Virus record (IMG/VR): IMGVR_UViG_3300024231_000003
Span: 1 to 64,000 of that record
DNA: 64,000 nt
DNA from: a virus
Reading direction: 5' to 3' (one strand)
In this document: piece by piece, positions 1 through 64,000 of the stretch
Layout: every line of letters starts with the position of its first letter
Numbering within the stretch: the first letter of the stretch is position 1
Notes under the pieces: model-generated
Database searches by the model: none
What the model was told of the DNA's origin: nothing
What the model saw: the letters and a program-made list of their open reading frames with translations, nothing else
Made by a program: the position numbers and the translations under genes

Positions 1-2
1 GG

Positions 3-434
3 GCTCGTAGAGAACGCAGCTTGGATCAAACTGAACGTGATGCAATTGCAGCAAACGGACTGTTTAATTTAAATGACTTCTTACCTAAGAAGCCAGATGC
101 TGAAGCATTGAATGCTATCTTTGAAAAGTTTGAAGCAAGTGTTGACGGACAGCTTTATGACCCAGAACGATTTGCAACATTTTATCGTCCATATGGTATT
201 GATGCACCATCAAATACTGGAAACTCAGTACCTGCACCATCAGCTATTAATCCAGCACCAGCTACTCCTGCTCCAGTGGCAGCTCCAGCTACTCCTGCTC
301 CAGTGGCAGAAACAGCTCCAGCGGCAGCTCCAGCAGCAGCTCCAGAGGCAGTAGCGGCTCCAACAGCAACAGATGAAGCACAACCAAGTGCTAATGATAT
401 TCTTGCAATGATCCGTCAACGCAAAGACGCTTAA
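3..434 (+). CDS. C-terminal part of a probable gp32-like ssDNA-binding protein (5' truncated)
   Basis: The reading frame is open from base 3, so the gene begins upstream of the window; the TTG at 21 is probably internal. The visible part has a folded-looking segment (LNDFLPKKPD, then YDPERFATFYRPYG), a long Ala/Pro linker and a conserved-looking end, NDILAMIRQRKDA. A disordered linker ending in a short interaction tip is the layout of single-stranded DNA-binding proteins, and uvsX follows directly, so a gp32-type SSB is the best guess. I cannot see the OB-fold or zinc module that would prove it. A hairpin lies just after the stop codon. Another replication protein with a disordered tail is possible. 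Confidence 0.35.
   Translation, partial: ARRERSLDQTERDAIAANGLFNLNDFLPKKPDAEALNAIFEKFEASVDGQLYDPERFATFYRPYGIDAPSNTGNSVPAPSAINPAPATPAPVAAPATPAPVAETAPAAAPAAAPEAVAAPTATDEAQPSANDILAMIRQRKDA
258..309 (+). repeat. Two-copy 27-bp tandem repeat in the Ala/Pro linker
   Basis: A CCAGCTACTCCTGCTCCAGT-type unit occurs twice with a 27-bp period (258 and 285), in frame, so each copy encodes nine residues of the Pro/Ala linker. Related degenerate CCAGCxGCAG units follow to about 350. This probably expands or contracts linker length by slippage. Confidence 0.75.
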
Positions 435-447
435 CATAGCTTTTAAT

Positions 448-469
448 GGAGACGGCAAGAGTCGTCTCC
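448..469 (+). terminator. Hairpin between the gp32-like gene and uvsX
   Basis: GGAGACG (448-454) pairs with CGTCTCC (463-469) around an 8-nt loop, followed by a short AACTTTTAAT tract. It may be a weak intrinsic terminator or a 3'-end processing/stability hairpin, since uvsX starts only 25 bp later without an obvious promoter. Confidence 0.55.
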
Positions 470-493
470 TAACTTTTAATTTTGGAGATATAT

Positions 494-1612
494 ATGTCAA
501 CTAAACCATTTGATATAAGCAAATTCCGCAAAAGTATTACTAAAGCGGTACCCGGACTAAGTGTCGGGTTTAATGATCCAGATACGTGGATCTCAACAGG
601 CAATTACACACTAAACAAATTAATCAGCGGAGACTTTACTAAAGGTATTCCACTTGGCAAAGTAACAGTACTTGCCGGTGAAAGTGGCGCAGGTAAAAGT
701 TATATTGCCGCAGGTAACATTGTTAAAGCAGCACAAGAACAAGGCATTTTTGTAGTACTAATTGACTCTGAGAATGCACTTGATGCAAGTTGGCTACATG
801 CACTAGATGTAGACACAGATGAAAGCAAGCTACTAAAACTTAATATGTCAATGATTGATGACGTTGCTCGTACTGTAAGTGACTTCATGAAAGACTATAA
901 ATCAGAATATGCCGACAAGGAAAAAGAAGAACGTCCTAAGGTATTATTTGTAGTAGATTCTTTGGGTATGTTACTAACACCAACAGACGTTAAGCAGTTT
1001 GAATCTGGTGACATGAAAGGTGATTTAGGTCGTAAGCCTAAAGCTTTAACTGCATTGGTAAGAAACACAGTAAACATGTTTGGTGAATTTAATGTTGGTA
1101 TGTTGTGTACAAATCACACATATGCATCACAAGATATGTTTGATCCAGATGATAAGATCTCAGGTGGCCAAGGCTTCATCTATGCATCAAGTATTGTTAT
1201 TGCAATGCGTAAACTTAAACTAAAAGTAGATGCTGATGGAAATAAAACATCACAAGTACATGGCATTCGTGCAGCATGTAAAGTAATGAAATCTCGTTAT
1301 GCTAAACCGTTTGAAAGTGTACAAGTAGAAATTCCATACGAAACTGGTATGAGTCCATATAGTGGCCTTGTAGAGTTTTTGGAAGCAAAAGATTTACTCA
1401 AGAAGAGTGGTAATAGCTTAGAATATATTAGCCCTGTAACAGGCGAAGTAATTAAGATGTTCCGCAAACCTTGGAATGCTAATAAAGATGGCTACTTAGA
1501 TCTTGTCATGGCAGAATACGATGAAGAGCTTGTAGAAGCTATTATAGACGAAGATGTGGATACAGACGAGATTGTAGCGACAACAGAAAGGGTATCAGAT
1601 AATGGTGCTTAA
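494..1612 (+). CDS. uvsX: UvsX, RecA-like recombinase
   Basis: This is the phage strand-exchange protein. It forms filaments on ssDNA and drives recombination-dependent replication and repair. The RecA core is clear: Walker A GESGAGKS at about residues 62-69, Walker B-like LFVVDSLG near 150, and a DNA-binding loop around GDLGRKPKAL. Length (about 372 aa) fits the family. The frame extends to a TTG at 482, but ATG 494 has a GGAG Shine-Dalgarno (SD) sequence at 484-487 and is the better start. The C-terminus is acidic. The next small gene overlaps its end by 11 bp, and uvsY follows, so mediator and recombinase are co-transcribed. Confidence 0.95.
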   Translation: MSTKPFDISKFRKSITKAVPGLSVGFNDPDTWISTGNYTLNKLISGDFTKGIPLGKVTVLAGESGAGKSYIAAGNIVKAAQEQGIFVVLIDSENALDASWLHALDVDTDESKLLKLNMSMIDDVARTVSDFMKDYKSEYADKEKEERPKVLFVVDSLGMLLTPTDVKQFESGDMKGDLGRKPKALTALVRNTVNMFGEFNVGMLCTNHTYASQDMFDPDDKISGGQGFIYASSIVIAMRKLKLKVDADGNKTSQVHGIRAACKVMKSRYAKPFESVQVEIPYETGMSPYSGLVEFLEAKDLLKKSGNSLEYISPVTGEVIKMFRKPWNANKDGYLDLVMAEYDEELVEAIIDEDVDTDEIVATTERVSDNGA

Positions 1613-1868
1613 CGATAGTGATTTTGAATTTGTTTTTGCAATGTATGATAGTGCAATTAGATTGCTATCAGATAAAGACAAGCCAGCAATGGCACAAGAA
1701 ACAATTCGTCATATGATTGAGTCTGGAGTAGATATTCGACTATCAGCACCTGAAATATCTGATCATTGTGAAATGCTTGAAGATGCAATTACTGAGTATT
1801 TGGAAGGCGAAGAAGAAGATGGATATGAATCTGAATTTGAATATGAAGATGAGGAATATGATTACTAA
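1602..1868 (+). CDS. Small acidic protein between uvsX and uvsY
   Basis: 88 residues with a globular-looking helical N-terminal part and a very acidic, tyrosine-rich tail (EGEEEDGYES, EYEDEEYDY). It overlaps the end of uvsX by 11 bp and its stop codon overlaps the uvsY start (TAATG), so translation is coupled within the recombination operon. The acidic tail could mimic DNA or bind a basic partner such as UvsY, but that is inference. I do not recognise a family. Confidence 0.7.
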   Translation: MVLNDSDFEFVFAMYDSAIRLLSDKDKPAMAQETIRHMIESGVDIRLSAPEISDHCEMLEDAITEYLEGEEEDGYESEFEYEDEEYDY

Positions 1869-2326
1869 TGAGTGTATGGTATCGTAAAGTATCTAGTAAC
1901 TTAGGAGAAATAGTTAACGCTGTTTCTCACTTTGAACGGGAAATTGATAGTGCTAGATTTGAATGTAGCATGAAAGGTGTACTTGAGAAACAAAGTCGAG
2001 ATATGCCTGGTATTGTTGAACATCGCTTTAATCAACTACAGGAAGTTGAGGCAATTCTTGAACATTTGAATACTGAAATGCGTAGATTACGTAGTAAGAC
2101 CTTCCGTAAGTTTTTAGAAAACTATAATAAAGCACTTAGTTCTCGTGATGCAGATAAATTTGTTGACGGTGAAGACGAAGTAGTAAATTTACAATACCTA
2201 ATTAATGAGTTTAGCTTAGTAAGAAATAAATTTATTGGTATAATTAAAGCACTTGAAGCAAAGCAATTTCAGATTAACAATGTAGTTAAATTACGTGCTG
2301 CAGGGTTAGAAGATATCACATTATAA
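1868..2326 (+). CDS. uvsY: UvsY, recombination mediator
   Basis: UvsY loads UvsX onto SSB-coated ssDNA. The 152-residue protein is helical and charged, with the family pattern RHR-like basic segments (EMRRLRSKTFRKFLENYNK) and a C-terminal helical region (LVRNKFIGIIKALEAKQFQI). Size and position after uvsX match T4-like phages. It overlaps the preceding stop by one base and is followed by a strong intrinsic terminator, so it is the last gene of this operon. Confidence 0.9.
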   Translation: MSVWYRKVSSNLGEIVNAVSHFEREIDSARFECSMKGVLEKQSRDMPGIVEHRFNQLQEVEAILEHLNTEMRRLRSKTFRKFLENYNKALSSRDADKFVDGEDEVVNLQYLINEFSLVRNKFIGIIKALEAKQFQINNVVKLRAAGLEDITL

Positions 2327-2348
2327 GTAAAAAATGTTAAACCATTGA

Positions 2349-2377
2349 AAGCGAACGATTTATTTGTTCGCTTTTTT
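2349..2377 (+). terminator. Intrinsic terminator after uvsY
   Basis: AAGCGAAC (2349-2356) pairs perfectly with GTTCGCTT (2366-2373), followed by an unbroken T tract to 2377. It ends the uvsX-uvsY operon. Confidence 0.92.
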
Positions 2378-2378
2378 C

Positions 2379-2410
2379 TTGACTATTGTATTTTTATCTG
2401 CTAGAAATAC
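2379..2410 (+). promoter_or_regulatory. Possible promoter before the 2437 gene
   Basis: TTGACT (2379-2384) is followed after 17 bp by TAGAAA (2402-2407). The same place reads CTAGAAATAC, one base off the late motif TATAAATA. It could be an early promoter, a late promoter, or both. Confidence 0.4.
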
Positions 2411-2436
2411 ATAAGTTAGATAAAAGGATATTAGTT

Positions 2437-3129
2437 ATGGTTACAAATTATACTGCTCTCGACGCTGTTGCATTTTCAATTGAAGTGTACAATAGACAGG
2501 GATTTATAAAAAGTGGTGGTGGCTATTCTAAACAAGTTATTAGTAAAGATGGCAATAATATTATTGAAGAAGTTGAAGATAACAAGACAGTTATTAATAA
2601 TATGATGAATGCAAATTCTCAACCTAATAGCGATCATTTAAAGCAAGCCCAAATCTTAATAGACAAGATTAATGGAAAATTAATGTTAAAGAAGATGACT
2701 AATACTTTAAGCAGTTTTGAAGATAACATGATTAAAGTACTAAATGAAGATCTTAGTAAGTTTGCAGTTTCAATAATAGCAAGTATGCCACACAGTATGG
2801 TGATTGACAAAAAACGTCAAGAGTTGGCTGAACGACTTGCAACAATCAAGCATCACAGTAATTTTTACGGACGCATAGGCACTCGTTATGAAATGGAAGC
2901 TGAAGTAATTGATACTAAATTTATACAAAAGGCATCAATTTACATGATTACTACTTTAGTAAAAACAGACCTAGTTAAATTTTGGTGGAAGGACCAGCCT
3001 GACATTAGTGATATTATTGATGGAAAAACAATTTCTATTCGAGGTACAGTTAAAAGTCACGGTATTAACAGATTTAATGATGCTAAAGAAACTATGCTTA
3101 ATAGGGTAAAAATTGCTTTGACTAAATAA
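2437..3129 (+). CDS. Conserved phage protein with a possible C-terminal OB-like domain
   Basis: About 230 residues. The frame opens at 2386, but ATG 2437 follows an AAAGGA SD sequence and is preferred. The N-terminal half is helical. The C-terminal part (FYGRIGTRYEMEAEV, then TISIRGTVKSHG and ETMLNRVKI) resembles a small beta-barrel found in phage replication-associated proteins, with a 'G.G.R....V, GTVK.H, T.LNR' pattern. This is pattern recognition, not a firm family call. The next gene starts four bases after the stop. Confidence 0.6.
   Translation: MVTNYTALDAVAFSIEVYNRQGFIKSGGGYSKQVISKDGNNIIEEVEDNKTVINNMMNANSQPNSDHLKQAQILIDKINGKLMLKKMTNTLSSFEDNMIKVLNEDLSKFAVSIIASMPHSMVIDKKRQELAERLATIKHHSNFYGRIGTRYEMEAEVIDTKFIQKASIYMITTLVKTDLVKFWWKDQPDISDIIDGKTISIRGTVKSHGINRFNDAKETMLNRVKIALTK
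3123..3128 (+). promoter_or_regulatory. Late-type motif TAAATA placed for a leaderless radical-SAM mRNA
   Basis: TAAATA ends at 3128 and five bases separate it from ATG 3134. A T4-type late -10 ending at -6 would put +1 on the A of that ATG. The motif lies in the stop region of the previous gene. Confidence 0.45.
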
Positions 3130-3133
3130 TAGT

Positions 3134-4201
3134 ATGGCAAAATTTAATAAACTTGAAAAAATAGAATTAGAGCTCACTGGAGATTGCAACGCAGCGTGTC
3201 CATTATGTTCTAGAACGCAAGCTAATATTCCACTACGTGGAAATGGAAATCATACATTAGACGATATTAAGCATGCATTCACTGATATGTTGCCATTCCC
3301 AGAAGAGTTTGAAGTAGCACTATATGGTGCAAGTGGCGATCCTATATTAAATCCAGAGTGTTATGAGATTGTTAAGTGGTTTGTGGACAATGGTGCAGAT
3401 ATCGTTATTTTAAGTACAAATGGTGGATACCAAACTGTTGAATGGTGGGAAAAGATGGCAGCTCTCACCAACACTAGAGTAAAATGGGCAGTAGACGGCG
3501 GACCTGAAACAAATCATATATATCGAGTAAATGTAGTATGGAATACTGTAATGCGCAATATGGAAGCATTCATGAACGCAGGTGGTAAAGGATCATGGGT
3601 TTTTATTCCTTTTGACCATAACATGGATGACTTTGATTTTGCTAGGTCTACCGCAGACAGATTGGGTATGAATTTTGAATCTAAAACTAGTGGAAGAAAT
3701 GCTTTACATAAAGGTTCGCAAGTTAAAAAGTCAAAATCTAAAAAAGATACAACTACAGTTAAATTGCAAGAAGTAGAAGATAAAGAATACAATCATGAAG
3801 ATTTGTCAGAGCTTAGAGAAATACGCCGTCAACAAGATAGAAGAATTGAAGGCAAAAAATTTAATAACGAAGTATTAATAAAAGCCGCCACAACAGTAAA
3901 ATGTAAAGCAATCGATAATCAAGAAGTTTATGTAAGTAATAAATTTGAACTATACCCATGTTGTCACTTACATGATGATATTGATTTTACTCGTGTATAT
4001 GACTTTGGAAAAGATATGCCCAAAGGATGGAATGATATGAGAAAACATTCTATTAATGATATAATGAAATCTGCTCCATTTTCTGAACTAGAAGATAGAT
4101 GGAATCCTGATCACAAATTACACGTTCCTAGATGTGTGTCAACATGTGGAAGTAATGCAGCATATACTCCAAATACAAAATTATTAGATAAAAAATCGTA
4201 A
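3134..4201 (+). CDS. Radical-SAM protein with SPASM-like C-terminus (family A)
   Basis: A CxxxCxxC motif at C18, C22 and C25 (GDCNAACPLC) would bind the 4Fe-4S cluster that cleaves S-adenosylmethionine. A C-terminal cysteine group (CKAID, YPCCHLH, CVSTCG) suggests an auxiliary cluster as in SPASM proteins. Between them lies a Lys-rich insertion. It is clearly paralogous to the protein at 36707: both carry NHIYRVNV.WNTV.RNM. The substrate is unknown; peptide or small-molecule modification is typical of the wider family. It sits alone among replication genes, 27 kb from the other radical-SAM genes. Confidence 0.85.
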   Translation: MAKFNKLEKIELELTGDCNAACPLCSRTQANIPLRGNGNHTLDDIKHAFTDMLPFPEEFEVALYGASGDPILNPECYEIVKWFVDNGADIVILSTNGGYQTVEWWEKMAALTNTRVKWAVDGGPETNHIYRVNVVWNTVMRNMEAFMNAGGKGSWVFIPFDHNMDDFDFARSTADRLGMNFESKTSGRNALHKGSQVKKSKSKKDTTTVKLQEVEDKEYNHEDLSELREIRRQQDRRIEGKKFNNEVLIKAATTVKCKAIDNQEVYVSNKFELYPCCHLHDDIDFTRVYDFGKDMPKGWNDMRKHSINDIMKSAPFSELEDRWNPDHKLHVPRCVSTCGSNAAYTPNTKLLDKKS

Positions 4202-4239
4202 GCTATTGATTTCATTGAAAATATGAATTCACTATTTGC

Positions 4240-4268
4240 TTGACATGTGGTATTAATTAATGTAATGT
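4240..4268 (+). promoter_or_regulatory. Sigma70-type promoter for the AAA ATPase gene
   Basis: TTGACA (4240-4245), 17-bp spacer, TAATGT (4263-4268). The coding start at 4304 has its own AGGAG SD sequence, so this mRNA has an ordinary leader of about 30 nt. Confidence 0.6.
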
Positions 4269-4303
4269 GTACAAGTAAGTTAAAAATGTTTAGGAGAATA
4301 TCA

Positions 4304-5164
4304 ATGGCTACTTCAATGCAACTTAAAAAGACTCGTGCTAAAAAAGCTACTAAAATTTTAGAAGTAGTAAAGTCTGTATCTGAAAATCCAAATGAAACAG
4401 ATGCAGAAATTGTAGAACGTATGCGTGAGCGGTTTTCAATCTTAGATGATATGACACAAGCCTCAATTGATGGTGTTGTTCGTGGTATGGTTGTAACAGG
4501 TCCTCCAGGCGTAGGTAAAAGCTTTGGTGTAGAAGCAGTGTTAGAAAAAAATAGCCTGTTCGATGTAATGGCAGGAAATAAATTACGTTTTGATGTTATC
4601 AAAGGCGCCAGCTCTGCAATTGGTCTTTATAAAGTATTATACCAGAATGCAGATAAGAATAACGTACTAGTACTAGATGACTGTGATACAGTATTGTATG
4701 ACGAGACATCACTTAACTTACTTAAAGCTGCACTAGACTCTAGCAAGAAGCGTAAAATTAGTTGGAATACAGATAGTGCATTGCTAAGACGTGAAGGTAT
4801 TCCAGATACCTTTGAATTTAGAGGTAGTGTTATTTTTATTACCAACTTAAAGTTTGATAATGTGCGTGGTAAGATTAAGGATCATTTAGATGCTATTATG
4901 TCACGCTGTCACTATTTAGATCTTACTATGGATACAATGCGAGAAAAAGTTCTACGTTGTAAACAAATTGTTGCAGATGGTATGCTTAATGAATATCAGT
5001 TTACACAAGAAGAGCAAGATGACTTAATGGACTTCATGTTTGATAACAAAGAAAAGATGCGTGAAATTAGTTTACGTATGGTTACCAAACTTGCAGATCT
5101 AAAACAATCAATGGGTACTAAGTGGAAACGTACTGCTGAAGTAACATGTATGCGAAGGGTTTAA
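4304..5164 (+). CDS. AAA+ family ATPase
   Basis: 286 residues with Walker A GPPGVGKSFG near residue 63-70 and Walker B VLVLDDCDT, followed by an arginine-containing strand/loop region (FRGSVIFITNL, a sensor-1-like Asn). This is a single AAA module without a recognisable partner domain. The frame extends to 4247, but ATG 4304 is preceded by AGGAG. It is not the clamp-loader gp44, whose motifs differ. Its role is unknown; remodelling of a replication or virion complex is possible. Transcribed from the sigma70-type promoter at 4240. Confidence 0.8.
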   Translation: MATSMQLKKTRAKKATKILEVVKSVSENPNETDAEIVERMRERFSILDDMTQASIDGVVRGMVVTGPPGVGKSFGVEAVLEKNSLFDVMAGNKLRFDVIKGASSAIGLYKVLYQNADKNNVLVLDDCDTVLYDETSLNLLKAALDSSKKRKISWNTDSALLRREGIPDTFEFRGSVIFITNLKFDNVRGKIKDHLDAIMSRCHYLDLTMDTMREKVLRCKQIVADGMLNEYQFTQEEQDDLMDFMFDNKEKMREISLRMVTKLADLKQSMGTKWKRTAEVTCMRRV

Positions 5165-5167
5165 AAA

Positions 5168-5503
5168 TTGGAATTTTTAATTAAAGCAATCATTGGCGGC
5201 ATTATTGTCGCCAGTGTTGTTAGCGCAGCGCAGCGAGGCAATCCTACAATAGGTGCACTTATACTGGGTATACCATTAGGTACTATTATTAGTTTAGTGT
5301 TTATGCATTATGGAGGCGGTATTGAGCCTGCAACATTTGCAAAACTAGCCAAAGAGACTGTTTATTTTGTAGTTATTAGTTTAGTATTTTTTCCTATATT
5401 TTCATATATGATTATACACTATAACTTTTGGATAACAATATCTACAGCTATTGGTGTAACTCTAGTTTGTCTATATGTTCTATTATTATATCTTAAGAGT
5501 TGA
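5168..5503 (+). CDS. Small polytopic membrane protein, DUF3147-like
   Basis: 111 residues with about four hydrophobic segments, a charged/Gly-containing first loop (AAQRGNPTIGALILGIPLGT) and a short C-terminus. The pattern is like the DUF3147 inner-membrane family common in marine bacteria. No ATG is available near the 5' end, so the start is a TTG three bases after the AAA ATPase stop, suggesting translational coupling. Its 3' end overlaps the convergent speD gene by 11 bp. Function unknown. Confidence 0.65.
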   Translation: MEFLIKAIIGGIIVASVVSAAQRGNPTIGALILGIPLGTIISLVFMHYGGGIEPATFAKLAKETVYFVVISLVFFPIFSYMIIHYNFWITISTAIGVTLVCLYVLLLYLKS

Positions 5504-5885
5504 TAATCCCGCCACCTATTGTTTCTAAATTGTTTTCACGATCTAGATACTTGTGTTCTACTTTAACAGGATCCCATACTTTGATATGGTCTAATACATG
5601 TTCTGGATCAAATGGTCCGCATGTATAAACATCTAATTGTATAAGTGCAGGAGAAACATCGTTCCATACATGGCATGCCATATGACTAGTTTCAATAATA
5701 ACGGCACATGTTGGTCCATTATTTCCAGGCATATAATCAATATTGCCGCTAATAGGACCAGCAAGTATTTTCATGTCAATTTTATCAACTAAGGATACCA
5801 TCCATTCACGTAACTCTTCTTCTGTTGGAGGCAAGTTTGCCTCAATTCTCAATATAATGTGTTTGTGTACTAATTCTGTACTCAT
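5493..5885 (-). CDS. speD: S-adenosylmethionine decarboxylase-like protein (SpeD)
   Basis: Small pyruvoyl-dependent AdoMet decarboxylases make decarboxylated AdoMet for spermidine synthesis. The motif ETSHMACHVW followed by LDVYTCGPFDP matches the self-cleavage and active-site region, with the serine that becomes the pyruvoyl group in TSH. The 130-aa length fits the short bacterial/phage form. An AAGGAG SD sequence precedes the ATG. A minus-strand TATAAATA (5920-5913) gives it a late promoter. Homologues are common in marine T4-like phages, where polyamines may help package DNA. A different use of AdoMet cannot be excluded. Confidence 0.85.
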   Translation of the reverse strand: MSTELVHKHIILRIEANLPPTEEELREWMVSLVDKIDMKILAGPISGNIDYMPGNNGPTCAVIIETSHMACHVWNDVSPALIQLDVYTCGPFDPEHVLDHIKVWDPVKVEHKYLDRENNLETIGGGIINS

Positions 5886-5912
5886 TGTAATAACTCCTTG
5901 TAGTTATAACTA

Positions 5913-5920
5913 TATTTATA
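5913..5920 (-). promoter_or_regulatory. Late promoter for speD
   Basis: TATAAATA on the minus strand matches the T4 late consensus exactly. It is back-to-back with the early uvsW promoter starting at 5927. Confidence 0.65.
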
Positions 5921-5926
5921 TTTAAC

Positions 5927-5955
5927 TTGACTATAACCCAAAAGTAAGCTATTAT
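5927..5955 (+). promoter_or_regulatory. Sigma70-type promoter for uvsW, leaderless geometry
   Basis: TTGACT (5927-5932), 17-bp spacer, TATTAT (5950-5955). Six bases separate the -10 element from ATG 5962, so +1 should be the A of the start codon. No SD sequence precedes the ATG. Confidence 0.65.
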
Positions 5956-5961
5956 TATATT

Positions 5962-7413
5962 ATGAAATGTAAAATTATCATTAAAGATGAAGTCAATTGT
6001 AAAATTGAAGGTGTGGAACTCTCCACAAGAAAAAAAATGGAAAAAGAACTAAAGTTCTTTATGCCATATGCATACCATGTGCCTTCCTATAAGCTAGGGA
6101 GATGGGATGGTTGTGTAAGCTATTTTAGTATTGGTGGAGCTACATATGTAAACTTGTTAGATAAACTTCTACCAATACTTATTAATGATAAGTACCAAAT
6201 TGAGATAGAGGATTTACGAGATCCTCATGATATGAAATTTACTGCCTGTAACGAAACGACATTCCAACATAAAGTATGGCCAGAGAAACACCCAGTAGCA
6301 GGACAGCCTGTTACGTTGCGTGACTATCAGATTGATATTGTAAATAAGTTTTTAGAAACCCCACATTGTTTGCAAGAAATTGCAACAGGTGCAGGGAAGA
6401 CACTTATAACAGCAGCATTAAGTAATACTATTGAGCCTTATGGTCGTAGTATTGTTATTGTTCCTAACAAGGACTTAGTGCGCCAAACAGAAGCTGATTA
6501 TATTAATCTAGGTCTCGATGTAGGGGTATATTATGGTGATAAAAAAGATATAGGAAAAACTCATACTATATGTACATGGCAAAGTTTAAACAGTATTAAA
6601 AAACGTTTTCGTGATGGATTAAGTGACTTTGGATTAGCTGATTTTGCAGACGGCGTAGTATGTGTTATTGTTGATGAAGTACACCAAGCTAAAGCAGATG
6701 TATTAAAAGAAATGTTAACCAAAGATTTTGCACGAGTTCCATTAAGATGGGGATTGACTGGAACTGTACCAAAAGCTGATCATGAATTTGTGAGTTTACA
6801 GGCATGTCTTGGAGAAGTAGTTAACAAACTAAGTGCAAGTACATTACAAAATGAAGGTGTTTTAAGTCAGTGCCATGTTAATGTAGTACAAATGAAAGAG
6901 CATGTCGAGTATAGTAACTATCAAAGTGAATTATCATATCTTACTACTGATGCTAAACGTATAGAATATATAAGCAGTGTTATTAAGTCGATTTCGCTAA
7001 GTGGCAACACACTTGTACTTGTTGACCGTATCAAAGGCGGACATTTGATATGCGAAAATATTCCAGAAGCACAATTCGTTAGTGGAGAAATGAAAAGTAT
7101 AGATCGTAAAGACGCATATGACGATATTAATGAAGGAACAAATGAAATTGTAGTAGCAACATATGGAGTTGCAGCAGTTGGTATTAATATTCCACGTATT
7201 TTTAACCTAGTATTACTTGAACCAGGTAAAAGTTTTGTTAGAGTTATTCAAAGTATTGGTCGTGGAATACGTAAAGCTGAAGATAAGGATAATGTTCAAA
7301 TATGGGATATTACTAGTTCAGCAAAATATAGCAAAAAACACTTAACAGAGCGTAAGAAATTTTATAAGGAAGCAAATTATCCTTTTACTATTGAAAAAGT
7401 AGATTGGGAGTAA
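5962..7413 (+). CDS. uvsW: UvsW, recombination/repair helicase
   Basis: Superfamily 2 helicase that unwinds branched DNA and R-loops in T4-like phages. Motif I is ATGAGKTL (about residue 141-148), the DEAH-type box is VDEVHQAK, motif III is GLTGTVPK, and motif VI is QSIGRGIRK. The N-terminal ~100 residues form the DNA-binding domain typical of UvsW (YKLGRWDGCVSYF). At 483 aa it is full length. It starts without an SD sequence directly at the predicted transcription start. The next gene begins eight bases after its stop. Confidence 0.93.
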   Translation: MKCKIIIKDEVNCKIEGVELSTRKKMEKELKFFMPYAYHVPSYKLGRWDGCVSYFSIGGATYVNLLDKLLPILINDKYQIEIEDLRDPHDMKFTACNETTFQHKVWPEKHPVAGQPVTLRDYQIDIVNKFLETPHCLQEIATGAGKTLITAALSNTIEPYGRSIVIVPNKDLVRQTEADYINLGLDVGVYYGDKKDIGKTHTICTWQSLNSIKKRFRDGLSDFGLADFADGVVCVIVDEVHQAKADVLKEMLTKDFARVPLRWGLTGTVPKADHEFVSLQACLGEVVNKLSASTLQNEGVLSQCHVNVVQMKEHVEYSNYQSELSYLTTDAKRIEYISSVIKSISLSGNTLVLVDRIKGGHLICENIPEAQFVSGEMKSIDRKDAYDDINEGTNEIVVATYGVAAVGINIPRIFNLVLLEPGKSFVRVIQSIGRGIRKAEDKDNVQIWDITSSAKYSKKHLTERKKFYKEANYPFTIEKVDWE

Positions 7414-7421
7414 GGAAAAAA

Positions 7422-7922
7422 ATGAAGATTTTAACAGTAGATAACGACACATACGACTTAGGGGAGATACCTGAAACCATAGATGATTTACGATATGGGG
7501 TACTTGACTATTCTAATCAACAAAATGTTGATTACTACTTTATACCATTGGTATTTTTAGAAAGCTTTTATGCACCAGCAGCAGTTTTGCAAATTGGACA
7601 GTATACAATTAATATGCCATTAGATTGGAGTGTAGTAATTTGTGACCCTAGCGTTGGTGATCCTGAGGTAATAAGTTTAATGAGTCTAAATGATAGAGGA
7701 TTTCATGCATTTGCATTTAATCCAATAACAGGATTTACTCCACAATTTCTTGATGTAGCTATTACTAACATTTATACAGATGTAAAATGGTATGCACCTA
7801 AATTAAAGTTTGGACATTTGTTATGTATACCTCTACATGATGGACCTAATGCTCCTTGTGTATTATTTGTTAAAGATGCAAACAAGCTACCTGAGGTATT
7901 AGATATTGGAGAACTTTGGTAG
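7422..7922 (+). CDS. Conserved hypothetical phage protein
   Basis: 166 residues starting at ATG 7422 with a GGA-containing SD sequence nine bases upstream; an in-frame extension to 7404 overlaps uvsW and is less likely. It looks globular, with mixed beta strands and a Pro/Gly-rich C-terminal half (CIPLHDGPNAPCVLFVKD). I recognise it only as the kind of protein that follows uvsW in marine T4-like phages. No catalytic motif is visible. Confidence 0.6.
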   Translation: MKILTVDNDTYDLGEIPETIDDLRYGVLDYSNQQNVDYYFIPLVFLESFYAPAAVLQIGQYTINMPLDWSVVICDPSVGDPEVISLMSLNDRGFHAFAFNPITGFTPQFLDVAITNIYTDVKWYAPKLKFGHLLCIPLHDGPNAPCVLFVKDANKLPEVLDIGELW

Positions 7923-7926
7923 TCAT

Positions 7927-8136
7927 ATGAGTGGACAGCGTAGATTTCTAAAAATATGGGCTAGGACTGTTGGTATGCCAATTGGCGTTACTGATGAAGA
8001 CAAGCCTGAGTTTCTTCCTATATCTCAAACAGATGTAAAACGTGCATTACTTTTTAGAACTTTCTGGATTGTCTTGCATATATTAACATGTTGTGCTATT
8101 ATAGCAGGTAACGGAAGAACATTAGGAGCATGGTAA
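7927..8136 (+). CDS. Small single-span membrane protein
   Basis: 69 residues from ATG 7927: a basic N-terminus (SGQRRFLKIWARTVG), a Pro/acidic middle and one transmembrane helix (FWIVLHILTCCAIIAG) ending in GNGRTLGAW. An alternative ATG at 7906 overlaps the previous gene. The layout is that of a small conserved marine-myovirus membrane protein. Function unknown. Confidence 0.65.
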   Translation: MSGQRRFLKIWARTVGMPIGVTDEDKPEFLPISQTDVKRALLFRTFWIVLHILTCCAIIAGNGRTLGAW

Positions 8137-8137
8137 A

Positions 8138-8593
8138 ATGAGCAAGTTAAACATTAAAGAAGAGATGCGAGCTATTGATGCAAAAGACCGCGGATGGTAT
8201 GACAGTTTAACAGCAGAAGAAAAGAAGAAGCTAAGTCCTTGGCTACTAATGCGATATACTAGCAATGCAAGTGATAGTATGTTTACTGAGCATTACTTAG
8301 AGTGGACTAATGAAGTAGTAAATGTATATTTTAATGCATTACGAAAACACCCACAACTACAATGGCAGTTATTGCAGTTAGTAGGACTAGGTAAGCCAAC
8401 ATTTCATCCGTGGATACAGCCTGGAAAAGCACAGAAAAAGAATAAACTAGCAACATGGGTATCAGAGAATTACCCTTCTTTCAATGACGATGAGATTGAT
8501 ATTTTTGTGTCACAACGCTCAAAGCCAGAATGGACAGAGTTGTTTGAAGAATATGGTATGGATAAGAAACAAATTAAAGAACTGTTAAAATAA
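8138..8593 (+). CDS. Possible clamp-loader small subunit (gp62-like)
   Basis: 151 helical residues containing KDRGWYDSLTAEEKKKLSPW, a HPQLQWQLLQL segment and a helical C-terminus ending in KKQIKELLK. The 'few residues, then SPWLLMRY, then WQ.L' layout resembles gp62 proteins of marine T4-like phages, which pair with gp44 to load the gp45 clamp. No gp44 is in the window. It lies in the replication cluster, one base after the previous stop. The call is tentative. Confidence 0.35.
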   Translation: MSKLNIKEEMRAIDAKDRGWYDSLTAEEKKKLSPWLLMRYTSNASDSMFTEHYLEWTNEVVNVYFNALRKHPQLQWQLLQLVGLGKPTFHPWIQPGKAQKKNKLATWVSENYPSFNDDEIDIFVSQRSKPEWTELFEEYGMDKKQIKELLK

Positions 8594-9267
8594 TGTACAA
8601 GTGCGAATATTGTAAAAAGTCCTTTAAGAAAGAATCTACATTAGCCGTACATCGTTGTGAAAAGAAGCGCAGACATTTACAACAAAGCGAAAAGCATGTG
8701 CAACTTGGATTTAGAGCTTATCAATTATTTTATGTTATTGGTACTAATAGCAAGAAAGAAAAAACATATCAGGACTTTGCTGAAAGCCAGTATTATACAG
8801 CATTTGTAAAATATGGCAATTATTGTATTGATCTTAGAATTGATGATGTTCCTAGTTTAACTAAATGGCTACTTACTAATAGTATTAGAATTGACAGATG
8901 GACAAGCGATAGAGAATACGCAAAATGGACTAAAGAACGCCAAAAGACAGAAAGTGTCGATAGAGCAATTGAGCGTAGTATTATGTTTTTACAAGAATGG
9001 GCTGCACAAAATAATACAGTTTGGAATTCTTATTTTGATATCATTCCTGAAAATACTGCAACGTTCCATATATGTAATGGAAAGATAAGTCCATGGGTAG
9101 TTTTTGCAAGTAACAAGGCACAGGAAATGTTGGATAGAATGAATCCAGAACAGATAAAATTAATTGTAGATTATGTTGATATTGATTATTGGCAAAAGCT
9201 ATTTCATAAAAATCCTGATGATTTTAATTGGGTACAAAAATTATTAAAAGAAGCAAACATGGCATGA
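8593..9267 (+). CDS. Zinc-finger phage protein of unknown function
   Basis: 224 residues. The N-terminus has a C-x2-C ... H-x-C zinc-finger-like motif (YKCEYCKKSF, AVHRCEKK), which suggests nucleic-acid binding. The rest is helical and Trp-rich (TKWLLTNSIRIDRWTSD). The start overlaps the previous stop (TAATG), and its own TGA overlaps the next ATG, so three genes are translationally coupled. No enzyme signature seen. Confidence 0.65.
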   Translation: MYKCEYCKKSFKKESTLAVHRCEKKRRHLQQSEKHVQLGFRAYQLFYVIGTNSKKEKTYQDFAESQYYTAFVKYGNYCIDLRIDDVPSLTKWLLTNSIRIDRWTSDREYAKWTKERQKTESVDRAIERSIMFLQEWAAQNNTVWNSYFDIIPENTATFHICNGKISPWVVFASNKAQEMLDRMNPEQIKLIVDYVDIDYWQKLFHKNPDDFNWVQKLLKEANMA

Positions 9268-9848
9268 TAGTTAACACAGATATTGATATTGACATTGCAA
9301 ATAGAGAAGCATTATTATCTCTTATACCAAATATTCCTGCAATGATTTTAAATGAAGGACGCCAACGTAAACATAACACTGGTGTATATTTTCATGAAAT
9401 CCCTGCAAATCCGTTCAACGGATTATCTACTATTGACCATAAGGAAGCTGAAAAGCTAGGATACTTTAAGATAGATGTTCTTAATGTTAATCTATATAAG
9501 AATATTAAAAGTAGATCTCAAATGGAAGAGTTATTGGCAAAAGAACCACTATGGGAATTATTAGAACATAAAGAAGTAGTCGAACAATGTTTCCATATTC
9601 ATAATCATTACAGCATTGTATCTAAATTAAAACCAAATAGCATACAACAGCTAGCAGCAGTACTTGCGATAATCCGCCCAGCAAAACGACATTTAATAAA
9701 TTCTGATTGGGAAAGTATTTTAAAAGATGTATGGGTAAAACCAACTGATGGTTCTTATTATTTTAAAAAAGCACACGCTATCTCATATGCGACCGCTATT
9801 GTGTTACAAATGAATATGTTAGCTACTGGGATTTCTTTACAAGGTTAA
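9264..9848 (+). CDS. Stand-alone protein resembling the DnaE (Pol III alpha) finger region
   Basis: 194 residues from ATG 9264, overlapping the previous stop (ATGA). The segment KIDVLNVNLYKNIKSR parallels DnaE 'KFDFLGL..L..I', and CFHIHNHYSIVSKLKPNSIQQLAAVLAIIRP parallels the DnaE 'vFQleS.gM..ll..lkP..fedlva..al.RPGP' finger motif. The catalytic palm aspartates and the N-terminal PHP domain are absent, so it cannot polymerise DNA. It might bind the primer-template or the clamp, or compete with the host polymerase. This is based on motif recognition only. Confidence 0.5.
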   Translation: MIVNTDIDIDIANREALLSLIPNIPAMILNEGRQRKHNTGVYFHEIPANPFNGLSTIDHKEAEKLGYFKIDVLNVNLYKNIKSRSQMEELLAKEPLWELLEHKEVVEQCFHIHNHYSIVSKLKPNSIQQLAAVLAIIRPAKRHLINSDWESILKDVWVKPTDGSYYFKKAHAISYATAIVLQMNMLATGISLQG

Positions 9849-10194
9849 TACTTCTTCGCTTAATACGCTTTGTAATACTATTGCTTAGTCTTACTTCAGG
9901 TCCAGCAATTATTTCCATTTGTTTTACGTTAAAACTTTGAACACAATATTGGAATGGCCATCTATTTAAAAGTGCTATATTAATAGGTAATTTTCTATTT
10001 GTTTCCCACCACCATTCATCACCCAGACTTAAGAATAATGTCTTGTGTTCGGTATGTTTTAGCTTGTCATATACATACATGCTTGCAATATGAGTATCTA
10101 TGTTCTGTACAATACCCAAATACTCTTTATTAGAATATTCTAGTACTGTGAGAAATGGATATTCCTCTAATAAATTTTCGTAATTTGTCATCAT
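9823..10194 (-). CDS. Conserved hypothetical phage protein (minus strand)
   Basis: About 123 residues, compact and aromatic-rich (LSLGDEWWWETNRKLPINIAL) with a basic end (KRIKRRSINLVKK). The 'GDEWWWE(S/T)NR..PINI' motif is familiar from marine T4-like phages but has no known function. Its 3' end overlaps the convergent gene by 26 bp. A TAAATA late motif lies six bases upstream of the ATG on the minus strand, with no SD sequence. Confidence 0.65.
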   Translation of the reverse strand: MMTNYENLLEEYPFLTVLEYSNKEYLGIVQNIDTHIASMYVYDKLKHTEHKTLFLSLGDEWWWETNRKLPINIALLNRWPFQYCVQSFNVKQMEIIAGPEVRLSNSITKRIKRRSINLVKKSQ

Positions 10195-10200
10195 CAAAAG

Positions 10201-10206
10201 TATTTA
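10201..10206 (-). promoter_or_regulatory. Late-type motif for the 9823 minus-strand gene
   Basis: TAAATA on the minus strand, six bases upstream of ATG 10194; near-leaderless spacing. Confidence 0.35.
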
Positions 10207-10232
10207 GTCTTTTGATATTTGAGTGTTTCTTG

Positions 10233-10240
10233 CATAAATA
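10233..10240 (+). promoter_or_regulatory. Late promoter for the 10259 structural gene
   Basis: CATAAATA, close to TATAAATA, 18 bp upstream of the start codon, which also has a CAGGAG SD sequence. Confidence 0.6.
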
Positions 10241-10258
10241 CTTACAGGAGAACTACAC

Positions 10259-11080
10259 ATGTCAAACTTTGGAACAACATATGGTATAAGCCAAACTGGA
10301 GATCTATTTACTTTAGAATCATCAGGAACAACAACAGGACTAGCTAAGTATAGATCAACTCGTGGTACTACAGTTAATAGTCCAATGAACTATAGAAACT
10401 TAAAATTGTTCCGTGGATTTGATAATGAATACTTCTTTTTTATTAAAAACCAAGACCGTAAGCCTATTATGCTACAAGGTATTACAATTAATGTTATATT
10501 AGTTGATCGTCATTCAAGCACTACAGTAATAAGTAGAAAAGCAACAGTAGTTGATTATGATACATCTCAAATTAAAGTAACTTTGTTTGATAGCGAAACA
10601 GCATCATTAAATCAAGGACTTTATGACATGGTGTTTAGTTATACTAATAATATGGGTCTAACTATGCCACTTTTTTGTGATTTAAACCTTCGTCCAAACT
10701 ATACGGTTGAAGTGTCAGAGCAGGCCGCATCATCAGTATTACATTCAGCAGAAACATCAACATTTACAGAAGTTTCAGGACTGTTTACTAGTTCTTGGAT
10801 ACCAGCAAGTGGGTATTTTAATAAATTTAATCATATGGCAACTATTGGAGTTTATGCTACCAACTTTACAGGCAATTTCCATATTCAAGGTACGTTAGCT
10901 GATGATCCTACTGATAAGGACTGGTTTAATATTATCCTAGGTACATATACTGAAGAGTTTTTTCCATATAATAATTTCTCTGGTATTGATCCATGGACAT
11001 TCCGCACAAACGTAAAATTACTTAGAGCAGAATTCACACAAACACAAGGAACACTTGACAAAGTAGTCATAAGAGTGTAG
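10259..11080 (+). CDS. Probable virion structural protein
   Basis: 273 residues, beta-rich, low in charge, with many Ser/Thr/Asn residues and no enzyme motif. It has a late promoter and a strong CAGGAG SD sequence. The C-terminal half contains repeated aromatic beta strands (GYFNKFNHMATIGVYATNF, NFHIQGTL), as in receptor-binding or tail-associated proteins. The next early promoter (for primase) lies inside its last codons. The precise virion location is not visible from the sequence. Confidence 0.6.
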   Translation: MSNFGTTYGISQTGDLFTLESSGTTTGLAKYRSTRGTTVNSPMNYRNLKLFRGFDNEYFFFIKNQDRKPIMLQGITINVILVDRHSSTTVISRKATVVDYDTSQIKVTLFDSETASLNQGLYDMVFSYTNNMGLTMPLFCDLNLRPNYTVEVSEQAASSVLHSAETSTFTEVSGLFTSSWIPASGYFNKFNHMATIGVYATNFTGNFHIQGTLADDPTDKDWFNIILGTYTEEFFPYNNFSGIDPWTFRTNVKLLRAEFTQTQGTLDKVVIRV

Positions 11081-11083
11081 TAT
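11055..11083 (+). promoter_or_regulatory. Sigma70-type promoter for primase, leaderless geometry
   Basis: TTGACA (11055-11060), 17-bp spacer, TAGTAT (11078-11083). Six bases separate it from ATG 11090, so +1 should be the A of that ATG. The promoter overlaps the end of the late gene. Confidence 0.6.
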
Positions 11084-11089
11084 ATACAC

Positions 11090-12106
11090 ATGACTATTGT
11101 TATGGAATACGTGAAAACTCTGATCCCAGTTAACTGGCGATCGTCTCCAGGTGGATGGACTAGTGGCAATTGCCCTATGTGCATACACAATGGCGAATCA
11201 CGTCCAGACACAAAGAGTCGTGGCGGATTTATGTTTGCTGAAGACAAATTCCAATATAACTGTTTTAACTGCGAGTACAAAACTGGATGGGCCGCTGGTG
11301 GTAGAATTTCAGGTAGACTAGAAAAGCTACTTAAACAATTGGGCGCAACTGATAATGATATTCAGCGATTAAAGTTGGAAATACTACGTGAAGCAGATGT
11401 AGCTGATTTACTAATACGTAAAGAACGTAAAGAGACTATGGTTATTGATTGGCCTGAAATGGAATTACCAGAAAACTGTGATACATTTATGAACTACTCG
11501 GAACCAGACAAGGATTGGATTGCAGCAGCAACATATCTAACAGATCGTAGTTTTGATATAAAAGACAAGAGATTTATGTTTAGTACATCTGGAGATCATA
11601 CAAAAGGTCGCATGAATAAAAGATTTGTGTTACCATTCTATTATAAAGGTAAAGTGGTTGGGTATACTGGCCGTTGGGTTGGCAATCCTCCTGACAAGGT
11701 ACCAAAATATTATAATAAACAGCCTCCTAAGAATTTTGTATATGGCTTAGATAGACAAACACAAGATAAGCAAATTGTTATTGTAACTGAAGGTATATTA
11801 GATGCAATTGTAACTGACGGGGTAGCAATAGGTAGTAATAATATTAATGAAGACCAAGCAAATGTTATTGATAAATTAAACAAACGTGTTATACTATTAC
11901 CAGATGCTGATAAAGCAGGAATGAGTACAATTAAACGTGCATTGCAACAAGGATGGGAAGTATCATTTCCTGAATGGATGGATTGTAAAGATGCAAGCGA
12001 TGCTATGCAAAAATATGGTAGATTATATACAGTGCGCAGTATAATAGAAAACGCAGTAAAGAACCCAACAAAAATACAAGTAATGGCAAAAAGTTACTGT
12101 CAATGA
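11090..12106 (+). CDS. DNA primase (gp61-like)
   Basis: Synthesises RNA primers for the lagging strand and works with the downstream helicase. The N-terminal zinc site is visible as NCPMC and YNCFNC. The TOPRIM domain carries the VTEGILDAI glutamate motif and LLPDADKAG with its DxD acidic pair. Length is 338 aa from ATG 11090; a second ATG at 11102 is possible. No SD sequence precedes either, and ATG 11090 coincides with the predicted +1. Helicase follows 13 bp after the stop. Confidence 0.9.
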   Translation: MTIVMEYVKTLIPVNWRSSPGGWTSGNCPMCIHNGESRPDTKSRGGFMFAEDKFQYNCFNCEYKTGWAAGGRISGRLEKLLKQLGATDNDIQRLKLEILREADVADLLIRKERKETMVIDWPEMELPENCDTFMNYSEPDKDWIAAATYLTDRSFDIKDKRFMFSTSGDHTKGRMNKRFVLPFYYKGKVVGYTGRWVGNPPDKVPKYYNKQPPKNFVYGLDRQTQDKQIVIVTEGILDAIVTDGVAIGSNNINEDQANVIDKLNKRVILLPDADKAGMSTIKRALQQGWEVSFPEWMDCKDASDAMQKYGRLYTVRSIIENAVKNPTKIQVMAKSYCQ

Positions 12107-12119
12107 GGAAAGAAACAAT

Positions 12120-13514
12120 ATGAGTGAACAACGAGAATACACACTGGAATTACAAAAATTATTTGTAGAATTTTTAGCACAGGATCAAGATCTATTTGTG
12201 AGAATTAATAATATCCTGTCTCCAGATTATTTTGATAGATCACTTAGAAAAACTGTTGAGTTTGTACAGACACATGCTGGAGAATATGGAGCATTACCAA
12301 CATTAGATCAAATTAAAGCTACTACTGGTGCAGAGCTACAGCATCTTAAAGATGTAGATGAACGACATCAGAAATGGTTTGTAGATGAATTTGAACAATT
12401 CTCAAAACATAAAGCACTTGAGGGTGCAATTCTTGGTTCTACTGACTTGTTAGAAAAAGGCGATTTTGGTGCAGTTGAAAAATTAATTAAAGATGCAGTA
12501 GGTATTGGCCTAGCAAAACACATGGGCACAGACTATTGGGAGAGTCCTGCAGAACGTATTGAGCGTGTAAGAAATGCACGTGGCGGCACAAGTACTGGAT
12601 GGAAGGGTATTGATGAAAAACTATATGGTGGATTTAACAGAGGCGAATTAAATATATTTGCAGCCGCATCAGGTGGTGGTAAAAGTTTATTCTTACAAAA
12701 CTTGGCATTAAACTGGTCGTTAGAAGGACACAATGTTATATACATATCATTAGAGCTTAGTGAAGAACTATGTAGTATGAGACTTGATAGTATGCTTACT
12801 GGTATGAATACAAAAGAAGTATTTAAAAATGTGTCTGATGTTGATTTAAAAGTACGCATGGCAGGTAAGAAAGCAGGAGTATTACAGATTGTACAATTAC
12901 CAAATGGCATTACTATTAATGATTTAACTAGCTATATTAAAGAGTTTGAAGTTAAAAATGATATTAAAATTGATGCAATGTGTGTTGATTATCTAGACTT
13001 GATGATGCCCGCACAACGCAAAGTACCTCCAAGTGACTTGTTTATTAAAGATAAGTTTGTATCAGAAGAATTACGTAACTTTTCAGTAGAGAATGATTTA
13101 TTATTTGCTACAGCATCGCAGTTGAACAGAAGCGCAGTAGAAGAAGTAGAGTTTGATCATAGTCATATCTCAGGTGGTTTAAGTAAGATTCAGACAGCAG
13201 ATAACGTAATTGGTATCTTTACAAGCCAAGCAATGCGTGAACGAGGCAGATATCAAGTACAATTTATGAAAACACGTAGTAGTAGTGGTGTTGGATCTAA
13301 AGTAGATTTAAAATTTGACATTGGAGGTTTACGTATTACTGATTTAGAAGAAGATGATGATGATACTCCAATGAATCAAACTAGCGCAATGTTCGATAAA
13401 TTAAAACAAAAAACAACAGTTTCACATCAAGAAAAATCAGTTGCAGAAAATAGTGTTGTTGAAAATACAATGGCAGGACATGATAAGTTGAGAAGCATGC
13501 TTAAAAAAATGTAA
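12120..13514 (+). CDS. Replicative DnaB-type helicase (gp41-like)
   Basis: 464 residues. A helical N-terminal domain is followed by a RecA-like motor: Walker A AASGGGKSLF (about residue 180-189), Walker B-like AMCVDYLDLM, an ASQLNRS motif and the QTADNVIGIF strand. It unwinds DNA at the fork and forms the primosome with the preceding primase. A GAGGAAA SD sequence precedes the start. The C-terminal ~50 residues are Ser/Glu-rich with a terminal amphipathic piece (KLRSMLKKM) that may bind partners. Confidence 0.93.
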   Translation: MSEQREYTLELQKLFVEFLAQDQDLFVRINNILSPDYFDRSLRKTVEFVQTHAGEYGALPTLDQIKATTGAELQHLKDVDERHQKWFVDEFEQFSKHKALEGAILGSTDLLEKGDFGAVEKLIKDAVGIGLAKHMGTDYWESPAERIERVRNARGGTSTGWKGIDEKLYGGFNRGELNIFAAASGGGKSLFLQNLALNWSLEGHNVIYISLELSEELCSMRLDSMLTGMNTKEVFKNVSDVDLKVRMAGKKAGVLQIVQLPNGITINDLTSYIKEFEVKNDIKIDAMCVDYLDLMMPAQRKVPPSDLFIKDKFVSEELRNFSVENDLLFATASQLNRSAVEEVEFDHSHISGGLSKIQTADNVIGIFTSQAMRERGRYQVQFMKTRSSSGVGSKVDLKFDIGGLRITDLEEDDDDTPMNQTSAMFDKLKQKTTVSHQEKSVAENSVVENTMAGHDKLRSMLKKM

Positions 13515-13533
13515 CATAACCGTTAATAATATG

Positions 13534-13540
13534 CTAAATA
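13534..13540 (+). promoter_or_regulatory. Late promoter for the 13571-16.9 kb operon
   Basis: CTAAATA upstream of a strong AGGAGG SD sequence (13559-13564) and ATG 13571. Confidence 0.55.
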
Positions 13541-13570
13541 CACTATATAACATACAACAGGAGGCCTAAC

Positions 13571-13819
13571 ATGTCCAAACGCACTAGATCTTTGCTAGAA
13601 GAAATTAATGATTTAGCACCAAAGCGTGATAAAGTTAACATACTTGAATCACGAGGAAATAATGCACTTCATGCAATTATTAATGTATTGGATATGATCG
13701 AGGAAAATCACGATACTGCAACAGCACAAGATTTACAAAAACGAATAATGCTATGTATCAAAAATAGAGATATTGATAGATTTACTAGGGGTATTAAGCA
13801 ACTAAGGAATTCGTCATGA
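13571..13819 (+). CDS. Small conserved helical protein
   Basis: 82 residues, helical and charged, with no cysteine-rich or catalytic motif. It has the strongest SD sequence in the neighbourhood (AGGAGG) and a late promoter, and overlaps the following gene by four bases. The late context suggests a virion assembly role. Unrecognised family. Confidence 0.6.
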   Translation: MSKRTRSLLEEINDLAPKRDKVNILESRGNNALHAIINVLDMIEENHDTATAQDLQKRIMLCIKNRDIDRFTRGIKQLRNSS

Positions 13820-15183
13820 AGATTAAAGATATTATTGGTGGAACAAAAAAGCGTTTAGATCGAGATAACAGAAAACATCGTAAGGTACAAAAAGATTCAC
13901 TATATACTGTGGATCCAAGTGATTTAGGTGAGGCATTTGGTAGAGCATCCTTTGCACAACAATTGAAGAAGCATGGTATTGATTCAGACAAGATGCATTC
14001 AGATAATGTTAAAGATGCCAAAGCAGCTAAAAAACGCTCTAAGGACGCAGAAAAAGATTTAGCAGACTACAGAAACAAAACTGGTGTTAATTCAGACCTC
14101 AAAGAAGCAAAAGGTCGTGATATTAACCATGTAGAAGATTTAGTAATTTTTTATGGCAAGCAAGGCGGACAACGTGCTGTTAATGCATTGCGTAGTTTAG
14201 AATCCAATCCACAAGATACAACTATTAAATGGGACGGATCTCCCGCAGTTATATTTGGACGTAATGAAGCAGGAGAGTTTGTACTTACTGATAAGAGTGG
14301 ATTTACTGCTAAAGGATATAACGGTAGAGTAACAAGTGCTGATGATTTTGAAGCAATGTTCTTATCACGTGGAAAAGAAGCCCCAAACCAAGATCGTAAA
14401 GACTTTGCAGCAAGAATGAAATCAATTTGGCCAGCATTTGAATCAGCAACACCTGCAGATTTCCGTGGATATATTGCAGGCGATCTTATGTATACTAATA
14501 CACCACAAATTAAGGATGGCAGATTGACATTCCAACCAAATACTACAACTTATGCAGTTGATACAAACAGCGATATTGGTGGTAAAATTAGCCAGAGTAA
14601 AGTTGGTGTAGTAGTACATGTACAAATAGACAGTGATGGCAACAAAAGTAAACCAGATACAACTAATTTCCAAGCAGGAGATTTACTAATACTTCCTCCA
14701 GTTACTATTAGTTCAAGTCAAGATACAAAAGACTTTACAGGTCCACTGCAAAAGCTAGAACAAATGATAACCAGTGCAGGTAATAGTATTGATACATTAA
14801 TTAATCCTCCAGAGGAATTAAAAATGAAAGATTTCCAAAATATACTTTATACATATATTAATAGCACAGTTAAAACTGGAGCAATACCTGGTACTGACTT
14901 TGGAAAGTGGCTTGGTGGCGCAAAGATAAGCGAAGTTAAGAAAAAACGTGTAGCACAATGGGTATCAGACAATAGTAATGGATTTAATTCATTATGGGAA
15001 ATTGTTAACGGCCTTACTACAGTTAAAAATAAAATGATTACAATGCTAGATAATCAACCATCAGATATTGAAGCTTATACAGGTGGAAAGCGTGGCGGAG
15101 AAGGCTACGTAGTTGGTAAAGATGTAAAACTAGTTAATCGATCTGGATTTACAGCAGCAAATGCAGCAAGGAATAATAGTTAA
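13816..15183 (+). CDS. Ligase-like covalent nucleotidyltransferase in a late operon
   Basis: 455 residues. Residues around 135-142 read TIKWDGSP, a KxDG motif I like the adenylated lysine of DNA/RNA ligases. Further on are FVLTDKSGF, a GDLMYT segment resembling motif III/IIIa, and RGGEGYVV followed by DVKLV, matching motifs IV (EGxV) and V. The fold would therefore be a nucleotidyltransferase core with a helical N-terminal part. It is in a late operon among virion genes rather than with replication genes, which is odd for a repair ligase. It may act on packaged DNA or modify a protein; neither is shown. Confidence 0.6.
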   Translation: MKIKDIIGGTKKRLDRDNRKHRKVQKDSLYTVDPSDLGEAFGRASFAQQLKKHGIDSDKMHSDNVKDAKAAKKRSKDAEKDLADYRNKTGVNSDLKEAKGRDINHVEDLVIFYGKQGGQRAVNALRSLESNPQDTTIKWDGSPAVIFGRNEAGEFVLTDKSGFTAKGYNGRVTSADDFEAMFLSRGKEAPNQDRKDFAARMKSIWPAFESATPADFRGYIAGDLMYTNTPQIKDGRLTFQPNTTTYAVDTNSDIGGKISQSKVGVVVHVQIDSDGNKSKPDTTNFQAGDLLILPPVTISSSQDTKDFTGPLQKLEQMITSAGNSIDTLINPPEELKMKDFQNILYTYINSTVKTGAIPGTDFGKWLGGAKISEVKKKRVAQWVSDNSNGFNSLWEIVNGLTTVKNKMITMLDNQPSDIEAYTGGKRGGEGYVVGKDVKLVNRSGFTAANAARNNS

Positions 15184-15383
15184 TGTTTAGTAAAGAATGC
15201 AAATTACATATGGAAAAAGCAGGAATGACACGATGGGGACATTTTAAGTTCGCTTTTGGATTTTTAATTGAATTAAAGAAAGCAGAACTTGCTATATTAA
15301 TACATATGTTTGTTCCAAGATGTTGTGAAACATATGCTAGTGATAAAATTAAAGAACTAGCAAATAAATTGGAGAAGCACTAA
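15183..15383 (+). CDS. Small basic hypothetical protein
   Basis: 66 residues with several cysteines (C7, FVPRCC) and a hydrophobic centre (KFAFGFLIELKKAELAILI). It overlaps both neighbours by a single base (TAATG), so all three are translated in series. No family recognised. Confidence 0.55.
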   Translation: MFSKECKLHMEKAGMTRWGHFKFAFGFLIELKKAELAILIHMFVPRCCETYASDKIKELANKLEKH

Positions 15384-16144
15384 TGAGTGATGATAAAAAA
15401 TATACACTACAACAATATGCAGCAATGCAAGGCGGTCATGAGATGGAAGAAAATAAAACAAATTTATCTTTTATTGAATCATTAGGCGAAGCTAAAATGT
15501 ATAGGACCCGCAGTCAAATACAACAAGATGGCGCACGTGGCATTACCGATCATTTATTTGTTAGTTTACTTAGTTTATATACTATGAGTAATGATTATAA
15601 TTATGCACCAGTTGCTAAAGAATATGCATTACGCACCATATCTAAAGGTAATTTTGCAACACCAAGTCCAAGTGGAACAGATTTATACCAAACAATACAT
15701 ACCTTACAAAAGCCATCTGGATTACTATCAGGAAGTAAGGATGATATGTTGTTAAACAAAGTACGTATAGATGATAGAAGAATTAAACAATTTATGCAAG
15801 GAATTAAAACAGGAAATATTACAAAAGGACAAGCACAATCATTTTTCTTTAAATTAGAAAAAGATTTAGCAATACAAGATCCTAAGTTAAGAGCTGCTCG
15901 TAGGTTAGCACAAGACTGGACTTCGCTAACATCAGCACAACAGCAACTAGTTGGAACACAATTGACTAAATATTTTAGAACAAGCGGTAGACGTAGCGAT
16001 ATTGCTCCATTATTTAATAAATTTGCAATTAGTAATAAATTAAACGCAGGACCAAGCAAAATTGCCAAAATTGGAAAACGCATAGCACGTGGTGCTGGCG
16101 CATTTGCAGTTGGGTATGCCGCAGGTAAAGCAACAGGAAAATAA
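15383..16144 (+). CDS. Hypothetical late protein with a Gly/Ala C-terminal segment
   Basis: 253 residues, mostly helical and basic, ending in a hydrophobic Gly/Ala stretch (ARGAGAFAVGYAAGKATGK) that could insert in a membrane or pack in a virion core. Translation is coupled to the previous gene by the TAATG overlap. No catalytic motif seen. Injected internal virion proteins often look like this, but that is inference. Confidence 0.6.
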   Translation: MSDDKKYTLQQYAAMQGGHEMEENKTNLSFIESLGEAKMYRTRSQIQQDGARGITDHLFVSLLSLYTMSNDYNYAPVAKEYALRTISKGNFATPSPSGTDLYQTIHTLQKPSGLLSGSKDDMLLNKVRIDDRRIKQFMQGIKTGNITKGQAQSFFFKLEKDLAIQDPKLRAARRLAQDWTSLTSAQQQLVGTQLTKYFRTSGRRSDIAPLFNKFAISNKLNAGPSKIAKIGKRIARGAGAFAVGYAAGKATGK

Positions 16145-16145
16145 A

Positions 16146-16577
16146 TTGCAAAATTTAAATGTGAAGTATAAAATTTTCACTTTAATAGATATTACTAACA
16201 CAAAAGTCATAACTCCTAAAGCTAATCCTGTTGGATTTCATCAGGAACAAAACTTTAATACATTTATACAAATATTAAGTTTACGTACTCAAGTTATATC
16301 TAATAATGTTAAAAAGATTAAAAAAGCAAAATATAATAGTTTTAATTTTGGTTCTGCGTTCGATGGATCTGGTCCATTGTGGGAATTAACTTTTATTGCA
16401 GAAGCTACTGCTCCATGGATTAAAGATGAAGATTTAACATATTGGTTATATCGTGATTTTGATAATATTCCAGTACATATCAAATTAAATGAAAAAGAAA
16501 ACATATATCCAGAGAGTATATCTACTGTAGATAGCTTATCTAAAAATACATGCTTTATAACTGAGCAAATTGGATAA
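16146..16577 (+). CDS. Conserved hypothetical late protein
   Basis: 143 residues if it starts at TTG 16146, which sits one base after the previous stop and about eight bases from an AGGA sequence. A GTG at 16161 is the alternative. The pattern (FTLIDITNT, then HQEQNFNTFIQILSLR, then a C-terminal FDNIPVHIKLNE) is typical of a small conserved protein of marine T4-like phages. Function unknown. Confidence 0.55.
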   Translation: MQNLNVKYKIFTLIDITNTKVITPKANPVGFHQEQNFNTFIQILSLRTQVISNNVKKIKKAKYNSFNFGSAFDGSGPLWELTFIAEATAPWIKDEDLTYWLYRDFDNIPVHIKLNEKENIYPESISTVDSLSKNTCFITEQIG

Positions 16578-16656
16578 ATATATACATGTACCATCAGGTG
16601 CAATAAAAATCAGCTCTCTAAAAGACGCTGCCAAAAAAAATGAATGGATATTTTAA
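16570..16656 (+). CDS. Possible 28-residue microprotein
   Basis: A TTG-initiated frame (16570) overlaps the end of the previous gene by eight bases and ends at 16656, exactly one base before the next ATG. It reads VPSGAIKISSLKDAAKKNEW in its middle. The exact fit between neighbours and absence of other content in this gap favour a real gene. The weak start codon and lack of a clear SD sequence count against it. Confidence 0.4.
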   Translation: MDKYIHVPSGAIKISSLKDAAKKNEWIF

Positions 16657-16926
16657 ATGGCGATGCAACAGTCAAGACTTGAGCGTGAAAATCTAGAGGC
16701 ACATGTAGACTTATGTGCAGAAAGATATCGCGTGTTAGAAGAAAATTTAAAAAGACTAGAATCAAAAGTAGATGATCTAGTAGATTCAATGAATGATATG
16801 TCAGACAAGCATGCCGTTGATAAAAATCAAAACAATAAAATACTAATGGGTGCAGCAGCAACTATTATAATGGGATTACTTTCAACAGTAGTATTACTTC
16901 TACTAAATCTACAGGCAGGCGGATAA
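16657..16926 (+). CDS. Coiled-coil protein with C-terminal membrane anchor (XhlA-like layout)
   Basis: 89 residues: an N-terminal coiled coil (YRVLEENLKRLESKVDDLV) and one C-terminal transmembrane helix (IMGLLSTVVLLLLN). This is the layout of XhlA/haemolysin-type proteins that assist holins. A role in lysis is plausible but not proven; a virion membrane anchor is the alternative. The next ATG follows its stop with no gap. Confidence 0.55.
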   Translation: MAMQQSRLERENLEAHVDLCAERYRVLEENLKRLESKVDDLVDSMNDMSDKHAVDKNQNNKILMGAAATIIMGLLSTVVLLLLNLQAGG

Positions 16927-17214
16927 ATGATACTTGGTGATGGATATAATGCAGTTGTAACTGAAGCAAAGGTTGTTTTTGCTCGTCGTGGCAAATCAAT
17001 AGCAACAAAATTTAGATGCACAGTTGGCCCAAGAGCCGGCAGAGTAGTATCAAATCCCAGTAGATGTGCCGCCCCTATTGATTTAAAAAAGCGTTTTATT
17101 TTAAAACGTACCAAAGCAGCCAAAGGTGCAAGAATGGCTAAAAAAGCACAAAGAACTAAGAGAATGAACCCTGCAAGTAAAATTGTGGCGAGACTTAATA
17201 AGGCAAGAAGATGA
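16927..17214 (+). CDS. Small very basic phage protein
   Basis: 95 residues, strongly basic, with a short N-terminal beta region (KFRCTVGPRAGRVVSNPSRC) containing two cysteines and a Lys/Arg-rich C-terminal half. It probably binds DNA or RNA. Similar basic proteins are conserved in marine T4-like phages at this point of the late region. It overlaps the next gene by four bases. Confidence 0.6.
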   Translation: MILGDGYNAVVTEAKVVFARRGKSIATKFRCTVGPRAGRVVSNPSRCAAPIDLKKRFILKRTKAAKGARMAKKAQRTKRMNPASKIVARLNKARR

Positions 17215-17714
17215 AATTAGTAAATGGAAACCTAGTAATAACAACAGTACAATTTGTTAAAGATAATTTTAAAGTAGATGTAGATAAAAAAGAAGTAGCA
17301 GATGTTATACGCTCTCTATCATTTACTGAAACATTAAAACTTGCAGATGCTATTAAAACAGATGATGCCGTAAGTGTATCTTCTTACTTTGATATAGCAG
17401 AGATATCTGAAGCTGGATATGGTACAATAGGTACACAACAAGCTTCATCAAGTAGTATAAAATCACAAGCTACAAAAGATGTAAATGCGCAACGCAGAGC
17501 AAATAATGCACAACAAGATGCAAATAGAGATGCTAATGTTAATGACAGAAGTGTACCAGGAAACATTAATAAAACACAAACTGGACAACCTGGTATGAGA
17601 TATGACCAACGTGCAGATCCAGATGATGTTCAACGTGGACAAAATTCAGCTCAAGCAGCAACAAATGCTGCTGAAATTGCAAGATTAAAACAATTAGTAC
17701 AGGCTAGAAGATAA
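17211..17714 (+). CDS. Hypothetical late protein with a low-complexity C-terminal half
   Basis: 167 residues. The first ~65 form a compact helical region; the rest is Gln/Asn/Ala/Asp-rich and likely disordered (NAQQDANRDANVNDR). It overlaps its neighbours by four and one bases. Late co-transcription suggests a virion or scaffold role. Unrecognised. Confidence 0.55.
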   Translation: MKLVNGNLVITTVQFVKDNFKVDVDKKEVADVIRSLSFTETLKLADAIKTDDAVSVSSYFDIAEISEAGYGTIGTQQASSSSIKSQATKDVNAQRRANNAQQDANRDANVNDRSVPGNINKTQTGQPGMRYDQRADPDDVQRGQNSAQAATNAAEIARLKQLVQARR

Positions 17715-17908
17715 TGAAAACATTAACTGGGCCAGGTGGAATTTCAACATTTGTTAGTTTGCATGAAAACCGTGCATACGAAAATTTAGTTGAAAGAGTA
17801 TGTAAAGACGATATTTCTGAAAGACAAGCATTACTATTACAAAGTCTAGTAAATAAAAATTTAGTAAAACGAGTAATTGAAAATAAAAAAGTATATTACC
17901 AAAGATAA
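17714..17908 (+). CDS. Small winged-helix-like protein
   Basis: 64 residues. The C-terminal part (ISERQALLLQSLVNKNLVKRVIENKKVYYQR) has the helix-turn-helix then beta-wing rhythm of small winged-helix DNA-binding domains. It overlaps the previous stop by one base. No family is certain; it could simply be a small helical virion protein. Confidence 0.5.
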   Translation: MKTLTGPGGISTFVSLHENRAYENLVERVCKDDISERQALLLQSLVNKNLVKRVIENKKVYYQR

Positions 17909-17922
17909 CAAGGAACCATAAA

Positions 17923-18507
17923 ATGTCTGATCCAAACGATATGTTAAATATCTTGCAAAAATTAGAAGAAGCAAAGAACAATAAAACACCTAGTATTGAT
18001 GGAACAAAATCATATAGTGTTAGTAAAGATGCAGCTGGAATGCTGAATATTTTAGAAAAGTTAGAAGCCGCTACAACTAGTGCTGCTCAAACTATTGTTA
18101 CTGAATCTAAGGAAGATATAACACTAAGTGCAGGTGCAATACAAAATAATACTGTAACAGTTGGCAAATACAATGTAGTTATGGAAAAGAAAGTAGTTGT
18201 TGAAGGCATTAAAAAAACATTTTATTCTGTTACTGATAAAAAAGGTGACGTAATATATGGAGATATAGCGTTATTTGAGAGTGCAATGGGCATTGTTAAA
18301 GGACTTTTATTCAATAAAGATCACGCTATAAATAAAATCGTTACACTTGATAGTAGGTACGGCAGTCATTTATCTGAAGCCGCATTATATCAATATAAAG
18401 CAAAAACATTAAAAGAAGAATATAAAAAAGATGTAGCAGTAGCAAAGCAAAGTCATGCAATAAGCAAGATGACGCAAATTAAAAAACAGATTAAAAATTT
18501 GTTATAG
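17923..18507 (+). CDS. Hypothetical late protein with an N-terminal peptide repeat
   Basis: 194 residues. A short motif appears twice near the N-terminus: DMLNILQKLEEA and GMLNILEKLEAA, about 34 residues apart, separated by Ser/Lys-rich linkers. This looks like a duplicated binding peptide. The C-terminal half is a beta-then-helical globular domain (GKYNVVMEKKVVVEGIKKTFYSV). An AAGGAA SD sequence precedes the start. Possible scaffold or prohead partner; not recognised. Confidence 0.6.
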   Translation: MSDPNDMLNILQKLEEAKNNKTPSIDGTKSYSVSKDAAGMLNILEKLEAATTSAAQTIVTESKEDITLSAGAIQNNTVTVGKYNVVMEKKVVVEGIKKTFYSVTDKKGDVIYGDIALFESAMGIVKGLLFNKDHAINKIVTLDSRYGSHLSEAALYQYKAKTLKEEYKKDVAVAKQSHAISKMTQIKKQIKNLL

Positions 18508-18515
18508 CATAAATA
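18508..18515 (+). promoter_or_regulatory. Late promoter for the 18554 gene
   Basis: CATAAATA about 40 bp upstream of ATG 18554, which also has an AGGGG SD sequence. Confidence 0.5.
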
Positions 18516-18553
18516 CATTAAGTACTAAGATATAAATTATAGGGGTTATAATA

Positions 18554-19258
18554 ATGAACTTAAATCAATTACAAGAAAACAGACTGTCAAAAGTTGATCG
18601 TGTCCTACGTGAAGTATTCGGCGCAAATATCAATTTTTCAGCAGAAACAGCAAAGCTTCAAGCAATGAGCGAAGCTACGCAAAACAAAATTAATCAACTA
18701 CGTGAAAGTGGTGTTGATGTTAGTAATAAACAATATCAAAAATTATTACTAGTTGCAGAAGGCTTTACAGAAGCATTATCAGACCGTGTTGATGAATCAG
18801 CAGATCTTGACACAGCTGAAGTATTACTAGCAGCAAAGCAAATGGCAGACGATTTACAAAAAATGGCTGAAAACTTAGCAAGTATGCAAGTTGAAGACTT
18901 AATGTCAATCACTAATGCTATGAAAGAAGAAGTTGGCACAGCAGAAGCAGAAGCATTTAATGCATCAGCAGAAGCAGCAATTGGCTCAGCACTAGAAGCA
19001 GTTAAAACAGCTAACGATCAAGTTAGTAATGCAGTATTAGTAGCACAAGGTGAACCAGCAACAGATATGGACATGCCAATGGGTGAACCAGAAGTTGATG
19101 ACTTAGATGTAGATCTAGATGTAGACATGGATGTAGACACTGATGATTTTGGTGGTGCAGATGCAGCTAATATGGATGTAGATGTAGACGGCAGAGAGAT
19201 GAAAGAATCAGTTACTAAAGAAGATCTTAAAGCAACATTTGCAAAGATTAAAAAGTAA
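18554..19258 (+). CDS. Acidic helical late protein with an Asp/Val repeat tail
   Basis: 234 residues. The first ~165 are helical and Ala/Glu-rich (KQMADDLQKMAENLASMQVED). A tail of alternating Asp, Val, Leu and Met (DLDVDLDVDMDVDTDD) follows, then a short charged C-terminus. Prohead core or scaffolding proteins of T4-like phages are often helical and acidic, but no direct match is visible. It has its own late promoter and overlaps the next start by one base (TAATG). Confidence 0.6.
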   Translation: MNLNQLQENRLSKVDRVLREVFGANINFSAETAKLQAMSEATQNKINQLRESGVDVSNKQYQKLLLVAEGFTEALSDRVDESADLDTAEVLLAAKQMADDLQKMAENLASMQVEDLMSITNAMKEEVGTAEAEAFNASAEAAIGSALEAVKTANDQVSNAVLVAQGEPATDMDMPMGEPEVDDLDVDLDVDMDVDTDDFGGADAANMDVDVDGREMKESVTKEDLKATFAKIKK

Positions 19259-19569
19259 TGAGATACGCCGATCTAATAAGAGGAGAGGTGATAGATCTTA
19301 TCACTGTTCTTGATGCTGAAGGTATAAACACTGTGCCAATGGAAGTTTTACAAAATGAACTTTCAAAAATTGACATAAATGTTGACTCAGCATCATTAAT
19401 GCCTGTATTAGATAAACTTCGTATTGTTGACAATATTAAAGACGGAGTAGTTTACTTTAATAGTGACGAAAACCATGGAGAATACAATAGCCAACCTGAT
19501 CCAGAAAAGCAAGATAAAAAAATTGATAGTATGGCCAGGAAGCAAGTTAACAAAGAGATAAAAAAATGA
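19258..19569 (+). CDS. Small winged-helix-like protein
   Basis: 103 residues. The N-terminal ~65 residues (VIDLITVLDAEGINTVPMEVLQNELSK ... VLDKLRIVDNIKDGVVYF) have a helix-helix-helix-wing rhythm suggesting a small winged helix; the tail is charged and disordered. It resembles the 17714 protein in design only. Overlaps neighbours by one and four bases. Confidence 0.5.
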   Translation: MRYADLIRGEVIDLITVLDAEGINTVPMEVLQNELSKIDINVDSASLMPVLDKLRIVDNIKDGVVYFNSDENHGEYNSQPDPEKQDKKIDSMARKQVNKEIKK

Positions 19570-20183
19570 ATATTGGATTAAATGCAGCACAAGCAAGAGC
19601 CAAAAGCTCACAGGATATGATAGTTTTTGACGAAAACGTAGCTATTATGAAACAAATAATAACTGACACTGCCCTGGGTGCATTTGAAAGTTATATTACT
19701 GATAATACTATAATGACACTTTCAACTCCAATAGCGGTAAAACAAGGAACAGTTTATAACCCCACTGTTTCTGTTGGAGATACTTTGATTATCCAAGACG
19801 TAACAGTTGTGCTTGGTTCTACTAGCACAGACCTAAATGGTATTATCTGTGATATTAACGATGCTGAAATACCAGGCGTAGTAGCATCAAAAGACAGTGG
19901 ATATTTAGTATTAACAGTTGAACTAGTAGCATCTACTACGTGGACTTATACTATCGGAGCTGGCACAGCCAACACATCATTAGGACTTATAGCTGGAACA
20001 TATACTATTGCTGATACAGCAAGTGTTTCATATTTCAATACTTGGCAAGGCACATTAACTGACCGTGCATTACAAAATCAAATGCAACAAGTTATGAATC
20101 ATTTCAATAACTTAGGATACAAGATAGAACAAATTACAAATACTACTACTGCAAAAACATTTAAGTGGCACGTATACTGGTAA
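19566..20183 (+). CDS. Probable virion structural protein
   Basis: 205 residues. A helical N-terminus (LNAAQARAKSSQDMIVFDENVAIM) precedes a beta-rich, Thr/Ala-rich body and a final helical segment that ends in FKWHVYW. The composition fits a tail or neck appendage protein. It is translated from an ATG overlapping the previous stop by four bases. No enzyme motif. Confidence 0.55.
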   Translation: MNIGLNAAQARAKSSQDMIVFDENVAIMKQIITDTALGAFESYITDNTIMTLSTPIAVKQGTVYNPTVSVGDTLIIQDVTVVLGSTSTDLNGIICDINDAEIPGVVASKDSGYLVLTVELVASTTWTYTIGAGTANTSLGLIAGTYTIADTASVSYFNTWQGTLTDRALQNQMQQVMNHFNNLGYKIEQITNTTTAKTFKWHVYW

Positions 20184-20202
20184 TCCTGTATAGGAAAAAC
20201 AA

Positions 20203-20970
20203 ATGAAATTTCAAATAAAAAAGATAGCCTTCATTGGTTGCAGCCATTTTTCTGCCTTTGAGACAGGTGCAGGACAAGGTAAAGATAGTTGGACGTGGCA
20301 ACTAGCTGAAAAATTCCCACATCATTTATATAGAAACTACAGTATTGGAGGACGTGGATTAGAGTATTTTCAATGGTGTATAATGGACGCAAAAAAATGG
20401 GGCGCCAATATTGTATTTGTTAATAAAACATATACAGGCAGATGGGGATTATTAGGACAGTTTGATGAAAATGCACCATCTGAATTTGTTTGGGACTTAC
20501 ATGTTATAGATAGTAAATGGTCTGAGGTATACTTAAAATCAGCACATGTATGGGGGAGCCAAGGATCAAATCATGTAAATGGCAACTTAGCACCATATTT
20601 AAAACGTTCTGTTGAAACAGCCTTAGACGTTGTTACAGAAGTTTCTATAGCTAATGAACTAAGAAAAAGTTATGAGTATGAATGGTATAAAATAGCACCG
20701 TCTATGTATAATTTTGATGATTTTTTCTTAGTACATTGGGCACCTGACAATGAGGACTATCCAGAGTCTTTATCAAATTTTAGTGATACTACTGTAGTAG
20801 ATATGCTAAGAGCTGAAGTAGGATGCAATCATGAGCATGAACTATATCCGTATGGTATTACACTTGCAGAAGACGACAACCACCTAACACACAAGGGACA
20901 TAAACTAGTATTGGACAAATATATTTTATCTTCTGAAAAAGTTAGAAATGCATTGACATCTACTGAATAA
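20203..20970 (+). CDS. SGNH/GDSL-like hydrolase
   Basis: 255 residues. Block I is IGCSHFSAF with the nucleophile-position Ser in GCSH; GGRGLEY fits block II Gly; DDNHLTHKGHKLV near the C-terminus supplies the Asp-x-x-His of block V. SGNH enzymes are esterases or acetylhydrolases acting on glycans and lipids. The gene lies at the end of a virion gene run, which suggests depolymerising or deacetylating activity on the host surface, or glycan editing. A second, diverged SGNH protein is encoded at 34214-34981. Confidence 0.65.
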   Translation: MKFQIKKIAFIGCSHFSAFETGAGQGKDSWTWQLAEKFPHHLYRNYSIGGRGLEYFQWCIMDAKKWGANIVFVNKTYTGRWGLLGQFDENAPSEFVWDLHVIDSKWSEVYLKSAHVWGSQGSNHVNGNLAPYLKRSVETALDVVTEVSIANELRKSYEYEWYKIAPSMYNFDDFFLVHWAPDNEDYPESLSNFSDTTVVDMLRAEVGCNHEHELYPYGITLAEDDNHLTHKGHKLVLDKYILSSEKVRNALTSTE

Positions 20971-20981
20971 AATAGTATAAT
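20953..20981 (+). promoter_or_regulatory. Sigma70-type promoter for the PD-(D/E)XK nuclease, leaderless geometry
   Basis: TTGACA (20953-20958), 17-bp spacer, perfect TATAAT (20976-20981), then six bases to ATG 20988. The +1 should be the A of the start codon. No SD sequence. Confidence 0.75.
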
Positions 20982-20987
20982 CAGAGT

Positions 20988-21680
20988 ATGTTTAAAACAA
21001 CTCAACCATATAATTATCAAGAACTAAAGCGTACAGAAGTAGACGGTAAACGTTTATACAAGAATCCTTGGGGAGAACCTGTGCCAAGTGTAACAACCAT
21101 TCTAAGTGCTACACAACCAGCAGAAAAGCGTCAAGCATTGGCTAACTGGCGTAAGCGTGTTGGTACAGAAGAAGCACAACGTATTACTACAACTGCTGCT
21201 AACCGTGGAACAGTTATGCATAATATATTAGAACACTGGGCTTTAGAAAAATATGAAGAATATAATCCAGGAAACAATATAGTACATCAACAAGCTAAAG
21301 CAATGGCAGCTGAAGTTATCCGTAATATTGACCCTAATGTTGAAGAAGTGTGGGGTACAGAAGTTATGTTATGTATGCCTCAGCTATATGCTGGTACCAC
21401 TGATCTTGTTGGTATGTACAAAGGTAAACAAACAATTATGGATTTTAAGCAAACAAATAAGCCTAAGAAACGTGAATGGATTGACGACTATTTTATGCAA
21501 GGTGCAGCATATGCATTAGCACATAATGAGTTGTACGAAACTAAGATCGAAAATATTGCCATCTTTATGTGTAGTGGCGAATGTGAATTTCAGTTATTTG
21601 AAGTAGCAGAAGAAGAATTTAAGCATTGGGAAACAAAATGGTCCCAAAAAGTCGCCCAGTTTTATGGCGTCAACGTATAA
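20988..21680 (+). CDS. PD-(D/E)XK exonuclease (RecB/Cas4-like)
   Basis: 230 residues. The nuclease core is visible: GTVMHNILEHWAL (motif with His), YAGTTDLVGMYKGKQTIMDFKQT, where the two aspartates and Lys form the D...DxK metal site, and a downstream QGAAYALAHNE helix with the QxxxY-type motif. Such enzymes trim DNA ends in recombination. It is transcribed from a perfect sigma70-type promoter within the late region, so it is probably early-expressed. In cyanophages similar proteins are annotated as exonucleases. Confidence 0.85.
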   Translation: MFKTTQPYNYQELKRTEVDGKRLYKNPWGEPVPSVTTILSATQPAEKRQALANWRKRVGTEEAQRITTTAANRGTVMHNILEHWALEKYEEYNPGNNIVHQQAKAMAAEVIRNIDPNVEEVWGTEVMLCMPQLYAGTTDLVGMYKGKQTIMDFKQTNKPKKREWIDDYFMQGAAYALAHNELYETKIENIAIFMCSGECEFQLFEVAEEEFKHWETKWSQKVAQFYGVNV

Positions 21681-21683
21681 ATA
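21676..21683 (+). promoter_or_regulatory. Late promoter for the 21709 virion gene
   Basis: TATAAATA, a perfect T4 late motif, located in the last codons of the nuclease gene; the start codon has a GAAGGA SD sequence. Confidence 0.7.
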
Positions 21684-21708
21684 CACGATATAGAAGGACA
21701 TCATAAAA

Positions 21709-22500
21709 ATGGCAGAAACAATTATCGCGAAACTGCTAGTTCGTCAAGGAAGTATTCAAGATCTTCCAATGTTGGCAGCTGGTGAATTTGGTCTCGCACA
21801 GGACGAGCAACGCTTATTTATTGGACAAACTCCAAAAACAGGAACACTAGTTAGTGCAACTGTTAATTCAGCAACAGTAAAATTTAGTAATAGTTTTAAT
21901 GATCAGGCTGATCAATATGTAATTGATTTGGATACAGCTTACAATAGGTCATACCAAATTGACGTATATGATTCCGTTACAAACCAACAGATTCCATCTA
22001 TTTTAGGTACAGATATAAGTTCTAACGATGGTGAAAATACTTTCGATCCAGGACTGAGTAGAGCACTAACTACAGCTGATACCATCACTCTTAGGCATAA
22101 TAAAGAAATCACAAATTATAAATCAGATGACCAGATTATAGGAGGCGTAGAATCTATATACCTAGATCCGGTATCTTCACCAGGAACGCCAGAAAATACT
22201 AATCCACGTATTGATTTTAATAGTGAAATAAAAAACAGTATAACATTTGAGTATATGTTAACTTTGGGTACTAATACTACTAGTATAAGAAAAGGAACAT
22301 TATCTATTTCAGTTTATGGAGATGCTACTTCTAATATTGACGATAATTTTACATCAACTGCTGATTTAGCCAATGTAAAATTTAGTATACATGGAGTAAC
22401 ACCAAAGCACTTTAATTTGCAATACGATACTACTAATATAGAACAAATGCAATTTAGCTATACACAAAAATCATTTAAACAAAATCCTGTAATTAATTAA
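21709..22500 (+). CDS. Probable tail-fibre or adaptor structural protein
   Basis: 263 residues. The N-terminus (KLLVRQGSIQDLPMLAAGEFGLAQDEQRLFIG) matches the repeated 'R.G....LP.L..GE.g...D...lfiG' module at the start of many phage tail-fibre and tropism proteins. The rest is beta-rich and Thr/Ser/Asn-rich. Late promoter, GAAGGA SD sequence. Probably a virion component; whether it binds receptor is unknown. Confidence 0.65.
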   Translation: MAETIIAKLLVRQGSIQDLPMLAAGEFGLAQDEQRLFIGQTPKTGTLVSATVNSATVKFSNSFNDQADQYVIDLDTAYNRSYQIDVYDSVTNQQIPSILGTDISSNDGENTFDPGLSRALTTADTITLRHNKEITNYKSDDQIIGGVESIYLDPVSSPGTPENTNPRIDFNSEIKNSITFEYMLTLGTNTTSIRKGTLSISVYGDATSNIDDNFTSTADLANVKFSIHGVTPKHFNLQYDTTNIEQMQFSYTQKSFKQNPVIN

Positions 22501-22513
22501 AACAGAAAATATT

Positions 22514-22945
22514 ATGAACGAAATATGGCTTATGTCTCCTAACGCCAGACTTAAAAAATGGCGATCATTTAGGAAAGATCTAGTTAATCTAGAGTATATG
22601 GATGCAATCACAGCTTGCGTTGAGCTGTGGTCAAGCGCACCAATCTCTTCAAGAGTACTAGATATATATAATACAGATACCTGGTTACGACCATGGGATC
22701 TACTTTGGTCAGGTGACTTAGACCAAGATGCTATAACATTAGGTATGGCATACACATTACAGCTAGGAGGCATTTCAGATAATGAGATCCGACTAGTACA
22801 AGACCAGAATAAAACTTTTTTAAAACTAATAGTAGTTGTTGACAACCAATATGTTTTAAGTTATAGTTACGGAGAAATTGAAGACATTAAAGTCTTGGAA
22901 GATGTAGATACACTAACTACTGTTCCAGTACAAGACTTATTATAA
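22514..22945 (+). CDS. Conserved hypothetical protein upstream of nrdA
   Basis: 143 residues, Trp-rich (LWSSAPISSRVLDIYNTDTWLRPWDLLWSGDLDQ), with a beta-containing C-terminal half. The 'W.PWDLLW.G' motif is typical of small proteins in marine T4-like genomes whose function is unknown. nrdA starts 21 bp after its stop. Confidence 0.6.
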   Translation: MNEIWLMSPNARLKKWRSFRKDLVNLEYMDAITACVELWSSAPISSRVLDIYNTDTWLRPWDLLWSGDLDQDAITLGMAYTLQLGGISDNEIRLVQDQNKTFLKLIVVVDNQYVLSYSYGEIEDIKVLEDVDTLTTVPVQDLL

Positions 22946-22966
22946 GAGAATGGGGTGAACAAATAA

Positions 22967-25264
22967 ATGAGTAAAGAAATTACAGTAATTAAAAGAGATG
23001 GCACTAAAGAGTCATTGGACCTGGAAAAGATGCATCAAGTTGTATTTTTTGCTTGTGAAGGAATAGCTGGTGTAAGTGCTAGTGAAGTAGAAATAAAAAG
23101 TCACATTCAATTTTACAATGGTATTGAAACTGCGGATGTACAAGAAACATTAATTAAAGCTGCTGCTGATTTAATTAGTGAAGAAACACCTAACTACCAA
23201 TGGGTAGCAGGACGTTTAGTAAACTATCATATTCGTAAGCAAGTATATGGTGATTTTGAGCCATGGCATTTACGTGATATTGCTAAGAAAAATGTAGAGC
23301 TAGGTTACTACGATAACAATTTTTTTACTGCCTTTACTGATGATGAAATTGATCAGCTTAACAGATATATTAAGCATCAACGTGATGAGAACATCTCATA
23401 TGTTGGTATGGAACAATTTCGTGGAAAATATTTAACACAAAACCGTGTAACTGGGCAGTTGTATGAAACTCCTCAGATTGCATATATGATGATCGCAGCA
23501 ACACTATTTCAAGACTATCCAACAGATACACGTATGAAATGGATTAAGGACTTTTATGACGCTTCTAGTAATTTCGATATTAGTTTACCTACTCCTATTA
23601 TGGCCGGACTCCGCTCGCCGCAACGTCAATTCAGCAGTTGTGTACTTATTGAGACCGATGATAGTCTTGACTCTATTAATGCTACTAGTAGTTCTATTGT
23701 AAAGTATGTAAGTCAAAAAGCAGGTATTGGAATTGGTGCTGGTAGTATACGTGCAATTGGATCTCCTATACGTAATGGTGATACATCACATACAGGCGTT
23801 ATTCCTTTTTATAAGCATTTTCAGTCAGCAGTAAAATCATGTTCACAAGGCGGTGTTCGTGGTGGTGCAGCTACACTGCATTATCCAATTTGGCATTATG
23901 AAGTAGAGGATATGCTTGTACTAAAGAATAACAAAGGTACAGAAGATAATCGAGTACGTCACATGGATTATAGTGTACAATTTAATAAACTAATGTATGA
24001 GCGTCTAATGACAGGTGGAGATATTACATTATTCTCTCCAGCAGATGTTCCTGGTTTATATGATGCATTTTTTAATGATCAAGACGAATTTAAACGTTTA
24101 TACGAAACAGCAGAACGTAATACGCATATACGCAAAAAGACTATTAAAGCGGCAGAACTTTTTGGCTTGTTTATGGAAGAACGTAAGAATACAGGCCGTA
24201 TTTACCTACAAAATGTAGACCATGCAAATACGCATAGTAGCTTTGATGAATCAGCTGCTGCAATACGCATGAGTAACTTGTGTCAGGAAATTAATTTACC
24301 AACTACTCCACTTACAGATTTTACTGATCCAAACGGTGAAATATCACTATGTACACTTGCAGCAATTAATTGGGGTAATATTAAAACTCCAGCAGATTTT
24401 GAGAGAGTATGTACTCTTGCAGTACGTGCATTAGATCAGTTACTAGATTATCAAAATTATCCAGTACTAGCAGCAGAGCTATCAACAATGAAACGCCGTC
24501 CATTAGGTATTGGTATTATCAACTTTGCATATTGGTTAGCTAAGAATGATCATTCTTACCAAGACATTAGTGAAGAAGGACTTGCATTAGTAGACGAATG
24601 GGCAGAAGCGTGGAGCTATTACCTTATTAAAGCAAGTGCAGACTTAGCAGCGGAAAAAGGTATTATATCAGGAAAAGACGAAACAAAGTATGGCCAAGGA
24701 ATCACACCTAACCAAACATATAAAAAAGACGTAGATGATCTTGTACCTCACGTTGAGCGTATGGATTGGGATAGCCTACGTGAGCAATTAAAAGAAACAG
24801 GAACACGCAATAGTACATTAATGGCACTTATGCCTGCAGAAACATCAGCACAAATTAGTAACAGCACAAACGGTATTGAACCACCACGTGCATATGTAAG
24901 TATTAAGCAATCAAAGCATGGTGTACTAAAGCAAGTTGTTCCAGGTTATCCACGCTTAAAAAACAAATACGATTTACTATGGGATCAACGTAGCCCAGAA
25001 GGATATATTAAAATTATGGCAGTATTGCAAAAGTATATCGATCAGGGCATTAGTGTAAACACAAGTTATAATCCAGCGTTTTATGAAGATGAAAAGATTC
25101 CAATGAGTACAATGCTTGGTCACCTATTGACATTTTACAAATATGGCGGCAAGCAATTGTATTACTTTAACACAAATGATGGTCAAGGAGAAATTGACGT
25201 AACATCAGAACCACTTGCACAAGGACTTATCGATGATGAAGCCTGTGATAGTTGCACAATTTAG
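22967..25264 (+). CDS. nrdA: Ribonucleotide reductase class Ia, large subunit
   Basis: Reduces ribonucleoside diphosphates for phage DNA synthesis. 765 residues with an N-terminal ATP-cone region (ITVIKRDGTKESLDL), the redox Cys in SSCVLIE, the thiyl radical Cys in SNLCQEINLP, the partner Cys in ISLCTLAAIN, the radical-transfer Tyr pair in KQLYYFN and a C-terminal CDSC thiol motif. No intron, intein or split is present, unlike several T4-like phages. Start has a GGGG-type SD sequence. Operon with nrdB and glutaredoxin. Confidence 0.97.
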   Translation: MSKEITVIKRDGTKESLDLEKMHQVVFFACEGIAGVSASEVEIKSHIQFYNGIETADVQETLIKAAADLISEETPNYQWVAGRLVNYHIRKQVYGDFEPWHLRDIAKKNVELGYYDNNFFTAFTDDEIDQLNRYIKHQRDENISYVGMEQFRGKYLTQNRVTGQLYETPQIAYMMIAATLFQDYPTDTRMKWIKDFYDASSNFDISLPTPIMAGLRSPQRQFSSCVLIETDDSLDSINATSSSIVKYVSQKAGIGIGAGSIRAIGSPIRNGDTSHTGVIPFYKHFQSAVKSCSQGGVRGGAATLHYPIWHYEVEDMLVLKNNKGTEDNRVRHMDYSVQFNKLMYERLMTGGDITLFSPADVPGLYDAFFNDQDEFKRLYETAERNTHIRKKTIKAAELFGLFMEERKNTGRIYLQNVDHANTHSSFDESAAAIRMSNLCQEINLPTTPLTDFTDPNGEISLCTLAAINWGNIKTPADFERVCTLAVRALDQLLDYQNYPVLAAELSTMKRRPLGIGIINFAYWLAKNDHSYQDISEEGLALVDEWAEAWSYYLIKASADLAAEKGIISGKDETKYGQGITPNQTYKKDVDDLVPHVERMDWDSLREQLKETGTRNSTLMALMPAETSAQISNSTNGIEPPRAYVSIKQSKHGVLKQVVPGYPRLKNKYDLLWDQRSPEGYIKIMAVLQKYIDQGISVNTSYNPAFYEDEKIPMSTMLGHLLTFYKYGGKQLYYFNTNDGQGEIDVTSEPLAQGLIDDEACDSCTI

Positions 25265-25273
25265 GAAAAACAA

Positions 25274-26401
25274 ATGTCAGTACTTAACATAAAGAATGAA
25301 AAACACCACACAGAAGCAAATGCATTTTTAGATGAAGGTCTAGGAATGCAACGATACGATTTAATGAAATACAAGCAATTTGATAAATTAACAGAAAAGC
25401 AATTAGGCTTCTTTTGGCTACCACAAGAAGTTGATGTAAGTAAAGATTCCAAAGACTTTAAAAATCTAACGGATCATGAACAGCATATCTTTACATCAAA
25501 TCTAAAGCGACAAATTTTACTAGACAGTGTGCAAGGACGCTCTCCTAATTTGGCATTGTTGCCAATTGTTAGTCTACCTGAATTAGAAACGTGGATTGAA
25601 ACTTGGGCATTTAGTGAAACAATCCACTCACGTAGTTACACTCATATTATTCGTAATGTATACAATGATCCTAGTAAAGTATTTGATACACTGACGGATA
25701 GTAAAGAGATTACTGATTGTGCAGATGACATTTCAAAGTATTATGATGATCTTATTGAGTATACAAACTTACATGATCTATTAGGTTACGGTACACATAC
25801 TATTAATGGTGAAACTGTAGTAATTGATCGTTTGGAACATAAACGTAAAATCTGGATGTGCATTAATAGTGTTAACGTATTAGAAGGTATACGCTTTTAC
25901 GTATCATTTGCATGTAGTTGGGCATTTGCAGAACTTAAAAAGATGGAAGGCAATGCCAAAATCATTAAGTTCATCGCACGTGACGAAAACATTCACTTAG
26001 CAAGTACACAATACTTGTTAGCAAAAGTATTACCAAAAGAAGATCCAGAGTTTGCACAAATTGCAAAAGAGATGGAACCACAAATTACACAAATGTTTGT
26101 AGATGCAGTTGAGCAAGAAAAACAGTGGGCTGATTACTTGTTTAAAGACGGATCAATGATTGGTCTAAATGCAGAACTATTACATAACTACATTGAATGG
26201 ATTGCATGTAAGCGTATGACCGCACTTGGAATGAAATGCCCATACACAACTAGTCAAGCAAATCCACTGCCGTGGACACAGAAGTGGATTAGTGGAGCAG
26301 ATGTACAAGTAGCACCGCAAGAAACAGAAATTAGTTCATATGTTCAGGGTGGAGTGAAACAAGACGTTTCAGAAGATACATTTAAAGGATTCAGTTTATG
26401 A
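25274..26401 (+). CDS. nrdB: Ribonucleotide reductase class Ia, small (radical) subunit
   Basis: 375 residues; provides the di-metal tyrosyl radical to NrdA. Metal-binding and radical residues are visible in SETIHSRSYTHI (Glu, His and the radical Tyr) and RDENIHLAS (Glu, His). The C-terminal tail ends in DTFKGFSL, which would bind NrdA. It has an AGGAAA SD sequence and overlaps the glutaredoxin gene by four bases. Confidence 0.96.
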   Translation: MSVLNIKNEKHHTEANAFLDEGLGMQRYDLMKYKQFDKLTEKQLGFFWLPQEVDVSKDSKDFKNLTDHEQHIFTSNLKRQILLDSVQGRSPNLALLPIVSLPELETWIETWAFSETIHSRSYTHIIRNVYNDPSKVFDTLTDSKEITDCADDISKYYDDLIEYTNLHDLLGYGTHTINGETVVIDRLEHKRKIWMCINSVNVLEGIRFYVSFACSWAFAELKKMEGNAKIIKFIARDENIHLASTQYLLAKVLPKEDPEFAQIAKEMEPQITQMFVDAVEQEKQWADYLFKDGSMIGLNAELLHNYIEWIACKRMTALGMKCPYTTSQANPLPWTQKWISGADVQVAPQETEISSYVQGGVKQDVSEDTFKGFSL

Positions 26402-26652
26402 GCATAGAAATTTATGGAAAACCACAATGTCCATTTTGTGACAGAGCAAAGACATTATGTGAAACTAGACAACTGTCATACAAGTATTATCAGCTTGGCA
26501 CGGACTTTACACGTGAGGAAGTTTTAGAAATGTTCCCAGGAGCAAGAACATTCCCACAAATTAAAGTAAATGGTAAATCAATTGGTGGATACGATGGGTT
26601 TCCACAATACTTAGAAGAAACAAATTATAACGGAACAGGAAATACAATATGA
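26398..26652 (+). CDS. grx: Glutaredoxin
   Basis: 84 residues with the CPFC active site near the N-terminus, TFPQIKV (cis-Pro region) and IGGYDGF (glutathione-binding Gly). It likely re-reduces NrdA through its C-terminal CxxC. It overlaps nrdB by four bases, completing the reductase operon. Confidence 0.93.
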   Translation: MSIEIYGKPQCPFCDRAKTLCETRQLSYKYYQLGTDFTREEVLEMFPGARTFPQIKVNGKSIGGYDGFPQYLEETNYNGTGNTI

Positions 26653-26939
26653 TTATAGAAGCACCATATACAGTGAACGACATTGTTAGTCTTAAACTAG
26701 CAAGTGGCGAGGAAATGATTGCCCGCCTAGTAGCTGAAGATGCAACACACGCAACAGTAACAAAGCCACTAATGCTTATTGCTGCAGACAATGGAATGGG
26801 CCTAGCACCGTTTATGTTTACAGTTAGCCCAGAAGCTAAAATTAAACTAAAAATAAATAGTATTATATGTATAGTTAAATCAGCTAAAGATGCTGTTGAT
26901 ATCTATACAAAACAAACATCAGGATTGGCAACAGTATAA
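26649..26939 (+). CDS. Small Sm-like (SH3-barrel) protein
   Basis: 96 residues. NDIVSLKLASGEEMIARLVAEDA followed by VTKPLML is the 'V.L.l.sG.e...k..e.......v..P.m' strand pattern of a small Sm/LSm-like barrel known in T4-like phages. A possible RNA- or protein-binding adaptor. It overlaps glutaredoxin and the PAAR gene by four bases and one base, linking early and virion genes in one run. Confidence 0.55.
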   Translation: MIIEAPYTVNDIVSLKLASGEEMIARLVAEDATHATVTKPLMLIAADNGMGLAPFMFTVSPEAKIKLKINSIICIVKSAKDAVDIYTKQTSGLATV

Positions 26940-27226
26940 TGGCAGGAGTTCACAGAAACGGCGATAGTAGAGCATGCGGTGCTAGCACAATAGCAAGTAA
27001 CCCTAACGTCTTTGTGAACAACAAACTAGCGGCTGTTGACGGAAATCCAAATTCACACGGTGGTGGCAATTTAAATGCTGCAAACCCAAATGTGTTTATT
27101 GGAAATAAACTTGTGGTAATTAATGGAAACAGTGCGTCACCTGATGCATTGTGTCCTTTGCCAGGAGGGGCTCATTGTGCGCCTAGTGCAACCAGTGCTA
27201 GCGGCGATGTATTCATAGGCGGATAA
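26939..27226 (+). CDS. PAAR-repeat baseplate spike tip protein (gp5.4-like)
   Basis: 95 residues. Repeats of 'ANPNVFIGNKL.V..GN' and 'HGGG', with two cysteines, give the PAAR fold that forms the sharp, metal-capped tip of contractile tail spikes. Homologous to T4 gp5.4 and the T6SS PAAR proteins. Overlaps its upstream neighbour by one base and is followed by a large virion gene. Confidence 0.85.
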   Translation: MAGVHRNGDSRACGASTIASNPNVFVNNKLAAVDGNPNSHGGGNLNAANPNVFIGNKLVVINGNSASPDALCPLPGGAHCAPSATSASGDVFIGG

Positions 27227-27227
27227 T

Positions 27228-28523
27228 ATGGCAGATTTTACTAATGGTATAGAAAATGCCCAACACTATTTAAATGCAGTTGATCAAGCAAGTATAGAAG
27301 TACCAACATCTGTTACTTCTAATTTGTTATCAGGTACAGTATCTTCAAGCACAACAAGCTTTAGTATACGAGAAATTATATGTAGTTTACTTGCTGGAAA
27401 TGGCATAAAGCTACCTAATTTACAAATATGTTTAAAAGTTAATATTGGCAGACTATTAAGTATCAGTGGACTTCCACTATCTATAAAAAATGCATTACTT
27501 TCTGTAGAAAAAGCATTAGATGACTTTATTACACATACTGGTATAGACAATGTGCTAGGTAGATTAAACTCTGCCATTGGTGAATTTGCCGCTATTGCTA
27601 ACATGATTAATTTTTGTGGAACACCAGTAGTACCACGTGCTATTCCAAATGTACTAAAAGATGTATTTGGAGCATACTTAGGTAAAGGACAAGATTTAAT
27701 GGATCGATTAGGCGTAATGCTTGATAATGATATTGGATTATGTTTGGGAGACGGTGGATTTAATGTAAGCATTTTTCAGTCAGGATTATTAAAAGATATT
27801 GGAGATTGGGTAGATGATTTTGGAAATATGCCAACTGCAACAATTAATAGTATTACTAACAGTTTAAAAAATCTATCTTCTGATATTAATGACTTAATTA
27901 AATTTGAAAATAACTTTAGCGGCACAGATAATGCTGGCGGTAGTACATTTAGTCCTACAGAAGGCAGAGTGCATACTGGTATTGGTACAGCACTTCCTGA
28001 AAACATGACACTTGCTGAAAGTCAAAAATATGCAAGTTTATTAAAAGCATTGTATTCAGCTACAAGTGCTTATCCTGTTGATGATGCTGGTAATAATATT
28101 ATGCATTACTTACTAGAACCAGAACTTATATCTAAACTGGAATTAGATAGCAATCCCACATATACACTGGAAGAAAACGAACCAGTTTATGATCATTGTG
28201 GAGTTATTACTGGTTATACAAAATCCACAATACAGGCTCCTGCACCAACAAGCACAGGCGGACCAACAGCATCAGCAACACAGCCAGGTGTAGTTGGTCT
28301 TGCAGAAAGCGGAATAGTTCTTAATAACTCTCCTGCATCAACCGTAAATCTAGGAACGACGAACCCCAATGTTCAGTCAAGTGTACCAGATACTCCTATT
28401 GGTAAAAATGGCGATAAAAAAGGTGATATGGCAGTTAATAGTACACATACATTTATTGCAATTGCTAATTATGATGGTACAACAGCAATATGGTCAAAAT
28501 CAGCAAATAATACTAGTTGGTAA
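27228..28523 (+). CDS. Large virion (baseplate-associated) protein
   Basis: 431 residues following the PAAR gene by one base. The first two thirds are helical with four cysteines; after ~Asn 330 a Pro/Thr/Ser-rich linker leads to a C-terminal region (NGDKKGDMAVNSTHTFIAIANYDGTTAIW) like the short repeated ends of phage tail fibres. The context argues for a baseplate/spike component. Family function unknown. Confidence 0.6.
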   Translation: MADFTNGIENAQHYLNAVDQASIEVPTSVTSNLLSGTVSSSTTSFSIREIICSLLAGNGIKLPNLQICLKVNIGRLLSISGLPLSIKNALLSVEKALDDFITHTGIDNVLGRLNSAIGEFAAIANMINFCGTPVVPRAIPNVLKDVFGAYLGKGQDLMDRLGVMLDNDIGLCLGDGGFNVSIFQSGLLKDIGDWVDDFGNMPTATINSITNSLKNLSSDINDLIKFENNFSGTDNAGGSTFSPTEGRVHTGIGTALPENMTLAESQKYASLLKALYSATSAYPVDDAGNNIMHYLLEPELISKLELDSNPTYTLEENEPVYDHCGVITGYTKSTIQAPAPTSTGGPTASATQPGVVGLAESGIVLNNSPASTVNLGTTNPNVQSSVPDTPIGKNGDKKGDMAVNSTHTFIAIANYDGTTAIWSKSANNTSW

Positions 28524-28541
28524 AATAATTAAAATTAATGC

Positions 28542-28570
28542 TTGACAAGCTGATATCTTAATGCTATAGT
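28542..28570 (+). promoter_or_regulatory. Sigma70-type promoter for the glycine-zipper gene
   Basis: TTGACA (28542-28547), 17-bp spacer, TATAGT (28565-28570); leader of about 20 nt with an AAGG SD sequence. Confidence 0.75.
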
Positions 28571-28598
28571 GTAGCTATAGTAACAAAAAGGTAAAAAC

Positions 28599-29123
28599 AT
28601 GAAAAATTCAATCCTACTAGCAACAGTTGCAACACTTCTGTCAACAGCAGTAAGTGCATCAGAAATTGTACGAACAGGCATTGTACTTAGAAGTGAACCA
28701 ATTTACACTACAAGAACAGAATCAACTCCATCTACATCATGCAAAACAATTGATGTACCAATTTACGGAAGATCTAACACAACCTCAAATGCAGGCGAAG
28801 GTGCTTTCCTTGGTATGCTATTAGGTGGTATTGGTGGCAAAGTAATTGGTGGTAACGACAAAGGCGCCGCAGCAGGTGCTATACTGGGCGGTATTATTGG
28901 TGCTGATAAAGCACAGAAAAATACAACACGCCAGATTGTTGGATATAACCAAGAACAAAGATGTACAACAGTTTATACTAACAAAAAATTACGTACTCTT
29001 GATGGATATTTTACAGTAGTAGAAGTAAGAGAACTTGATTACTTTCGTTATGATTTTGTAAGCAATACACAGTATGCACAAGGTCAAGAACTTAAAACAC
29101 GTATCAAACTTGAAGTAAAATAA
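28599..29123 (+). CDS. Secreted glycine-zipper envelope protein
   Basis: 174 residues. An N-terminal signal peptide (KNSILLATVATLLSTAVSAS) is followed by two cysteine-containing beta segments and a Gly-zipper transmembrane-like region (GGIGGKVIGGNDKGAAAGA). It resembles bacterial Gly-zipper 2TM outer-membrane proteins. Expressed from a strong early promoter, it would reach the periplasm or outer membrane, so it may change surface properties or exclude superinfecting phage (inference). The host range of homologues is unknown here. Confidence 0.75.
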   Translation: MKNSILLATVATLLSTAVSASEIVRTGIVLRSEPIYTTRTESTPSTSCKTIDVPIYGRSNTTSNAGEGAFLGMLLGGIGGKVIGGNDKGAAAGAILGGIIGADKAQKNTTRQIVGYNQEQRCTTVYTNKKLRTLDGYFTVVEVRELDYFRYDFVSNTQYAQGQELKTRIKLEVK

Positions 29124-29165
29124 AAAGATAAATAAAACTGTAGATAATTAATATACTAAAAAGTG

Positions 29166-29194
29166 TTGACACTAACTCTTACATGTAGTATATT
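29166..29194 (+). promoter_or_regulatory. Promoter for the first tRNA array
   Basis: TTGACA (29166-29171), 17-bp spacer, TATATT (29189-29194). Shares the string GTGTTGACAC and a similar spacer with the promoter before the second array (36303). A GATAAATA late-like motif lies just upstream (29128-29135). Confidence 0.8.
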
Positions 29195-29228
29195 AATTAT
29201 ACAAATACCAAAAACTGTTAACAGTTTT

Positions 29229-29304
29229 GCTCCTATAGCTCAGTTGGTAGAGCAACTGATTTGTAATCAGTAGGTCCGCGGTTCAAGTCCGTGTGGGAGC
29301 ACCA
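29229..29304 (+). tRNA. tRNA-Thr(TGT)
   Basis: Acceptor GCTCCTA/TGGGAGC, anticodon arm ACTGA-TTTGTAA-TCAGT, normal T arm (GGTTCAAGTCC), encoded CCA end. First gene of the array. Confidence 0.95.
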
Positions 29305-29310
29305 GTTAAT

Positions 29311-29394
29311 GCGGATGTGGTGGAATGGTAGACACGCAGGTTTTAGGTACCTGTGCTTCACGGCGTGAGAGTTCGAGTCTCTCCATCCGCACCA
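29311..29394 (+). tRNA. tRNA-Leu(TAG)
   Basis: Acceptor GCGGATG/CATCCGC, anticodon arm CAGGT-TTTAGGT-ACCTG, long variable arm, CCA encoded. Six bases after tRNA-Thr. Confidence 0.95.
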
Positions 29395-29459
29395 AGATGG
29401 TTAGCAACCAGAAATAGCTCGGGTTGGCCATGGTAAGTCAACACTATTATAGGTATTTG

Positions 29460-29467
29460 TATAAATA
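29460..29467 (+). promoter_or_regulatory. Late promoter within the first tRNA array
   Basis: TATAAATA between tRNA-Leu and tRNA-Ala, set in a small palindrome (GTATTT ... AAATAC). The 65 bp before it contain imperfect hairpins (ATGG...CCAT and AACC...GGTT around 29397-29432) but no gene. Could give late-phase transcription of the distal tRNAs. Confidence 0.5.
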
Positions 29468-29485
29468 CTTATAACAACAGTTAAT

Positions 29486-29561
29486 GGGGCATTAGCTCAG
29501 CTGGGAGAGCACCTGCTTTGCAAGCAGGGGGTCAACGGTTCGATCCCGTTATGCTCCACCA
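29486..29561 (+). tRNA. tRNA-Ala(TGC)
   Basis: Acceptor GGGGCAT/ATGCTCC, anticodon arm CCTGC-TTTGCAA-GCAGG, CCA encoded. Confidence 0.95.
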
Positions 29562-29592
29562 TTAATAATCGCCTTTTGGTAAAGGTAGTCTT

Positions 29593-29624
29593 GGGAGCAG
29601 ACTTTAAACGCTCTCATTTTTTTT
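29593..29624 (+). terminator. Intrinsic terminator inside the first tRNA array
   Basis: GGGAGC (29593-29598) pairs with GCTCTC (29610-29615, one G-U) and is followed by an eight-T run. It could limit read-through, making promoter-proximal tRNAs more abundant. A second small hairpin (CCTTT...AAAGG) precedes it. Confidence 0.75.
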
Positions 29625-29626
29625 AT

Positions 29627-29702
29627 TCCTTGTTAGCTCAGCTGGTAGAGCAACTGACTGTTAATCAGTAGGTCGTTGGTTCGAGCCCAACACAAGGAGC
29701 CA
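29627..29702 (+). tRNA. tRNA-Asn(GTT)
   Basis: Acceptor TCCTTGT/ACAAGGA, anticodon arm ACTGA-CTGTTAA-TCAGT, CCA encoded. Starts three bases after the terminator T run. Confidence 0.95.
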
Positions 29703-29707
29703 ATACA

Positions 29708-29795
29708 GGAGAGGTGGCAGAGTGGTCGAATGCGGCGGTCTTGAAAACCGTTGAACTGCGAGGTTCCCAGGGTTCGAATCCCTGTCTCTCCGCCA
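29708..29795 (+). tRNA. tRNA-Ser(TGA)
   Basis: Acceptor GGAGAGG/CTCTCC type, anticodon loop CTTGAAA, long variable arm, CCA encoded. Confidence 0.95.
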
Positions 29796-29797
29796 TA

Positions 29798-29873
29798 GGG
29801 TGATTAGCTCAGTTGGTAGAGCGTCTCGTTTACACCGAGAATGTCAGGAGTTCGAGTCTCTTATCACCCACCA
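29798..29873 (+). tRNA. tRNA-Val(TAC)
   Basis: Acceptor GGGTGAT/ATCACCC, anticodon arm TCTCG-TTTACAC-CGAGA, CCA encoded. Confidence 0.95.
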
Positions 29874-29876
29874 TAT

Positions 29877-29953
29877 AGAGACATAGCTCAGTTGGTTAGA
29901 GCATTCGCCTGATAAGCGAAAGGTCGGTGGTTCGAGTCCACTTGTCTCTACCA
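29877..29953 (+). tRNA. tRNA-Ile(GAT)
   Basis: Acceptor AGAGACA/TGTCTCT, anticodon arm TTCGC-CTGATAA-GCGAA, CCA encoded. Confidence 0.95.
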
Positions 29954-29963
29954 ATTTAGATAT

Positions 29964-30038
29964 GCGGGTGTAGCTCAGTGGTAGAGCCTTTCGTTGCCAA
30001 CGAAACTGTCGACAGTTCGAATCTGTTCACCCGCTCCA
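29964..30038 (+). tRNA. tRNA-Gly(GCC)
   Basis: Acceptor GCGGGTG/CACCCGC, anticodon arm TTTCG-TTGCCAA-CGAAA, CCA encoded. Confidence 0.95.
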
Positions 30039-30054
30039 TAAATATAAAGTATAC

Positions 30055-30131
30055 GCGGTTGTAGCTCAGTTGGTTAGAGTGCCGGCCTGTCACGCCGGAG
30101 GTCGCGGGTTCGAGTCCCGTCAACCGCGCCA
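30055..30131 (+). tRNA. tRNA-Asp(GTC)
   Basis: Acceptor GCGGTTG/CAACCGC, anticodon arm CCGGC-CTGTCAC-GCCGG, CCA encoded. Markedly more GC-rich than the other tRNAs. Last of the array, 21 bp before the nuclease gene. Confidence 0.95.
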
Positions 30132-30152
30132 TTAAATTAGGAGTAAGATGAA

Positions 30153-30590
30153 ATGAAATATATAACCACATTAATAATTGCATGCTTAATTGCAACAAGT
30201 ACATTTGCTAAAGAGCCAGTAATGGTTGAATACGATTTTCCTATTACTAGAGTTATTGATGGAGACACAGTGGCATTTGAAGCAAACTTTTTGCCAGACC
30301 CATTCAAGAAAGAATTAAGTATTCGTGTGTATGGTGTTGACACTCCTGAAAAAAGCTGGAGAGCAGAATGTGATAAAGAAGCACAATGGGGTGCAGAAGC
30401 TAGTGCATTTACAAAAAACATGATTAACGAATCACGTAACATTAAAATTGCTATTTACAAATGGGACAAATACGGTGGACGTGTGTTAGGTGATATTATA
30501 CTTGATGGATTTAGTTTACGTCAACTATTAATTGAAAATGGCTATGCACGTGAATATTACGGAGACAAGAAAGAATCATGGTGTGACTAA
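30153..30590 (+). CDS. Secreted staphylococcal-nuclease-like enzyme
   Basis: 145 residues: a signal peptide (YITTLIIACLIATSTFA) then an SNase fold with VIDGDTV (catalytic Asp), RVYGVDTPE and KYGRVLGD motifs. Such enzymes cut DNA/RNA with Ca2+. Export implies periplasmic or extracellular action, for example to salvage DNA or clear DNA from competing phage; that is inference. It follows the first tRNA array by 21 bp with a TAGGAG SD sequence, and its end overlaps the next gene. Confidence 0.85.
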   Translation: MKYITTLIIACLIATSTFAKEPVMVEYDFPITRVIDGDTVAFEANFLPDPFKKELSIRVYGVDTPEKSWRAECDKEAQWGAEASAFTKNMINESRNIKIAIYKWDKYGGRVLGDIILDGFSLRQLLIENGYAREYYGDKKESWCD

Positions 30591-31785
30591 TCCCAAAGAT
30601 GAAAAAGGATTTTGTGTAATACCATTTACACAATCGTTCATACAAGATAATCGATCCAGGCTATGTTGTGAAAGTAAACAAACAGACGTATTTTATTTAA
30701 CAGAAGATGTAAATTTTTCTGATATATGGAATAATGATTTTCATCAGAGCATTAGAAAACAAATGTTATCAGGTTCTGGCGTATTGCCAACATGTTGTGA
30801 AATTTGCACAATGGATGAAGAATCTGGCGAAGAAAGTATGCGCCAATTTCAAAACAAGTATCAAAACGCAAGCATTGCTGATTTTAATAGTGTAATAGCT
30901 CCCCCTCCGATTAGTTACGATATTAGAGCAAATAATAAATGCAATCTTGAATGTGTAATGTGTGATGGACGTCTTAGTACAGCTATCCATAAAAGACTTA
31001 ACGACTATGGTTTAACTGATGATGATGATTTTCCTGTTACATTTGGTGAAGAGTGGAAACAACAAGCATATATTATTGACCATGTTAAAGAAAATAGTAG
31101 CAATATTACTAGTATGAGATTTGCTGGAGGTGAGCCTTTTTTAATGCCAGAAGTATTAGACATGCTTGAATATTTTGCCAACACTGGAGATAGCAAAAAT
31201 ATTGATTTACAAATTCTTACTAATGGTACTACAGTGAGAACTAAATGGTTTTCCAATATACTTACCAAATACAAAAAAGTAAGATTAAAAATTAGTATAG
31301 ACGGCATTGGTGAAACTGGAGAGTATGTAAGATACCCTTCTAAGTGGAGCGTAGTTGATAAAAATATACAACGTCTACTAAAAATATCAAAAGAAAACGA
31401 CAATATAAATGTTGATCTAGTGCCAGTAATTCATTTGCTTAATGCATTAGAAATGGATAAAGTTATAGAGTATGCAGCAATCAATGAAGTTGATATGGCA
31501 TTAACACCAGTATATACAGCAAGCAGTAATTATCATATAACAGCTGATTTACTTACTAATGATCTTAGAAAGATAGCACATGATAAAATGATGAATATGC
31601 TAGACAAATATCCAGATATGTCATTTAGTGTAGGTAAAGGATTTATAACAAATTTGTTAAACATGAAGCAACGAACAGACCCTCGACCAATACAGCAACT
31701 TAATCAAGTTGTAAAATATTGGGATAGTCATAGAGAAGTTAAGTTCCTTGATCGATACCCATATTTGGATTATCTAATTAAATAG
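30583..31785 (+). CDS. Radical-SAM 'twitch' family protein (family B, copy 1)
   Basis: About 400 residues from GTG 30583, which overlaps the nuclease stop by eight bases; upstream ATG 30532 lies deep in the nuclease gene and is less likely. An N-terminal cysteine group (FCVIPF, RLCCES, CCEIC) probably binds an auxiliary cluster. The radical-SAM motif NNKCNLECVMC comes next, then RFAGGEP and a strand ending in SIDGIGE. Paralogous to proteins at 34971 (minus) and 43206: all share the SIDG-like and 'RWP/RYP' motifs. Substrate unknown. Confidence 0.85.
   Translation: MTNPKDEKGFCVIPFTQSFIQDNRSRLCCESKQTDVFYLTEDVNFSDIWNNDFHQSIRKQMLSGSGVLPTCCEICTMDEESGEESMRQFQNKYQNASIADFNSVIAPPPISYDIRANNKCNLECVMCDGRLSTAIHKRLNDYGLTDDDDFPVTFGEEWKQQAYIIDHVKENSSNITSMRFAGGEPFLMPEVLDMLEYFANTGDSKNIDLQILTNGTTVRTKWFSNILTKYKKVRLKISIDGIGETGEYVRYPSKWSVVDKNIQRLLKISKENDNINVDLVPVIHLLNALEMDKVIEYAAINEVDMALTPVYTASSNYHITADLLTNDLRKIAHDKMMNMLDKYPDMSFSVGKGFITNLLNMKQRTDPRPIQQLNQVVKYWDSHREVKFLDRYPYLDYLIK
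31779..31784 (+). promoter_or_regulatory. Late-type motif with leaderless spacing before the amidotransferase-like gene
   Basis: TAAATA ends at 31784, five bases before ATG 31790. No SD sequence is evident. Confidence 0.45.
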
Positions 31786-31789
31786 TAAT

Positions 31790-32332
31790 ATGCGTATAGG
31801 ACTCACACAACGAGTATTTGAACACAACGGCCAATCATATGATGCAACAGATCAAGACTGGTATACATACTTTGACGACCACGAGATTATACCCATACCA
31901 AATTACCCACAGAATTTTATAAGTTTAGCAGACAGTTTAGACTTGCTAGTTATTACAGGAGGCAATGCTCCTGCTGAACGAGTTAAAACAGAACTACACC
32001 TAGTTCGTGCTATGATGGATAATAATAAACCTATATTGGGAGTTTGTCATGGAGCGTTTTTCTTAACTGAACTATTTGGTGGCAAGGTTGTTGAATGTAG
32101 TGGGCATCATAATACTATACACAATGTTACAATGGATAATGCTACAGTACAAGTAAACAGTTTTCATAATTTACAGATAAAAAATGCACCAGAAATGGCT
32201 AAAGTGTTAGCAGTAGACGAAGATGGTTTTTGCGAAAGTTGGACATATGGATCTATTGGTACAGTTGTTTGGCATCCTGAGCGTGGAAATATATCAATAC
32301 CAAATGACATAACACTATTGTTAAATTTATAA
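31790..32332 (+). CDS. Class I glutamine-amidotransferase / gamma-glutamyl peptidase-like protein
   Basis: 180 residues. GVCHGAFFLTELFGG holds the nucleophile Cys; HPERG gives the catalytic His-Glu; VITGGNAP is the N-terminal loop of this fold. Stand-alone proteins of this type include gamma-glutamyl hydrolases (C26), which cleave gamma-glutamyl amide bonds. It is separated from the preceding radical-SAM gene by four bases and may process the same pathway's intermediate. No synthase partner is adjacent. Confidence 0.75.
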   Translation: MRIGLTQRVFEHNGQSYDATDQDWYTYFDDHEIIPIPNYPQNFISLADSLDLLVITGGNAPAERVKTELHLVRAMMDNNKPILGVCHGAFFLTELFGGKVVECSGHHNTIHNVTMDNATVQVNSFHNLQIKNAPEMAKVLAVDEDGFCESWTYGSIGTVVWHPERGNISIPNDITLLLNL

Positions 32333-32340
32333 TTTAAAAG

Positions 32341-32348
32341 TATAAATA
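32341..32348 (+). promoter_or_regulatory. Late promoter for the ferritin-like gene
   Basis: TATAAATA, perfect match. The +1 should be about 32354, exactly where the first hairpin of the leader begins. Confidence 0.75.
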
Positions 32349-32353
32349 TAGTT

Positions 32354-32512
32354 GTAGCACAGAGTTGTGCTATTCATCAAGTATGATTCACATGTTTATA
32401 GCAGAGTTGCTATATTATTTAAGGTGTGACTCATTTATTATAAAAATAAATGTTTTATTCAAATTGTCTACATAGTAGACAACATTACAAAGTTAAAATG
32501 GAGAATAATACA
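32354..32512 (+). promoter_or_regulatory. Structured 5' leader with serial hairpins
   Basis: Four stem-loops in 130 nt: TAGCACA-GAGT-TGTGCTA (32355-32372) at the mRNA 5' end; ATAGCA-GAGT-TGCTAT (32398-32413) with an outer arm ATGATTCACA/TGTGACTCAT (one mismatch, 32383-32434); CATTTATT/AATAAATG (32432-32452); GTCTAC-ATA-GTAGAC (32466-32480). Two hairpins share the same GAGT loop. The gene's GGAG SD sequence lies free downstream. Likely mRNA stabiliser or cis-regulator. Confidence 0.7.
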
Positions 32513-33217
32513 ATGGCTTTAACAGGTAAACAATTCGTAGAACAAGTAGCAGCAGATAACGCAGCACTATTCACAGCATCAAAAATGAACGTAAAAGCGT
32601 ATTTTGAGAGCAAAAACAACTCAACAGAAGAACTAGTTGAGCACTTCATCGGTCGTATGGTTAACGAACGTATGAACATGGTAGAGATCAGTAAGCAAGT
32701 AGCAGCAATGCCAGCAAATGCAGATCCAATGGAACTACAAAATCTATCAAAGCAAGCACACGATGAAGCAGTACACTTCCGTATGGTTAAAGAGTGCATC
32801 GAAAAAATCACAGGCGAAGAACTAGACGTAGACGCAGCAATCGCAGCAGAAGCAGCTAAGCCACAAGCTAAAGGTGCTGATCTTTTAGACAAGTACGAAG
32901 CATCAAATGATGAAGCAGCACTAGCAGTATACCAAATGGTTGCTGAAGGTCGTGCAGAAGCAGTATGGAACCAAATGGCTGACTCAATTGAAGATTCATT
33001 CATTGCTAAATCTTATGCAAAAATCGCAAAAGACGAAGGTTTCCACTCAACTATCGGCGCAATGAAACTAGAAACAATTGCAACAGATGCAGATACACAA
33101 GCACGTATCCTAGCAATCGTTGACGGAATGCGTAAAGACTTATTCAACGTATCATGTGAAAACACACTAGAAGCTGAAGGTTCAAAAGAACTAGTAGCTG
33201 AAGCATACGGTTGGTAA
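32513..33217 (+). CDS. Ferritin-like di-iron carboxylate protein
   Basis: 234 residues, all-helical. Helices carry the di-metal pattern: Glu in EELVEHFIGRMVNE, ExxH in DEAVHFRM, Glu in AEGRAEAVWNQ, and ExxH in DEGFHSTI. Start: GGAG at 32500-32503 favours ATG 32513 over the in-frame ATG 32498. Codons include more C-ending forms (ATC, TAC, TTC) than its neighbours, suggesting high expression; a long structured leader and strong terminator support that. Could be an oxygenase, an iron store or a peroxidase. Nearest functional family not certain. Confidence 0.75.
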   Translation: MALTGKQFVEQVAADNAALFTASKMNVKAYFESKNNSTEELVEHFIGRMVNERMNMVEISKQVAAMPANADPMELQNLSKQAHDEAVHFRMVKECIEKITGEELDVDAAIAAEAAKPQAKGADLLDKYEASNDEAALAVYQMVAEGRAEAVWNQMADSIEDSFIAKSYAKIAKDEGFHSTIGAMKLETIATDADTQARILAIVDGMRKDLFNVSCENTLEAEGSKELVAEAYGW

Positions 33218-33244
33218 GTTATACTTAACAATTTTTGTTTAATT

Positions 33245-33274
33245 AAACCCAGTCTTTATGGCTGGGTTTTCTTA
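33245..33274 (+). terminator. Bidirectional terminator
   Basis: AAACCCAG (33245-33252) pairs with CTGGGTTT (33262-33269), flanked by T-rich sequence on the plus side and A-rich on the other, so it can end both the ferritin-like gene and the convergent minus-strand genes. Confidence 0.85.
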
Positions 33275-33661
33275 TTATAAGGCAGTAAGCATTGCCATAA
33301 TATCCAATACATCGCTAGGCTTTGCATAATATTCATCTTGTATCCATTCACGCTTTGGTGTAATATACTGACAGTCAAAACTATGATCTCCATTACCATT
33401 GCTAAATGCACAATAATTCCATACTCTACATATAACTGGTAAGTGAGTCATGCCTAATCGAGGTGCTAGGTATATTCTATGATTGCCAGTGTCTAGTCTA
33501 GCTTTTCTACTCCAAACACCTACACTTAATACAATAGGGTCTTGTACACCATTTTCCATGATGTCGCTCATTAATGCTAGATCATCAGTTGGACTGAAAT
33601 CTGGATTACGATATGGAGCCAACATTTGTATTGGCATTTGTTGTATTAAGGTGCTATCCAT
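33275..33661 (-). CDS. ParB/sulfiredoxin-fold protein
   Basis: 128 residues. The first ~85 match the ParB N-terminal fold: LAPYRNPDF, then IMENGVQDPIVL, then DTGNHRIYLA (the GNHR/GxHR-type box) and LPVICRV. Members bind nucleotides or act as nucleases/modifiers. There is no helix-turn-helix, so partitioning is unlikely. It ends a minus-strand run of four genes and overlaps the upstream oxygenase by 16 bp. Biochemical role unknown. Confidence 0.65.
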   Translation of the reverse strand: MDSTLIQQMPIQMLAPYRNPDFSPTDDLALMSDIMENGVQDPIVLSVGVWSRKARLDTGNHRIYLAPRLGMTHLPVICRVWNYCAFSNGNGDHSFDCQYITPKREWIQDEYYAKPSDVLDIMAMLTAL

Positions 33662-34221
33662 CTTTGCATAAAGCTCTTTCTTACATAACCACGTTGTTGC
33701 ACTCTGTGCCAGCTCTTTTCATTATTAAAGAAGATGCTGCAGTAATTAGGTCTTAATGGGAGTTCAATAACGTCAGTATCATAATCAGACATTATGATTG
33801 TTCCTCCATCAGCATATTCTTCTTCTTGTAAAAATATTTGCAATGTAACCATAAATTCACCTTTGTCACGATGTGGAGGTTGTAATTGATTACTAGGCAA
33901 GTCTAATTTATACGACTGTTTAGCCACGTATGGATGAAAGTCTTGTTCAAATTTGTTAAACACTGCTACAGCAAATTCATTGCTTTTTAATGGATCAGTC
34001 ATTATGATATCGTTATACTGGTGGTTACTCTTATTAGCTAAATTACACCAATTGCTTTCATCATCCATGTGATCAGACCAATCAATACTATCATATATAC
34101 GTTGTTGTTCAATCAACATATCTGGTGGCAAAAATTCTGGTATTACTATATGATTCCATGGATTATTGATAATCTCAGTATCATTTATTTTTTGTAATAT
34201 GTGTGTTAGAAAATCAGTCAT
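33646..34221 (-). CDS. 2-oxoglutarate/Fe(II) oxygenase (P4H/PiuC-like)
   Basis: 191 residues. QPPHRDKGEF provides the HxD iron ligands; SWHRVQ and VRKSFMQRW near the end supply the second His and the 2-oxoglutarate-binding Arg. DYDTDVIELPLRPNYCSIF is the strand pattern preceding them. It would hydroxylate a protein, nucleic acid or small substrate. Shares an operon with an SGNH protein and a radical-SAM protein; overlaps both neighbours. SD sequence AAAGGA precedes the ATG. Confidence 0.85.
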   Translation of the reverse strand: MTDFLTHILQKINDTEIINNPWNHIVIPEFLPPDMLIEQQRIYDSIDWSDHMDDESNWCNLANKSNHQYNDIIMTDPLKSNEFAVAVFNKFEQDFHPYVAKQSYKLDLPSNQLQPPHRDKGEFMVTLQIFLQEEEYADGGTIIMSDYDTDVIELPLRPNYCSIFFNNEKSWHRVQQRGYVRKSFMQRWIAP

Positions 34222-34981
34222 TTATATCCTTTATTATAAAGTTGGTCCAGTTTTTATTTGTATCAGGTCCTGCATGTTCACCATCTCTGCCCTTATCAAC
34301 ATAATACTCTTCTTCAAGTGTAGGCCATGATTTTATAGGTATAGTTGTATCTATCCCTTGTGGTCTATCAAAACAATGTACTTCTACATTATGTAACTTC
34401 CATGTATTAATAATAGATTGCTGCATTAAATATGATTTAGTCATGTAGTTACTTTCATAGTATACATATCTTTCCCAAAATTCTATGATGTCATTACCAG
34501 ACCAGTGACCAAGTTGTTGTATCTTATCATCTTTATATATCAGATATCTTGAAGGACATGGGAACATAATTATAACTTTTTTTGGAATATAATTAGACTG
34601 TATTAGGGCATGTGTATTATGGTGTAAAGTATCAACACTTGCACCAGACACACCCATATTTATGGTAGTATTATTTGTGATCTGTTCATATATATTTGGA
34701 ATAGTATGCTTGTTATGCACGCCTTGACCAAATATATGACTGCATCCAAGAAATAGTACACATTCTTTCCAGTCAAATTCTTGTAATTCCTTTGTTCTAT
34801 ATCCGTGTGAATTAAGTCTATAATTCAGGTCCTGGGAATTAAAATATCTCCAATCAGTGCCTAGCTCTTTCTTTGTCTTAATCCAATTTGATTTGTGGTC
34901 ATCATGTAACCATTCGAGTGTAAGATTTGGAGTTTTTTTCTTATTTTCTAAATTTAAAATATCTATTTTATTAAACATCAA
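34214..34981 (-). CDS. SGNH hydrolase-like protein
   Basis: 255 residues. Block I: VLFLGCSHIFGQG with the GCSH Ser; NMGVSGASVDT supplies the block II Gly; a C-terminal DGEHAGPDTN with Asp/His matches block V. Related in layout to the 20203 protein. It may remove an acyl group from a glycan or from the product of the neighbouring enzymes. Overlaps the radical-SAM gene by 11 bp; GGAAGGA SD sequence. Confidence 0.6.
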   Translation of the reverse strand: MMFNKIDILNLENKKKTPNLTLEWLHDDHKSNWIKTKKELGTDWRYFNSQDLNYRLNSHGYRTKELQEFDWKECVLFLGCSHIFGQGVHNKHTIPNIYEQITNNTTINMGVSGASVDTLHHNTHALIQSNYIPKKVIIMFPCPSRYLIYKDDKIQQLGHWSGNDIIEFWERYVYYESNYMTKSYLMQQSIINTWKLHNVEVHCFDRPQGIDTTIPIKSWPTLEEEYYVDKGRDGEHAGPDTNKNWTNFIIKDIND

Positions 34982-36077
34982 AATGATCCTTCCAATTTAA
35001 TCCTCTGATATTATTCAGTGTTTCAAAATAGGACAACATCTTTTCTCTTAACTTCCCCCGTTCATCTTGGCTACTATTGAATTTGACTATTTTTGTCAAT
35101 TTTTTATTATTTAAATCTAGTATTGTTTGTATTATTTCAGGACTGGCTAAAAATGGTTGTAAGTGCTTTGGTTCATAAACACTCATGCCTGCCCAATGTA
35201 TATCCCGCTCATCACACCATTCTATTAATTTAGGTAGTGACTGCAAACTAGCAGCCTGGACACTAGTTTCAACATTAACTTTAATATTATCGTATGATAT
35301 CATTTTATCTACATTGCGTTCTAATTTGTCCCATTTGATAGGCCATCTTATAAAATCATTAGCTTTTCCATATCCATCTATACTAACATTTATTCGTACA
35401 TCTTCAAATTTAGATAGTACATCTTGTAGTTTTTTTCCAAAGCTGCCCCCGTTAGATGTGATTTGTATAATTGAATGGTTTTTATTTTCTTGTTGTGCTT
35501 CTAGTACAATTTCTAAAAAGTCACTTAACAATCCTCTAACAGTAGGTTCACCACCAGCAAATCTTATTTTACGTGCTTTAGATGCTTCTACTGCAATAGT
35601 TCTAAATTTAGCAGGATCGTCAAACCAATTAACTTCTGGAGAATGATGTTGTGGTCTAAATATTTTAAGTTGTGGATTTTTATTGTGTTCTTCTTCCATC
35701 AAACTACTATTGTAACTACCACACATAATACATCCAGCATTGCATATATTACCAAATTTAATCTCTGTGTCGAATAAACTAAACTCGCCTTCATTAGTAT
35801 ATCTCTGATCGCCGTTATATATCATTCCGTCAATATTGGCTTTTTCATCTAGGACACATTCATTGCATCCTTGGCCAAACCTATTGTTTTTCATATCATT
35901 CATTAGTTTTTTATAAAAATCACTATTTAGATAATCTTGTATTGTATTTTCAGATACTAGAACTTGATCAGGCTGCTCTTGCCAAGCACAACATGGACGA
36001 TAAACGCCTGTACTACTGATACTAATATGATTTACTGGCCATTTACACTTCATAAACATATTTATACTTGTTGACAT
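34971..36077 (-). CDS. Radical-SAM 'twitch' family protein (family B, copy 2)
   Basis: 368 residues. N-terminal cysteines (KCKWPV, YRPCCAWQ, GCNECV), then the radical-SAM motif GNICNAGCIMC, RFAGGEP, QITSNGG and SIDGYGKA with FIRWP. Paralogous to the proteins at 30583 and 43206 (shared RFAGGEP, SIDG, IRWP). First gene of a four-gene minus operon with an SGNH protein, a 2OG oxygenase and a ParB-fold protein. Its start lies against the plus-strand promoter of the structured RNA at 36071. Confidence 0.85.
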   Translation of the reverse strand: MSTSINMFMKCKWPVNHISISSTGVYRPCCAWQEQPDQVLVSENTIQDYLNSDFYKKLMNDMKNNRFGQGCNECVLDEKANIDGMIYNGDQRYTNEGEFSLFDTEIKFGNICNAGCIMCGSYNSSLMEEEHNKNPQLKIFRPQHHSPEVNWFDDPAKFRTIAVEASKARKIRFAGGEPTVRGLLSDFLEIVLEAQQENKNHSIIQITSNGGSFGKKLQDVLSKFEDVRINVSIDGYGKANDFIRWPIKWDKLERNVDKMISYDNIKVNVETSVQAASLQSLPKLIEWCDERDIHWAGMSVYEPKHLQPFLASPEIIQTILDLNNKKLTKIVKFNSSQDERGKLREKMLSYFETLNNIRGLNWKDHFDV

Positions 36078-36099
36078 TGACTATCTATTATGCTAATAT
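36071..36099 (+). promoter_or_regulatory. Sigma70-type promoter for a structured RNA
   Basis: TTGACA (36071-36076), 17-bp spacer, TAATAT (36094-36099). The predicted +1 (36106) is the first base of a long stem. Confidence 0.7.
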
Positions 36100-36105
36100 A
36101 TGTAC

Positions 36106-36290
36106 AGACAGTATGCTAGTAGGATGACACGGACGCAATTTACTTGCAGCATCGAATACATATTGTCTAGTGGGGGAATAAAGCTTTTAGTTGACTGTTA
36201 TGTATCTGGCCAGCATCATAACCAACTGTAAGAGTTAGGTAATAAAAACGGATTAGCTATCCTGATAGATCCTTGGACCCCCACATATAT
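36106..36290 (+). ncRNA. Structured non-coding RNA candidate upstream of the second tRNA array
   Basis: No ORF of note. P1: AGACAGTATG (36106-36115) with CATATTGTCT (36159-36168), one G-U. P3: GTGGGGG (36170-36176) with CCCCCAC (36278-36284). Inside P3: P4, AGTTG and GTTATG (36189-36202) with CATAAC and CAACT (36217-36227); P5, GGAT/ATCC plus CTAT/ATAG (36250-36272). The predicted +1 coincides with the P1 start. It is not a tRNA, and I do not recognise tmRNA, 6S or RNase P features. The 3' end is not fixed by a T run; it may be processed from a longer transcript that continues into the tRNAs. Confidence 0.6.
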
Positions 36291-36302
36291 TAAATAAAAG
36301 TG

Positions 36303-36331
36303 TTGACACTCTAATTAATATGTAGTATTAT
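36303..36331 (+). promoter_or_regulatory. Promoter for the second tRNA array
   Basis: TTGACA (36303-36308), 17-bp spacer, TATTAT (36326-36331). Near copy of the first-array promoter (shared GTGTTGACAC and a TGTAGTAT end). A TATAAATAC late motif overlaps the -10 (36329-36337), so it may fire both early and late. Confidence 0.8.
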
Positions 36332-36350
36332 AAATACATAATATAAATTA

Positions 36351-36441
36351 GGACAGGTGGGTGAGTGGCTTAAACCAGGGGATTACTAATCCTCCGAACG
36401 TTCATAGCGTTCCGTGGGTTCGAATCCCACCCTGTCTGCCA
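36351..36441 (+). tRNA. tRNA-Ser with anticodon ACT
   Basis: Acceptor GGACAGG/CCTGTCT (one G-U), anticodon arm GGGGA-TTACTAA-TCCTC, long variable arm GAACG/CGTTC, T arm GTGGG/CCCAC, CCA encoded. Ordinary AGY-reading serine tRNAs have GCT; here position 34 is A. Unusual (see findings). Confidence 0.9.
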
Positions 36442-36447
36442 AAGTTT

Positions 36448-36522
36448 TGGAACGTAGCATAATGGTAATGCACCGCTTTTTGGTAGCGTAGAGTATAGGT
36501 TCGAGTCCTATCGTTCCAGCCA
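36448..36522 (+). tRNA. tRNA-Gln(TTG)
   Basis: Acceptor TGGAACG/CGTTCCA, anticodon loop TTTTGGT within CGCT/AGCG, T arm ATAGG/CCTAT, CCA encoded. Confidence 0.92.
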
Positions 36523-36527
36523 AGTTT

Positions 36528-36602
36528 GGTCCCTTCGTCTATCGGTTAGGACGCCAGGTTTTCAACCTGGAAAGACGGGTTCGATTCCCGTAGGGACTAC
36601 CA
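36528..36602 (+). tRNA. tRNA-Glu(TTC)
   Basis: Acceptor GGTCCCT/AGGGACT, anticodon arm CCAGG-TTTTCAA-CCTGG, CCA encoded; the CCA is directly followed by the next tRNA-like gene. Confidence 0.95.
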
Positions 36603-36691
36603 TATCAGTGCAGGTTTGCTAACAGTATTAGATATTCCCCCAGGCGTCAATATCGCCACTGCGGTAAGGTTCGAGTCCTTAGCTGATACCA
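36603..36691 (+). tRNA. Atypical tRNA-like gene
   Basis: Acceptor TATCAGT/GCTGATA (one T-G), T arm TAAGG-TTCGAGT-CCTTA, short variable-arm-like CGC-CACT-GCG, encoded CCA. The middle does not make a normal anticodon arm: the best stem is GATATT/AATATC with a 12-nt loop. Either a degenerate tRNA, one with a non-canonical anticodon domain, or a tRNA-like RNA. It abuts tRNA-Glu without a gap, so it is co-transcribed and processed with it. Confidence 0.6.
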
Positions 36692-36695
36692 GAAA

Positions 36696-36701
36696 TAAAT
36701 A
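36696..36701 (+). promoter_or_regulatory. Late-type motif with leaderless spacing before the 36707 gene
   Basis: TAAATA ends at 36701; five bases then ATG 36707. No SD sequence. Confidence 0.5.
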
Positions 36702-36706
36702 CAACT

Positions 36707-37792
36707 ATGATAAAATTAGATACAGTACACGTTGAAATAACTAACAGATGTAATGCAATGTGTCCAGGATGCACTAGGCAAGATCCTGATACTGGAAAGT
36801 TACTCGATTTTTTTCATACAACTAATGAAGTTGATTGGTCATTATCTGACTTTAAAAATATACTTCCTCCTCATATTGTTAAAGATACAAACATATTTTT
36901 TGGAGTAACAGTTGATGAGCCATTAATGAATCCAAACTTTTTAGATATTGCAAAATATGTAATTGCGTCTGGAGGTAATATTGAACTTGATACTAATGCA
37001 GGTGCTGGAACAGAAAAAACATGGACTGAATTTGGTAGATTATCACGTGACAATCCTGGAAGAATAAGAGTTGGATTTTCAGTAGATGGATATGAAGATA
37101 CAAATCATATATATCGTGTTAATGTCAAGTGGAATACAGTTGTAAGAAATATGAAAGCATTTGCACAGAATTGTAAAGATGCAACTTGGGTATATCTAGC
37201 ATTTGATCATAATGAGCATGATATACCAAAGGCAGAAAAACTAGCAACAAAAATGGGTATCAAATTTAAAGTACGTGCAAATACTCGAAATATTAAATCT
37301 TGGGTATCAAATACTACTATTAAAAAAGATAAAAAGATAGTTAAAGAAACAAAAATAGTCAAAGTAGACTCTGATAGTAAATTTAAACATAGCGACTTTG
37401 AAAAGATAAAAAAATTAACAAGTCGTAAATCTGACGAATATACTAAAAGTGAACTTGACACCATATCTTGTTTATTAATAGATCAACAAGAAGTTATGAT
37501 TGATTGGTCAAAGAGAATGTGGCCATGTTGTTGGTGGGGAGATGCATATCTTTCAAAAAACAAAAGATGGATGAAAAACATTATTTCTCAATATGGAGAT
37601 GATTGGAATCGGGTAGATTTAACATCAATAGATAAAATACTAGATCATGAATATTATGCTAGTATATTAGGTGGTGAAGCTAGATATGATAATACTAGTA
37701 AATTCTACTGTGGTGATAGTTGCTTTAAGCACTGTGGTGATAAAGGCAAAAGAAATTACGAATACTTTGATAAAGATGGCAAATCAGTCTAG
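36707..37792 (+). CDS. Radical-SAM protein with SPASM-like C-terminus (family A, second copy)
   Basis: 361 residues. C15, C19 and C22 (NRCNAMCPGC) form the cluster motif; C-terminal WPCCWWG, FYCGDSCFKHCGDKG supplies more cysteines. Shares NHIYRVNV.WNTV.RNM and a Lys-rich insertion with the protein at 3134. The duplication across the genome suggests two substrates or sites. Followed by a leader and the B12-type radical-SAM gene. Confidence 0.85.
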   Translation: MIKLDTVHVEITNRCNAMCPGCTRQDPDTGKLLDFFHTTNEVDWSLSDFKNILPPHIVKDTNIFFGVTVDEPLMNPNFLDIAKYVIASGGNIELDTNAGAGTEKTWTEFGRLSRDNPGRIRVGFSVDGYEDTNHIYRVNVKWNTVVRNMKAFAQNCKDATWVYLAFDHNEHDIPKAEKLATKMGIKFKVRANTRNIKSWVSNTTIKKDKKIVKETKIVKVDSDSKFKHSDFEKIKKLTSRKSDEYTKSELDTISCLLIDQQEVMIDWSKRMWPCCWWGDAYLSKNKRWMKNIISQYGDDWNRVDLTSIDKILDHEYYASILGGEARYDNTSKFYCGDSCFKHCGDKGKRNYEYFDKDGKSV

Positions 37793-37799
37793 TCAAATA

Positions 37800-37807
37800 G
37801 ATAAATA
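37800..37807 (+). promoter_or_regulatory. Late promoter candidate for the B12 radical-SAM operon
   Basis: GATAAATA; predicted +1 about 37813, nine bases before the first leader hairpin. Confidence 0.5.
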
Positions 37808-37812
37808 AAACT

Positions 37813-37917
37813 ATAAGATACTGCCGTTAACACGGCAAGCTGGACATACAGCTTAAACTAATTAAGGCGTTTGGGCGCCATCTAGACCCATTTATAATAC
37901 TTTAATTAGGAAGATCT
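37813..37917 (+). promoter_or_regulatory. Structured leader with possible SD-sequestering stem
   Basis: Three hairpins: TGCCGT-TAAC-ACGGCA (37822-37837), AAGCTG-GACATA-CAGCTT (37837-37854) and GGCG-TTTGGG-CGCC (37866-37879). CTAATTAA (37858-37865) is complementary to TTAATTAG (37902-37909), whose end is part of the AGGAAG SD sequence (37908-37913). Pairing would enclose hairpin 3 and hide the SD sequence of ATG 37918. No known riboswitch consensus recognised. Confidence 0.6.
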
Positions 37918-39792
37918 ATGAATATATATTTAACACAAATTAATAACACCATAGCAGATGCAATCTTTCTGCCTCTTTCTGTTGGCTACGTGTGGGAATA
38001 TGTTAAAACTCAAAAAGACTTGAAGAAATGTAAATTGGGTGGTATCATATTTGAAAGAGATACTATAGAAAATTATATGGACCAGATAAAAGACCCTGAT
38101 GTAATAGCAATTAGTACATATGTGTGGAACTGGACAATTAGCCAAGAACTAGCTCGTGCTGTTAAGAAGAAATATCCAAAATGCTTAATTGTTATGGGCG
38201 GACCACAAGTACCATTCAAGAAGCAATGGCTTGAGGAAAATAGAGATATGTGTGACGTTATTGTTACATATGCTGGCGAGCGTACATTTGCAGAAGTGCT
38301 TAGAGGAAACTTAACAGCGCCAGGTATTATGAGTGAACACGGATACATTCCTCCCAAGCCAGATAGAGATATATCAGATATTCCAAGTCCATATTTAAGT
38401 GGACTAATGGATAGTTTAATGGATCCTGATAAGAACTATAGTGCTATTGTAGAAACAAATAGAGGATGTCCTTATAGTTGTACATTCTGTGATCAAGAAG
38501 CAGTGTATTATAACAAGATTGCCAAGTTTGATTATGATAGAGTTATTGCAGAAATAGATTGGGTAGTCAAACATAAAATTGACTTCTTATATTTTGCTGA
38601 TAGTAACTTGGGAATATTTGATAGAGATGTAGACTTTATGAGATATATTGCAAAATGTAGAAACGAAACTGGATACCCTAGAAATATCGATTACTCAACA
38701 GCAAAGCAATCTCCTGATCGAGTAACAGAACTTGGAAAAATATTAAATCAAGAAGCAGGCATTACACGTGGTATGACAATTGCACTACAGAGTATGAATC
38801 CTGATACACTTAGTGCAATTAAAAGAATAAACGCTGCTAATGATAAACTAAAGAAAACTATAGATGATTTTCATGCAAATGGTGTTGATAATTATTGTGA
38901 GCTTATATTAGGATTACCAGAGGAAAGTTTTGACAGTTGGGTTAAAGGTACTGGTGAAATACTTGACATAGGCAGTGATCACGCATTACAAATGCACCCA
39001 CTAAGTGTTGTGCCTAACACTCCATTTATGGATGAAGATTATGTACAAAAATATGGTTTAAAATATACACCCACTCAAGCACCTGCAGGAGGAAATACGT
39101 ATCCTGGTGATAGTAATGGTGAGATTGATTACATTTGCTATGAGACAAATACAATGACTCGTGATGAATGGATAGATGCATACTTCTTTACAAAAGGAAT
39201 AGTTATACCTCACCATTATCATGGATTTAGTCAAGTGTTAGCAACCTATCTAAACAGAGAGCTAGGTATTCCTTTTATTGAATACTATACCTTTTTGTTT
39301 AATTGGAGTAAAGTAAGTAGTGGAATTTTACACTCAGAATACATGGCACATACAAATAGTGTTCGTGAAAGCTTATTTGAAAATAAAACTTGGGGTCGCC
39401 CTGTAGATGATACTGATAATTTCCACCTACAAGATAATGGTGCAACTGCATCTTGGTTATATGAAAATATAGATGCAGTATATAATGAGTTACTTATGAT
39501 ATGCAGTGTTAAGTGGGAAATAGATGTATCTGAAGTACTAAGATACAACAAGCACATACTAGATAGATATAATGAAACAACTCAAGATGCTGAATATGAT
39601 AAAAATTGGCATGGATGGTTTAATAATAATGAAACATTAAAAGATGAAAATACTACTGTATCTATTACCACACGTAAAGAATATACAAGTAAATTAGATC
39701 ACGCCAAACATTTATTTTGGTATGGTAGAAAAGCCAAACGTTGCTTCTTAGCAGCAAATGAAAGGAAAACACAATATGATACGAGTAGCTGA
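37918..39792 (+). CDS. B12-binding-domain radical-SAM protein
   Basis: 624 residues. N-terminal Rossmann-like domain (DVIAISTYVWNWT, IVMGGPQVPFK) as in cobalamin-binding radical-SAM proteins, then ETNRGCPYSCTFC with the three cluster cysteines, LYFADSNLGIF, and ELILGLPEES typical of the family, plus a ~200-residue C-terminal extension. I see no DxHxxG cobalamin ligand motif, so base-off B12 binding is uncertain. Likely methylates or rearranges an unreactive carbon. Its end overlaps the peroxiredoxin-like gene by 17 bp. Confidence 0.85.
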   Translation: MNIYLTQINNTIADAIFLPLSVGYVWEYVKTQKDLKKCKLGGIIFERDTIENYMDQIKDPDVIAISTYVWNWTISQELARAVKKKYPKCLIVMGGPQVPFKKQWLEENRDMCDVIVTYAGERTFAEVLRGNLTAPGIMSEHGYIPPKPDRDISDIPSPYLSGLMDSLMDPDKNYSAIVETNRGCPYSCTFCDQEAVYYNKIAKFDYDRVIAEIDWVVKHKIDFLYFADSNLGIFDRDVDFMRYIAKCRNETGYPRNIDYSTAKQSPDRVTELGKILNQEAGITRGMTIALQSMNPDTLSAIKRINAANDKLKKTIDDFHANGVDNYCELILGLPEESFDSWVKGTGEILDIGSDHALQMHPLSVVPNTPFMDEDYVQKYGLKYTPTQAPAGGNTYPGDSNGEIDYICYETNTMTRDEWIDAYFFTKGIVIPHHYHGFSQVLATYLNRELGIPFIEYYTFLFNWSKVSSGILHSEYMAHTNSVRESLFENKTWGRPVDDTDNFHLQDNGATASWLYENIDAVYNELLMICSVKWEIDVSEVLRYNKHILDRYNETTQDAEYDKNWHGWFNNNETLKDENTTVSITTRKEYTSKLDHAKHLFWYGRKAKRCFLAANERKTQYDTSS

Positions 39793-40345
39793 TACTATTC
39801 CAAATGTAAGAACTATGCATAAAGTAGGGGTTCAAAATTTATGGTTAGAGACACATGAATTATTTGCAAACAAGAAGATTTTGCTTTTTGGTGTTCCAGG
39901 ATCATTTATTGTCGAGTACGCATCAAGTCAAATGCGCACATATGAATTCTTTTATGAAAAGTTTAAAGATTTAGGTATTGATGAAATATGGGTAACTAGT
40001 ACTGAAGACACTTATATACAACGTGCATGGTTAAACAGTGAAGGTATTGAGCAAATAAAAGCATTGCCAGATCCAGCTCTTGAATGGGCAAGTAGTATTG
40101 GTATGCTAGAGGATATGACCAAAGAAGGATTAGGTCCCAATCGTAGTCACAGATATGCAATGATTATTGATAACCTTATATGCAAAGTTGTGCATTATGA
40201 GGATTTTACACACAACCCAATGACATGTTTTCAGGTAAGTGATGCAAACAGTATGATGAATTACTTAGAGAAGATACAAACAAATTATGAAAGGTTTAAT
40301 AATGAAGCAAGAGATACAGTTACCGCTGAAGGAAAAATCAGGTGA
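39776..40345 (+). CDS. Peroxiredoxin-5-fold protein lacking the peroxidatic cysteine
   Basis: About 189 residues from ATG 39776 (AAAGGAAA SD sequence). KKILLFGVPGSFIVEYASSQ aligns with the Prx5 'vlfgvPGAFTPTCS..H' segment, but the catalytic Thr-Pro-Thr-Cys is replaced by Ile-Val-Glu-Tyr. The GIDEIWVTSTEDTYIQRAW segment matches 'GvDev.cvsvND.Fvm.aW'. So the fold is kept and the chemistry lost. Encoded inside the radical-SAM run, it may be a substrate carrier or scaffold. Confidence 0.7.
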   Translation: MIRVADTIPNVRTMHKVGVQNLWLETHELFANKKILLFGVPGSFIVEYASSQMRTYEFFYEKFKDLGIDEIWVTSTEDTYIQRAWLNSEGIEQIKALPDPALEWASSIGMLEDMTKEGLGPNRSHRYAMIIDNLICKVVHYEDFTHNPMTCFQVSDANSMMNYLEKIQTNYERFNNEARDTVTAEGKIR

Positions 40346-40937
40346 GTATGCATGTGAACTCCCAACGCTTTGGTTTGATAGAGAATATTTATTAGACCAT
40401 GTAAATGGAGTTGCGCTGGATAATTGGTATATTTTTGATTGTGGGCATATTAGATGGACAGTACAAGAAGCATTTGAGCCGCGGCTAGAATGTAAAAATT
40501 ATAAGTTTAACGAATTTCATAAAGAACTAGCTGAGCTATTTAATCCGCCAATTATGCCAGATACAATGCTATACACTAGTACGCCTATAGGGGGAACACC
40601 TCCGCATCAAGATAGAAATAGATTAGGGATAATTAATTTTCCTGTCAAAGGAAAGTTTAATGAAAGCAGTCCACAGACGTTCTATAGTGATTTTGATAGA
40701 GATACATTAGAATACACTATGCACTACACAGAGAGCCAAGCTACAAATGAACTTGCTCCTTGGTTGTTTAGTGGTCCTAAAATTCATGGTGTTGAGAACA
40801 TAGACGATGCTGATAGAACAATTATTACTACGTGTTGGAGACACCATACTTACCAGCAAGTAGTAGACGGATTAAAAGACGGATCTCTTGTAAATTGGGA
40901 TGTTAACGAAAAGAATAAGAGGGTTAAATTTATATAA
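40302..40937 (+). CDS. 2OG/Fe(II) oxygenase-like protein
   Basis: 211 residues from ATG 40302 (AAAGG SD sequence), overlapping the previous gene by 44 bp. TPPHQDRNRLGI has the HxD pair; KIHGVEN and DRTIITTCW supply a distal His and Arg. This matches small aspartyl/asparaginyl hydroxylase-like proteins. It overlaps the next gene by one base. Confidence 0.7.
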   Translation: MKQEIQLPLKEKSGEYACELPTLWFDREYLLDHVNGVALDNWYIFDCGHIRWTVQEAFEPRLECKNYKFNEFHKELAELFNPPIMPDTMLYTSTPIGGTPPHQDRNRLGIINFPVKGKFNESSPQTFYSDFDRDTLEYTMHYTESQATNELAPWLFSGPKIHGVENIDDADRTIITTCWRHHTYQQVVDGLKDGSLVNWDVNEKNKRVKFI

Positions 40938-41578
40938 TGGAAAAAGTCGATAAAGCATTAATGAGATTACACTCTATGGATGATTGGATGCAAATGCAAT
41001 CCTTCAATAGTAATAATTTAATGAAAGAGATGGAACGATATAAAAATGATTGGAAGCCGTATAATGTAAGAAAGCCTAATAATCGTTGGGGACTTAGTAT
41101 TACTAGTTTGGATGGCGAACTGAGCGGCATTCCAGATTTAGATAGTCTTTATGAGTATAATAAAAAGCACAATACTAATATTGCAAACCAAGATATTAAA
41201 ACATATACAGACGTTTATTATGATAGCCCAGAATTACAAAAAATTATAGAACCTTGGAAGCCATGGTTAGGAAGATGTCATTATTTGAGATTAGACAGCG
41301 GTGGATTTTTTCCAGAGCATTATGACATAAACAAACTTGATTATGAATTTGAGGACGCAAGGCTTATTGGTTTTGTTAATCGAACTAGCAAAGATACTAT
41401 GAAATTTATATATGGCGATACTGTTATGGATGTTAAAGAGGGTAGTCTGTATTACTTCAATGCAAGTAAGCGACATAGTGTCTTTAGCATGATGGATGAT
41501 TGCATAATGATTGTTTTTTGCTTGAAGTTTGATGACAAACTATTTGAAACAATGATGAATAACTACAGATTAAAATAA
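40937..41578 (+). CDS. 2OG/Fe(II) oxygenase-like protein (Asp/Asn hydroxylase type)
   Basis: 213 residues. CHYLRLDSGGFFPEHYDI has the HxD iron pair; ASKRHSVFSM supplies the second His, typical of aspartyl/asparaginyl beta-hydroxylases ('GR.HsV.N'). The 2OG-binding Arg is less clear (Lys in VFCLKF). Overlaps the previous stop by one base. Diverged from the 40302 protein. Confidence 0.65.
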   Translation: MEKVDKALMRLHSMDDWMQMQSFNSNNLMKEMERYKNDWKPYNVRKPNNRWGLSITSLDGELSGIPDLDSLYEYNKKHNTNIANQDIKTYTDVYYDSPELQKIIEPWKPWLGRCHYLRLDSGGFFPEHYDINKLDYEFEDARLIGFVNRTSKDTMKFIYGDTVMDVKEGSLYYFNASKRHSVFSMMDDCIMIVFCLKFDDKLFETMMNNYRLK

Positions 41579-41585
41579 ACTATAC

Positions 41586-41614
41586 TTGACAATTAAAGTG
41601 AAGTAGAGTATAAT
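41586..41614 (+). promoter_or_regulatory. Perfect sigma70-type promoter for the methyltransferase operon
   Basis: TTGACA (41586-41591), 17 bp, TATAAT (41609-41614). Predicted leader of about 23 nt with an AAAGG SD sequence. Suggests early expression of the downstream methyltransferase, oxygenase and radical-SAM genes. Confidence 0.85.
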
Positions 41615-41643
41615 TATTAAAGATAGAAAAGGTATTAATACAA

Positions 41644-42558
41644 ATGTATAATAATCCACTTAACAAGCTAATATGGGATAAGGTACAAGAGATGTTTGGA
41701 TGGAATATTGCTCCTGAATCTCCTATTGCTCAGTTACCATTCAATCAAGATTTTATTACTGCATGCGAGAAAGAATTCTCAATGCAAGTACGTGACACGT
41801 TCTACCCTATTGAATTAGGACAAGTGGAACAGTGGAACAGAAAGCGCATGGAAGACTTTGTTAAAGAAATTGATAAACAGTATCAGCATAACTACTTTGT
41901 TGGAGAAAATGGTACTAGTACAACTGGTGTTGTTGGAGAAATATGTGATGTAAATGATAAGCCTATTGCTAATAAATGGAATATAAGAGGAAATGCACTT
42001 GTTGAAAGATTACAAGCAATGCAAGCAGAAAATCCTGATCTTACTATTTTGGATATAGGTTGTGGTGTTAATGAATACAAAAAGTACCTTAATAATGTAA
42101 CTGGTGTTGATCCATACAGACCTGAAGCAGATATACTTGCTAAACAAGCTGACTTTGATCCACAAGGACAAACATGGGACGTAATAATATGTTTTGGCCC
42201 AATGAACTGGTATACATATGATGAACAGTTTCGTAATATGGCAAAGCTAAAGGAATGTTTAGCACCCAATGGATTATTATTATGGAGTCATAATCATAAC
42301 TATTACAAACTATTTCAGCCAGATGCAGAACATGCGCACACATGGCTTCATGGAAACTTGGAAGATGCACAACGTAATAGTGCTTTCTTTTTTGTAGATA
42401 GAGATTGGAAATATACTTGGTATTTTAACAATACAGAACACAGTATGTCAACATTAGCTACACACGTAGGACTCAAAGTATCTAAAATTGATTACGATCA
42501 TTGTAACTTGTATCGTCCACCAATGTGGAGACTATTTGTGGAGATGACTCATGAATAG
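41644..42558 (+). CDS. Class I SAM-dependent methyltransferase
   Basis: 304 residues. Rossmann motif I ILDIGCGVNEY, followed by VTGVDPYRP (motif II acidic residue), WDVIICFGPMNW (motif IV-like) and a C-terminal half. The ~130-residue N-terminal region is unusual, with Trp-rich helices. It overlaps the next gene by eight bases. Substrate unknown; the context of radical-SAM and oxygenase genes suggests small-molecule or protein modification. Confidence 0.85.
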   Translation: MYNNPLNKLIWDKVQEMFGWNIAPESPIAQLPFNQDFITACEKEFSMQVRDTFYPIELGQVEQWNRKRMEDFVKEIDKQYQHNYFVGENGTSTTGVVGEICDVNDKPIANKWNIRGNALVERLQAMQAENPDLTILDIGCGVNEYKKYLNNVTGVDPYRPEADILAKQADFDPQGQTWDVIICFGPMNWYTYDEQFRNMAKLKECLAPNGLLLWSHNHNYYKLFQPDAEHAHTWLHGNLEDAQRNSAFFFVDRDWKYTWYFNNTEHSMSTLATHVGLKVSKIDYDHCNLYRPPMWRLFVEMTHE

Positions 42559-43213
42559 ATGGGAAATGACTGTAGATCAAAGTAACTACGATTTTAACCC
42601 GTTTAGAGAAAGTGATCACGGAGCTGGTTTTCGAACAATAGGCAATATAGAGCCTACATGGAAACAAGAAATACCTATTGCAAATTCAAACCAGTATGAT
42701 TTTTATTGGCCATCGCCAGTATCGCCTGACGGCGATAGTTTTAATTACGACTACGAAGAACTGTTATGCAAAGACTGGGGTATTCCTTTAGACTATGTCG
42801 TATACAGACAATGGACAACTACAGAAGAAACTCCTATACTACATAGCATTGCAGAACAAATTGGTCTTGCTGATGCACAAACTAATGTACAGACACAACA
42901 CACAGGCATGATGCTACATTTACACATTGATAGTTTAACTGGCCTACGTAAAGAACGCACAGACCAAAGTAGTAGTAGATCCACAGACATTGAATGGGGA
43001 AGAGTCTTTGTAATGTTAGACGATTGGGCACCAGGACATATTATACAGTTTGGTAATACATATGTACCTCCTTGGAGAGCAGGAGATATTATATGGTTTG
43101 ATTGGGCAAATATTCCACATAGTACAGCAAATACTGGACCATGGCCTCGTAACATACTAAAAATTACAGGCAAAGTTACAGACAAATACACAGAGTTAAT
43201 TAATAATGGATGA
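42551..43213 (+). CDS. 2OG/Fe(II) oxygenase-like protein
   Basis: 220 residues. MMLHLHIDSLTG contains HxD; RVFVMLDDWAPGHIIQFG and WFDWANIPHSTANTGPWPRN supply the following strand, the second His and the Arg of 2OG oxygenases. Overlaps both neighbours (8 bp each side), so tightly coupled to the methyltransferase and radical-SAM genes. Confidence 0.75.
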   Translation: MNRWEMTVDQSNYDFNPFRESDHGAGFRTIGNIEPTWKQEIPIANSNQYDFYWPSPVSPDGDSFNYDYEELLCKDWGIPLDYVVYRQWTTTEETPILHSIAEQIGLADAQTNVQTQHTGMMLHLHIDSLTGLRKERTDQSSSRSTDIEWGRVFVMLDDWAPGHIIQFGNTYVPPWRAGDIIWFDWANIPHSTANTGPWPRNILKITGKVTDKYTELINNG

Positions 43214-44468
43214 TTTTGGAGAAAACTATTGTGTATATCCGTTTGTTAGTATGACGATTAGTCCAACTGGTCGTTGGAAGATTTGTTGTGTAGATGAGGA
43301 CGGTGACGATATTCCTACAACAAAAATTACTGATTTTGAAGGAGGAAAATATTACAAATGTTCTGACTATAGCCTAATGGATTTTTGGAAAAGCGACTAT
43401 ATGGATCACATACGTGAAAAAATGTTAAAAGACCAACCAGTACATGAGTGTAGAAGTTGCAAATATAATGAAAAAAAAGGTACCAAAAGTTATAGACAGC
43501 GAGCTAATGAAGAATGGGGATATATAAGTGAAACTATGGAATCTCCAACATACATAGATCTCAAACTAGGAAATACATGTAATCTAAATTGTGTATTTTG
43601 TGATCCTAACAGTAGTAGTAAAGTATTACAAGAATGGAAAAAGATAGGATGGATTACTGCAGAAACTGCACCGTTTGGAGAAGGCATCATGGGTCCTATT
43701 GAAGAACTAGGAACAGAAAAGGTAGACTACAATTGGGTAAATCATAATAACTTTTGGGATAATGTAGATGAAGTTTCTCCATACTTAACTAAATTAAAGT
43801 TTACAGGTGGGGAACCAATGCTTAACAAAAAAATGTTTAAGTTGTTGCAAAGTATAATTGACCAAGATAGGGCCAAAGATATCAGCGTACAAATTACAAC
43901 AAATGGTACTGTAGTTAGCGAAAAGATATGTAATATGCTTAACCAGTTTAAAATGGTACAATTAAATTTTAGTTGTGATGGATTAAAAGGAACAAACGAA
44001 TATATTAGATGGCCACTTGAACATGATAAATGGTTGGAAAATATAGATATGTTTGAAAAATTTACTAACGAGGAAACAGTAACATTAAGTATGCAGCACA
44101 GTTATGGTGCGTTAACAATGCTAAGTCTTGCTGAATACTTTAGATGGGTATTTACAAAAAAGAGATTTGGTTGGCACACATTTAAGGTTTGGAAACCAGA
44201 ATTTATGCAAATGGAAGTTTTAGAACCAGCTACTCTTAATGAAGCCAAAACTGATTTGCAGAATTTAGTAGATGAACTAACTCCTCAGATCAAACTCAGT
44301 AGAGACGAGCATCTTGTACAAGATATTACAGGTATAATTCAAGCCATCGATAATGCAGTCAATTTAACACATTTAAGACCAAAACTATTAGAATACACAA
44401 ATGCTTTGGACAAGAGCAGAGGTATAAATATCTATGATTATATACCAAGACTTAAAAATCATTTGTAA
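43206..44468 (+). CDS. Radical-SAM 'twitch' family protein (family B, copy 3)
   Basis: 420 residues. N-terminal cysteines (NYCVYPF, KICCVDE, CRSCKYN), radical-SAM motif GNTCNLNCVFC, then FTGGEPM, QITTNGT, NFSCDGLKGTN and IRWP. The SIDG Ser-Ile is changed to Ser-Cys, but the paralogy to copies 1 and 2 is clear. Together with a methyltransferase and oxygenase it forms a compact operon under the 41586 promoter. Confidence 0.85.
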   Translation: MDDFGENYCVYPFVSMTISPTGRWKICCVDEDGDDIPTTKITDFEGGKYYKCSDYSLMDFWKSDYMDHIREKMLKDQPVHECRSCKYNEKKGTKSYRQRANEEWGYISETMESPTYIDLKLGNTCNLNCVFCDPNSSSKVLQEWKKIGWITAETAPFGEGIMGPIEELGTEKVDYNWVNHNNFWDNVDEVSPYLTKLKFTGGEPMLNKKMFKLLQSIIDQDRAKDISVQITTNGTVVSEKICNMLNQFKMVQLNFSCDGLKGTNEYIRWPLEHDKWLENIDMFEKFTNEETVTLSMQHSYGALTMLSLAEYFRWVFTKKRFGWHTFKVWKPEFMQMEVLEPATLNEAKTDLQNLVDELTPQIKLSRDEHLVQDITGIIQAIDNAVNLTHLRPKLLEYTNALDKSRGINIYDYIPRLKNHL

Positions 44469-44492
44469 AGGATAAATAAAGTTAATAACAGC

Positions 44493-44520
44493 TTGACATA
44501 CTAAGCGATTGTAGTATACA
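44493..44520 (+). promoter_or_regulatory. Sigma70-type promoter for the transporter operon
   Basis: TTGACA (44493-44498), 16-bp spacer, TATACA (44515-44520). A late-like GATAAATA lies at 44471. The leader (44530-44617) contains GACC-GTCCT-GGTC and a perfect ATAATTGC-AAA-GCAATTAT hairpin (44574-44592). Confidence 0.65.
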
Positions 44521-44617
44521 ATAACCCTATGAAACTGACCGTCCTGGTCGGCCCAACAAACAGGCCATTACGGATAATTGCAAAGCAATTATAATCAATA
44601 TTTCAAGGAAAAAAATT

Positions 44618-45601
44618 ATGAAATTATTAAACCTAAAAGCCGCCGCAATGGCGACTATCGTAGCCTTTACGGCAAGTGCATCTGCAGCAGCAGAGTGCGA
44701 AGTAACTATCGCTGAACCTAATTGGAGTTCAGGTCAATTTATGGCATATCTAGATAAGTTTGTTGTAGAAACAGCATTTGGCTGTGAAGCAGAACTAATG
44801 CCAGCAGCTTCTATTGCAGTAGCAACAAGTATGACTGAAAAAGGCACACCGCATATTGCTGGTGAATTTATTTCAGTAAGTGTTGGCGATGTTGTGGACC
44901 AAGCAATTGCTGAAGGAAAAATCCTTATTGCAAATGACGACCCATACCAAGGCGGCGCACAAGAAGGATTTTATGTATCTAAAAGTGTATTAGATGCAAA
45001 CCCAGAAATTAAAACAGTAGAAGATCTATTAGAACGTCCAGAACTAGTTGGCGGTAAAGTATTTTCTTGTCCAGGCGGTTGGGGTTGTAATGCTACAATG
45101 CGTAACAATCTATTAGCACTTGATGTTGAATCAAAAGGCTTTGAAATTGTTGTTCCAGGATCAGGTGCAGCATTTGACGGTTCAATTGCAAACGCAGCAC
45201 AACGTGGTACTGGTTGGTTTGGTTTTTACTGGGCACCAGCAGGCATGTTAAGTAAGTTTGGAATGGTTCCATTACCAACTCGTGCAGGTTTTGCAGGTAC
45301 AGATTATTGGACAAATTGTGCTACTGATTTAGAGTGTACTAATCCACAAGTATCAGATTTTCCAAAACCAACAATCCGTTCACTAACAGTACCAGAATTT
45401 GCAAATGCTAACCCAGCAATTGTAGCGTACTTAGCAAAACGTGACTTCTCAATTGAACAAATTAACTCATACTTAATTCAAATGGAAGCATCACAAGAAA
45501 CAGCAGAAGAAGCAGTTGTATCATTCTTTAAAAATAACGAAGATGTATGGACAACATGGTTTACTGCAGAAACTGTTGCAAAAATTAAAGCAGCACTATA
45601 A
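44618..45601 (+). CDS. proX: Periplasmic glycine betaine/proline-binding protein (ProX/OpuAC)
   Basis: 327 residues with an N-terminal signal peptide (LNLKAAAMATIVAFTASASA) ending near AECEV. Body features match OpuAC solute-binding proteins: TIAEPNWSSGQ, GDVVDQAIAEGK and WFGFYWAP with aromatic residues that could cage a quaternary amine. The function would be import of betaine, proline betaine or related osmolytes. A transporter gene in a phage is a striking auxiliary gene. AAGGAA SD sequence; permease gene follows by three bases. Confidence 0.8.
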   Translation: MKLLNLKAAAMATIVAFTASASAAAECEVTIAEPNWSSGQFMAYLDKFVVETAFGCEAELMPAASIAVATSMTEKGTPHIAGEFISVSVGDVVDQAIAEGKILIANDDPYQGGAQEGFYVSKSVLDANPEIKTVEDLLERPELVGGKVFSCPGGWGCNATMRNNLLALDVESKGFEIVVPGSGAAFDGSIANAAQRGTGWFGFYWAPAGMLSKFGMVPLPTRAGFAGTDYWTNCATDLECTNPQVSDFPKPTIRSLTVPEFANANPAIVAYLAKRDFSIEQINSYLIQMEASQETAEEAVVSFFKNNEDVWTTWFTAETVAKIKAAL

Positions 45602-45604
45602 CTA

Positions 45605-46495
45605 ATGGATAGCAAGTTTTTAACTGAGTTTCCTGGACTAGATACAAGTACACTAAAGTACATCAGAAGAACATTGGATAATGCGTTTTTTGAATTTTCT
45701 AGAAACTGGGGAGAGCAGATTGAAAACTTGCTATATCCTTTAGAATATATTCTAGAAGTATCAGAGGACTTCCTCGTAGATACTCCTTGGTTAGTAATAC
45801 TATTGTTATTAACCACTTTTTGTTATCTTACTACATCCAATAAAAGATTTACTTTTGTTTTCTCGAGCATTTTGTTTTTAATTGGATATTTTGGAATGTG
45901 GGAAGATGCAATGATTACACTTAGTATTGTTATTATTGGTGTTTCATTATGCGTTATCAGTGGAATACCAATAGGCATAGCAATGTCTTCAAGTAATAGA
46001 GTTAGATCTATAATGTTGCCTATATTAGATTTTGCACAAGCAGTACCAACATTTGTCTACTTAATTCCAATTATTATGTTATTAGGTATTGGTGATCTTC
46101 CTGGACTCATTGCTATATGTGTATATGCTGTTCCGCCTATAATTAGATTTACTGACTTGGGAATACGTGAAGTAGATACAGGATCAATCGAAGCTGCAGA
46201 ATCTCTTGGTATGAATAAATGGCAAGTTTTACGAAAAATAAAAATACCACTAGCATACACTAGTATATTTGCTGGGCTTAATCAAACAATTATGATGGCA
46301 TTGGGTATGGTAGTTATTGCAAGTATGATTGGATTACAAGGACTTGGTAGTAACGTACTAACTGCAATTAATCAACAAAGACTAACAATAGGTTTACTTA
46401 ATGGTATGGCTATTGTTAGTTTAGCAATAATATTAGATCGAATGACACAACAATGGGCTAAGAAATTACAAGCCTGGAAATATGTTGACAAGTAG
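45605..46495 (+). CDS. proW: ABC permease for glycine betaine/proline (ProW-like)
   Basis: 296 residues: an N-terminal cytoplasmic stretch then about six membrane spans. The 'EAAESLGMNKWQVLRKIKIPLAY' EAA loop that docks the ATPase is intact, as are the SIVIIGVSLCVISGIPIGI and GLGSNVLTAI segments typical of ProW. No ATPase gene follows: the next gene is on the minus strand, directly abutting. The phage pair must use the host ATPase (ProV/OpuAA) or an ATPase elsewhere. Confidence 0.85.
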   Translation: MDSKFLTEFPGLDTSTLKYIRRTLDNAFFEFSRNWGEQIENLLYPLEYILEVSEDFLVDTPWLVILLLLTTFCYLTTSNKRFTFVFSSILFLIGYFGMWEDAMITLSIVIIGVSLCVISGIPIGIAMSSSNRVRSIMLPILDFAQAVPTFVYLIPIIMLLGIGDLPGLIAICVYAVPPIIRFTDLGIREVDTGSIEAAESLGMNKWQVLRKIKIPLAYTSIFAGLNQTIMMALGMVVIASMIGLQGLGSNVLTAINQQRLTIGLLNGMAIVSLAIILDRMTQQWAKKLQAWKYVDK

Positions 46496-47821
46496 TTATT
46501 CGTATTCTATACAATCCTGTAACATACTGTTAACTTCTCTATACTTGTCGAATAACTCTTGTTCAGTTGCACCAGTTAAATCAAAGTTTACGTTGAATGC
46601 CTTGTTTTGTAAATTTTGCCATTTTGGAATAAAAGCTCCAACCTCTAATCCAACATTTTGCGCATTAAAGTATTTACTTACTTTGTCTAGGTTATGCAAC
46701 GCTTTAATCTTTCCAGGCTTTAATAAAGCACAGCCCCAGAGTAAATTATTTTTAATGACAAGAGGTTCTCCTTTAACAAAATTGGTAATAATGTTATTGT
46801 CATTAACACTGTCTAGGATATTAACAAATTGTCCAGGTCTTGGATTTAAGTCAATAGCAATAATTTTACCATCATCGCAGGTATGAAAGTCTGGGCCAGC
46901 AAAGAACATTTCTTTAACTTTTAAATGATCCACTAATGTTTGTAAGTATTCAATAGAAGCTTCTTCTATTTCTTTACCAACTTCACTAGCATTGGCAATC
47001 CATACACATCTATCTCTAACAATGTCACTAGATTCACTAATTGAGTGACTTGAAATAGGATCATCCTGTGGATCCATTACATCGCCATATTTAATTTTAC
47101 TATTCTTTACATAGAACTCAATATGTACTTTTCCGTTCTTAACGTATCCTATAGGGGAAACAGTAGGCATTGAACTCCAATGGTACTCTTGAAACATAAT
47201 TCTACAAGCCTTGTTGTTGAACTTCTTAAGGTATATTCCTTGTCCATTAAGTTCAAAAAACTTATTGTGTGATTCCTTGTCTTTTAGGTGTTTTAGGAAA
47301 TGATGCCTATTGTTCCAACGTCTGTATTCCACTGAAGGAGCACTATTGTCATCACCAGGAAAGAATACATTACTTCCTGTACCAATATCTGGTTTACTAA
47401 ACACTTGTTTATTTTTAAAGATACTTAGTTGACTATGGGTTCTAGGTGTTATACTTTTTGGTGTATACTTTTCTAAACCAATTGTTCTACAAAAGTCATC
47501 CATTAACTGTTTATTACTTAATATCTCAGCCGCAAAAGGTGTTAAGTTGTTAATGCCATAATAGCTCTCCAGTTGAGAAGCAACAGGCAATAAGTTTTCA
47601 CTTACACACAGTACTTTATCACAGTTGGGAATATCTTTTACAATTTCTGCTATATTGAATAACTTTGAAATTACAAGAGTATTAGCCATTTTTACATATT
47701 TTTTAGATTCATTAGGTTTATTATCAGTGATAAGGATAACATTATCATCTTTATATGCAGACAATAAACCTTCTGATTTATTTAGGCTTCTTTCGTGTGA
47801 TAGAATTACAATATTCATCAT
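46496..47821 (-). CDS. ATP-grasp enzyme
   Basis: About 441 residues (ATG 47821 or 47818). ATP-grasp features: KPDIGTGSNVFFPG (Lys and glycine-rich loop), EYHWSSMPTVSPIGY and, near the end, AIDLNPRPGQF, the Glu/Asn metal-binding segment ('iEiNpRp'). The N-terminal domain is a Rossmann-type preATP-grasp fold (MNIVILSHERS, LITDNK). Members ligate carboxylates to amines. Convergent with proW, and its start overlaps the upstream hydrolase stop (ATGATGA). Confidence 0.8.
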   Translation of the reverse strand: MMNIVILSHERSLNKSEGLLSAYKDDNVILITDNKPNESKKYVKMANTLVISKLFNIAEIVKDIPNCDKVLCVSENLLPVASQLESYYGINNLTPFAAEILSNKQLMDDFCRTIGLEKYTPKSITPRTHSQLSIFKNKQVFSKPDIGTGSNVFFPGDDNSAPSVEYRRWNNRHHFLKHLKDKESHNKFFELNGQGIYLKKFNNKACRIMFQEYHWSSMPTVSPIGYVKNGKVHIEFYVKNSKIKYGDVMDPQDDPISSHSISESSDIVRDRCVWIANASEVGKEIEEASIEYLQTLVDHLKVKEMFFAGPDFHTCDDGKIIAIDLNPRPGQFVNILDSVNDNNIITNFVKGEPLVIKNNLLWGCALLKPGKIKALHNLDKVSKYFNAQNVGLEVGAFIPKWQNLQNKAFNVNFDLTGATEQELFDKYREVNSMLQDCIEYE

Positions 47822-48579
47822 AAGTATGCTATTTCCTTTAATATCTGGTTTATACACATTATACTATACTTCTCATTACTTTGCAAGACAATTGTTTGGT
47901 TATTCTTTTCAGAGAAATGTTCAGCAAAGCTATGTGTATTAGGCTTTAGTGTATCAAATTCGCTGTTTGACAAAATCTTAGATGTTGTGTTATACTTAGT
48001 TATAAGTATTTCTCTATTCTTATTTGGAATCATAAATCCGTGGTGTGTATTTGGTACTGTAGTACTTATGGGAGGCATCAAACAATGAGCCTCAAAATCA
48101 TTATAGTTGTCACACCAATTATCATTTTTAGCTAAGAATACAGTAGTATTTACATAGTCATTAGACATTAACCTTGGAGTAAGTGCAATAATACCAGGAT
48201 AAAAGCAATAATTCTTAACAAAATGATTACTATGATATAGCCCAAGATAACCACCTAAGCTACTACCTATATGTACAATCTTATCGTATTGTGGCATCGT
48301 AAAATCAAACATATCACTAAATGTACATTCATGCAAATCAATATAAGGTCCATGATCAATCCATCCTAGTGAATCAATACCAAATTTAGAAAAGTAATCA
48401 AGCAATCCTATATTATAACCTTTGGACAGAAACGTTTCAGCTAAACGTAGTTCATTACCGCCAATACCTCCACTGCCATGACTAATTAAAATAAGCACAT
48501 CAGGGCTCTTACAATTATGAGGAATAAATATACTTATGTTATCACGTATTACAGATTTTGAAATTAAAAGATTAGACAT
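47818..48579 (-). CDS. Alpha/beta hydrolase (dienelactone-hydrolase-like)
   Basis: 253 residues. SHGSGGIGGN (oxyanion region), HIGSSLGGYLGL with the nucleophile Ser, KNDNWCD (acid) and NTHHGFM (His) form a catalytic triad. Operon with the ATP-grasp gene. Start codon CAT (minus) shares bases with the plus-strand ATG at 48578, so the divergent gene begins at the same site. Confidence 0.75.
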   Translation of the reverse strand: MSNLLISKSVIRDNISIFIPHNCKSPDVLILISHGSGGIGGNELRLAETFLSKGYNIGLLDYFSKFGIDSLGWIDHGPYIDLHECTFSDMFDFTMPQYDKIVHIGSSLGGYLGLYHSNHFVKNYCFYPGIIALTPRLMSNDYVNTTVFLAKNDNWCDNYNDFEAHCLMPPISTTVPNTHHGFMIPNKNREILITKYNTTSKILSNSEFDTLKPNTHSFAEHFSEKNNQTIVLQSNEKYSIMCINQILKEIAYL

Positions 48580-49078
48580 GGATAATCTCCCTGATGAACT
48601 TTATACATTTGCTGACACTTGTGCTGAACAAGGTATGCAAAATAATATAAGTGTTGCTGCAATGAAGATTGGCAAATGGGGAAATGAGGCATGGTGGTGT
48701 ACCTGGGCTGACGGCAAAATTATTAGCATTAGCGGATGTCACCAAATGGACCAATACGAAAAAGGTTGTTGGCGTCTCATGGTAAGAACAGCCACACTTT
48801 TGGAATACAGAGGCAGAGCACCTGGTAGCATACGTACTATTCGAACTGATTTCAATTGGGGTCATGTTTTGCCTTATCAAGTTAATTATGCAGTATTGCA
48901 AGGAGCAACAAAGGTAGTTTTTACTACTAATAGTGATTCTGACGGAGATAAAAATAGTTTGCGTACAAATAGAGTAGTGCGTAAAGTTCTAGAACCACAA
49001 GGGCTAGTAAAGCTTGATGCACAGGATGTTGAAATATTTTATACCCGTCAAAATGTGTGGGAAATTATAATTTCCTAA
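48578..49078 (+). CDS. Phage GNAT-like protein
   Basis: 166 residues from ATG 48578. A small alpha/beta fold resembling GNAT N-acyltransferases: WCTWADGKIISISGCHQM, then WGHVLPYQVNYAVLQGATKVVFTTNSD with the late substrate/CoA-face strands. The CoA-binding Q/RxxGxA loop is not clean. An in-frame ATG at 48536 could extend it by 14 residues. Convergent with the SDR-like gene at 49075. Confidence 0.5.
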   Translation: MDNLPDELYTFADTCAEQGMQNNISVAAMKIGKWGNEAWWCTWADGKIISISGCHQMDQYEKGCWRLMVRTATLLEYRGRAPGSIRTIRTDFNWGHVLPYQVNYAVLQGATKVVFTTNSDSDGDKNSLRTNRVVRKVLEPQGLVKLDAQDVEIFYTRQNVWEIIIS

Positions 49079-49641
49079 TCAATAATTTGTATTGGGTCAA
49101 TACTAATATTATTAATATTTATTTCTTTGGGTTGTTCTAATATCCAGTCAATATAACTGGCAGCTTGCTCCATAGGTAATACTGTTCTTCCAGGATTCTT
49201 ATGTGCTTTATTTTGCAGCGTACCAAAACTAATATGCGTTACTTTGGGTGCATTTTGCCAATTACCCATGATAGCAAGGCCATTGGACATTTCGTTTAGA
49301 GCTAATTTTTCATAGTGGTACAAGTTACCCTTACCACGCCTAACAGTATCAGTAGTAGAACCAACATTGATAATTCTTTTGTCAAAGCCACCTTCAGCTA
49401 ACCATTTATGCCATATAGTATGCAATAGCATAGATTGTTTAAAATAAAAGTTTGCATACATATTAATAAAAACGTCACAATCTTGTGATAACCGAGCTAC
49501 TTGTTTAATAGCACCATCATCATTAAAGTCGTATCCATTATCTCGACTAGCTGTTACTATTTCATGACCTCTAGCTTCCAACATAGGAACAAGATACCCA
49601 GTTAAGTCTTTGTCTCTATTACCTGTTATTAAAATTTTCAT
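49075..49641 (-). CDS. Short-chain dehydrogenase/reductase family protein
   Basis: 188 residues from ATG 49641 (AAGGAG SD sequence); a 5'-extended frame to 49677 is less likely. KILITGNRDKDLTGYLV is a TGxxxxxG nucleotide-binding loop variant, and NVGSTTDT with YHYEKLALNE provides the Ser and the YxxxK active site. A late promoter (TATAAATA at 49666-49659) precedes it. Substrate unknown; NAD(P)-linked reduction or epimerisation of a sugar or related compound is typical. Confidence 0.7.
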   Translation of the reverse strand: MKILITGNRDKDLTGYLVPMLEARGHEIVTASRDNGYDFNDDGAIKQVARLSQDCDVFINMYANFYFKQSMLLHTIWHKWLAEGGFDKRIINVGSTTDTVRRGKGNLYHYEKLALNEMSNGLAIMGNWQNAPKVTHISFGTLQNKAHKNPGRTVLPMEQAASYIDWILEQPKEININNISIDPIQIID

Positions 49642-49658
49642 ATTATACTCCTTGTATA

Positions 49659-49666
49659 TATTTATA
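49659..49666 (-). promoter_or_regulatory. Late promoter for the SDR-like gene
   Basis: TATAAATA on the minus strand; +1 at about 49653. Confidence 0.65.
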
Positions 49667-49700
49667 ATAAATAACATAGTACTTAATTAGAAAGAAAATC

Positions 49701-50468
49701 ATGCCAATTATTAAAGAAACAGTTTTAGAAGTAAAGCATTACACAGATAGATTATTCCATATTACAACTACCAGAGATCCTAGTATACGTTTTAGAGATG
49801 GTGAGTTTTTAATGATAGGAATTGAAGTAGATGGAAAGCCATTACTTAGAGCATATAGTGTAGCAAGTCCAAGCCATCAAGAGACTCTAGAGTTTTTTAG
49901 TATTAAAGTACCAGACGGTCCACTTACCAGTCGTTTACAACATATACAGGTAGGCGATGAATTTTTAGTGAATTCCAAAGCAGTTGGCACACTAGTAGCT
50001 GATAACTTAAAACCAGGACGTAACTTATATCTTATGGGCACAGGTACTGGAGTTGCACCATTTTTATCAGTAGCACGTGGATTCGAAGCATATGAAAATT
50101 ATGATCGTGTTATATTGATGTGGGGTACACGAGAAGTTGCAGAACTCCCGTTCATTGAATACTTTGATAATCTCAATGAAGATGAAACTTATGGTGAATT
50201 AACAGAAGGTAAGTTCTTGTTCTACCCAACATGTACTCGTGAGGAATTTAAAAATCAAGGACGAGTAACAACTGCAATGTATGAAGGTAAAGTACAACAA
50301 GTATTAGGTCTAGAGCCATTTGATGCAGAACATGATCGTGTAATGATATGTGGATCTCAGGAAATGAATATGGAATTACGCAAGTATTTTATAGATGATA
50401 TGGGTTGTACTGAAGGGAACGCAAATCATCGAGGAGAATTTGTGTTAGAGAAGGCATTTGTAGGATGA
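49701..50468 (+). CDS. fpr: Ferredoxin/flavodoxin-NADP+ reductase
   Basis: 255 residues. RAYSVAS (FAD binding), GTGTGVAPFLSVARG (NADP/FAD loop), FYPTCTRE and a C-terminal EFVLEKAFVG ending in the bacterial FPR manner. It moves electrons between NADPH and flavodoxin/ferredoxin. Radical-SAM clusters are usually reduced by flavodoxin fed from this enzyme, so it is the most telling companion of the radical-SAM set. Overlaps the next gene by four bases. Confidence 0.9.
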   Translation: MPIIKETVLEVKHYTDRLFHITTTRDPSIRFRDGEFLMIGIEVDGKPLLRAYSVASPSHQETLEFFSIKVPDGPLTSRLQHIQVGDEFLVNSKAVGTLVADNLKPGRNLYLMGTGTGVAPFLSVARGFEAYENYDRVILMWGTREVAELPFIEYFDNLNEDETYGELTEGKFLFYPTCTREEFKNQGRVTTAMYEGKVQQVLGLEPFDAEHDRVMICGSQEMNMELRKYFIDDMGCTEGNANHRGEFVLEKAFVG

Positions 50469-51232
50469 ACTATACTAAAGGTGTAAAGCAAGAAAAACAA
50501 AATATCATAGATAGGTTCTCTCCAGCAAAAATATTAGAAAATGTACTAACAGATGAACAAGTACATGAATTGCTTTTATTTCAATTCCAAAATGCTGACC
50601 GTATTAAGTGGACAGCAACTAGCAGTAATATACAGCCATCAATAAACATTGTAAAAATGTTAGAGAAATTTGATTGGCTAAAGGATATAATAGCTAAAGA
50701 GATAGGTGACTTTTGGGAAGGACAACATAGTGGTAATTACTTTATTACTACTCAGTTGCATGATGCTCATGCAGATCTATTAACTGAAAAAGAAACAGAC
50801 GAAGATTGGGCGCAAGGCTTTATACCATACAAAAGCGCAGTAATTCCAATAATTATTACTGCTAGAGCAAAAGCATATACTGCATTTTTTAATCAAAGAC
50901 ATATTGGACATAGTATAACACTGGATAGAGAGTTTGTCACATCGCAAGACGATAGTATGTACGAAATATCCAGAGACTATCCAGATTTTTATATGGGAGA
51001 TGGCAGTGTTAGTACATTTGCTGATATTGAAAAGCACCCTAAATATATATTCCCTCATATACACCCTGAAAATAACAGAGGACTATCAATTGAAAATGTA
51101 TTTGAATTTAAACCAGGAAACATAATGATATTTGATGCGTGTCAAATCCATGCAAGTTGCGTAACTACTGACCGTCCAAATTTCCATTGGTTAAAAAGCG
51201 GAATTAATATACAGTTTTATAAAAAGTTATAA
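50465..51232 (+). CDS. 2OG/Fe(II) oxygenase-like protein
   Basis: 255 residues. LHDAHADLL carries candidate HxD ligands; IFDACQIHASC supplies the distal His; the end (FHWLKSGINIQF) resembles the final strand of phytanoyl/2OG folds. Overlap with the FNR gene suggests a shared transcript. Weaker motif set than the other oxygenase-like proteins. Confidence 0.55.
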   Translation: MNYTKGVKQEKQNIIDRFSPAKILENVLTDEQVHELLLFQFQNADRIKWTATSSNIQPSINIVKMLEKFDWLKDIIAKEIGDFWEGQHSGNYFITTQLHDAHADLLTEKETDEDWAQGFIPYKSAVIPIIITARAKAYTAFFNQRHIGHSITLDREFVTSQDDSMYEISRDYPDFYMGDGSVSTFADIEKHPKYIFPHIHPENNRGLSIENVFEFKPGNIMIFDACQIHASCVTTDRPNFHWLKSGINIQFYKKL

Positions 51233-51235
51233 ATA
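51228..51235 (+). promoter_or_regulatory. Late promoter for the 51343 gene
   Basis: TATAAATA overlapping the previous stop codon. The +1 (51241) is one base from the start of the following long hairpin. Confidence 0.7.
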
Positions 51236-51240
51236 TATAC

Positions 51241-51325
51241 ACATGATACGATAGGTCAGTGACCAGGAATAGCAAATGCCTGAGAGTGGAATTAGTCAGC
51301 GGAATACCTTATCATATCATGTAAA
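51241..51325 (+). ncRNA. Structured late 5' leader / candidate regulatory RNA
   Basis: Terminal stem CATGATACGATAGGT (51242-51256) with ACCTTATCATATCATG (51306-51321) encloses a GGTC-AGT-GACC hairpin and two short internal stems. Two similar pieces, GTCAGTGACCAGGAATA and GTCAGCGGAATA, occur inside. The AGGAG SD sequence (51333-51337) of ATG 51343 is outside the fold. Resembles no riboswitch I know. Confidence 0.55.
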
Positions 51326-51342
51326 AGAAAATAGGAGAACGG

Positions 51343-51618
51343 ATGGGTATAATTGGCCATAATGACGATGATCAAAATAATTTAAGTGATTCTGAACCTA
51401 AAGGTAAACTTATTATAGATATTACTGATATCTATGACAGAAGAACACGCAAGAAAAAAGAACTAGAATTTTACACCAAAGAGCTTGATAAAATGATGTT
51501 GAGATTATCACTAATACAGCACGAAATTGGTGTAACAGAAACTATTATTACTATGATAGAGAATGAACAAATAGTAGATTTGAGAGAATCAATCAAAGAG
51601 AAGAGAAATAAAGAATGA
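51343..51618 (+). CDS. Small coiled-coil protein
   Basis: 91 residues. An N-terminal polar stretch leads to a heptad-rich helix (RRTRKKKELEFYTKELDKMMLRLSLIQHEIGV). Good AGGAG SD sequence; overlaps the next gene by four bases. Unrecognised. Confidence 0.55.
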   Translation: MGIIGHNDDDQNNLSDSEPKGKLIIDITDIYDRRTRKKKELEFYTKELDKMMLRLSLIQHEIGVTETIITMIENEQIVDLRESIKEKRNKE

Positions 51619-52379
51619 ATACATTGTATCTTGTATGTAGTCGCAGTTGCATAAATCAAATGGAAATACCATACTTACTTAATAACAGTCCTGATTTGCA
51701 TGGTGAAAGCAAAGCTGGAGAACACTATGCAGGATACGAGCTTGATGGACAGCCTATTGATCATGAACCAGGAATACTTGGAAAAGTAAGAGTACATGAT
51801 GATTATTGGAACTTGTCAGAAGAGGACTTTCAATATTATAACTTTGATGTAAGAAATGAATTAAACATTACTACTGATATGTTAGATAATCTACTTAACA
51901 TTATTGAAGATAAAAGTATTGCAGTATTATTGCATGCACATAATTTAAACGATATATGGAAGTGGAGTAGAGACAAGCCAGTGATTGTAATTAACACAAA
52001 AATTGGTGATTGGGAAGGCAACATTGAAACATGGGCTCCTAGGGAATATAATGTTCTAATGGAAGATGATAGAAATGCTAATTATAGTGGTACTGATCAT
52101 GCGTGGCCAGGTTGTGAAGAGGTTGCCGCAGAATTTGTATCAAGAATGCATTTAGATAGCGAACTTGGTAGGGAACAAGCTGATAGATTAGTTACACAAT
52201 CACAATGGATGATAGCACCAGATATATACACACTATGGGATACAGTTGGTATTGCTCCACCTAGTAAAGAATGGATTGACGCATATTTGCAAGATTATAC
52301 TGAGCACCAGGAATATAATCACGATTTATTAGTTGAGCTTAGAATAGCATATGACAATCATACTGGTAGATATGATTAA
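51615..52379 (+). CDS. Hypothetical protein
   Basis: 254 residues, aromatic and acidic, with a possible Rossmann-like start (NTLYLVCSRSCI, SIAVLLHAHNL). Could be a kinase- or sulfotransferase-fold member, but no P-loop is visible. Overlaps the next gene by eight bases. Confidence 0.5.
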   Translation: MNTLYLVCSRSCINQMEIPYLLNNSPDLHGESKAGEHYAGYELDGQPIDHEPGILGKVRVHDDYWNLSEEDFQYYNFDVRNELNITTDMLDNLLNIIEDKSIAVLLHAHNLNDIWKWSRDKPVIVINTKIGDWEGNIETWAPREYNVLMEDDRNANYSGTDHAWPGCEEVAAEFVSRMHLDSELGREQADRLVTQSQWMIAPDIYTLWDTVGIAPPSKEWIDAYLQDYTEHQEYNHDLLVELRIAYDNHTGRYD

Positions 52380-52716
52380 TTTTGATCTACCTATAAAAAT
52401 ATTTGTATTTAAAGATGATAGTGAAGTCAAAGTATGCTTTAAAATATCTGATACATGTGTATTAAATAAATTTATTAGTATTGAAGATTTCCAGTATATT
52501 TGCAATAACTGGCGTAATGGGGTAAATGGACTTGAAACTAATATGGGCAAAGTTTGGTGGGAACACAGAACCTCTGGGCCACGACCAAAATGTGAACCTG
52601 CAGATTTTGTATCAATTAACTTTAGTGATTGGAGTTTTAGAATAACAACTCTTGAAATGGAACAATTGGTACAGGAATTTAATAAACAGTTAATTGCAAA
52701 AAATCACTGGGATTAA
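52372..52716 (+). CDS. Hypothetical protein
   Basis: 114 residues from ATG 52372 inside the previous gene's last codons. Compact beta/alpha protein (DLPIKIFVFKDDSEVKV, FRITTLEMEQLVQEF). No family recognised. Confidence 0.5.
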   Translation: MINFDLPIKIFVFKDDSEVKVCFKISDTCVLNKFISIEDFQYICNNWRNGVNGLETNMGKVWWEHRTSGPRPKCEPADFVSINFSDWSFRITTLEMEQLVQEFNKQLIAKNHWD

Positions 52717-52717
52717 C

Positions 52718-52723
52718 TAAATA
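52718..52723 (+). promoter_or_regulatory. Late-type motif with leaderless spacing before the 52729 gene
   Basis: TAAATA ends at 52723; five bases then ATG 52729. No SD sequence. Confidence 0.5.
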
Positions 52724-52728
52724 CTATT

Positions 52729-53220
52729 ATGCAAAACTTGCTTCAAAGATTAAATTTAATTAACTTGTTACTAGTAGTGTCATTATCAGTACTGCTATGT
52801 TCACATGTCTGGTTAATTAAATCATTTTCGCATTTAAGAAACGCTAATCCACTTCATAATTTAAGAGCTCACGCAGTTGAGCCTATTTTTGAAGGTGACA
52901 AAGCTATTAAATTTACTGGTACTTTTGATCGCCATATTAAATGTACATTACTAAATTTTGACCTAAATCTAGTAAACGACAAATCAAATGACTCACTTTT
53001 ACTAGGACCACAACATTTAATTCAATCACCACCTCCAGCAACTGGTCCAGGAGAAAATATTGCAATATCTTTTACTCTTAAGATGCCAGAAATGATGACA
53101 ATAGGTTTATGGAACACTAAATTTACAGGATACTATCAGTGTTCACATGGTATATTTAATGACTATAAAGTGGTAGTAGTAGAAGTTGAACCTTTTTTAA
53201 TCCAACCATTAACACCTTGA
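52729..53220 (+). CDS. Single-span membrane-anchored protein
   Basis: 163 residues. One N-terminal transmembrane helix (LINLLLVVSLSVLLCSHVWLI) and a periplasm-type beta-rich domain with several cysteines (FDRHIKCTLL, GYYQCSHG). The TGA stop overlaps the -35 element of the gp45 promoter. Likely leaderless late mRNA. Unrecognised. Confidence 0.55.
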   Translation: MQNLLQRLNLINLLLVVSLSVLLCSHVWLIKSFSHLRNANPLHNLRAHAVEPIFEGDKAIKFTGTFDRHIKCTLLNFDLNLVNDKSNDSLLLGPQHLIQSPPPATGPGENIAISFTLKMPEMMTIGLWNTKFTGYYQCSHGIFNDYKVVVVEVEPFLIQPLTP

Positions 53221-53244
53221 CATACTGTCAGAATATGCTAATAT
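53217..53244 (+). promoter_or_regulatory. Upstream promoter for gp45
   Basis: TTGACA (53217-53222), 16-bp spacer, TAATAT (53239-53244); first of two tandem sigma70-type promoters. Confidence 0.55.
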
Positions 53245-53286
53245 ATAAGGACTTAGCATTTATTTAACATATAGTGAAAAAATATG

Positions 53287-53315
53287 TTGACATAATCTAA
53301 ATATATCTATATAAT
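53287..53315 (+). promoter_or_regulatory. Proximal promoter for gp45
   Basis: TTGACA (53287-53292), 17-bp spacer, perfect TATAAT (53310-53315); strong early promoter. The gene has an AAAGGAG SD sequence. Confidence 0.85.
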
Positions 53316-53346
53316 AATATTATTAACATCTTTAAAGGAGATATGT

Positions 53347-54102
53347 ATGACTATGACTATAAGAGACGTAGTGCAAGACGTTGTCAAGCACACAGCGGGC
53401 TTAGGTTTTATTAATTGCGTCAAAGTTACTGGCGCTGAACAAGAAACAACACTAGACGCAATGGATAGTGATCGAACAGTTATTTTGCAAGCAAAATTGC
53501 ATAATGATGTGCCAGAATTTGCTGGTGAATTTGGCTTAGGAAATCTAGGCTTTTTAAGTGGCATTACTAACCTTGGTAACTATCAAGCAGATGATGCAAC
53601 AATAGAAGTTAGTAAACGTGATCGCAATGGTGTATCTACACCAGACGCATTATTGTTTAAAGACGCAGAAGGCAATACAGACCAATATCGTTTTATGAGC
53701 AAGGAAATTATTGACCAAACACTACAAACTGTAAAGTTTAAAGGTGCTGAATGGGACGTAACATTTGAGCCAACAAAAGCAAAAGTAAGTGAACTACAAC
53801 AAGTAGCAGGCATTTACGGTGGTATTGAACCTAACTTTACTGTTAAGACAGAAAACGGTAATTTAATTGTAACTGTTGGCGCAAGCGATGGTAGCTATAC
53901 AGGTAAGCGTACATTTGCACAAAATGTAAATGGCGAACTTAACGAAGGTTATGCATGGCCATTATCACAAGTACTAGCAATTTTAAAACTAGGAATGAGC
54001 GGAGCATGTGTAATGCAAATCTCAAAGCGTGGCGCACTAATGATTAGTGTAGACTCAGGCATTGGCAAATACGATTATATTCTTCCAGCATTAACGGTGT
54101 AA
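53347..54102 (+). CDS. Sliding clamp (gp45-like)
   Basis: 251 residues. Ring-forming processivity clamp for the phage DNA polymerase and a co-activator of late transcription in T4-like phages. VPEFAGEFGLGNLGFLSGI is the conserved gp45 core, and the C-terminal EWDV.FEP ... DSGIGKYDYIL matches the family. Two tandem sigma70 promoters and an AAAGGAG SD sequence suggest high early expression. Codon usage is slightly more C-ending than in neighbours. Confidence 0.93.
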   Translation: MTMTIRDVVQDVVKHTAGLGFINCVKVTGAEQETTLDAMDSDRTVILQAKLHNDVPEFAGEFGLGNLGFLSGITNLGNYQADDATIEVSKRDRNGVSTPDALLFKDAEGNTDQYRFMSKEIIDQTLQTVKFKGAEWDVTFEPTKAKVSELQQVAGIYGGIEPNFTVKTENGNLIVTVGASDGSYTGKRTFAQNVNGELNEGYAWPLSQVLAILKLGMSGACVMQISKRGALMISVDSGIGKYDYILPALTV

Positions 54103-54107
54103 ACATT

Positions 54108-55613
54108 ATGGCGACTAAGGTAAATTTAACTGAACGTAATAAAGATTATAGTGTCTTTTTACCAAGTATTAGTAGTTTTTATGATCGTACAATTAGTAAG
54201 TATCGTGAATTGGGATCAGACTTTTATCCAGATTCACGTATACCTGCTGCATTTGAAAATGGTATCGAAGGATGTGATTTTCTAAAAACAGATGCCTATT
54301 ATAATTATAAATGGGGATTGTATTCAGCAGGACATGCTCAACTAGACTTAGCTAAAGCTAACACGCATGATAATATGGTACAAGGTCGTGAGAGAGACAA
54401 AACATTTATCTTAGGCGACTCAGGTGGTTTCCAGATCATTAAAGGAGTTATCCAATGTGATTGGCCTAACTTTAAAACAGATGATACTTTGCGTAAAACA
54501 ATTCTTAATTGGTTGGAACATACTGCAGACTATTCAATGATCTTGGATATTCCAACACTTGCTGCTGATCCAACATTTAGTAAACGAACTGGCATTACTA
54601 GTTTTAATGAATGTTTAGATTATACTGATTTTAATGTAAATTGGTTCAAAGCTAATCGTAAGTGGAATACAAAATACCTTAATGTTATGCAAGGCCGTAA
54701 TTGGCAAGAAGCAGAGTATTGGTATGAGAATATGAAGCACCATGACTTGGATGGTTTTGCATTTGGAGGTGACGCTAAGAACGACATTAACATTATTCTA
54801 CGTACATTAATTAAAATGCGTGATGATAAGCAATTAGAAAAAGGCAAACGAGATTTACTACACTACCTAGGTATTAGTAAACTTGAGTGGGCAGCAGCTT
54901 ATACACAAATTAAACGTAGTTTACGTGAAACTGTTAACAGTGATATCGAAGTTATGTTTGATTGTGCCTCTCCTTTTATTGCAACTGCCAAAGGACAAAT
55001 TTACACACAACACAATCACAAAGCTGATAAATTTGGTTATGTGATGGAAAGTGCGGTAGATGATAAACGCCTTGCTGGAAGTCAAATTCCATTCCCTTGG
55101 GGCAGTCCAGTTGGTGAGCGTATGAATATGGGAGACATTTGTCACTATGCGCCAGGTATGCTTAATAAAATTGGTAAAGAAGGTAAAACTTCTTGGGATA
55201 GTTTAACATATTTCTTGTTAATGTCTCACAATGTTTATCAGCATATCGAAAGTGTACAACGTGCAAACGTATTGGTAGATACTGCAAAAGTACGTTATGA
55301 CACAAATCATAACAACTGGCGCAAACTTAAACATGGTAGCCGTGATGAGCAATTTGATGCTTGGGTACCACGCAATACTTTATATATGGTTAACTTTATT
55401 GATGAACTATTTAAAAGTGAAACTCCAATGCAAATGTTAGATGAAGCGGCTCCTATGCTTGCTAACTTTAACGGTAAGAAAACTTTAACAACAAGCAACA
55501 ATAGCTTTAATAGCTTGTTTGATGTTCAAGAAGTGCAATCATCAATTAATGAAGAATACTCAGAAGAGGAACAAGCAAAAGCTGCTGACTTCCTTGAAAC
55601 TCTAGAAAACTAA
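54108..55613 (+). CDS. dpdA: DNA 7-deazaguanine transglycosylase-like protein (DpdA)
   Basis: 501 residues, TGT fold. LGDSGGFQI is the substrate-binding motif, MQGRNWQEAEYW and FAFGG mark the next barrel strands, HYLGIS the following strand, and MFDCASPF the region of the nucleophilic Asp. The C-terminal extension is not the zinc domain of bacterial tRNA TGTs (no Cys-x-Cys-x2-Cys). Phage DpdA proteins exchange guanine in DNA for preQ0-type bases. FolE and a QueD-like protein follow within 6 kb, which supports this. A tRNA or archaeosine enzyme is the alternative. Confidence 0.8.
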   Translation: MATKVNLTERNKDYSVFLPSISSFYDRTISKYRELGSDFYPDSRIPAAFENGIEGCDFLKTDAYYNYKWGLYSAGHAQLDLAKANTHDNMVQGRERDKTFILGDSGGFQIIKGVIQCDWPNFKTDDTLRKTILNWLEHTADYSMILDIPTLAADPTFSKRTGITSFNECLDYTDFNVNWFKANRKWNTKYLNVMQGRNWQEAEYWYENMKHHDLDGFAFGGDAKNDINIILRTLIKMRDDKQLEKGKRDLLHYLGISKLEWAAAYTQIKRSLRETVNSDIEVMFDCASPFIATAKGQIYTQHNHKADKFGYVMESAVDDKRLAGSQIPFPWGSPVGERMNMGDICHYAPGMLNKIGKEGKTSWDSLTYFLLMSHNVYQHIESVQRANVLVDTAKVRYDTNHNNWRKLKHGSRDEQFDAWVPRNTLYMVNFIDELFKSETPMQMLDEAAPMLANFNGKKTLTTSNNSFNSLFDVQEVQSSINEEYSEEEQAKAADFLETLEN

Positions 55614-55624
55614 AGGAAAATAAT

Positions 55625-55813
55625 ATGACTAAAAAAATTAGACTTGTTGACGAAGGCGATATTTCAGATACAGAAAATAATGTAAAAACTAAAGCCCCAT
55701 CTGCTTCAACTGAAACAGTACACATTACTCAAATGCTAAAATATGCAGAAGCTATTGACTGGAAGCTTTGGGAAATCTTAAAGATCCTGAAACATCAAAC
55801 AGGGGAAGATTGA
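55625..55813 (+). CDS. Small hypothetical protein
   Basis: 62 residues: a disordered acidic/Thr-rich N-terminus and a Trp-containing C-terminal helix (MLKYAEAIDWKLWEILKILK). Lies between DpdA and the QueD-like gene, with an AAAGGAA SD sequence. Possibly a partner of one of them. Confidence 0.55.
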   Translation: MTKKIRLVDEGDISDTENNVKTKAPSASTETVHITQMLKYAEAIDWKLWEILKILKHQTGED

Positions 55814-55814
55814 T

Positions 55815-56213
55815 ATGGCTCTAGCCGTAGCAAAACGCCAAATATGGGTAACATTTCAAAAAGAGGGTGTACACTTATATCCTGCGGCGAAAGACGACCC
55901 AGCATTGGCAACTGGAGGATGGGATGATGTATCATTCTTAGGAGTGGCACACCGTCACATTTTCCATTTTCGTGTAGCAATTGACGTATTCCATGATGAC
56001 CGAGATATTGAATTTATTCAATTCAAACGTTGGTTGGAATCATTATATGCTACTAATATACTTGAGCTTAATCATCGTAGTTGTGAGATGATTGCTGAAG
56101 AACTAGCACAACAAATTCACAACAAATATCAAGGCCGTTCAATCACTATCACTGTAGCAGAAGATAATGAAAACGGTGCAACAATGACATTCAACCCTGA
56201 AGAGGAAAAATAA
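55815..56213 (+). CDS. QueD/PTPS-like protein
   Basis: 132 residues. The T-fold of 6-carboxytetrahydropterin synthase seems present: HRHIFHFRVAIDV corresponds to the zinc-binding HxH strand (usually HGHNY.v.V), DIEFIQFKRWLES to the 'D(F/L)..LK' helix, LNHRSCEMIAEEL to 'LDH..LN..PT.E.la', and ITVAEDN to the final 'v.v.Et' strand. QueD makes 6-carboxy-tetrahydropterin on the way to preQ0. It follows DpdA closely, supporting a role in base modification. The first zinc His is not obvious. Confidence 0.55.
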   Translation: MALAVAKRQIWVTFQKEGVHLYPAAKDDPALATGGWDDVSFLGVAHRHIFHFRVAIDVFHDDRDIEFIQFKRWLESLYATNILELNHRSCEMIAEELAQQIHNKYQGRSITITVAEDNENGATMTFNPEEEK

Positions 56214-56214
56214 A

Positions 56215-56556
56215 ATGTCCAATACTAAAACTTATACAAGTCCTGCTGAAAAGTACAGCATTGGCGGAGTATATTCACTGCAAGACATTAAATATGACTT
56301 GCTGAAAATTATTGAGCCACATGACGGCTTAATGTATAATCGTAAAGATACTGAGAAAGTAAAACAGATCTTTTCGTCATATCTTACAGATCTACAACGA
56401 TCTTGGAAGATGCGTGATCACTCAATTTATATTTCAGAAAAAGCAAATGCTTTTACCTTTGATATTGAAATTCGTATTCACAAAGATCGCAGCCCTAAGA
56501 AGCTGAAGATCCACGTAGGTAAACTTGTTCACTATCGTGATCGTAAGACAGCCTAA
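56215..56556 (+). CDS. Conserved hypothetical protein
   Basis: 113 residues, mixed alpha/beta with a basic C-terminus (DRSPKKLKIHVGKL). Gene is one base from the QueD-like stop and its stop overlaps the next start. Seen in other marine T4-like phages as a small gene of unknown function. Confidence 0.5.
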   Translation: MSNTKTYTSPAEKYSIGGVYSLQDIKYDLLKIIEPHDGLMYNRKDTEKVKQIFSSYLTDLQRSWKMRDHSIYISEKANAFTFDIEIRIHKDRSPKKLKIHVGKLVHYRDRKTA

Positions 56557-57323
56557 TGAAAACCATTGTTCTAGTCACCGGTGGATTTGATCCACTACAC
56601 AAAGGCCATATCGCTTATTTTGAAGCGGCACGTACTTTGGGCGATGAACTTTGGGTAGGCGTAAACAGTGATGAATGGTTGACCCGTAAGAAAGGTCAAC
56701 CGTTTATGCCTATGCAAGACCGTTGTGCAATTGTTAATGCACTTGGATGTGTTGATCAAGTTATTGGATTTAATGACGATGATAACAGCGCAAGCGGTGC
56801 AATATTTACTACTCAATCAATGAATGGTAACATAAAATTAATCTTTGCTAATGGCGGAGATAGAAATGCAGGAAATATACCAGAAATGGACGCATATAGT
56901 CATGACCCCAATGTTGAATTTGCATTCGGTGTAGGTGGCGAAGATAAAAAGAATAGTTCATCTTGGATTTTAAAAGAGTGGCAAAAGCCAAATACTACTC
57001 GACTATGGGGCAATTATACTGTATTAGATAAACAAGACACTTGGCAAGTTAAAGAGCTATGCTTTGATGTTGGCAAATCATTATCAGATCAGCGTCACTT
57101 TGTTCGTAGTGAACATTGGTGTGTAGTTGATGGACTAGTTAAAATGGAACTAGAATACCCTAATGGTGATAAACTATCAAAAACATATGGTCCAGGTGAG
57201 AGTATTGATATCCCTACAATGACATGGCATAAAGCCACTAATAGTGGAGATGTACCTGCTAAAGTGGTAGAAGTTTGGATGGGTACTACATTACAAGAAG
57301 ATGATATTGAAAGAAGAGATTGA
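56556..57323 (+). CDS. Nucleotidyltransferase-cupin fusion
   Basis: 255 residues. N-terminal TGGFDPLHKGHIAYF is the HxGH signature of cytidylyltransferases, followed by VGVNSDEWLTRKKGQ. From ~residue 150 a cupin fold begins (WQVKELCFDVGKSLSDQRHFVRSEHW, then GESIDIPTMTWHKA), like type II mannose-6-phosphate isomerase/GDP-mannose pyrophosphorylase cupins. It would activate a sugar or alditol phosphate. Overlaps the aldolase gene by one base. Confidence 0.75.
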   Translation: MKTIVLVTGGFDPLHKGHIAYFEAARTLGDELWVGVNSDEWLTRKKGQPFMPMQDRCAIVNALGCVDQVIGFNDDDNSASGAIFTTQSMNGNIKLIFANGGDRNAGNIPEMDAYSHDPNVEFAFGVGGEDKKNSSSWILKEWQKPNTTRLWGNYTVLDKQDTWQVKELCFDVGKSLSDQRHFVRSEHWCVVDGLVKMELEYPNGDKLSKTYGPGESIDIPTMTWHKATNSGDVPAKVVEVWMGTTLQEDDIERRD

Positions 57324-58129
57324 TGGATACTAGATTTATTGCGGCACTAGATCAGAGTGGTGGATCAACACCAGGTGCATTAGACAACTATGGTGTAGAA
57401 TACACTGAACATAATATGTTTGATAAGATTCATGACATGCGTATGCGTATGGTTAACTCACCAGACTTTAATGACAAAAACATCTGGGCGGCAATCCTCT
57501 ACCAAGACACAGTCACCCGTGGCATGGTTAATGTGCTTGACGAAAAAGGTATTGACACGTTCCTAAAGATTGACAGTGGTTGCGAGGAAAGCGGATTGCT
57601 CAAACAGTTTCCAGTAAAGCAGATGTTGGAGTGGGCTACTAACGGTATTGGTCCTAAGATTTATGGTACAAAGATGCGTAGCATTGTTAAAGGTGTAAGC
57701 ATGGTACATCCTGTACTCAAACAACAGTTTACACTTGCTCGTACTATTTGGGAGCATGGGCTTGTACCAATCATTGAGCCCGAAGTACCTATCGACAATC
57801 CTATTAAAGCTAAAGTTGAATCAGCTCTTATGCATCACTTGCAAGAGTTCTTGGATGAGTTTCCAGGTAAATGTATTCTCAAACTAACACCGCCAGAAGT
57901 ACCTAACTTGTATCACAACCTTACCGTGTTTCCTAATGTAGAACGTGTTGTGTTCCTTAGTGGCGGATATGCTACAGCAGAAGCATGTAACAAACTTGGA
58001 TTAAACGACAATGTCACTGCCAGTTTTAGTAGAGCATTAAGTGAGGGTCTAAAGTATTCATTGACAGACGAAGAGTTTGATGTTAAAATAAGACAAAATA
58101 TTAAAATGATAACAGAGGCAAGTGCATGA
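57323..58129 (+). CDS. fda: Class I fructose-bisphosphate aldolase-like protein
   Basis: 268 residues. ALDQSGGSTPGALDNYG, then FLKIDSGCEE, PIIEPEV and ILKLTPP (Schiff-base Lys region), then FLSGGYATAEACNKL and ASFSRALSEG. These match class I FBA (DhnA-type/FbaB). Cleaves or makes fructose-1,6-bisphosphate, or a related ketose phosphate. An aldolase in a phage sugar operon may feed glycan synthesis or alter host carbon flow. Start ATG 57323 overlaps the previous TGA. Confidence 0.85.
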   Translation: MDTRFIAALDQSGGSTPGALDNYGVEYTEHNMFDKIHDMRMRMVNSPDFNDKNIWAAILYQDTVTRGMVNVLDEKGIDTFLKIDSGCEESGLLKQFPVKQMLEWATNGIGPKIYGTKMRSIVKGVSMVHPVLKQQFTLARTIWEHGLVPIIEPEVPIDNPIKAKVESALMHHLQEFLDEFPGKCILKLTPPEVPNLYHNLTVFPNVERVVFLSGGYATAEACNKLGLNDNVTASFSRALSEGLKYSLTDEEFDVKIRQNIKMITEASA

Positions 58130-59190
58130 CAAATACAATTTACATTATTCCAATTGAGCCAATTGATCAACGCTATACAAAACAATGGTATGACAATATT
58201 CCACAGGTACTTTTACAAGAGATCTCCAATAGAGAATTAGATTATAAAGTTATGACTATTGATGGTGAAGACTTTGCACCAGAGCAACGTACTGAAGGTG
58301 CTTTCCTAGACTTTGGCGCAACCAATGTATACAAAGCTAGCCAGACAGTATCAGTAAGCAAATTGTTTAGTAATGGTTTAGTTAAGCCAGGTGATAAGTT
58401 TTTAATTACTGATGCTTGGAACTTTATTATTACACCAATTAAATATATGAGTGACTTGTTGGATATTCCAGTAGAGATACACAGTATTTGGCATGCAGGT
58501 GCATATGATCCTAGTGATATTCTTGGATACAAAATGAGCAAGCCTTGGCCTTGGCTACAAGAACAGAGCTGGTTTATGAGTAGTGATTACAATTACTATG
58601 CAACTAACAGTCACAAGGACATGTTCTTAAAGAACTTAGACATTCCAGAAAAATATGAACATAAAGCAATACGTAGTGGACAACCACATGAGCTTATCGT
58701 TGAACCTTTGTTACAGCGCCAAAACAGCGAGCGTTTTAACACAGTAATGTGGCCACATCGTTACAATGCAGACAAGCAACCTGAAATTGCTGAAGATATG
58801 GCATCAGCTTTTGATATGATTATTACACAAAAGATGGACTTAGATAAAAATGCATATTATGATTTAATGGCAACAAGTAAAGTTATCTTTAGTTGTGCAT
58901 TGCATGAGAACTTAGGCATTAGTGTTATGGAAGCAGTACTTACAGGTGCAATTCCAATATTGCCAGATCGTTGTAGTTATGCTGAAATGTATTTGCCAGA
59001 GTTTAAATATCCAAGTGAATGGACTGAAAGTTTTGACTCTTACGAACAACACAAAGACAAGCTCAACGCATTTGTACAAGACAAGATTGATAACTATGAT
59101 AATTATAAAAACATGGTGAAACAACAACAACAAATACTAATAGATGACTACTTAAATGCATCTATTATGATAGATAAATTATTAGAATAA
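58126..59190 (+). CDS. GT-B-fold glycosyltransferase
   Basis: 354 residues. C-terminal half has CALHENLGISVMEAVLTGAIPILPD, the E...E nucleotide-sugar motif of GT4-type enzymes. The N-terminal half is the acceptor-binding Rossmann domain. It probably glycosylates DNA, protein or surface glycan. Overlaps aldolase by four bases. With the nucleotidyltransferase it makes a plausible three-gene glycan module. Confidence 0.8.
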   Translation: MTNTIYIIPIEPIDQRYTKQWYDNIPQVLLQEISNRELDYKVMTIDGEDFAPEQRTEGAFLDFGATNVYKASQTVSVSKLFSNGLVKPGDKFLITDAWNFIITPIKYMSDLLDIPVEIHSIWHAGAYDPSDILGYKMSKPWPWLQEQSWFMSSDYNYYATNSHKDMFLKNLDIPEKYEHKAIRSGQPHELIVEPLLQRQNSERFNTVMWPHRYNADKQPEIAEDMASAFDMIITQKMDLDKNAYYDLMATSKVIFSCALHENLGISVMEAVLTGAIPILPDRCSYAEMYLPEFKYPSEWTESFDSYEQHKDKLNAFVQDKIDNYDNYKNMVKQQQQILIDDYLNASIMIDKLLE

Positions 59191-59210
59191 TAAAGAAAAG
59201 GAGATGTAAT

Positions 59211-59420
59211 ATGACACCTATCGCAGACGGACTACTAGAAGCAGCTCGCAAACATGCTGAAGGAGTAATAGCATTACATAAAGCAAATGTAATGGTATAT
59301 TTAAATAACCCTGCTGGTATTGGCGAACATAGTGATGTAATGGAAGCTATCCAATCAGAATTAGATAAAATGGCATCCGCACACGACCAACTAGAAATGC
59401 TTGATGAATATTTCAAATAA
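59211..59420 (+). CDS. Small helical protein
   Basis: 69 residues, two or three helices (LLEAARKHAEGVIALHKANVMVYL, VMEAIQSELDKMASAHDQLEMLDEY). GGAG SD sequence. The type is common in marine T4-like phages. Function unknown. Confidence 0.6.
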   Translation: MTPIADGLLEAARKHAEGVIALHKANVMVYLNNPAGIGEHSDVMEAIQSELDKMASAHDQLEMLDEYFK

Positions 59421-59468
59421 ATTAAGATATATCAGTAGATATATATATACAAAAGGAACATAGTATAA

Positions 59469-60155
59469 ATGACAAAGACTTCCCAAATTAAACAACGTTT
59501 GCTTGATGCAAATATCCGCCACTGGGCAGGAGATAATATATCTTCAGTACTAGAAGATGGTGACAAAGAAGCACTAATTGATGATGCAACTGTAGCATTT
59601 GAAGGTGTACTAGATGCACTACTAATTGACAGATTTAACGATCCTAACTCACATGGTACAGCAAAGCGTCTTGCCAAGATGTATTTTAATGAGATTATGG
59701 CAGGTCGATATGAAGAAGCTCCAGCCGCGACAGCATTTCCAAATGATAACGGACATACATATAAAGGTATGTTAGTGGTACGTAGTGAACTTAAATCAAT
59801 GTGTTCACACCATCATCAGCCTGTAGCTGGAGTTGCATACATAGGTATAATTCCTGGTGAGAAAGTTATTGGACTTTCAAAGTACACACGTATAGCGCAG
59901 TGGTGCGCACGTCGAGGTACACTACAAGAAGAACTATGTAATGATATTATGCGAGAAATTATAAAGGCTACTGATAGTGAACACGTTGGTGTTTACATTC
60001 AAGCAACACACGGCTGTTGTGAGAACAGAGGCATTATGGCACACAGTAGTTTAACACAAACTACAGTTCTTAATGGTGGGTTCTTAGATGATCCTAGTGT
60101 TAAGGAAGAGTTTTTCAATAACATTAAATTACAGCAAGAATTTGCACCACGATAA
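59469..60155 (+). CDS. folE: GTP cyclohydrolase I (FolE)
   Basis: 228 residues. SMCSHHHQPVAGVAYIGIIPG contains the zinc Cys-His-His; VIGLSKYTRIAQWCARR and HGCCENRGI are the next catalytic blocks. Makes dihydroneopterin triphosphate, first step of preQ0 and folate. N-terminal ~60 residues are an extra helical region. In this neighbourhood it should feed 7-deazaguanine DNA modification rather than folate. AAAGGAA SD sequence. Confidence 0.93.
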   Translation: MTKTSQIKQRLLDANIRHWAGDNISSVLEDGDKEALIDDATVAFEGVLDALLIDRFNDPNSHGTAKRLAKMYFNEIMAGRYEEAPAATAFPNDNGHTYKGMLVVRSELKSMCSHHHQPVAGVAYIGIIPGEKVIGLSKYTRIAQWCARRGTLQEELCNDIMREIIKATDSEHVGVYIQATHGCCENRGIMAHSSLTQTTVLNGGFLDDPSVKEEFFNNIKLQQEFAPR

Positions 60156-60174
60156 ACAAGAACTGGAGAAAACA

Positions 60175-60723
60175 ATGATTAAAAAAGTACACTATACCTG
60201 GAAAGATGTTGAACACATGATCCAGTCAATCAATAACCTTATGTTTGCAGATAATTGGAGACCAGATTATGTAGTAGGACTCACACGTGGTGGCTTAGTA
60301 CCGTCAGTTATTTTATCTAACATGACTGGTATTCCAATGCATGCCTTAGATGTAAGGTTCCGTGATACAAACGATACATATGGTCCAGAGAGTAATCTTT
60401 GGATGGCAGAAGATGCACTAGGATACAAGGGAGATGGATTAACACACAAACAGCACCGTAAAAATATTCTTATTATGGATGATATTAATGATAGCGGTCG
60501 TACATTGTCTTGGATTAAAGACGATTGGCGTGGGGGTTGTTTACCAAATGATCCAGCATGGAATGATATCTGGGGAGATACAGTACGCACTGCATGTCTA
60601 ATAGATAATGCTGGCAGTGAATTTGGTGACTGTGATTATACTGCCTTAGAAATTAATAAAAACGAAGAAGACGTTTGGGTAGTATTTCCTTGGGAAGGCG
60701 AACGTAATTATGGCAACTGCTAA
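60175..60723 (+). CDS. Phosphoribosyltransferase
   Basis: 182 residues from ATG 60175 (TGGAGAA SD sequence). YVVGLTRGGLVPSV and NILIMDDINDSGRT match the type I PRTase core; DDINDSGRT is the PRPP loop (DD..tsG.T). The central loop (DDWRGGCLPND) is unusual. Could salvage a purine or act on the modified-base intermediate. Located right after FolE. Confidence 0.8.
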   Translation: MIKKVHYTWKDVEHMIQSINNLMFADNWRPDYVVGLTRGGLVPSVILSNMTGIPMHALDVRFRDTNDTYGPESNLWMAEDALGYKGDGLTHKQHRKNILIMDDINDSGRTLSWIKDDWRGGCLPNDPAWNDIWGDTVRTACLIDNAGSEFGDCDYTALEINKNEEDVWVVFPWEGERNYGNC

Positions 60724-60726
60724 ATA
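60721..60726 (+). promoter_or_regulatory. Late-type motif with leaderless spacing before the 60732 gene
   Basis: TAAATA (60721-60726) then five bases to ATG 60732; no SD sequence. TAA here is also the stop of the PRTase gene. Confidence 0.45.
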
Positions 60727-60731
60727 GAGCA

Positions 60732-61313
60732 ATGCACACATACAAAATTATTATTAGAGGATATGGTTCACAAGTAAATATTGGAACCATATCTTCTGAT
60801 ATGTATAGTTACTGGACATCTATAACTGATAGTAACTTAATAACAGATCAACTATTTCCAAATTTTGATAATGGCGGTTATGCTGATGACGTTGAAATAG
60901 ATCCAGATGATATAACTCAAATTGGAATGTGGAAAAGACATAACGATATTTTAACATTATGTAGTCCACTTATAGATTATTTGCACATACTAGTTTATGA
61001 TGAATCTAATAAGATAATACATACTCAAGATTCAATTGATCCAAAATCGTGCAGAACAGTTAATAGTGATGAAATAGGCAGTGGATACTTTATAAAAACA
61101 ACTTTTGATAAAAAAGGAGAGTTTGTAAGTATTGAACTTGAAGCAGAAGAATTTGATCCAACTAAGTTAAGTTTTCATAGCAAATCAGTAGATGGCGATG
61201 AATATCTAGATCGTGTAATGTACGATGGCAAGATGAAGAAAAACAAGCTAGATGACAGTCAAAGGCAGTCAGACGATGATAAACGCACATATCATTTAAT
61301 AAAAAACAAATAA
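60732..61313 (+). CDS. Hypothetical protein
   Basis: 193 residues. N-terminal Sm/OB-like beta strands (YKIIIRGYGSQVNIGTI) and a charged C-terminal tail with basic clusters (KMKKNKLDDSQRQSDDDKR). Predicted leaderless late mRNA. No family recognised. Confidence 0.55.
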   Translation: MHTYKIIIRGYGSQVNIGTISSDMYSYWTSITDSNLITDQLFPNFDNGGYADDVEIDPDDITQIGMWKRHNDILTLCSPLIDYLHILVYDESNKIIHTQDSIDPKSCRTVNSDEIGSGYFIKTTFDKKGEFVSIELEAEEFDPTKLSFHSKSVDGDEYLDRVMYDGKMKKNKLDDSQRQSDDDKRTYHLIKNK

Positions 61314-61317
61314 ACAC

Positions 61318-61346
61318 TTGACAATCCAGTACACTGGTGCTATATT
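61318..61346 (+). promoter_or_regulatory. Sigma70-type promoter for the subtilase gene
   Basis: TTGACA (61318-61323), 17-bp spacer, TATATT (61341-61346). Leader of about 30 nt with a TGGAG SD sequence. Confidence 0.75.
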
Positions 61347-61382
61347 ATACGCATAACTAAAGTAACCATACTGGAGACAGAG

Positions 61383-64000
61383 ATGAAGAAACTATTAGCT
61401 ACTATGGCAATTGCAATAACATTGTTATCTGCAACAACGCCTGTACAAGCATCACAATTTAAAAGTTATTACGCATTGGCTGCTAATTGGCGTCCAGCAC
61501 AGCAGGTTAGCTTTGCTAACAGCATGATAGGTGTATACGAACGTAGTAACAGAATGTATTCAAACTTTATTAACAAGTACTCACGTTATGCAGGTGCAAG
61601 CTGGTATGACAATATGAAGGCACGACATGCATTCCAAGTTAATGAAATTGCAAAGTACAAATTATTAATAGAACAAAGTTCTGCGCCAAAGGTAACATTA
61701 GTTGATACAGTTGTTACAACAGACGATAGAACACTTGTTAATCGTAAAGCAACTGTGGTTACTAGTAATACGTCAACAGTTGAAGTTGAAACTACTGAAA
61801 CAATGGTAAGTGAGTATGCAGTAGTAACACAAATATTGACAACGCCAGTTCATACGATTTATTATACAGTTACTAATACAACTAAAGTATATAGTGATGG
61901 TACACGTCAATCATCAAATGCAGTAAAGGTTAACAGACAAGAAACTGTTGATGAAACAGAAACAAAAATTACACGTGAACTAGTGCGTCAATACGCAGTT
62001 GTAATTAAGCAAGAACCTACTCTATCAGATCCAATTGCTACTGTAGATATTCTAACAGTTGATGAATATTTGGCACGTGCAGATGTAGACTATTCAGGCA
62101 CACAAGCATATATTGATGCAGTACATTCAGTAAACTCTCGCATTAATTCTGCATACATTACAGAAGATCGCGGACTTGCAAAATTTGGTAACTCACTAGC
62201 TGCAATTAATGCTCCAGAAGCATGGGCACGTGGCTGGACAGGTAAAGGTAGTACTATTGCTATACTAGATACTGGTATTGATACAGATCATACTGAATTT
62301 ACAGATAGTATTGCTGATATGAAATGTTTTACTCGTGCATGTAGTACTGGTTACGAAACAATAGAAGACAAAAATCGCTATGCACATGGCACTCATGTTG
62401 CAGGCATTGCAGCAGGTAATTTAGATGGCAATGGCTCAACAGGTGTTGCATATGATGCAGAATTATTAATTGCTAAAACAGCACATGATTTTGGAATGTT
62501 TGACTTCAGTGTTGCAGATGATGCAATTGAATGGGCAGTAGAACGTGGAGCAGATGCTATTAATATTAGTGCAAATTACAATGTAGACCGTACATACAAG
62601 TATAGTATGAAAGAAATTGCACCTGGTATGTTCCGTTCAAATGACAAACGTGGACGTGATGGTATCACTTATGATAATTATGGATACTCAAATATCTACA
62701 ACGATCCATCATATTATGCTGATATCGTAGAAGCTATGACAGGACATGAAGCAGTATTGGTATTAGCCGCAGGTAATCAGCGTTTAGATTTTGCAGGACA
62801 GCCAGCAAGTTTAGCACTTGATGATGAAATTGGCAATCGTGTACTAGTTGTTGGTAACTATGATATTAAATTTAACAAAATGGCATCTAGCTCAAACAAA
62901 GCGGGAACTGTATGTTATGACTTTAATGAAACAACACAACAATGTAATAATACTAAACGTGTTTCAGATCGCTTTATCCTTGCTCCTGGTCAGTGGATAA
63001 TGAGTGCAGACAATAATGGTGAATATAGAACTAACAGTGGTACATCAATGGCTGCTCCAATAGTATCAGGAGCAGTAGGAATAGTTCATCAAATGTGGCC
63101 ACATATGACAGGTGCAAATATAGCTAAACTACTTCTAGATACTGCAAGCACTGATGAAATTATTGATTATGATGTAAATGTACATGGACAAGGACTGTTG
63201 GATTTAAATGAAGCTACTACTCCACAAGGAGTACTTGGCATTCCAACAACAGGACGTATTGATGGTAAAAGCACAAGTGTTGATAGAACAGGTACAATTG
63301 CAATCAGTGGAGCAAGTATTAGCGCACTACAAGAAGTTATGGTTGTTGATGATTACGACAGAGACTTTTATTTTGACGCAAATGCATCTATAGCAGTAAA
63401 TGATACTCGAACAGCAAGTGCTACACAATCAGCACAGAGCGGGTTTACTCCAGATTATTATATTGGTTATACTGGCGGTAAAATTGTTCCAATATCAAAC
63501 GGTGCAATTAGTATTAATTCAGAAAACAATGAATTTGCATTAGTACAACAGTTTGGTGGCTTTACAGTAGGGTTAGCAAGTGAACAAGATAGTTTCCTTG
63601 GTAATGTAGCAAATAGTGATCTAATGAGAGTAACTGGCGCAACTACAGCATATGTTGGATATGGTTTTGACACTGGCTTACTATTTGGTAATGCACAGTT
63701 AGGCGCTACTGACTTAGATGTTGACAATACAAGTTTCCTTAAATCTGCAAGCACGTTAATGAGTTATAGTGCAACAGTTGGTACAAAGAAAACAATTGGC
63801 AATTCAACGTTTGGATTTGTAACAAGTCTTCCAGTATCAATATCAAGTGGACAAGCAAACTTTAATATGCCATCTAGTGTAAGTGCAGACGGTGCAATTC
63901 TTAATAGTGACGCATCAAGCTCATTAGCTACACAGTATCAAGAAGTAGACTTTGGTGTATTTTACAATAATCAAATAACTGATTCAGTAGCATTTGATAG
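61383..64000 (+). CDS. Secreted subtilisin-like serine protease (3' end beyond window)
   Basis: The frame is open from ATG 61383 to the window edge (at least 872 codons). It has a signal peptide (KKLLATMAIAITLLSATTPV), a ~270-residue N-terminal region, then an S8 protease: Asp in AILDTGIDTDH, His in AHGTHVAGIAAG, oxyanion Asn in VLAAGNQ, and Ser in SGTSMAAPIVSGA. After the protease lies a beta-rich, Ser/Thr-rich segment to the edge that resembles autotransporter passenger or beta-barrel sequence (inference). Early promoter. A secreted protease in a T4-like phage is unusual. Confidence 0.9.
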   Translation, partial: MKKLLATMAIAITLLSATTPVQASQFKSYYALAANWRPAQQVSFANSMIGVYERSNRMYSNFINKYSRYAGASWYDNMKARHAFQVNEIAKYKLLIEQSSAPKVTLVDTVVTTDDRTLVNRKATVVTSNTSTVEVETTETMVSEYAVVTQILTTPVHTIYYTVTNTTKVYSDGTRQSSNAVKVNRQETVDETETKITRELVRQYAVVIKQEPTLSDPIATVDILTVDEYLARADVDYSGTQAYIDAVHSVNSRINSAYITEDRGLAKFGNSLAAINAPEAWARGWTGKGSTIAILDTGIDTDHTEFTDSIADMKCFTRACSTGYETIEDKNRYAHGTHVAGIAAGNLDGNGSTGVAYDAELLIAKTAHDFGMFDFSVADDAIEWAVERGADAINISANYNVDRTYKYSMKEIAPGMFRSNDKRGRDGITYDNYGYSNIYNDPSYYADIVEAMTGHEAVLVLAAGNQRLDFAGQPASLALDDEIGNRVLVVGNYDIKFNKMASSSNKAGTVCYDFNETTQQCNNTKRVSDRFILAPGQWIMSADNNGEYRTNSGTSMAAPIVSGAVGIVHQMWPHMTGANIAKLLLDTASTDEIIDYDVNVHGQGLLDLNEATTPQGVLGIPTTGRIDGKSTSVDRTGTIAISGASISALQEVMVVDDYDRDFYFDANASIAVNDTRTASATQSAQSGFTPDYYIGYTGGKIVPISNGAISINSENNEFALVQQFGGFTVGLASEQDSFLGNVANSDLMRVTGATTAYVGYGFDTGLLFGNAQLGATDLDVDNTSFLKSASTLMSYSATVGTKKTIGNSTFGFVTSLPVSISSGQANFNMPSSVSADGAILNSDASSSLATQYQEVDFGVFYNNQITDSVAFD

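Follow-up and report, generated by a model that had tools for sequence, protein, structure and literature searches.

The DNA analysed here (the window) is a 64,000-nt stretch of the virus record IMGVR_UViG_3300024231_000003, which is itself an 87,708-bp fragment of a phage genome. Between 30.5 and 51.2 kb the window encodes five radical-SAM (rSAM) genes, five 2OG-oxygenase genes and, with profile support, a methyltransferase, a glutamine amidotransferase and a ferredoxin-NADP reductase (FNR) (Table 1). A Pfam scan places PF04055 above cut-off in 30532, 34971, 37918 and 43206, as well as in 3134, which lies apart and is the SPASM-like sister of 36707; the latter scores 27.5 against a cut-off of 29.5 and passes together with its frame neighbours. 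Three of the proteins belong to the N_Twi_rSAM family (NF033640), in which N-terminal twitch-type cysteines precede CxxxCxxC: in an alignment of 32 sequences C9, C82, C85, C125, C129 and C132 are invariant and C27 nearly so, and the N-terminal part resembles the C-terminal part of BtrN (1.5e-5). HxD...H is visible in 33646, 40287, 40937, 42551 and 50465, with a Pfam match, below cut-off, for 33646 alone. These counts agree with a preliminary description of the region, including its three twitch copies, B12-type enzyme and SPASM-like gene with sister copy. Its ATP-grasp, alpha/beta-hydrolase, SDR and SGNH assignments have motifs behind them and no profiles; no family match was found for 47818, 49075 or 48536, nor support for an ATP-grasp fold in Pfam, PDB or NCBIfam for 46496. 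The OpuAC-type protein 44618, permease 45605 and redoxin 39758 had been overlooked. Over the whole record there are nine rSAM domains, of which a second cluster beyond the window, at 80-87.6 kb, accounts for three; the record also encodes a SufE-domain protein (6e-27) and a QueE-like gene related to that of KVP40.

Table 1. Features of the 30.5-51.2 kb region. Genes are named in the text by their first coordinate; RBH, reciprocal best match.
Feature	Position	Strand	Evidence
N_Twi rSAM, flanking	30532..31785	+	266 vs 170 bits
Class I glutamine amidotransferase, paired with 32450	31790..32332	+	PF00117 3.4e-11
Weak DUF455 similarity, possibly ferritin-like, paired with 31790	32450..33217	+	PF04305 0.005, below cut-off
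2OG-oxygenase-like, flanking module	33646..34221	-	PF13640 4.5e-4, below cut-off
SGNH-like, flanking module	34214..34981	-	motif
N_Twi rSAM, flanking module	34971..36077	-	225 vs 170 bits
SPASM-like rSAM, possible cluster member	36707..37792	+	PF04055 4e-6, below cut-off
B12-binding rSAM enzyme, core	37918..39792	+	PF02310 5.4e-11, PF04055 2e-10; RBH E=4e-146
Peroxiredoxin-fold protein without peroxidatic Cys, core	39758..40345	+	Redoxin 1e-13; RBH E=4e-49
2OG-oxygenase-like a, core	40287..40937	+	HQD...H...R by direct reading; RBH E=1e-47; conserved in phages
2OG-oxygenase-like b, core	40937..41578	+	HYD...H by direct reading; RBH E=2e-78
Perfect sigma70-type promoter consensus	41586..41614	+	12/12, spacer 17; upstream of 41644
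SAM-dependent methyltransferase, core	41644..42558	+	PF13489 1.7e-7; RBH E=8e-103
2OG-oxygenase-like c, phage core	42551..43213	+	invariant HxD...H; AF2 + Foldseek
N_Twi rSAM, core here and in bacteria	43206..44468	+	304 vs 170 bits; RBH E=5e-111
Sigma70-type consensus	44493		11/12; ahead of 44618
OpuAC-type periplasmic binding protein, importer part	44618..45601	+	PF04069 2.5e-40; PDB 7yle 3.4e-50
ABC permease, choline/glycine-betaine class, importer part	45605..46495	+	PF00528 3.3e-27
ATP-grasp-like ligase, core	46496..47857	-	motifs KPDIGTGSN and AIDLNPRPG; RBH E=3e-72
Alpha/beta-hydrolase-like, core	47818..48579	-	GSSLGG motif; RBH E=5e-28
180-aa protein, GNAT-like by eye, core	48536..49078	+	RBH E=1e-47
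SDR-like, in phage clusters	49075..49677	-	motif; 73% in L270
FNR, phage backbone	49701..50468	+	Fpr model 6.9e-36, below cut-off
2OG-oxygenase-like, backbone partner of FNR	50465..51232	+	orthologues adjoin FNR in G010, G004; weak match in G026

The region is not a single cassette; 37918-49078 is one unit, possibly together with 36707. Nine core genes of this unit have reciprocal best matches that are contiguous in a Bdellovibrionales MAG (L254:3882-14254, 10.4 kb). A related genome has the set on a 710-kb contig (L267/L268), and it is also present in L269, the divergent overlapping pair 47818/48536 being kept in L254, L268 and L269. SPASM relatives of 36707 are found in the L267, L287 and L288 clusters at 32-34% identity, with no clean orthologue. 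The candidate 'undescribed modification system' initially proposed for the whole region stands as a multi-enzyme system, within narrower limits; rather than being scattered independently, its core genes co-occur both in bacteria and in further phages.

Among the core proteins, 37918 has its best NCBIfam match in the KedN5 B12-rSAM methyltransferases (NF033712), at 190 bits against a cut-off of 700; it shows an omega of 0.14 against the copy in the viral locus L270 and has one partial match among reference phages. The peroxidatic Cys (PxxxTxxC) is missing from phage and bacterial cluster copies of 39758, where TPTC aligns with IVEY in this phage and WSDY in the bacteria, and is kept in the HTVC008M, G026 and G021 copies. 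Neither 40287 nor 40937 has a Pfam match. The AF2 model of 42551 (pLDDT 77) matches PDB 2OG dioxygenases (E ~1e-5, TM ~0.5) mixed with other cupin folds. Of the twitch proteins, for which structure prediction had been suggested, 43206 was modelled (AF2 pLDDT 87), with SkfB, CteB, anSME, viperin and BlsE as Foldseek neighbours at low TM-scores (~0.3-0.4). Values of dN/dS are 0.06-0.26 in the 12 genes computable, with dS near saturation, and the core reading frames are intact and appear to be under purifying selection. Single-protein pattern scans of viral contigs with 43206 and 34971 returned zero relatives because the patterns were too narrow, the aligned distant rSAM proteins offered no stretch usable for scanning, and 34971 had no match among reference phages.

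Searching with the ATP-grasp-like protein retrieved 20 viral loci in which the match is near full-length (7 non-redundant at <95% identity) and one with a short match. Most of the 20 contigs hold parts of the core, several ending before the full core; 2OG oxygenases a, b and c and the methyltransferase each occur in 16, and T4 portals in 3 of the 16 records searched. The layout of the window from 37918 up to and including the FNR is found again in L270, with identities of 56-90% (41644, 90.5%; 44618, 78.8%), except for 43206, no copy of which was seen beside the L270 core. The same query was positive in 3 of 369 Bdellovibrionota genomes; an alphaproteobacterial source of the gene was rejected (0 of 385 genomes, in a set without a positive control). 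The Bdellovibrionota clusters (G062, G139, G140) are chromosomal and contiguous and share the nine core genes and their families with the window; no T4 portal was found in G062. Unlike the window, they contain additional homocitrate-synthase-, aconitase-, aminotransferase- and PrpD-like genes, the neighbours of the core matching Aconitase (2.2e-76), Aconitase_C (1.4e-16), HMGL (1.9e-31; homocitrate synthase is the best named family, 8.5e-48), Aminotran_1_2 (1e-27) and PrpD (1.2e-18). Such backbone genes gave zero matches in the ATP-grasp viral loci, while no importer, OpuAC/permease pair or 42551 was seen in the bacterial stretches as read.

The importer permease 45605 matches ChoW (2.1e-69) and ProW (7.7e-66), each below cut-off, and with no ABC_tran above cut-off in the 87.7-kb record the importer is without an ATPase there. 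Across the ATP-grasp viral loci, importers comprise TctC-like proteins in 18 (labelled by adjacency to TctA), TctA in 16 (1.1e-57), a BtuB-like TonB receptor in 12 and OpuAC plus permease in 2. The receptor reaches 91.5 bits against a TIGR01779 cut-off of 599.7, though BtuB is both its best family and best PDB match, and its ligand may be B12 instead of the substrate. Given the differences among the TctC, OpuAC and BtuB types, their ligands may not be the same.

To the left, 30532-36077 is a variable flank belonging to a second class of twitch-rSAM modules, a class known from T4-like phages. The 31790/32450 pair is found again in G026 and L145, with 32450 relatives also in L162; membership of 31790 in the methyl phosphoramidate pathway (NF045546) was rejected at 68 bits against a cut-off of 250. 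Relatives of 33646 number 18 in N_Twi loci versus none in the control, those of 34214 51 across 32 N_Twi loci versus 6, and 34971 has relatives in G010_57781 (E=3e-156) and L295 (E=2e-154). To the right, 49075 has relatives in 13 N_Twi loci, yet in 2 control pieces as well, and 49701-51232 is backbone common to relatives: FNR relatives lie in G010, G026 and G004, with none in N_Twi loci or bacterial clusters. Because it is a backbone gene, the FNR is not cluster-specific, and the earlier suggestion that it could be the cassette's own reductase is rejected. Nor is the claim of late promoters supported, since TATAAATA occurs 10 times against 13.5 expected, not above chance; the sigma70-type sites in Table 1 are consensus matches.

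Since the core recurs in phages and, in fuller form, in Bdellovibrio-related chromosomes, it is probably a travelling small-molecule pathway, and the importer together with the bacterial backbone-building enzymes favours a small molecule over the peptide, glycan or nucleotide first envisaged. We consider it moderately likely that 37918-49078 is a mobile biosynthetic cluster that marine T4-like phages carry along with an importer, its enzymes tailoring a small molecule akin to an amino acid or a tricarboxylate. The bacteria would make the carbon backbone, and the phages, without backbone genes, would import the precursor or a close analogue, although in a fragmentary record such genes could sit elsewhere in the phage. 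C-methylation by the B12-rSAM enzyme, hydroxylation by the 2OG oxygenases, a further radical step by the N_Twi enzyme, capping by the methyltransferase and joining or trimming by the ATP-grasp- and hydrolase-like proteins would follow, and the infected cell would acquire a nutrient, chelator or bioactive compound. More tentatively, a small-molecule pathway not described before might have its tailoring half in ocean T4-like phages, which would import the very precursor that Bdellovibrionota make via homocitrate-synthase/aconitase-like enzymes; if so, infection would yield a compound made by neither virus nor host alone. The chromosomal cluster with its backbone enzymes and the alternative phage importers turn a gene list into testable chemistry (substrate, precursor source, product) and, if the reading is right, T4-like phages would join specialised metabolism, beyond boosting host housekeeping pathways.

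A role in modifying glycans, either host surface polysaccharide or virion (tail-fibre) glycan, within a host-recognition region, seems unlikely, despite some suggestive neighbourhoods. N_Twi/SPASM genes of relatives lie beside GT-like, fibre-like, amidinotransferase, sulfotransferase-like and PLP-like genes (several GT labels were assigned by eye), an rSAM gene adjoins GT8 in Vibrio phage K566, and in CP220 rSAM, amidinotransferase and NDP-sugar transferase genes sit downstream of a base-plate gene; pelagimyophage rSAM cassettes, which are variable, are likewise placed within the host-recognition cluster in the available part of that report (PMC7029224). Zero glycosyltransferases, however, are among the Pfam matches of 30.5-51.2 kb or the recognised chromosomal-core genes, and the importer and homocitrate/aconitase genes would be unexpected in a glycan decorator. 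The homocitrate/aconitase genes, with the aminotransferase, also fit a small molecule better than RiPP-like modification of a ribosomal peptide or virion protein, which we judge improbable. Proteusin tailoring combines SPASM/twitch rSAM, B12-rSAM, 2OG and MT enzymes, a mix that the window resembles, and the Foldseek neighbours of 43206 are headed by the peptide/protein modifiers SkfB, CteB and anSME; at such low TM-scores, though, viperin (nucleotides) and BlsE (nucleoside) match too. A conserved 74-aa ORF overlaps a SPASM gene in many type-B loci, but this family was not found in G000 or matched in reference phages. The short intergenic ORFs of the window cluster have matches in relatives solely at tRNA genes, and a conserved precursor was not found, in line with the earlier remark that no precursor peptide with repeated cores is obvious.

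Nucleic-acid hypermodification, or a viperin-like nucleotide or antiviral role, appears very improbable. The QueE-like gene, QueC-like PP-loop genes near rSAM genes in relatives, weak matches of viperin profiles to the rSAM core and the similarity of 37918 to the PADLOC candidate PDC-M51A (2.5e-30) are consistent with it, but rSAM cores all resemble one another, 30532 scores 38.8 bits, far short of the viperin cut-off of 180 (NF038283), and a reading without model searches turned up neither a base-hydroxymethylase gene nor a DNA-glycosylating one. Equally hard to credit is that the whole region is no more than a hypervariable island whose auxiliary genes have nothing to do with one another. 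This is true for part of the flanks, given that 30532-36077 differs between relatives and FNR-2OG is backbone, and relatives of 40287 and 40937 are equally common in N_Twi-negative control phages; for the core it is contradicted by nine genes being reciprocally conserved in bacteria and by the co-linearity seen repeatedly in phages over 37918-49078.

The combination had been thought unlike a usual T4 accessory region. The system is undescribed, but modules rich in rSAM genes are on record for T4-like phages from 2010 on, without an assigned function, so the region does have something in common with known ones (PMC2853527 and, as far as the available parts go, PMC5332604 and PMC7029224). Pelagimyophages are, like the window virus, marine and T4-like, and the content and function of their cassettes are not described in the part available (PMC7029224). 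A T4-like TARA genome with 12 rSAM and Fe-S assembly genes, for which Fe-S metabolism was proposed, shares with our record a marine T4-like character, many rSAM genes and viral Fe-S support (SufE here); unlike the window, it is presented in the accessible text as listed genes, with no conserved cluster described (PMC5332604). The T4-like Campylobacter phages CP220 and CPt10 carry 11-12 rSAM genes, five of which, with an amidinotransferase, were treated as an exchangeable unit (PMC2853527). This module, of unproven function and with no importer or B12-rSAM/2OG core noted, resembles not the window core but the record's second cluster (85550-87648), and in CP220 as in G000 the amidinotransferase gene is directly followed by an rSAM gene.

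The window takes positions 1-64000 of an 87,708 bp IMG/VR record, whose NrdA shares 52.6% identity with that of Pelagibacter phage HTVC008M; its remaining replication genes lie at a greater distance from that phage, and for the bulk of the genome no match was found there. A close relative of the region was absent from our reference phage collection. The whole record encodes nine radical-SAM domains, and near-complete phages each contain 9-25 matches to the N_Twi_rSAM model (hereafter N_Twi). The gene list behind the preliminary description, which read 30583-51232 as a candidate modification system, was borne out overall, while several of its families were assigned by eye from motifs. TM-scores of the Foldseek matches are low, and dN/dS figures are rough because dS is near saturation. 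Three tRNA genes lie between radical-SAM modules at 36351-36602, separate from the nine at 29.2-30.1 kb, and the amidotransferase and weakly DUF455-like genes at 31790-33217 occur as a pair again in two other virus stretches (G026 and L145).

The core of the region (37918-49078) is also found in bacteria. Nine genes of the window have reciprocal best hits inside 10.4 kb of one contig from a Bdellovibrionales MAG, and the same core families are carried by two Bdellovibrionota genomes, G139 and G140, in the latter on a 710-kb contig with housekeeping-like genes around them. The bacterial cluster runs on into HMGL-like, aconitase large and small subunit, aminotransferase and PrpD genes, which we term backbone-building genes. 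Among viruses, the stretch 37918-41578, from the B12-type radical-SAM gene into the 2OG-oxygenase genes, was first found again in three loci (L197, L207 and L209), as one module with conserved gene order and at 59-76% identity. An alignment search with the ATP-grasp protein (46496) found 21 viral loci, 20 near full length, corresponding to seven that are non-redundant at 95%; where the flank is long enough, the methyltransferase and the 2OGa, 2OGb, 2OGc and f138-type oxygenases recur. In one locus, L270, the arrangement seen in the window is conserved from 37918 through the phage backbone, the N_Twi gene at 43206 excepted, with cluster genes at 56-90% identity and an additional B12-type radical-SAM gene and 2OG-oxygenase gene.

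The redoxin protein of the core (39758) lacks the catalytic cysteine in phages and bacteria alike, whereas ordinary phage peroxiredoxins retain it. Judged on this residue, the protein seems to have been repurposed as part of the cluster and not to serve as an antioxidant.

Phages and bacteria show a complementary pattern of importer and backbone-building genes. Importers among the ATP-grasp viral loci comprise TctC-like (18), TctA (16), a BtuB-like TonB receptor (12) and OpuAC with its permease (2), and backbone-building genes were matched in none of these loci, which are partial records; conversely, no importer genes were seen in the bacterial cluster stretches read. This pattern of presence and absence across partial records suggests that phages may import a precursor that the backbone-building genes would make in bacteria. 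The viral TonB receptor comes nearest to BtuB and could alternatively supply cobalamin to the B12 enzymes.

Past the window end, the record carries a second radical-SAM cluster (L014), listed below with two genes at 68 kb. L270 shares one contig with another locus, L144, and that phage therefore has both clusters. In G829 and G831, N_Twi and amidinotransferase genes lie immediately next to the core. The SufE-domain protein, the SAM-synthetase-like ORF and the nucleosidase may serve to provide Fe-S clusters and SAM and to remove 5'-deoxyadenosine, the by-product. A QueE-like gene at L013:2852-3748 is kin to that of KVP40 (2e-38).

Genes of the second cluster and of the 68 kb region (positions in the record)
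Feature	Position	Match
2OG-like genes (two)	77.8-87.6 kb	
N_Twi-like radical-SAM genes (two)	77.8-87.6 kb	
Nucleosidase-family protein	between the two N_Twi-like genes	PNP_UDP_1, 8e-15
Amidinotransferase	77.8-87.6 kb	HsvA, 3.6e-27
SPASM radical-SAM	77.8-87.6 kb	
SufE-domain protein	68 kb	6e-27
ORF resembling SAM synthetase	68 kb	read by eye

For the second-cluster radical-SAM protein at 80365, IMG/VR contains at least 316 relatives, whose gene neighbourhoods fall into two types (13 type A and 38 type B among 53 non-redundant loci). Type A is marked by a nucleosidase and a sulfotransferase-like protein (each 12/13), an amidinotransferase and a 2OG-oxygenase (each 10/13), and type B by glycosyltransferase-like (29/38) and PP-loop genes (20/38). 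No member of the nucleosidase, amidinotransferase, PP-loop or PLP families turned up in 400 kb of N_Twi-negative relatives, controls that come from other gene regions than the test loci, but 2OG-oxygenase genes of the 40287 and 40937 types were equally common or commoner there.

Type-B loci (L175-L227) also contain a highly conserved 74-residue ORF (e.g. L197:6668-6892), with no match in the reference phages, which often overlaps by eight bases the following gene, commonly a SPASM radical-SAM. In a 330-kb virus record (G039), a single stretch at 44-90 kb (L128-L130) combines 14 N_Twi-model matches with PP-loop and aminotransferase-like genes.

Follow-up and report, generated by a model that had tools for sequence, protein, structure and literature searches.

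Introduction

Bacteriophage T4 carries two annotated small stable RNAs, rnaC and rnaD, within its tRNA cluster. The roles of these RNAs (RNAC and RNAD, or species 1 and 2 RNA) are described as unknown in a review (PMC3014915), and a second paper classes them as late RNAs and reports their confirmation by Northern blot (PMC9697503). GOLLD and ROOL, noncoding RNAs of phages and prophages, are often found near tRNA islands and are of unknown function, and many GOLLD members are longer than 800 nt (PMC12286853). The candidate RNA described here adjoins a phage tRNA gene cluster, as is typical of this broad kind.

The DNA analysed, hereafter the window, comprises bases 1–64,000 of an 87,708-bp IMG/VR virus record. 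Its relatives suggest that the phage is marine, as a preliminary description of this DNA had assumed. The replication genes in the window are T4-like (a UvsX-like recombinase, a helicase, a primase, a DnaB-like helicase and a ribonucleotide reductase), and at least six window genes have radical SAM matches. UvsX-like genes of 62–70% identity were also seen on long contigs (L182, L183, L185 and L188) filed under bacterial metagenome-assembled genomes; these are probably phage contigs misplaced in bins.

The noncoding stretch of interest lies between a divergent, minus-strand radical SAM gene (34971–36077) and three plus-strand tRNA genes (36351–36602): tRNA-Ser (anticodon ACT, 36351–36441), tRNA-Gln (TTG, 36448–36522) and tRNA-Glu (TTC, 36528–36602). 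Downstream follows a plus-strand, phrog_21308-like radical SAM gene (36707–37792; Pfam Radical_SAM 27.5 bits, just below the cut-off of 29.5). Pattern searches of IMG/VR gave no match for the minus-strand radical SAM gene and only two relatives, both distant, for the plus-strand one. Since neither flanking gene has a close relative there, the locus appears to be a variable island.

Results

Promoters and a predicted transcription start at the foot of a stem

The pattern TTGACA-N17-TANNNT occurs at 13 sites in the window, 12 of them on the plus strand, against 2.0 expected and at most five in any of 100 shuffles. These sites are thus a real promoter family of the phage, of a type that the principal sigma factor of the host recognises. 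One member, TTGACA-17-TAATAT at 36071–36099 on the plus strand, has an extended -10 element (TGC) and opens the noncoding stretch, as the preliminary description had proposed. Counting to the seventh base after the -10 places +1 at 36106 (an A), and this is indeed the first base of the 10-bp stem named in that description. The tRNA array was also correctly said to have its own promoter: TTGACA-17-TATTAT at 36303–36331, on the plus strand and 232 bp downstream of the 36071 promoter. The upstream transcript would therefore not be needed for tRNA expression.

We found no intrinsic terminator where the candidate RNA ends, nor in the interval from 36284 to the tRNA genes, the first of which begins 67 bases after the closing helix ends. 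Transcription is therefore expected to read through into the tRNA operon. The separate transcript of about 185 nt that had been proposed is not indicated, and its length was a guess, given the lack of a terminator.

By codon score the region is not protein-coding: the longest ORF (36100–36231, 43 codons) scores -0.48 bits per codon, where gene fragments score +0.27 ± 0.17 with a 5th percentile of -0.02. This agrees with the earlier impression that the region holds no plausible ORF.

Two closed domains with an ordinary folding energy

Counted from the predicted +1 through the closing helix of domain 2, the candidate noncoding RNA spans 36106–36284 on the plus strand and folds into two closed domains. 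Domain 1 (36106–36168) is closed by the 10-bp stem 36106–36115/36159–36168, which has one G-U pair and pair probabilities of 0.89–1.0, and holds two inner stems (36123–36126/36150–36153 and 36135–36138/36144–36147). Domain 2 (36170–36284) is closed by the helix GTGGGGG/CCCCCAC (36170–36176/36278–36284), with pair probabilities of 0.97–1.0. Both closures had been noted before, together with two further stems inside domain 2, which fared less well: the arm 36183–36235 has moderate pair probabilities (0.44–0.78), and the stem 36236–36259 reaches only 0.22–0.35. The interior of domain 2 outside the main arm is poorly determined (0.22–0.43).

A stem of at least 10 bp within two bases of +1 is found at one of 12 plus-strand promoters, that at 36106 (the one minus-strand family site was left out); among random positions the count was 60 of 4,000. 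The closing helix of domain 2 is the window's sole 7-bp repeat with at least six G-C pairs and arms 80–130 nt apart, as against an expectation of 0.13 per 64 kb. Both of these rarity figures are post hoc.

The overall folding energy of the candidate RNA is ordinary, as 5–12% of shuffles match it. Shuffled sequences were at least as stable in 18 of 200 cases for 36106–36290, in 24 of 200 for 36106–36284, in 11 of 200 for hairpin 1 (domain 1) and in 21 of 200 for domain 2. Among 2,128 window segments its stability ranks at 5%, or at 12.5% after correction for G+C content. The preliminary description of a structured RNA is therefore confirmed in part. On the minus strand the fold is weaker relative to shuffles: 62 of 200 were as stable (z -0.43), as compared with 24 of 200 for the plus strand.

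Two further features of the sequence may be mentioned. A palindrome, CTGGCCAG, at 36206–36213 occupies the predicted tip of the domain 2 arm and could allow kissing-loop dimers. Moreover, pairing of a 10-bp inverted repeat (36094–36103/36283–36292) would bracket the entire RNA, but the repeat consists almost entirely of A+T, and +1 lies downstream of its 5' arm.

Searches for homologues

No Rfam family matches the candidate RNA even at E 10, the models of GOLLD, ROOL, OLE, 6S RNA and RNase P RNA included, and neither ARAGORN nor Rfam detected the tRNA-like domain and tag reading frame of a tmRNA. The preliminary description had set aside tmRNA, 6S and RNase P RNA on inspection, a view that these results support. 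Phage tmRNA genes were called on contigs of three relatives of the phage's nrdA (L082, 18141–18471; L091, 8254–8633; L093, 9596–10049).

Sequence searches were likewise negative. An exact 39-nt core had no match in viral_contigs, and the pattern GTGGGGGA N{90,118} GGACCCCCAC gave 16 loci there, all of different sequence and judged on reading to be chance matches. Among 50,697 phage records, blastn to E 10 returned nothing substantial in the best 20 of 178 matches. With a word size of 7, the best E values were 0.083 against L002–L099, where matches fell mostly in the A+T-rich tail 36284–36350, and 0.90 against L101–L180.

We also built a covariance model of the candidate RNA, which recovers its own sequence at E 2e-57. 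An nrdA query yielded 80 related contigs (74–84% protein identity), and the model matched none of these 80 records (49 searched at E ≤ 10 and 31 at E ≤ 1). It found no match in 19 further records, nor in six genomes holding T4-like contigs (L186, one of the eight loci, was left out; L182 and L188 lie in one genome). A single, unconvincing match (L106, E 8.5) was obtained among 73 of 80 p32 loci (L141–L147 left out). With filters off, four loci gave best E values of 0.14–0.55; these matches pair badly and were not accepted. As the model was built from a single sequence and many of the searched records are fragments, the absence of a homologue is not proof.

Relatives of the locus itself were sought through its neighbours. 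The tRNA-Ser anticodon-arm pattern had no match in viral_contigs, ORF 30532–31785 led to no relatives, and alignment A3 of ORF 27228–28520 had no match in genome_contigs. L026/L027, the closest relative to have an array of this sort, carries tRNA-Gln and tRNA-Glu genes 96–97% identical to those of the window; the candidate RNA was found there neither by blastn nor by the covariance model. Gaps in the tRNA arrays of relatives do hold RNA-like sequence (L026, 16498–16863 and 16940–17322; L038, 8165–8226), part of it a short hairpin (AAGRG/CYCTT) that recurs, with a conserved AATGRTGCC-type stretch behind it.

Candidate leader RNAs elsewhere in the window

A structured leader at 32342–32436 lies just after TATAAATA and upstream of the DUF455-like ORF 32450–33217 (Pfam E 0.005, below cut-off). 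It consists of two hairpins with GAGY tetraloops, the second of which is enclosed by an outer stem. A pattern search upstream of the same gene recovered counterparts in 15 of 15 other loci tried. These loci were selected from 26 whose upstream regions had been read; L110 was set aside because it nearly duplicates L109, and by eye the 10 more distant regions (L117–L139) lack the leader. In a 14-sequence alignment, from which L109 and L113 were dropped as near copies, six of 26 predicted pairs change on both sides yet keep the pair. Rfam gave no match at the gathering score. This leader is a candidate new cis-acting RNA, better supported than the RNA at 36106–36284, and it demonstrates that covariation can be detected with the available relatives when they have an RNA in common.

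Other stretches of the window resemble leaders. The leader of the B12-binding radical SAM gene 37918–39792 (37808–37917) begins shortly after GATAAATA at 37800 and folds with z -4.34, none of 200 shuffles being as stable. Leader-like intergenic stretches were also seen at 44505–44617 (z -2.73) and 51233–51342 (z -1.24); the first precedes gene 44618–45601, which has an OpuAC (glycine-betaine-binding) match, unexpected for a phage.

A tRNA-like element at the end of the operon

Directly 3' of tRNA-Glu, at 36603–36691 on the plus strand, lies a tRNA-like element with a 7-bp acceptor stem (TATCAGT/GCTGATA), a 5-bp T arm (TAAGG-TTCGAGT-CCTTA) and a CCA. Its middle is non-canonical, with no canonical anticodon region, and it was called neither by ARAGORN nor by Rfam; it has no substantial match in phage records. 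When 80 loci were scanned for an acceptor stem plus T arm, together with the window and a segment of T4, 117 matches were obtained, 115 of which are called tRNAs. The two uncalled matches are the window element and one inside T4 rnaC.

Discussion

A proposed leader of the tRNA operon

The promoter, the lack of a coding signal, the two closing helices and the genomic context are established by computation. Judged from these features, there is good sequence support for the view that the stretch gives rise to a promoter-driven, untranslated phage RNA that is structured at least in part. To a more specific reading we give about an even chance: the RNA would be the noncoding, 5'-stem-capped leader of the phage tRNA operon, freed by tRNA processing and perhaps kept as a stable RNA.

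Host RNA polymerase would start at 36106 from the early-type sigma70 promoter, and the first transcribed bases would immediately form the 10-bp stem, which is expected to protect the 5' end against degradation. Transcription would continue, with no terminator in its way, through tRNA-Ser, tRNA-Gln, tRNA-Glu and the tRNA-like element. The leader would then be released by RNase P, cutting at 36350/36351 in front of tRNA-Ser, and once its 3' end had been trimmed as far as the G-C closing helix, some 180 nt of stable RNA would remain. We infer the transcription, processing and stability of this RNA, as we would any function in trans.

Several observations argue for such a leader: the enriched promoter family has the 36071 site in it; 36106 alone among the 12 plus-strand starts opens on a 10-bp stem, a feature uncommon at random positions; the G-C closing helix is the only one of its kind in the window; the codon score rejects the ORF; relative to shuffles the plus strand folds better than the minus strand; no terminator precedes the tRNAs; and rnaC and rnaD provide a precedent in the T4 tRNA cluster. 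Counted against it are the unremarkable folding energy and the lack of a homologue, and hence of covariation, as well as the operon's own promoter, which makes the leader dispensable for tRNA expression, and the different position and timing of T4 RNAC and RNAD. The suggestion in the preliminary description that the RNA regulates host RNA polymerase or ribosomes found no support in our analysis.

Two candidate activities as a sponge were considered and not retained. At 36196, UGUUAUGUA agrees with the RegA SELEX consensus (PMC3014915) in its core; a RegA sponge was rejected, since this 9-mer occurs three times, with 1.9 expected, and a search of the record for RegA was negative, as it was for the control genomes. 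A GGA-motif (CsrA-type) sponge was dropped; several GGA triplets of the RNA lie in or beside predicted stems.

Alternative explanations

The stretch may instead be an ordinary promoter followed by an untranslated spacer in a fast-changing accessory region, whose helices are incidental, whose RNA is degraded and whose promoter simply adds to tRNA transcription. The fold energy inside the shuffle range is what such a spacer would show, and so are its position in a variable island, between radical SAM genes lacking close IMG/VR relatives, and the failure of the covariance model to find the RNA in any of the 80 records of nrdA relatives. However, neither the G-C closing helix nor the stem at +1 is a common feature, and the remaining plus-strand family promoters lead into, or sit inside, genes, except for the two that lead to tRNAs. 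We therefore regard a mere spacer as rather unlikely.

Less probable still is that the RNA works by base-pairing with the operon's tRNA-like element, either acting on it or adopting a joint fold with it. TGGGGGAATA (36171–36180) is the perfect complement of TATTCCCCCA (36633–36642), and imperfect pairing extends on both sides; the duplex would open domain 2 while domain 1 stays folded. Its energy of -61.3 kcal/mol was never reached when the tRNA-like element was shuffled 1,000 times and was reached once in 1,000 shuffles of the candidate RNA, it ranks first of 2,955 same-size segments (both strands), and the cofold of both RNAs gains 11.3 kcal/mol over the separate folds. However, once the partners' own folds are paid for, the gain (-11.8) ranks only 17th of 2,955, a perfect match of at least 10 bp occurs in 1.7% of segments, the test was chosen post hoc, after the 10-bp match had been noticed, and neither RNA has a homologue that could confirm the pairing. 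The pairing is thus a speculative lead and not a result. We consider it improbable that the two form a dedicated pair, in which domain 2 would open, pair with the 5' half of the tRNA-like RNA (non-decoding, and last on the three-tRNA transcript) and thereby control the processing or activity of that RNA; were this the case, T4 rnaC, likewise tRNA-like and in a tRNA cluster, would be the known counterpart of the second member. Pairing between T4 rnaC and rnaD was tried as a parallel and set aside, its energy (-57.8) not being notable against a background of -42.4 ± 9.7.

The structure could also act on the minus strand, as a leader or operator of the divergent radical SAM gene: this gene starts at 36077, so that the region is its upstream DNA, and inverted repeats fold on either strand. 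Yet the minus-strand fold is undistinguished (z -0.43), the G-U pairs in the helices break on that strand and no minus-strand sigma70-like site was found between 36078 and 36707, which makes this reading highly improbable. Finally, a very small protein gene under the 36071 promoter, of 35 codons from ATG 36124 or 43 from ATG 36100, is scarcely credible even though a single frame is open across most of the RNA, as its codon score (-0.45 to -0.48 bits per codon) falls under the 5th percentile of gene fragments, ATG 36100 lies upstream of +1 and the AGG before ATG 36124 leaves no spacer.

Comparison with described RNAs

The leader reading invites comparison with other RNAs found at such sites. 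GOLLD RNAs have an elaborate conserved structure, whereas the candidate RNA is about 180 nt long and finds no match in Rfam, and it is equally distinct from tmRNA, RNase P RNA and 6S RNA, the small stable RNAs of bacteria. It is closer to T4 RNAC and RNAD in that it, too, is predicted to be a small noncoding RNA beside a phage tRNA cluster. By blastn against a phage collection containing T4, no similarity beyond E 10 and at most 14% query coverage was seen among the best 20 of 178 matches. The arrangement also differs: the T4 RNAs lie at the 3' end of their cluster and are late, whereas the candidate lies at the 5' end behind an early-type sigma70 promoter. Moreover, T4 rnaC has a T arm and an acceptor-like stem, as does the element at 36603–36691, whereas the candidate itself has no tRNA-like part. 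Most likely, the candidate RNA is like T4 RNAC and RNAD in kind and not a homologue of them. Taken alone, it changes little; as a second, unrelated RNA beside phage tRNA genes, preceded by a clear promoter and sharing its operon with a tRNA-like element, it would offer another case in which RNAs of this kind can be tested.
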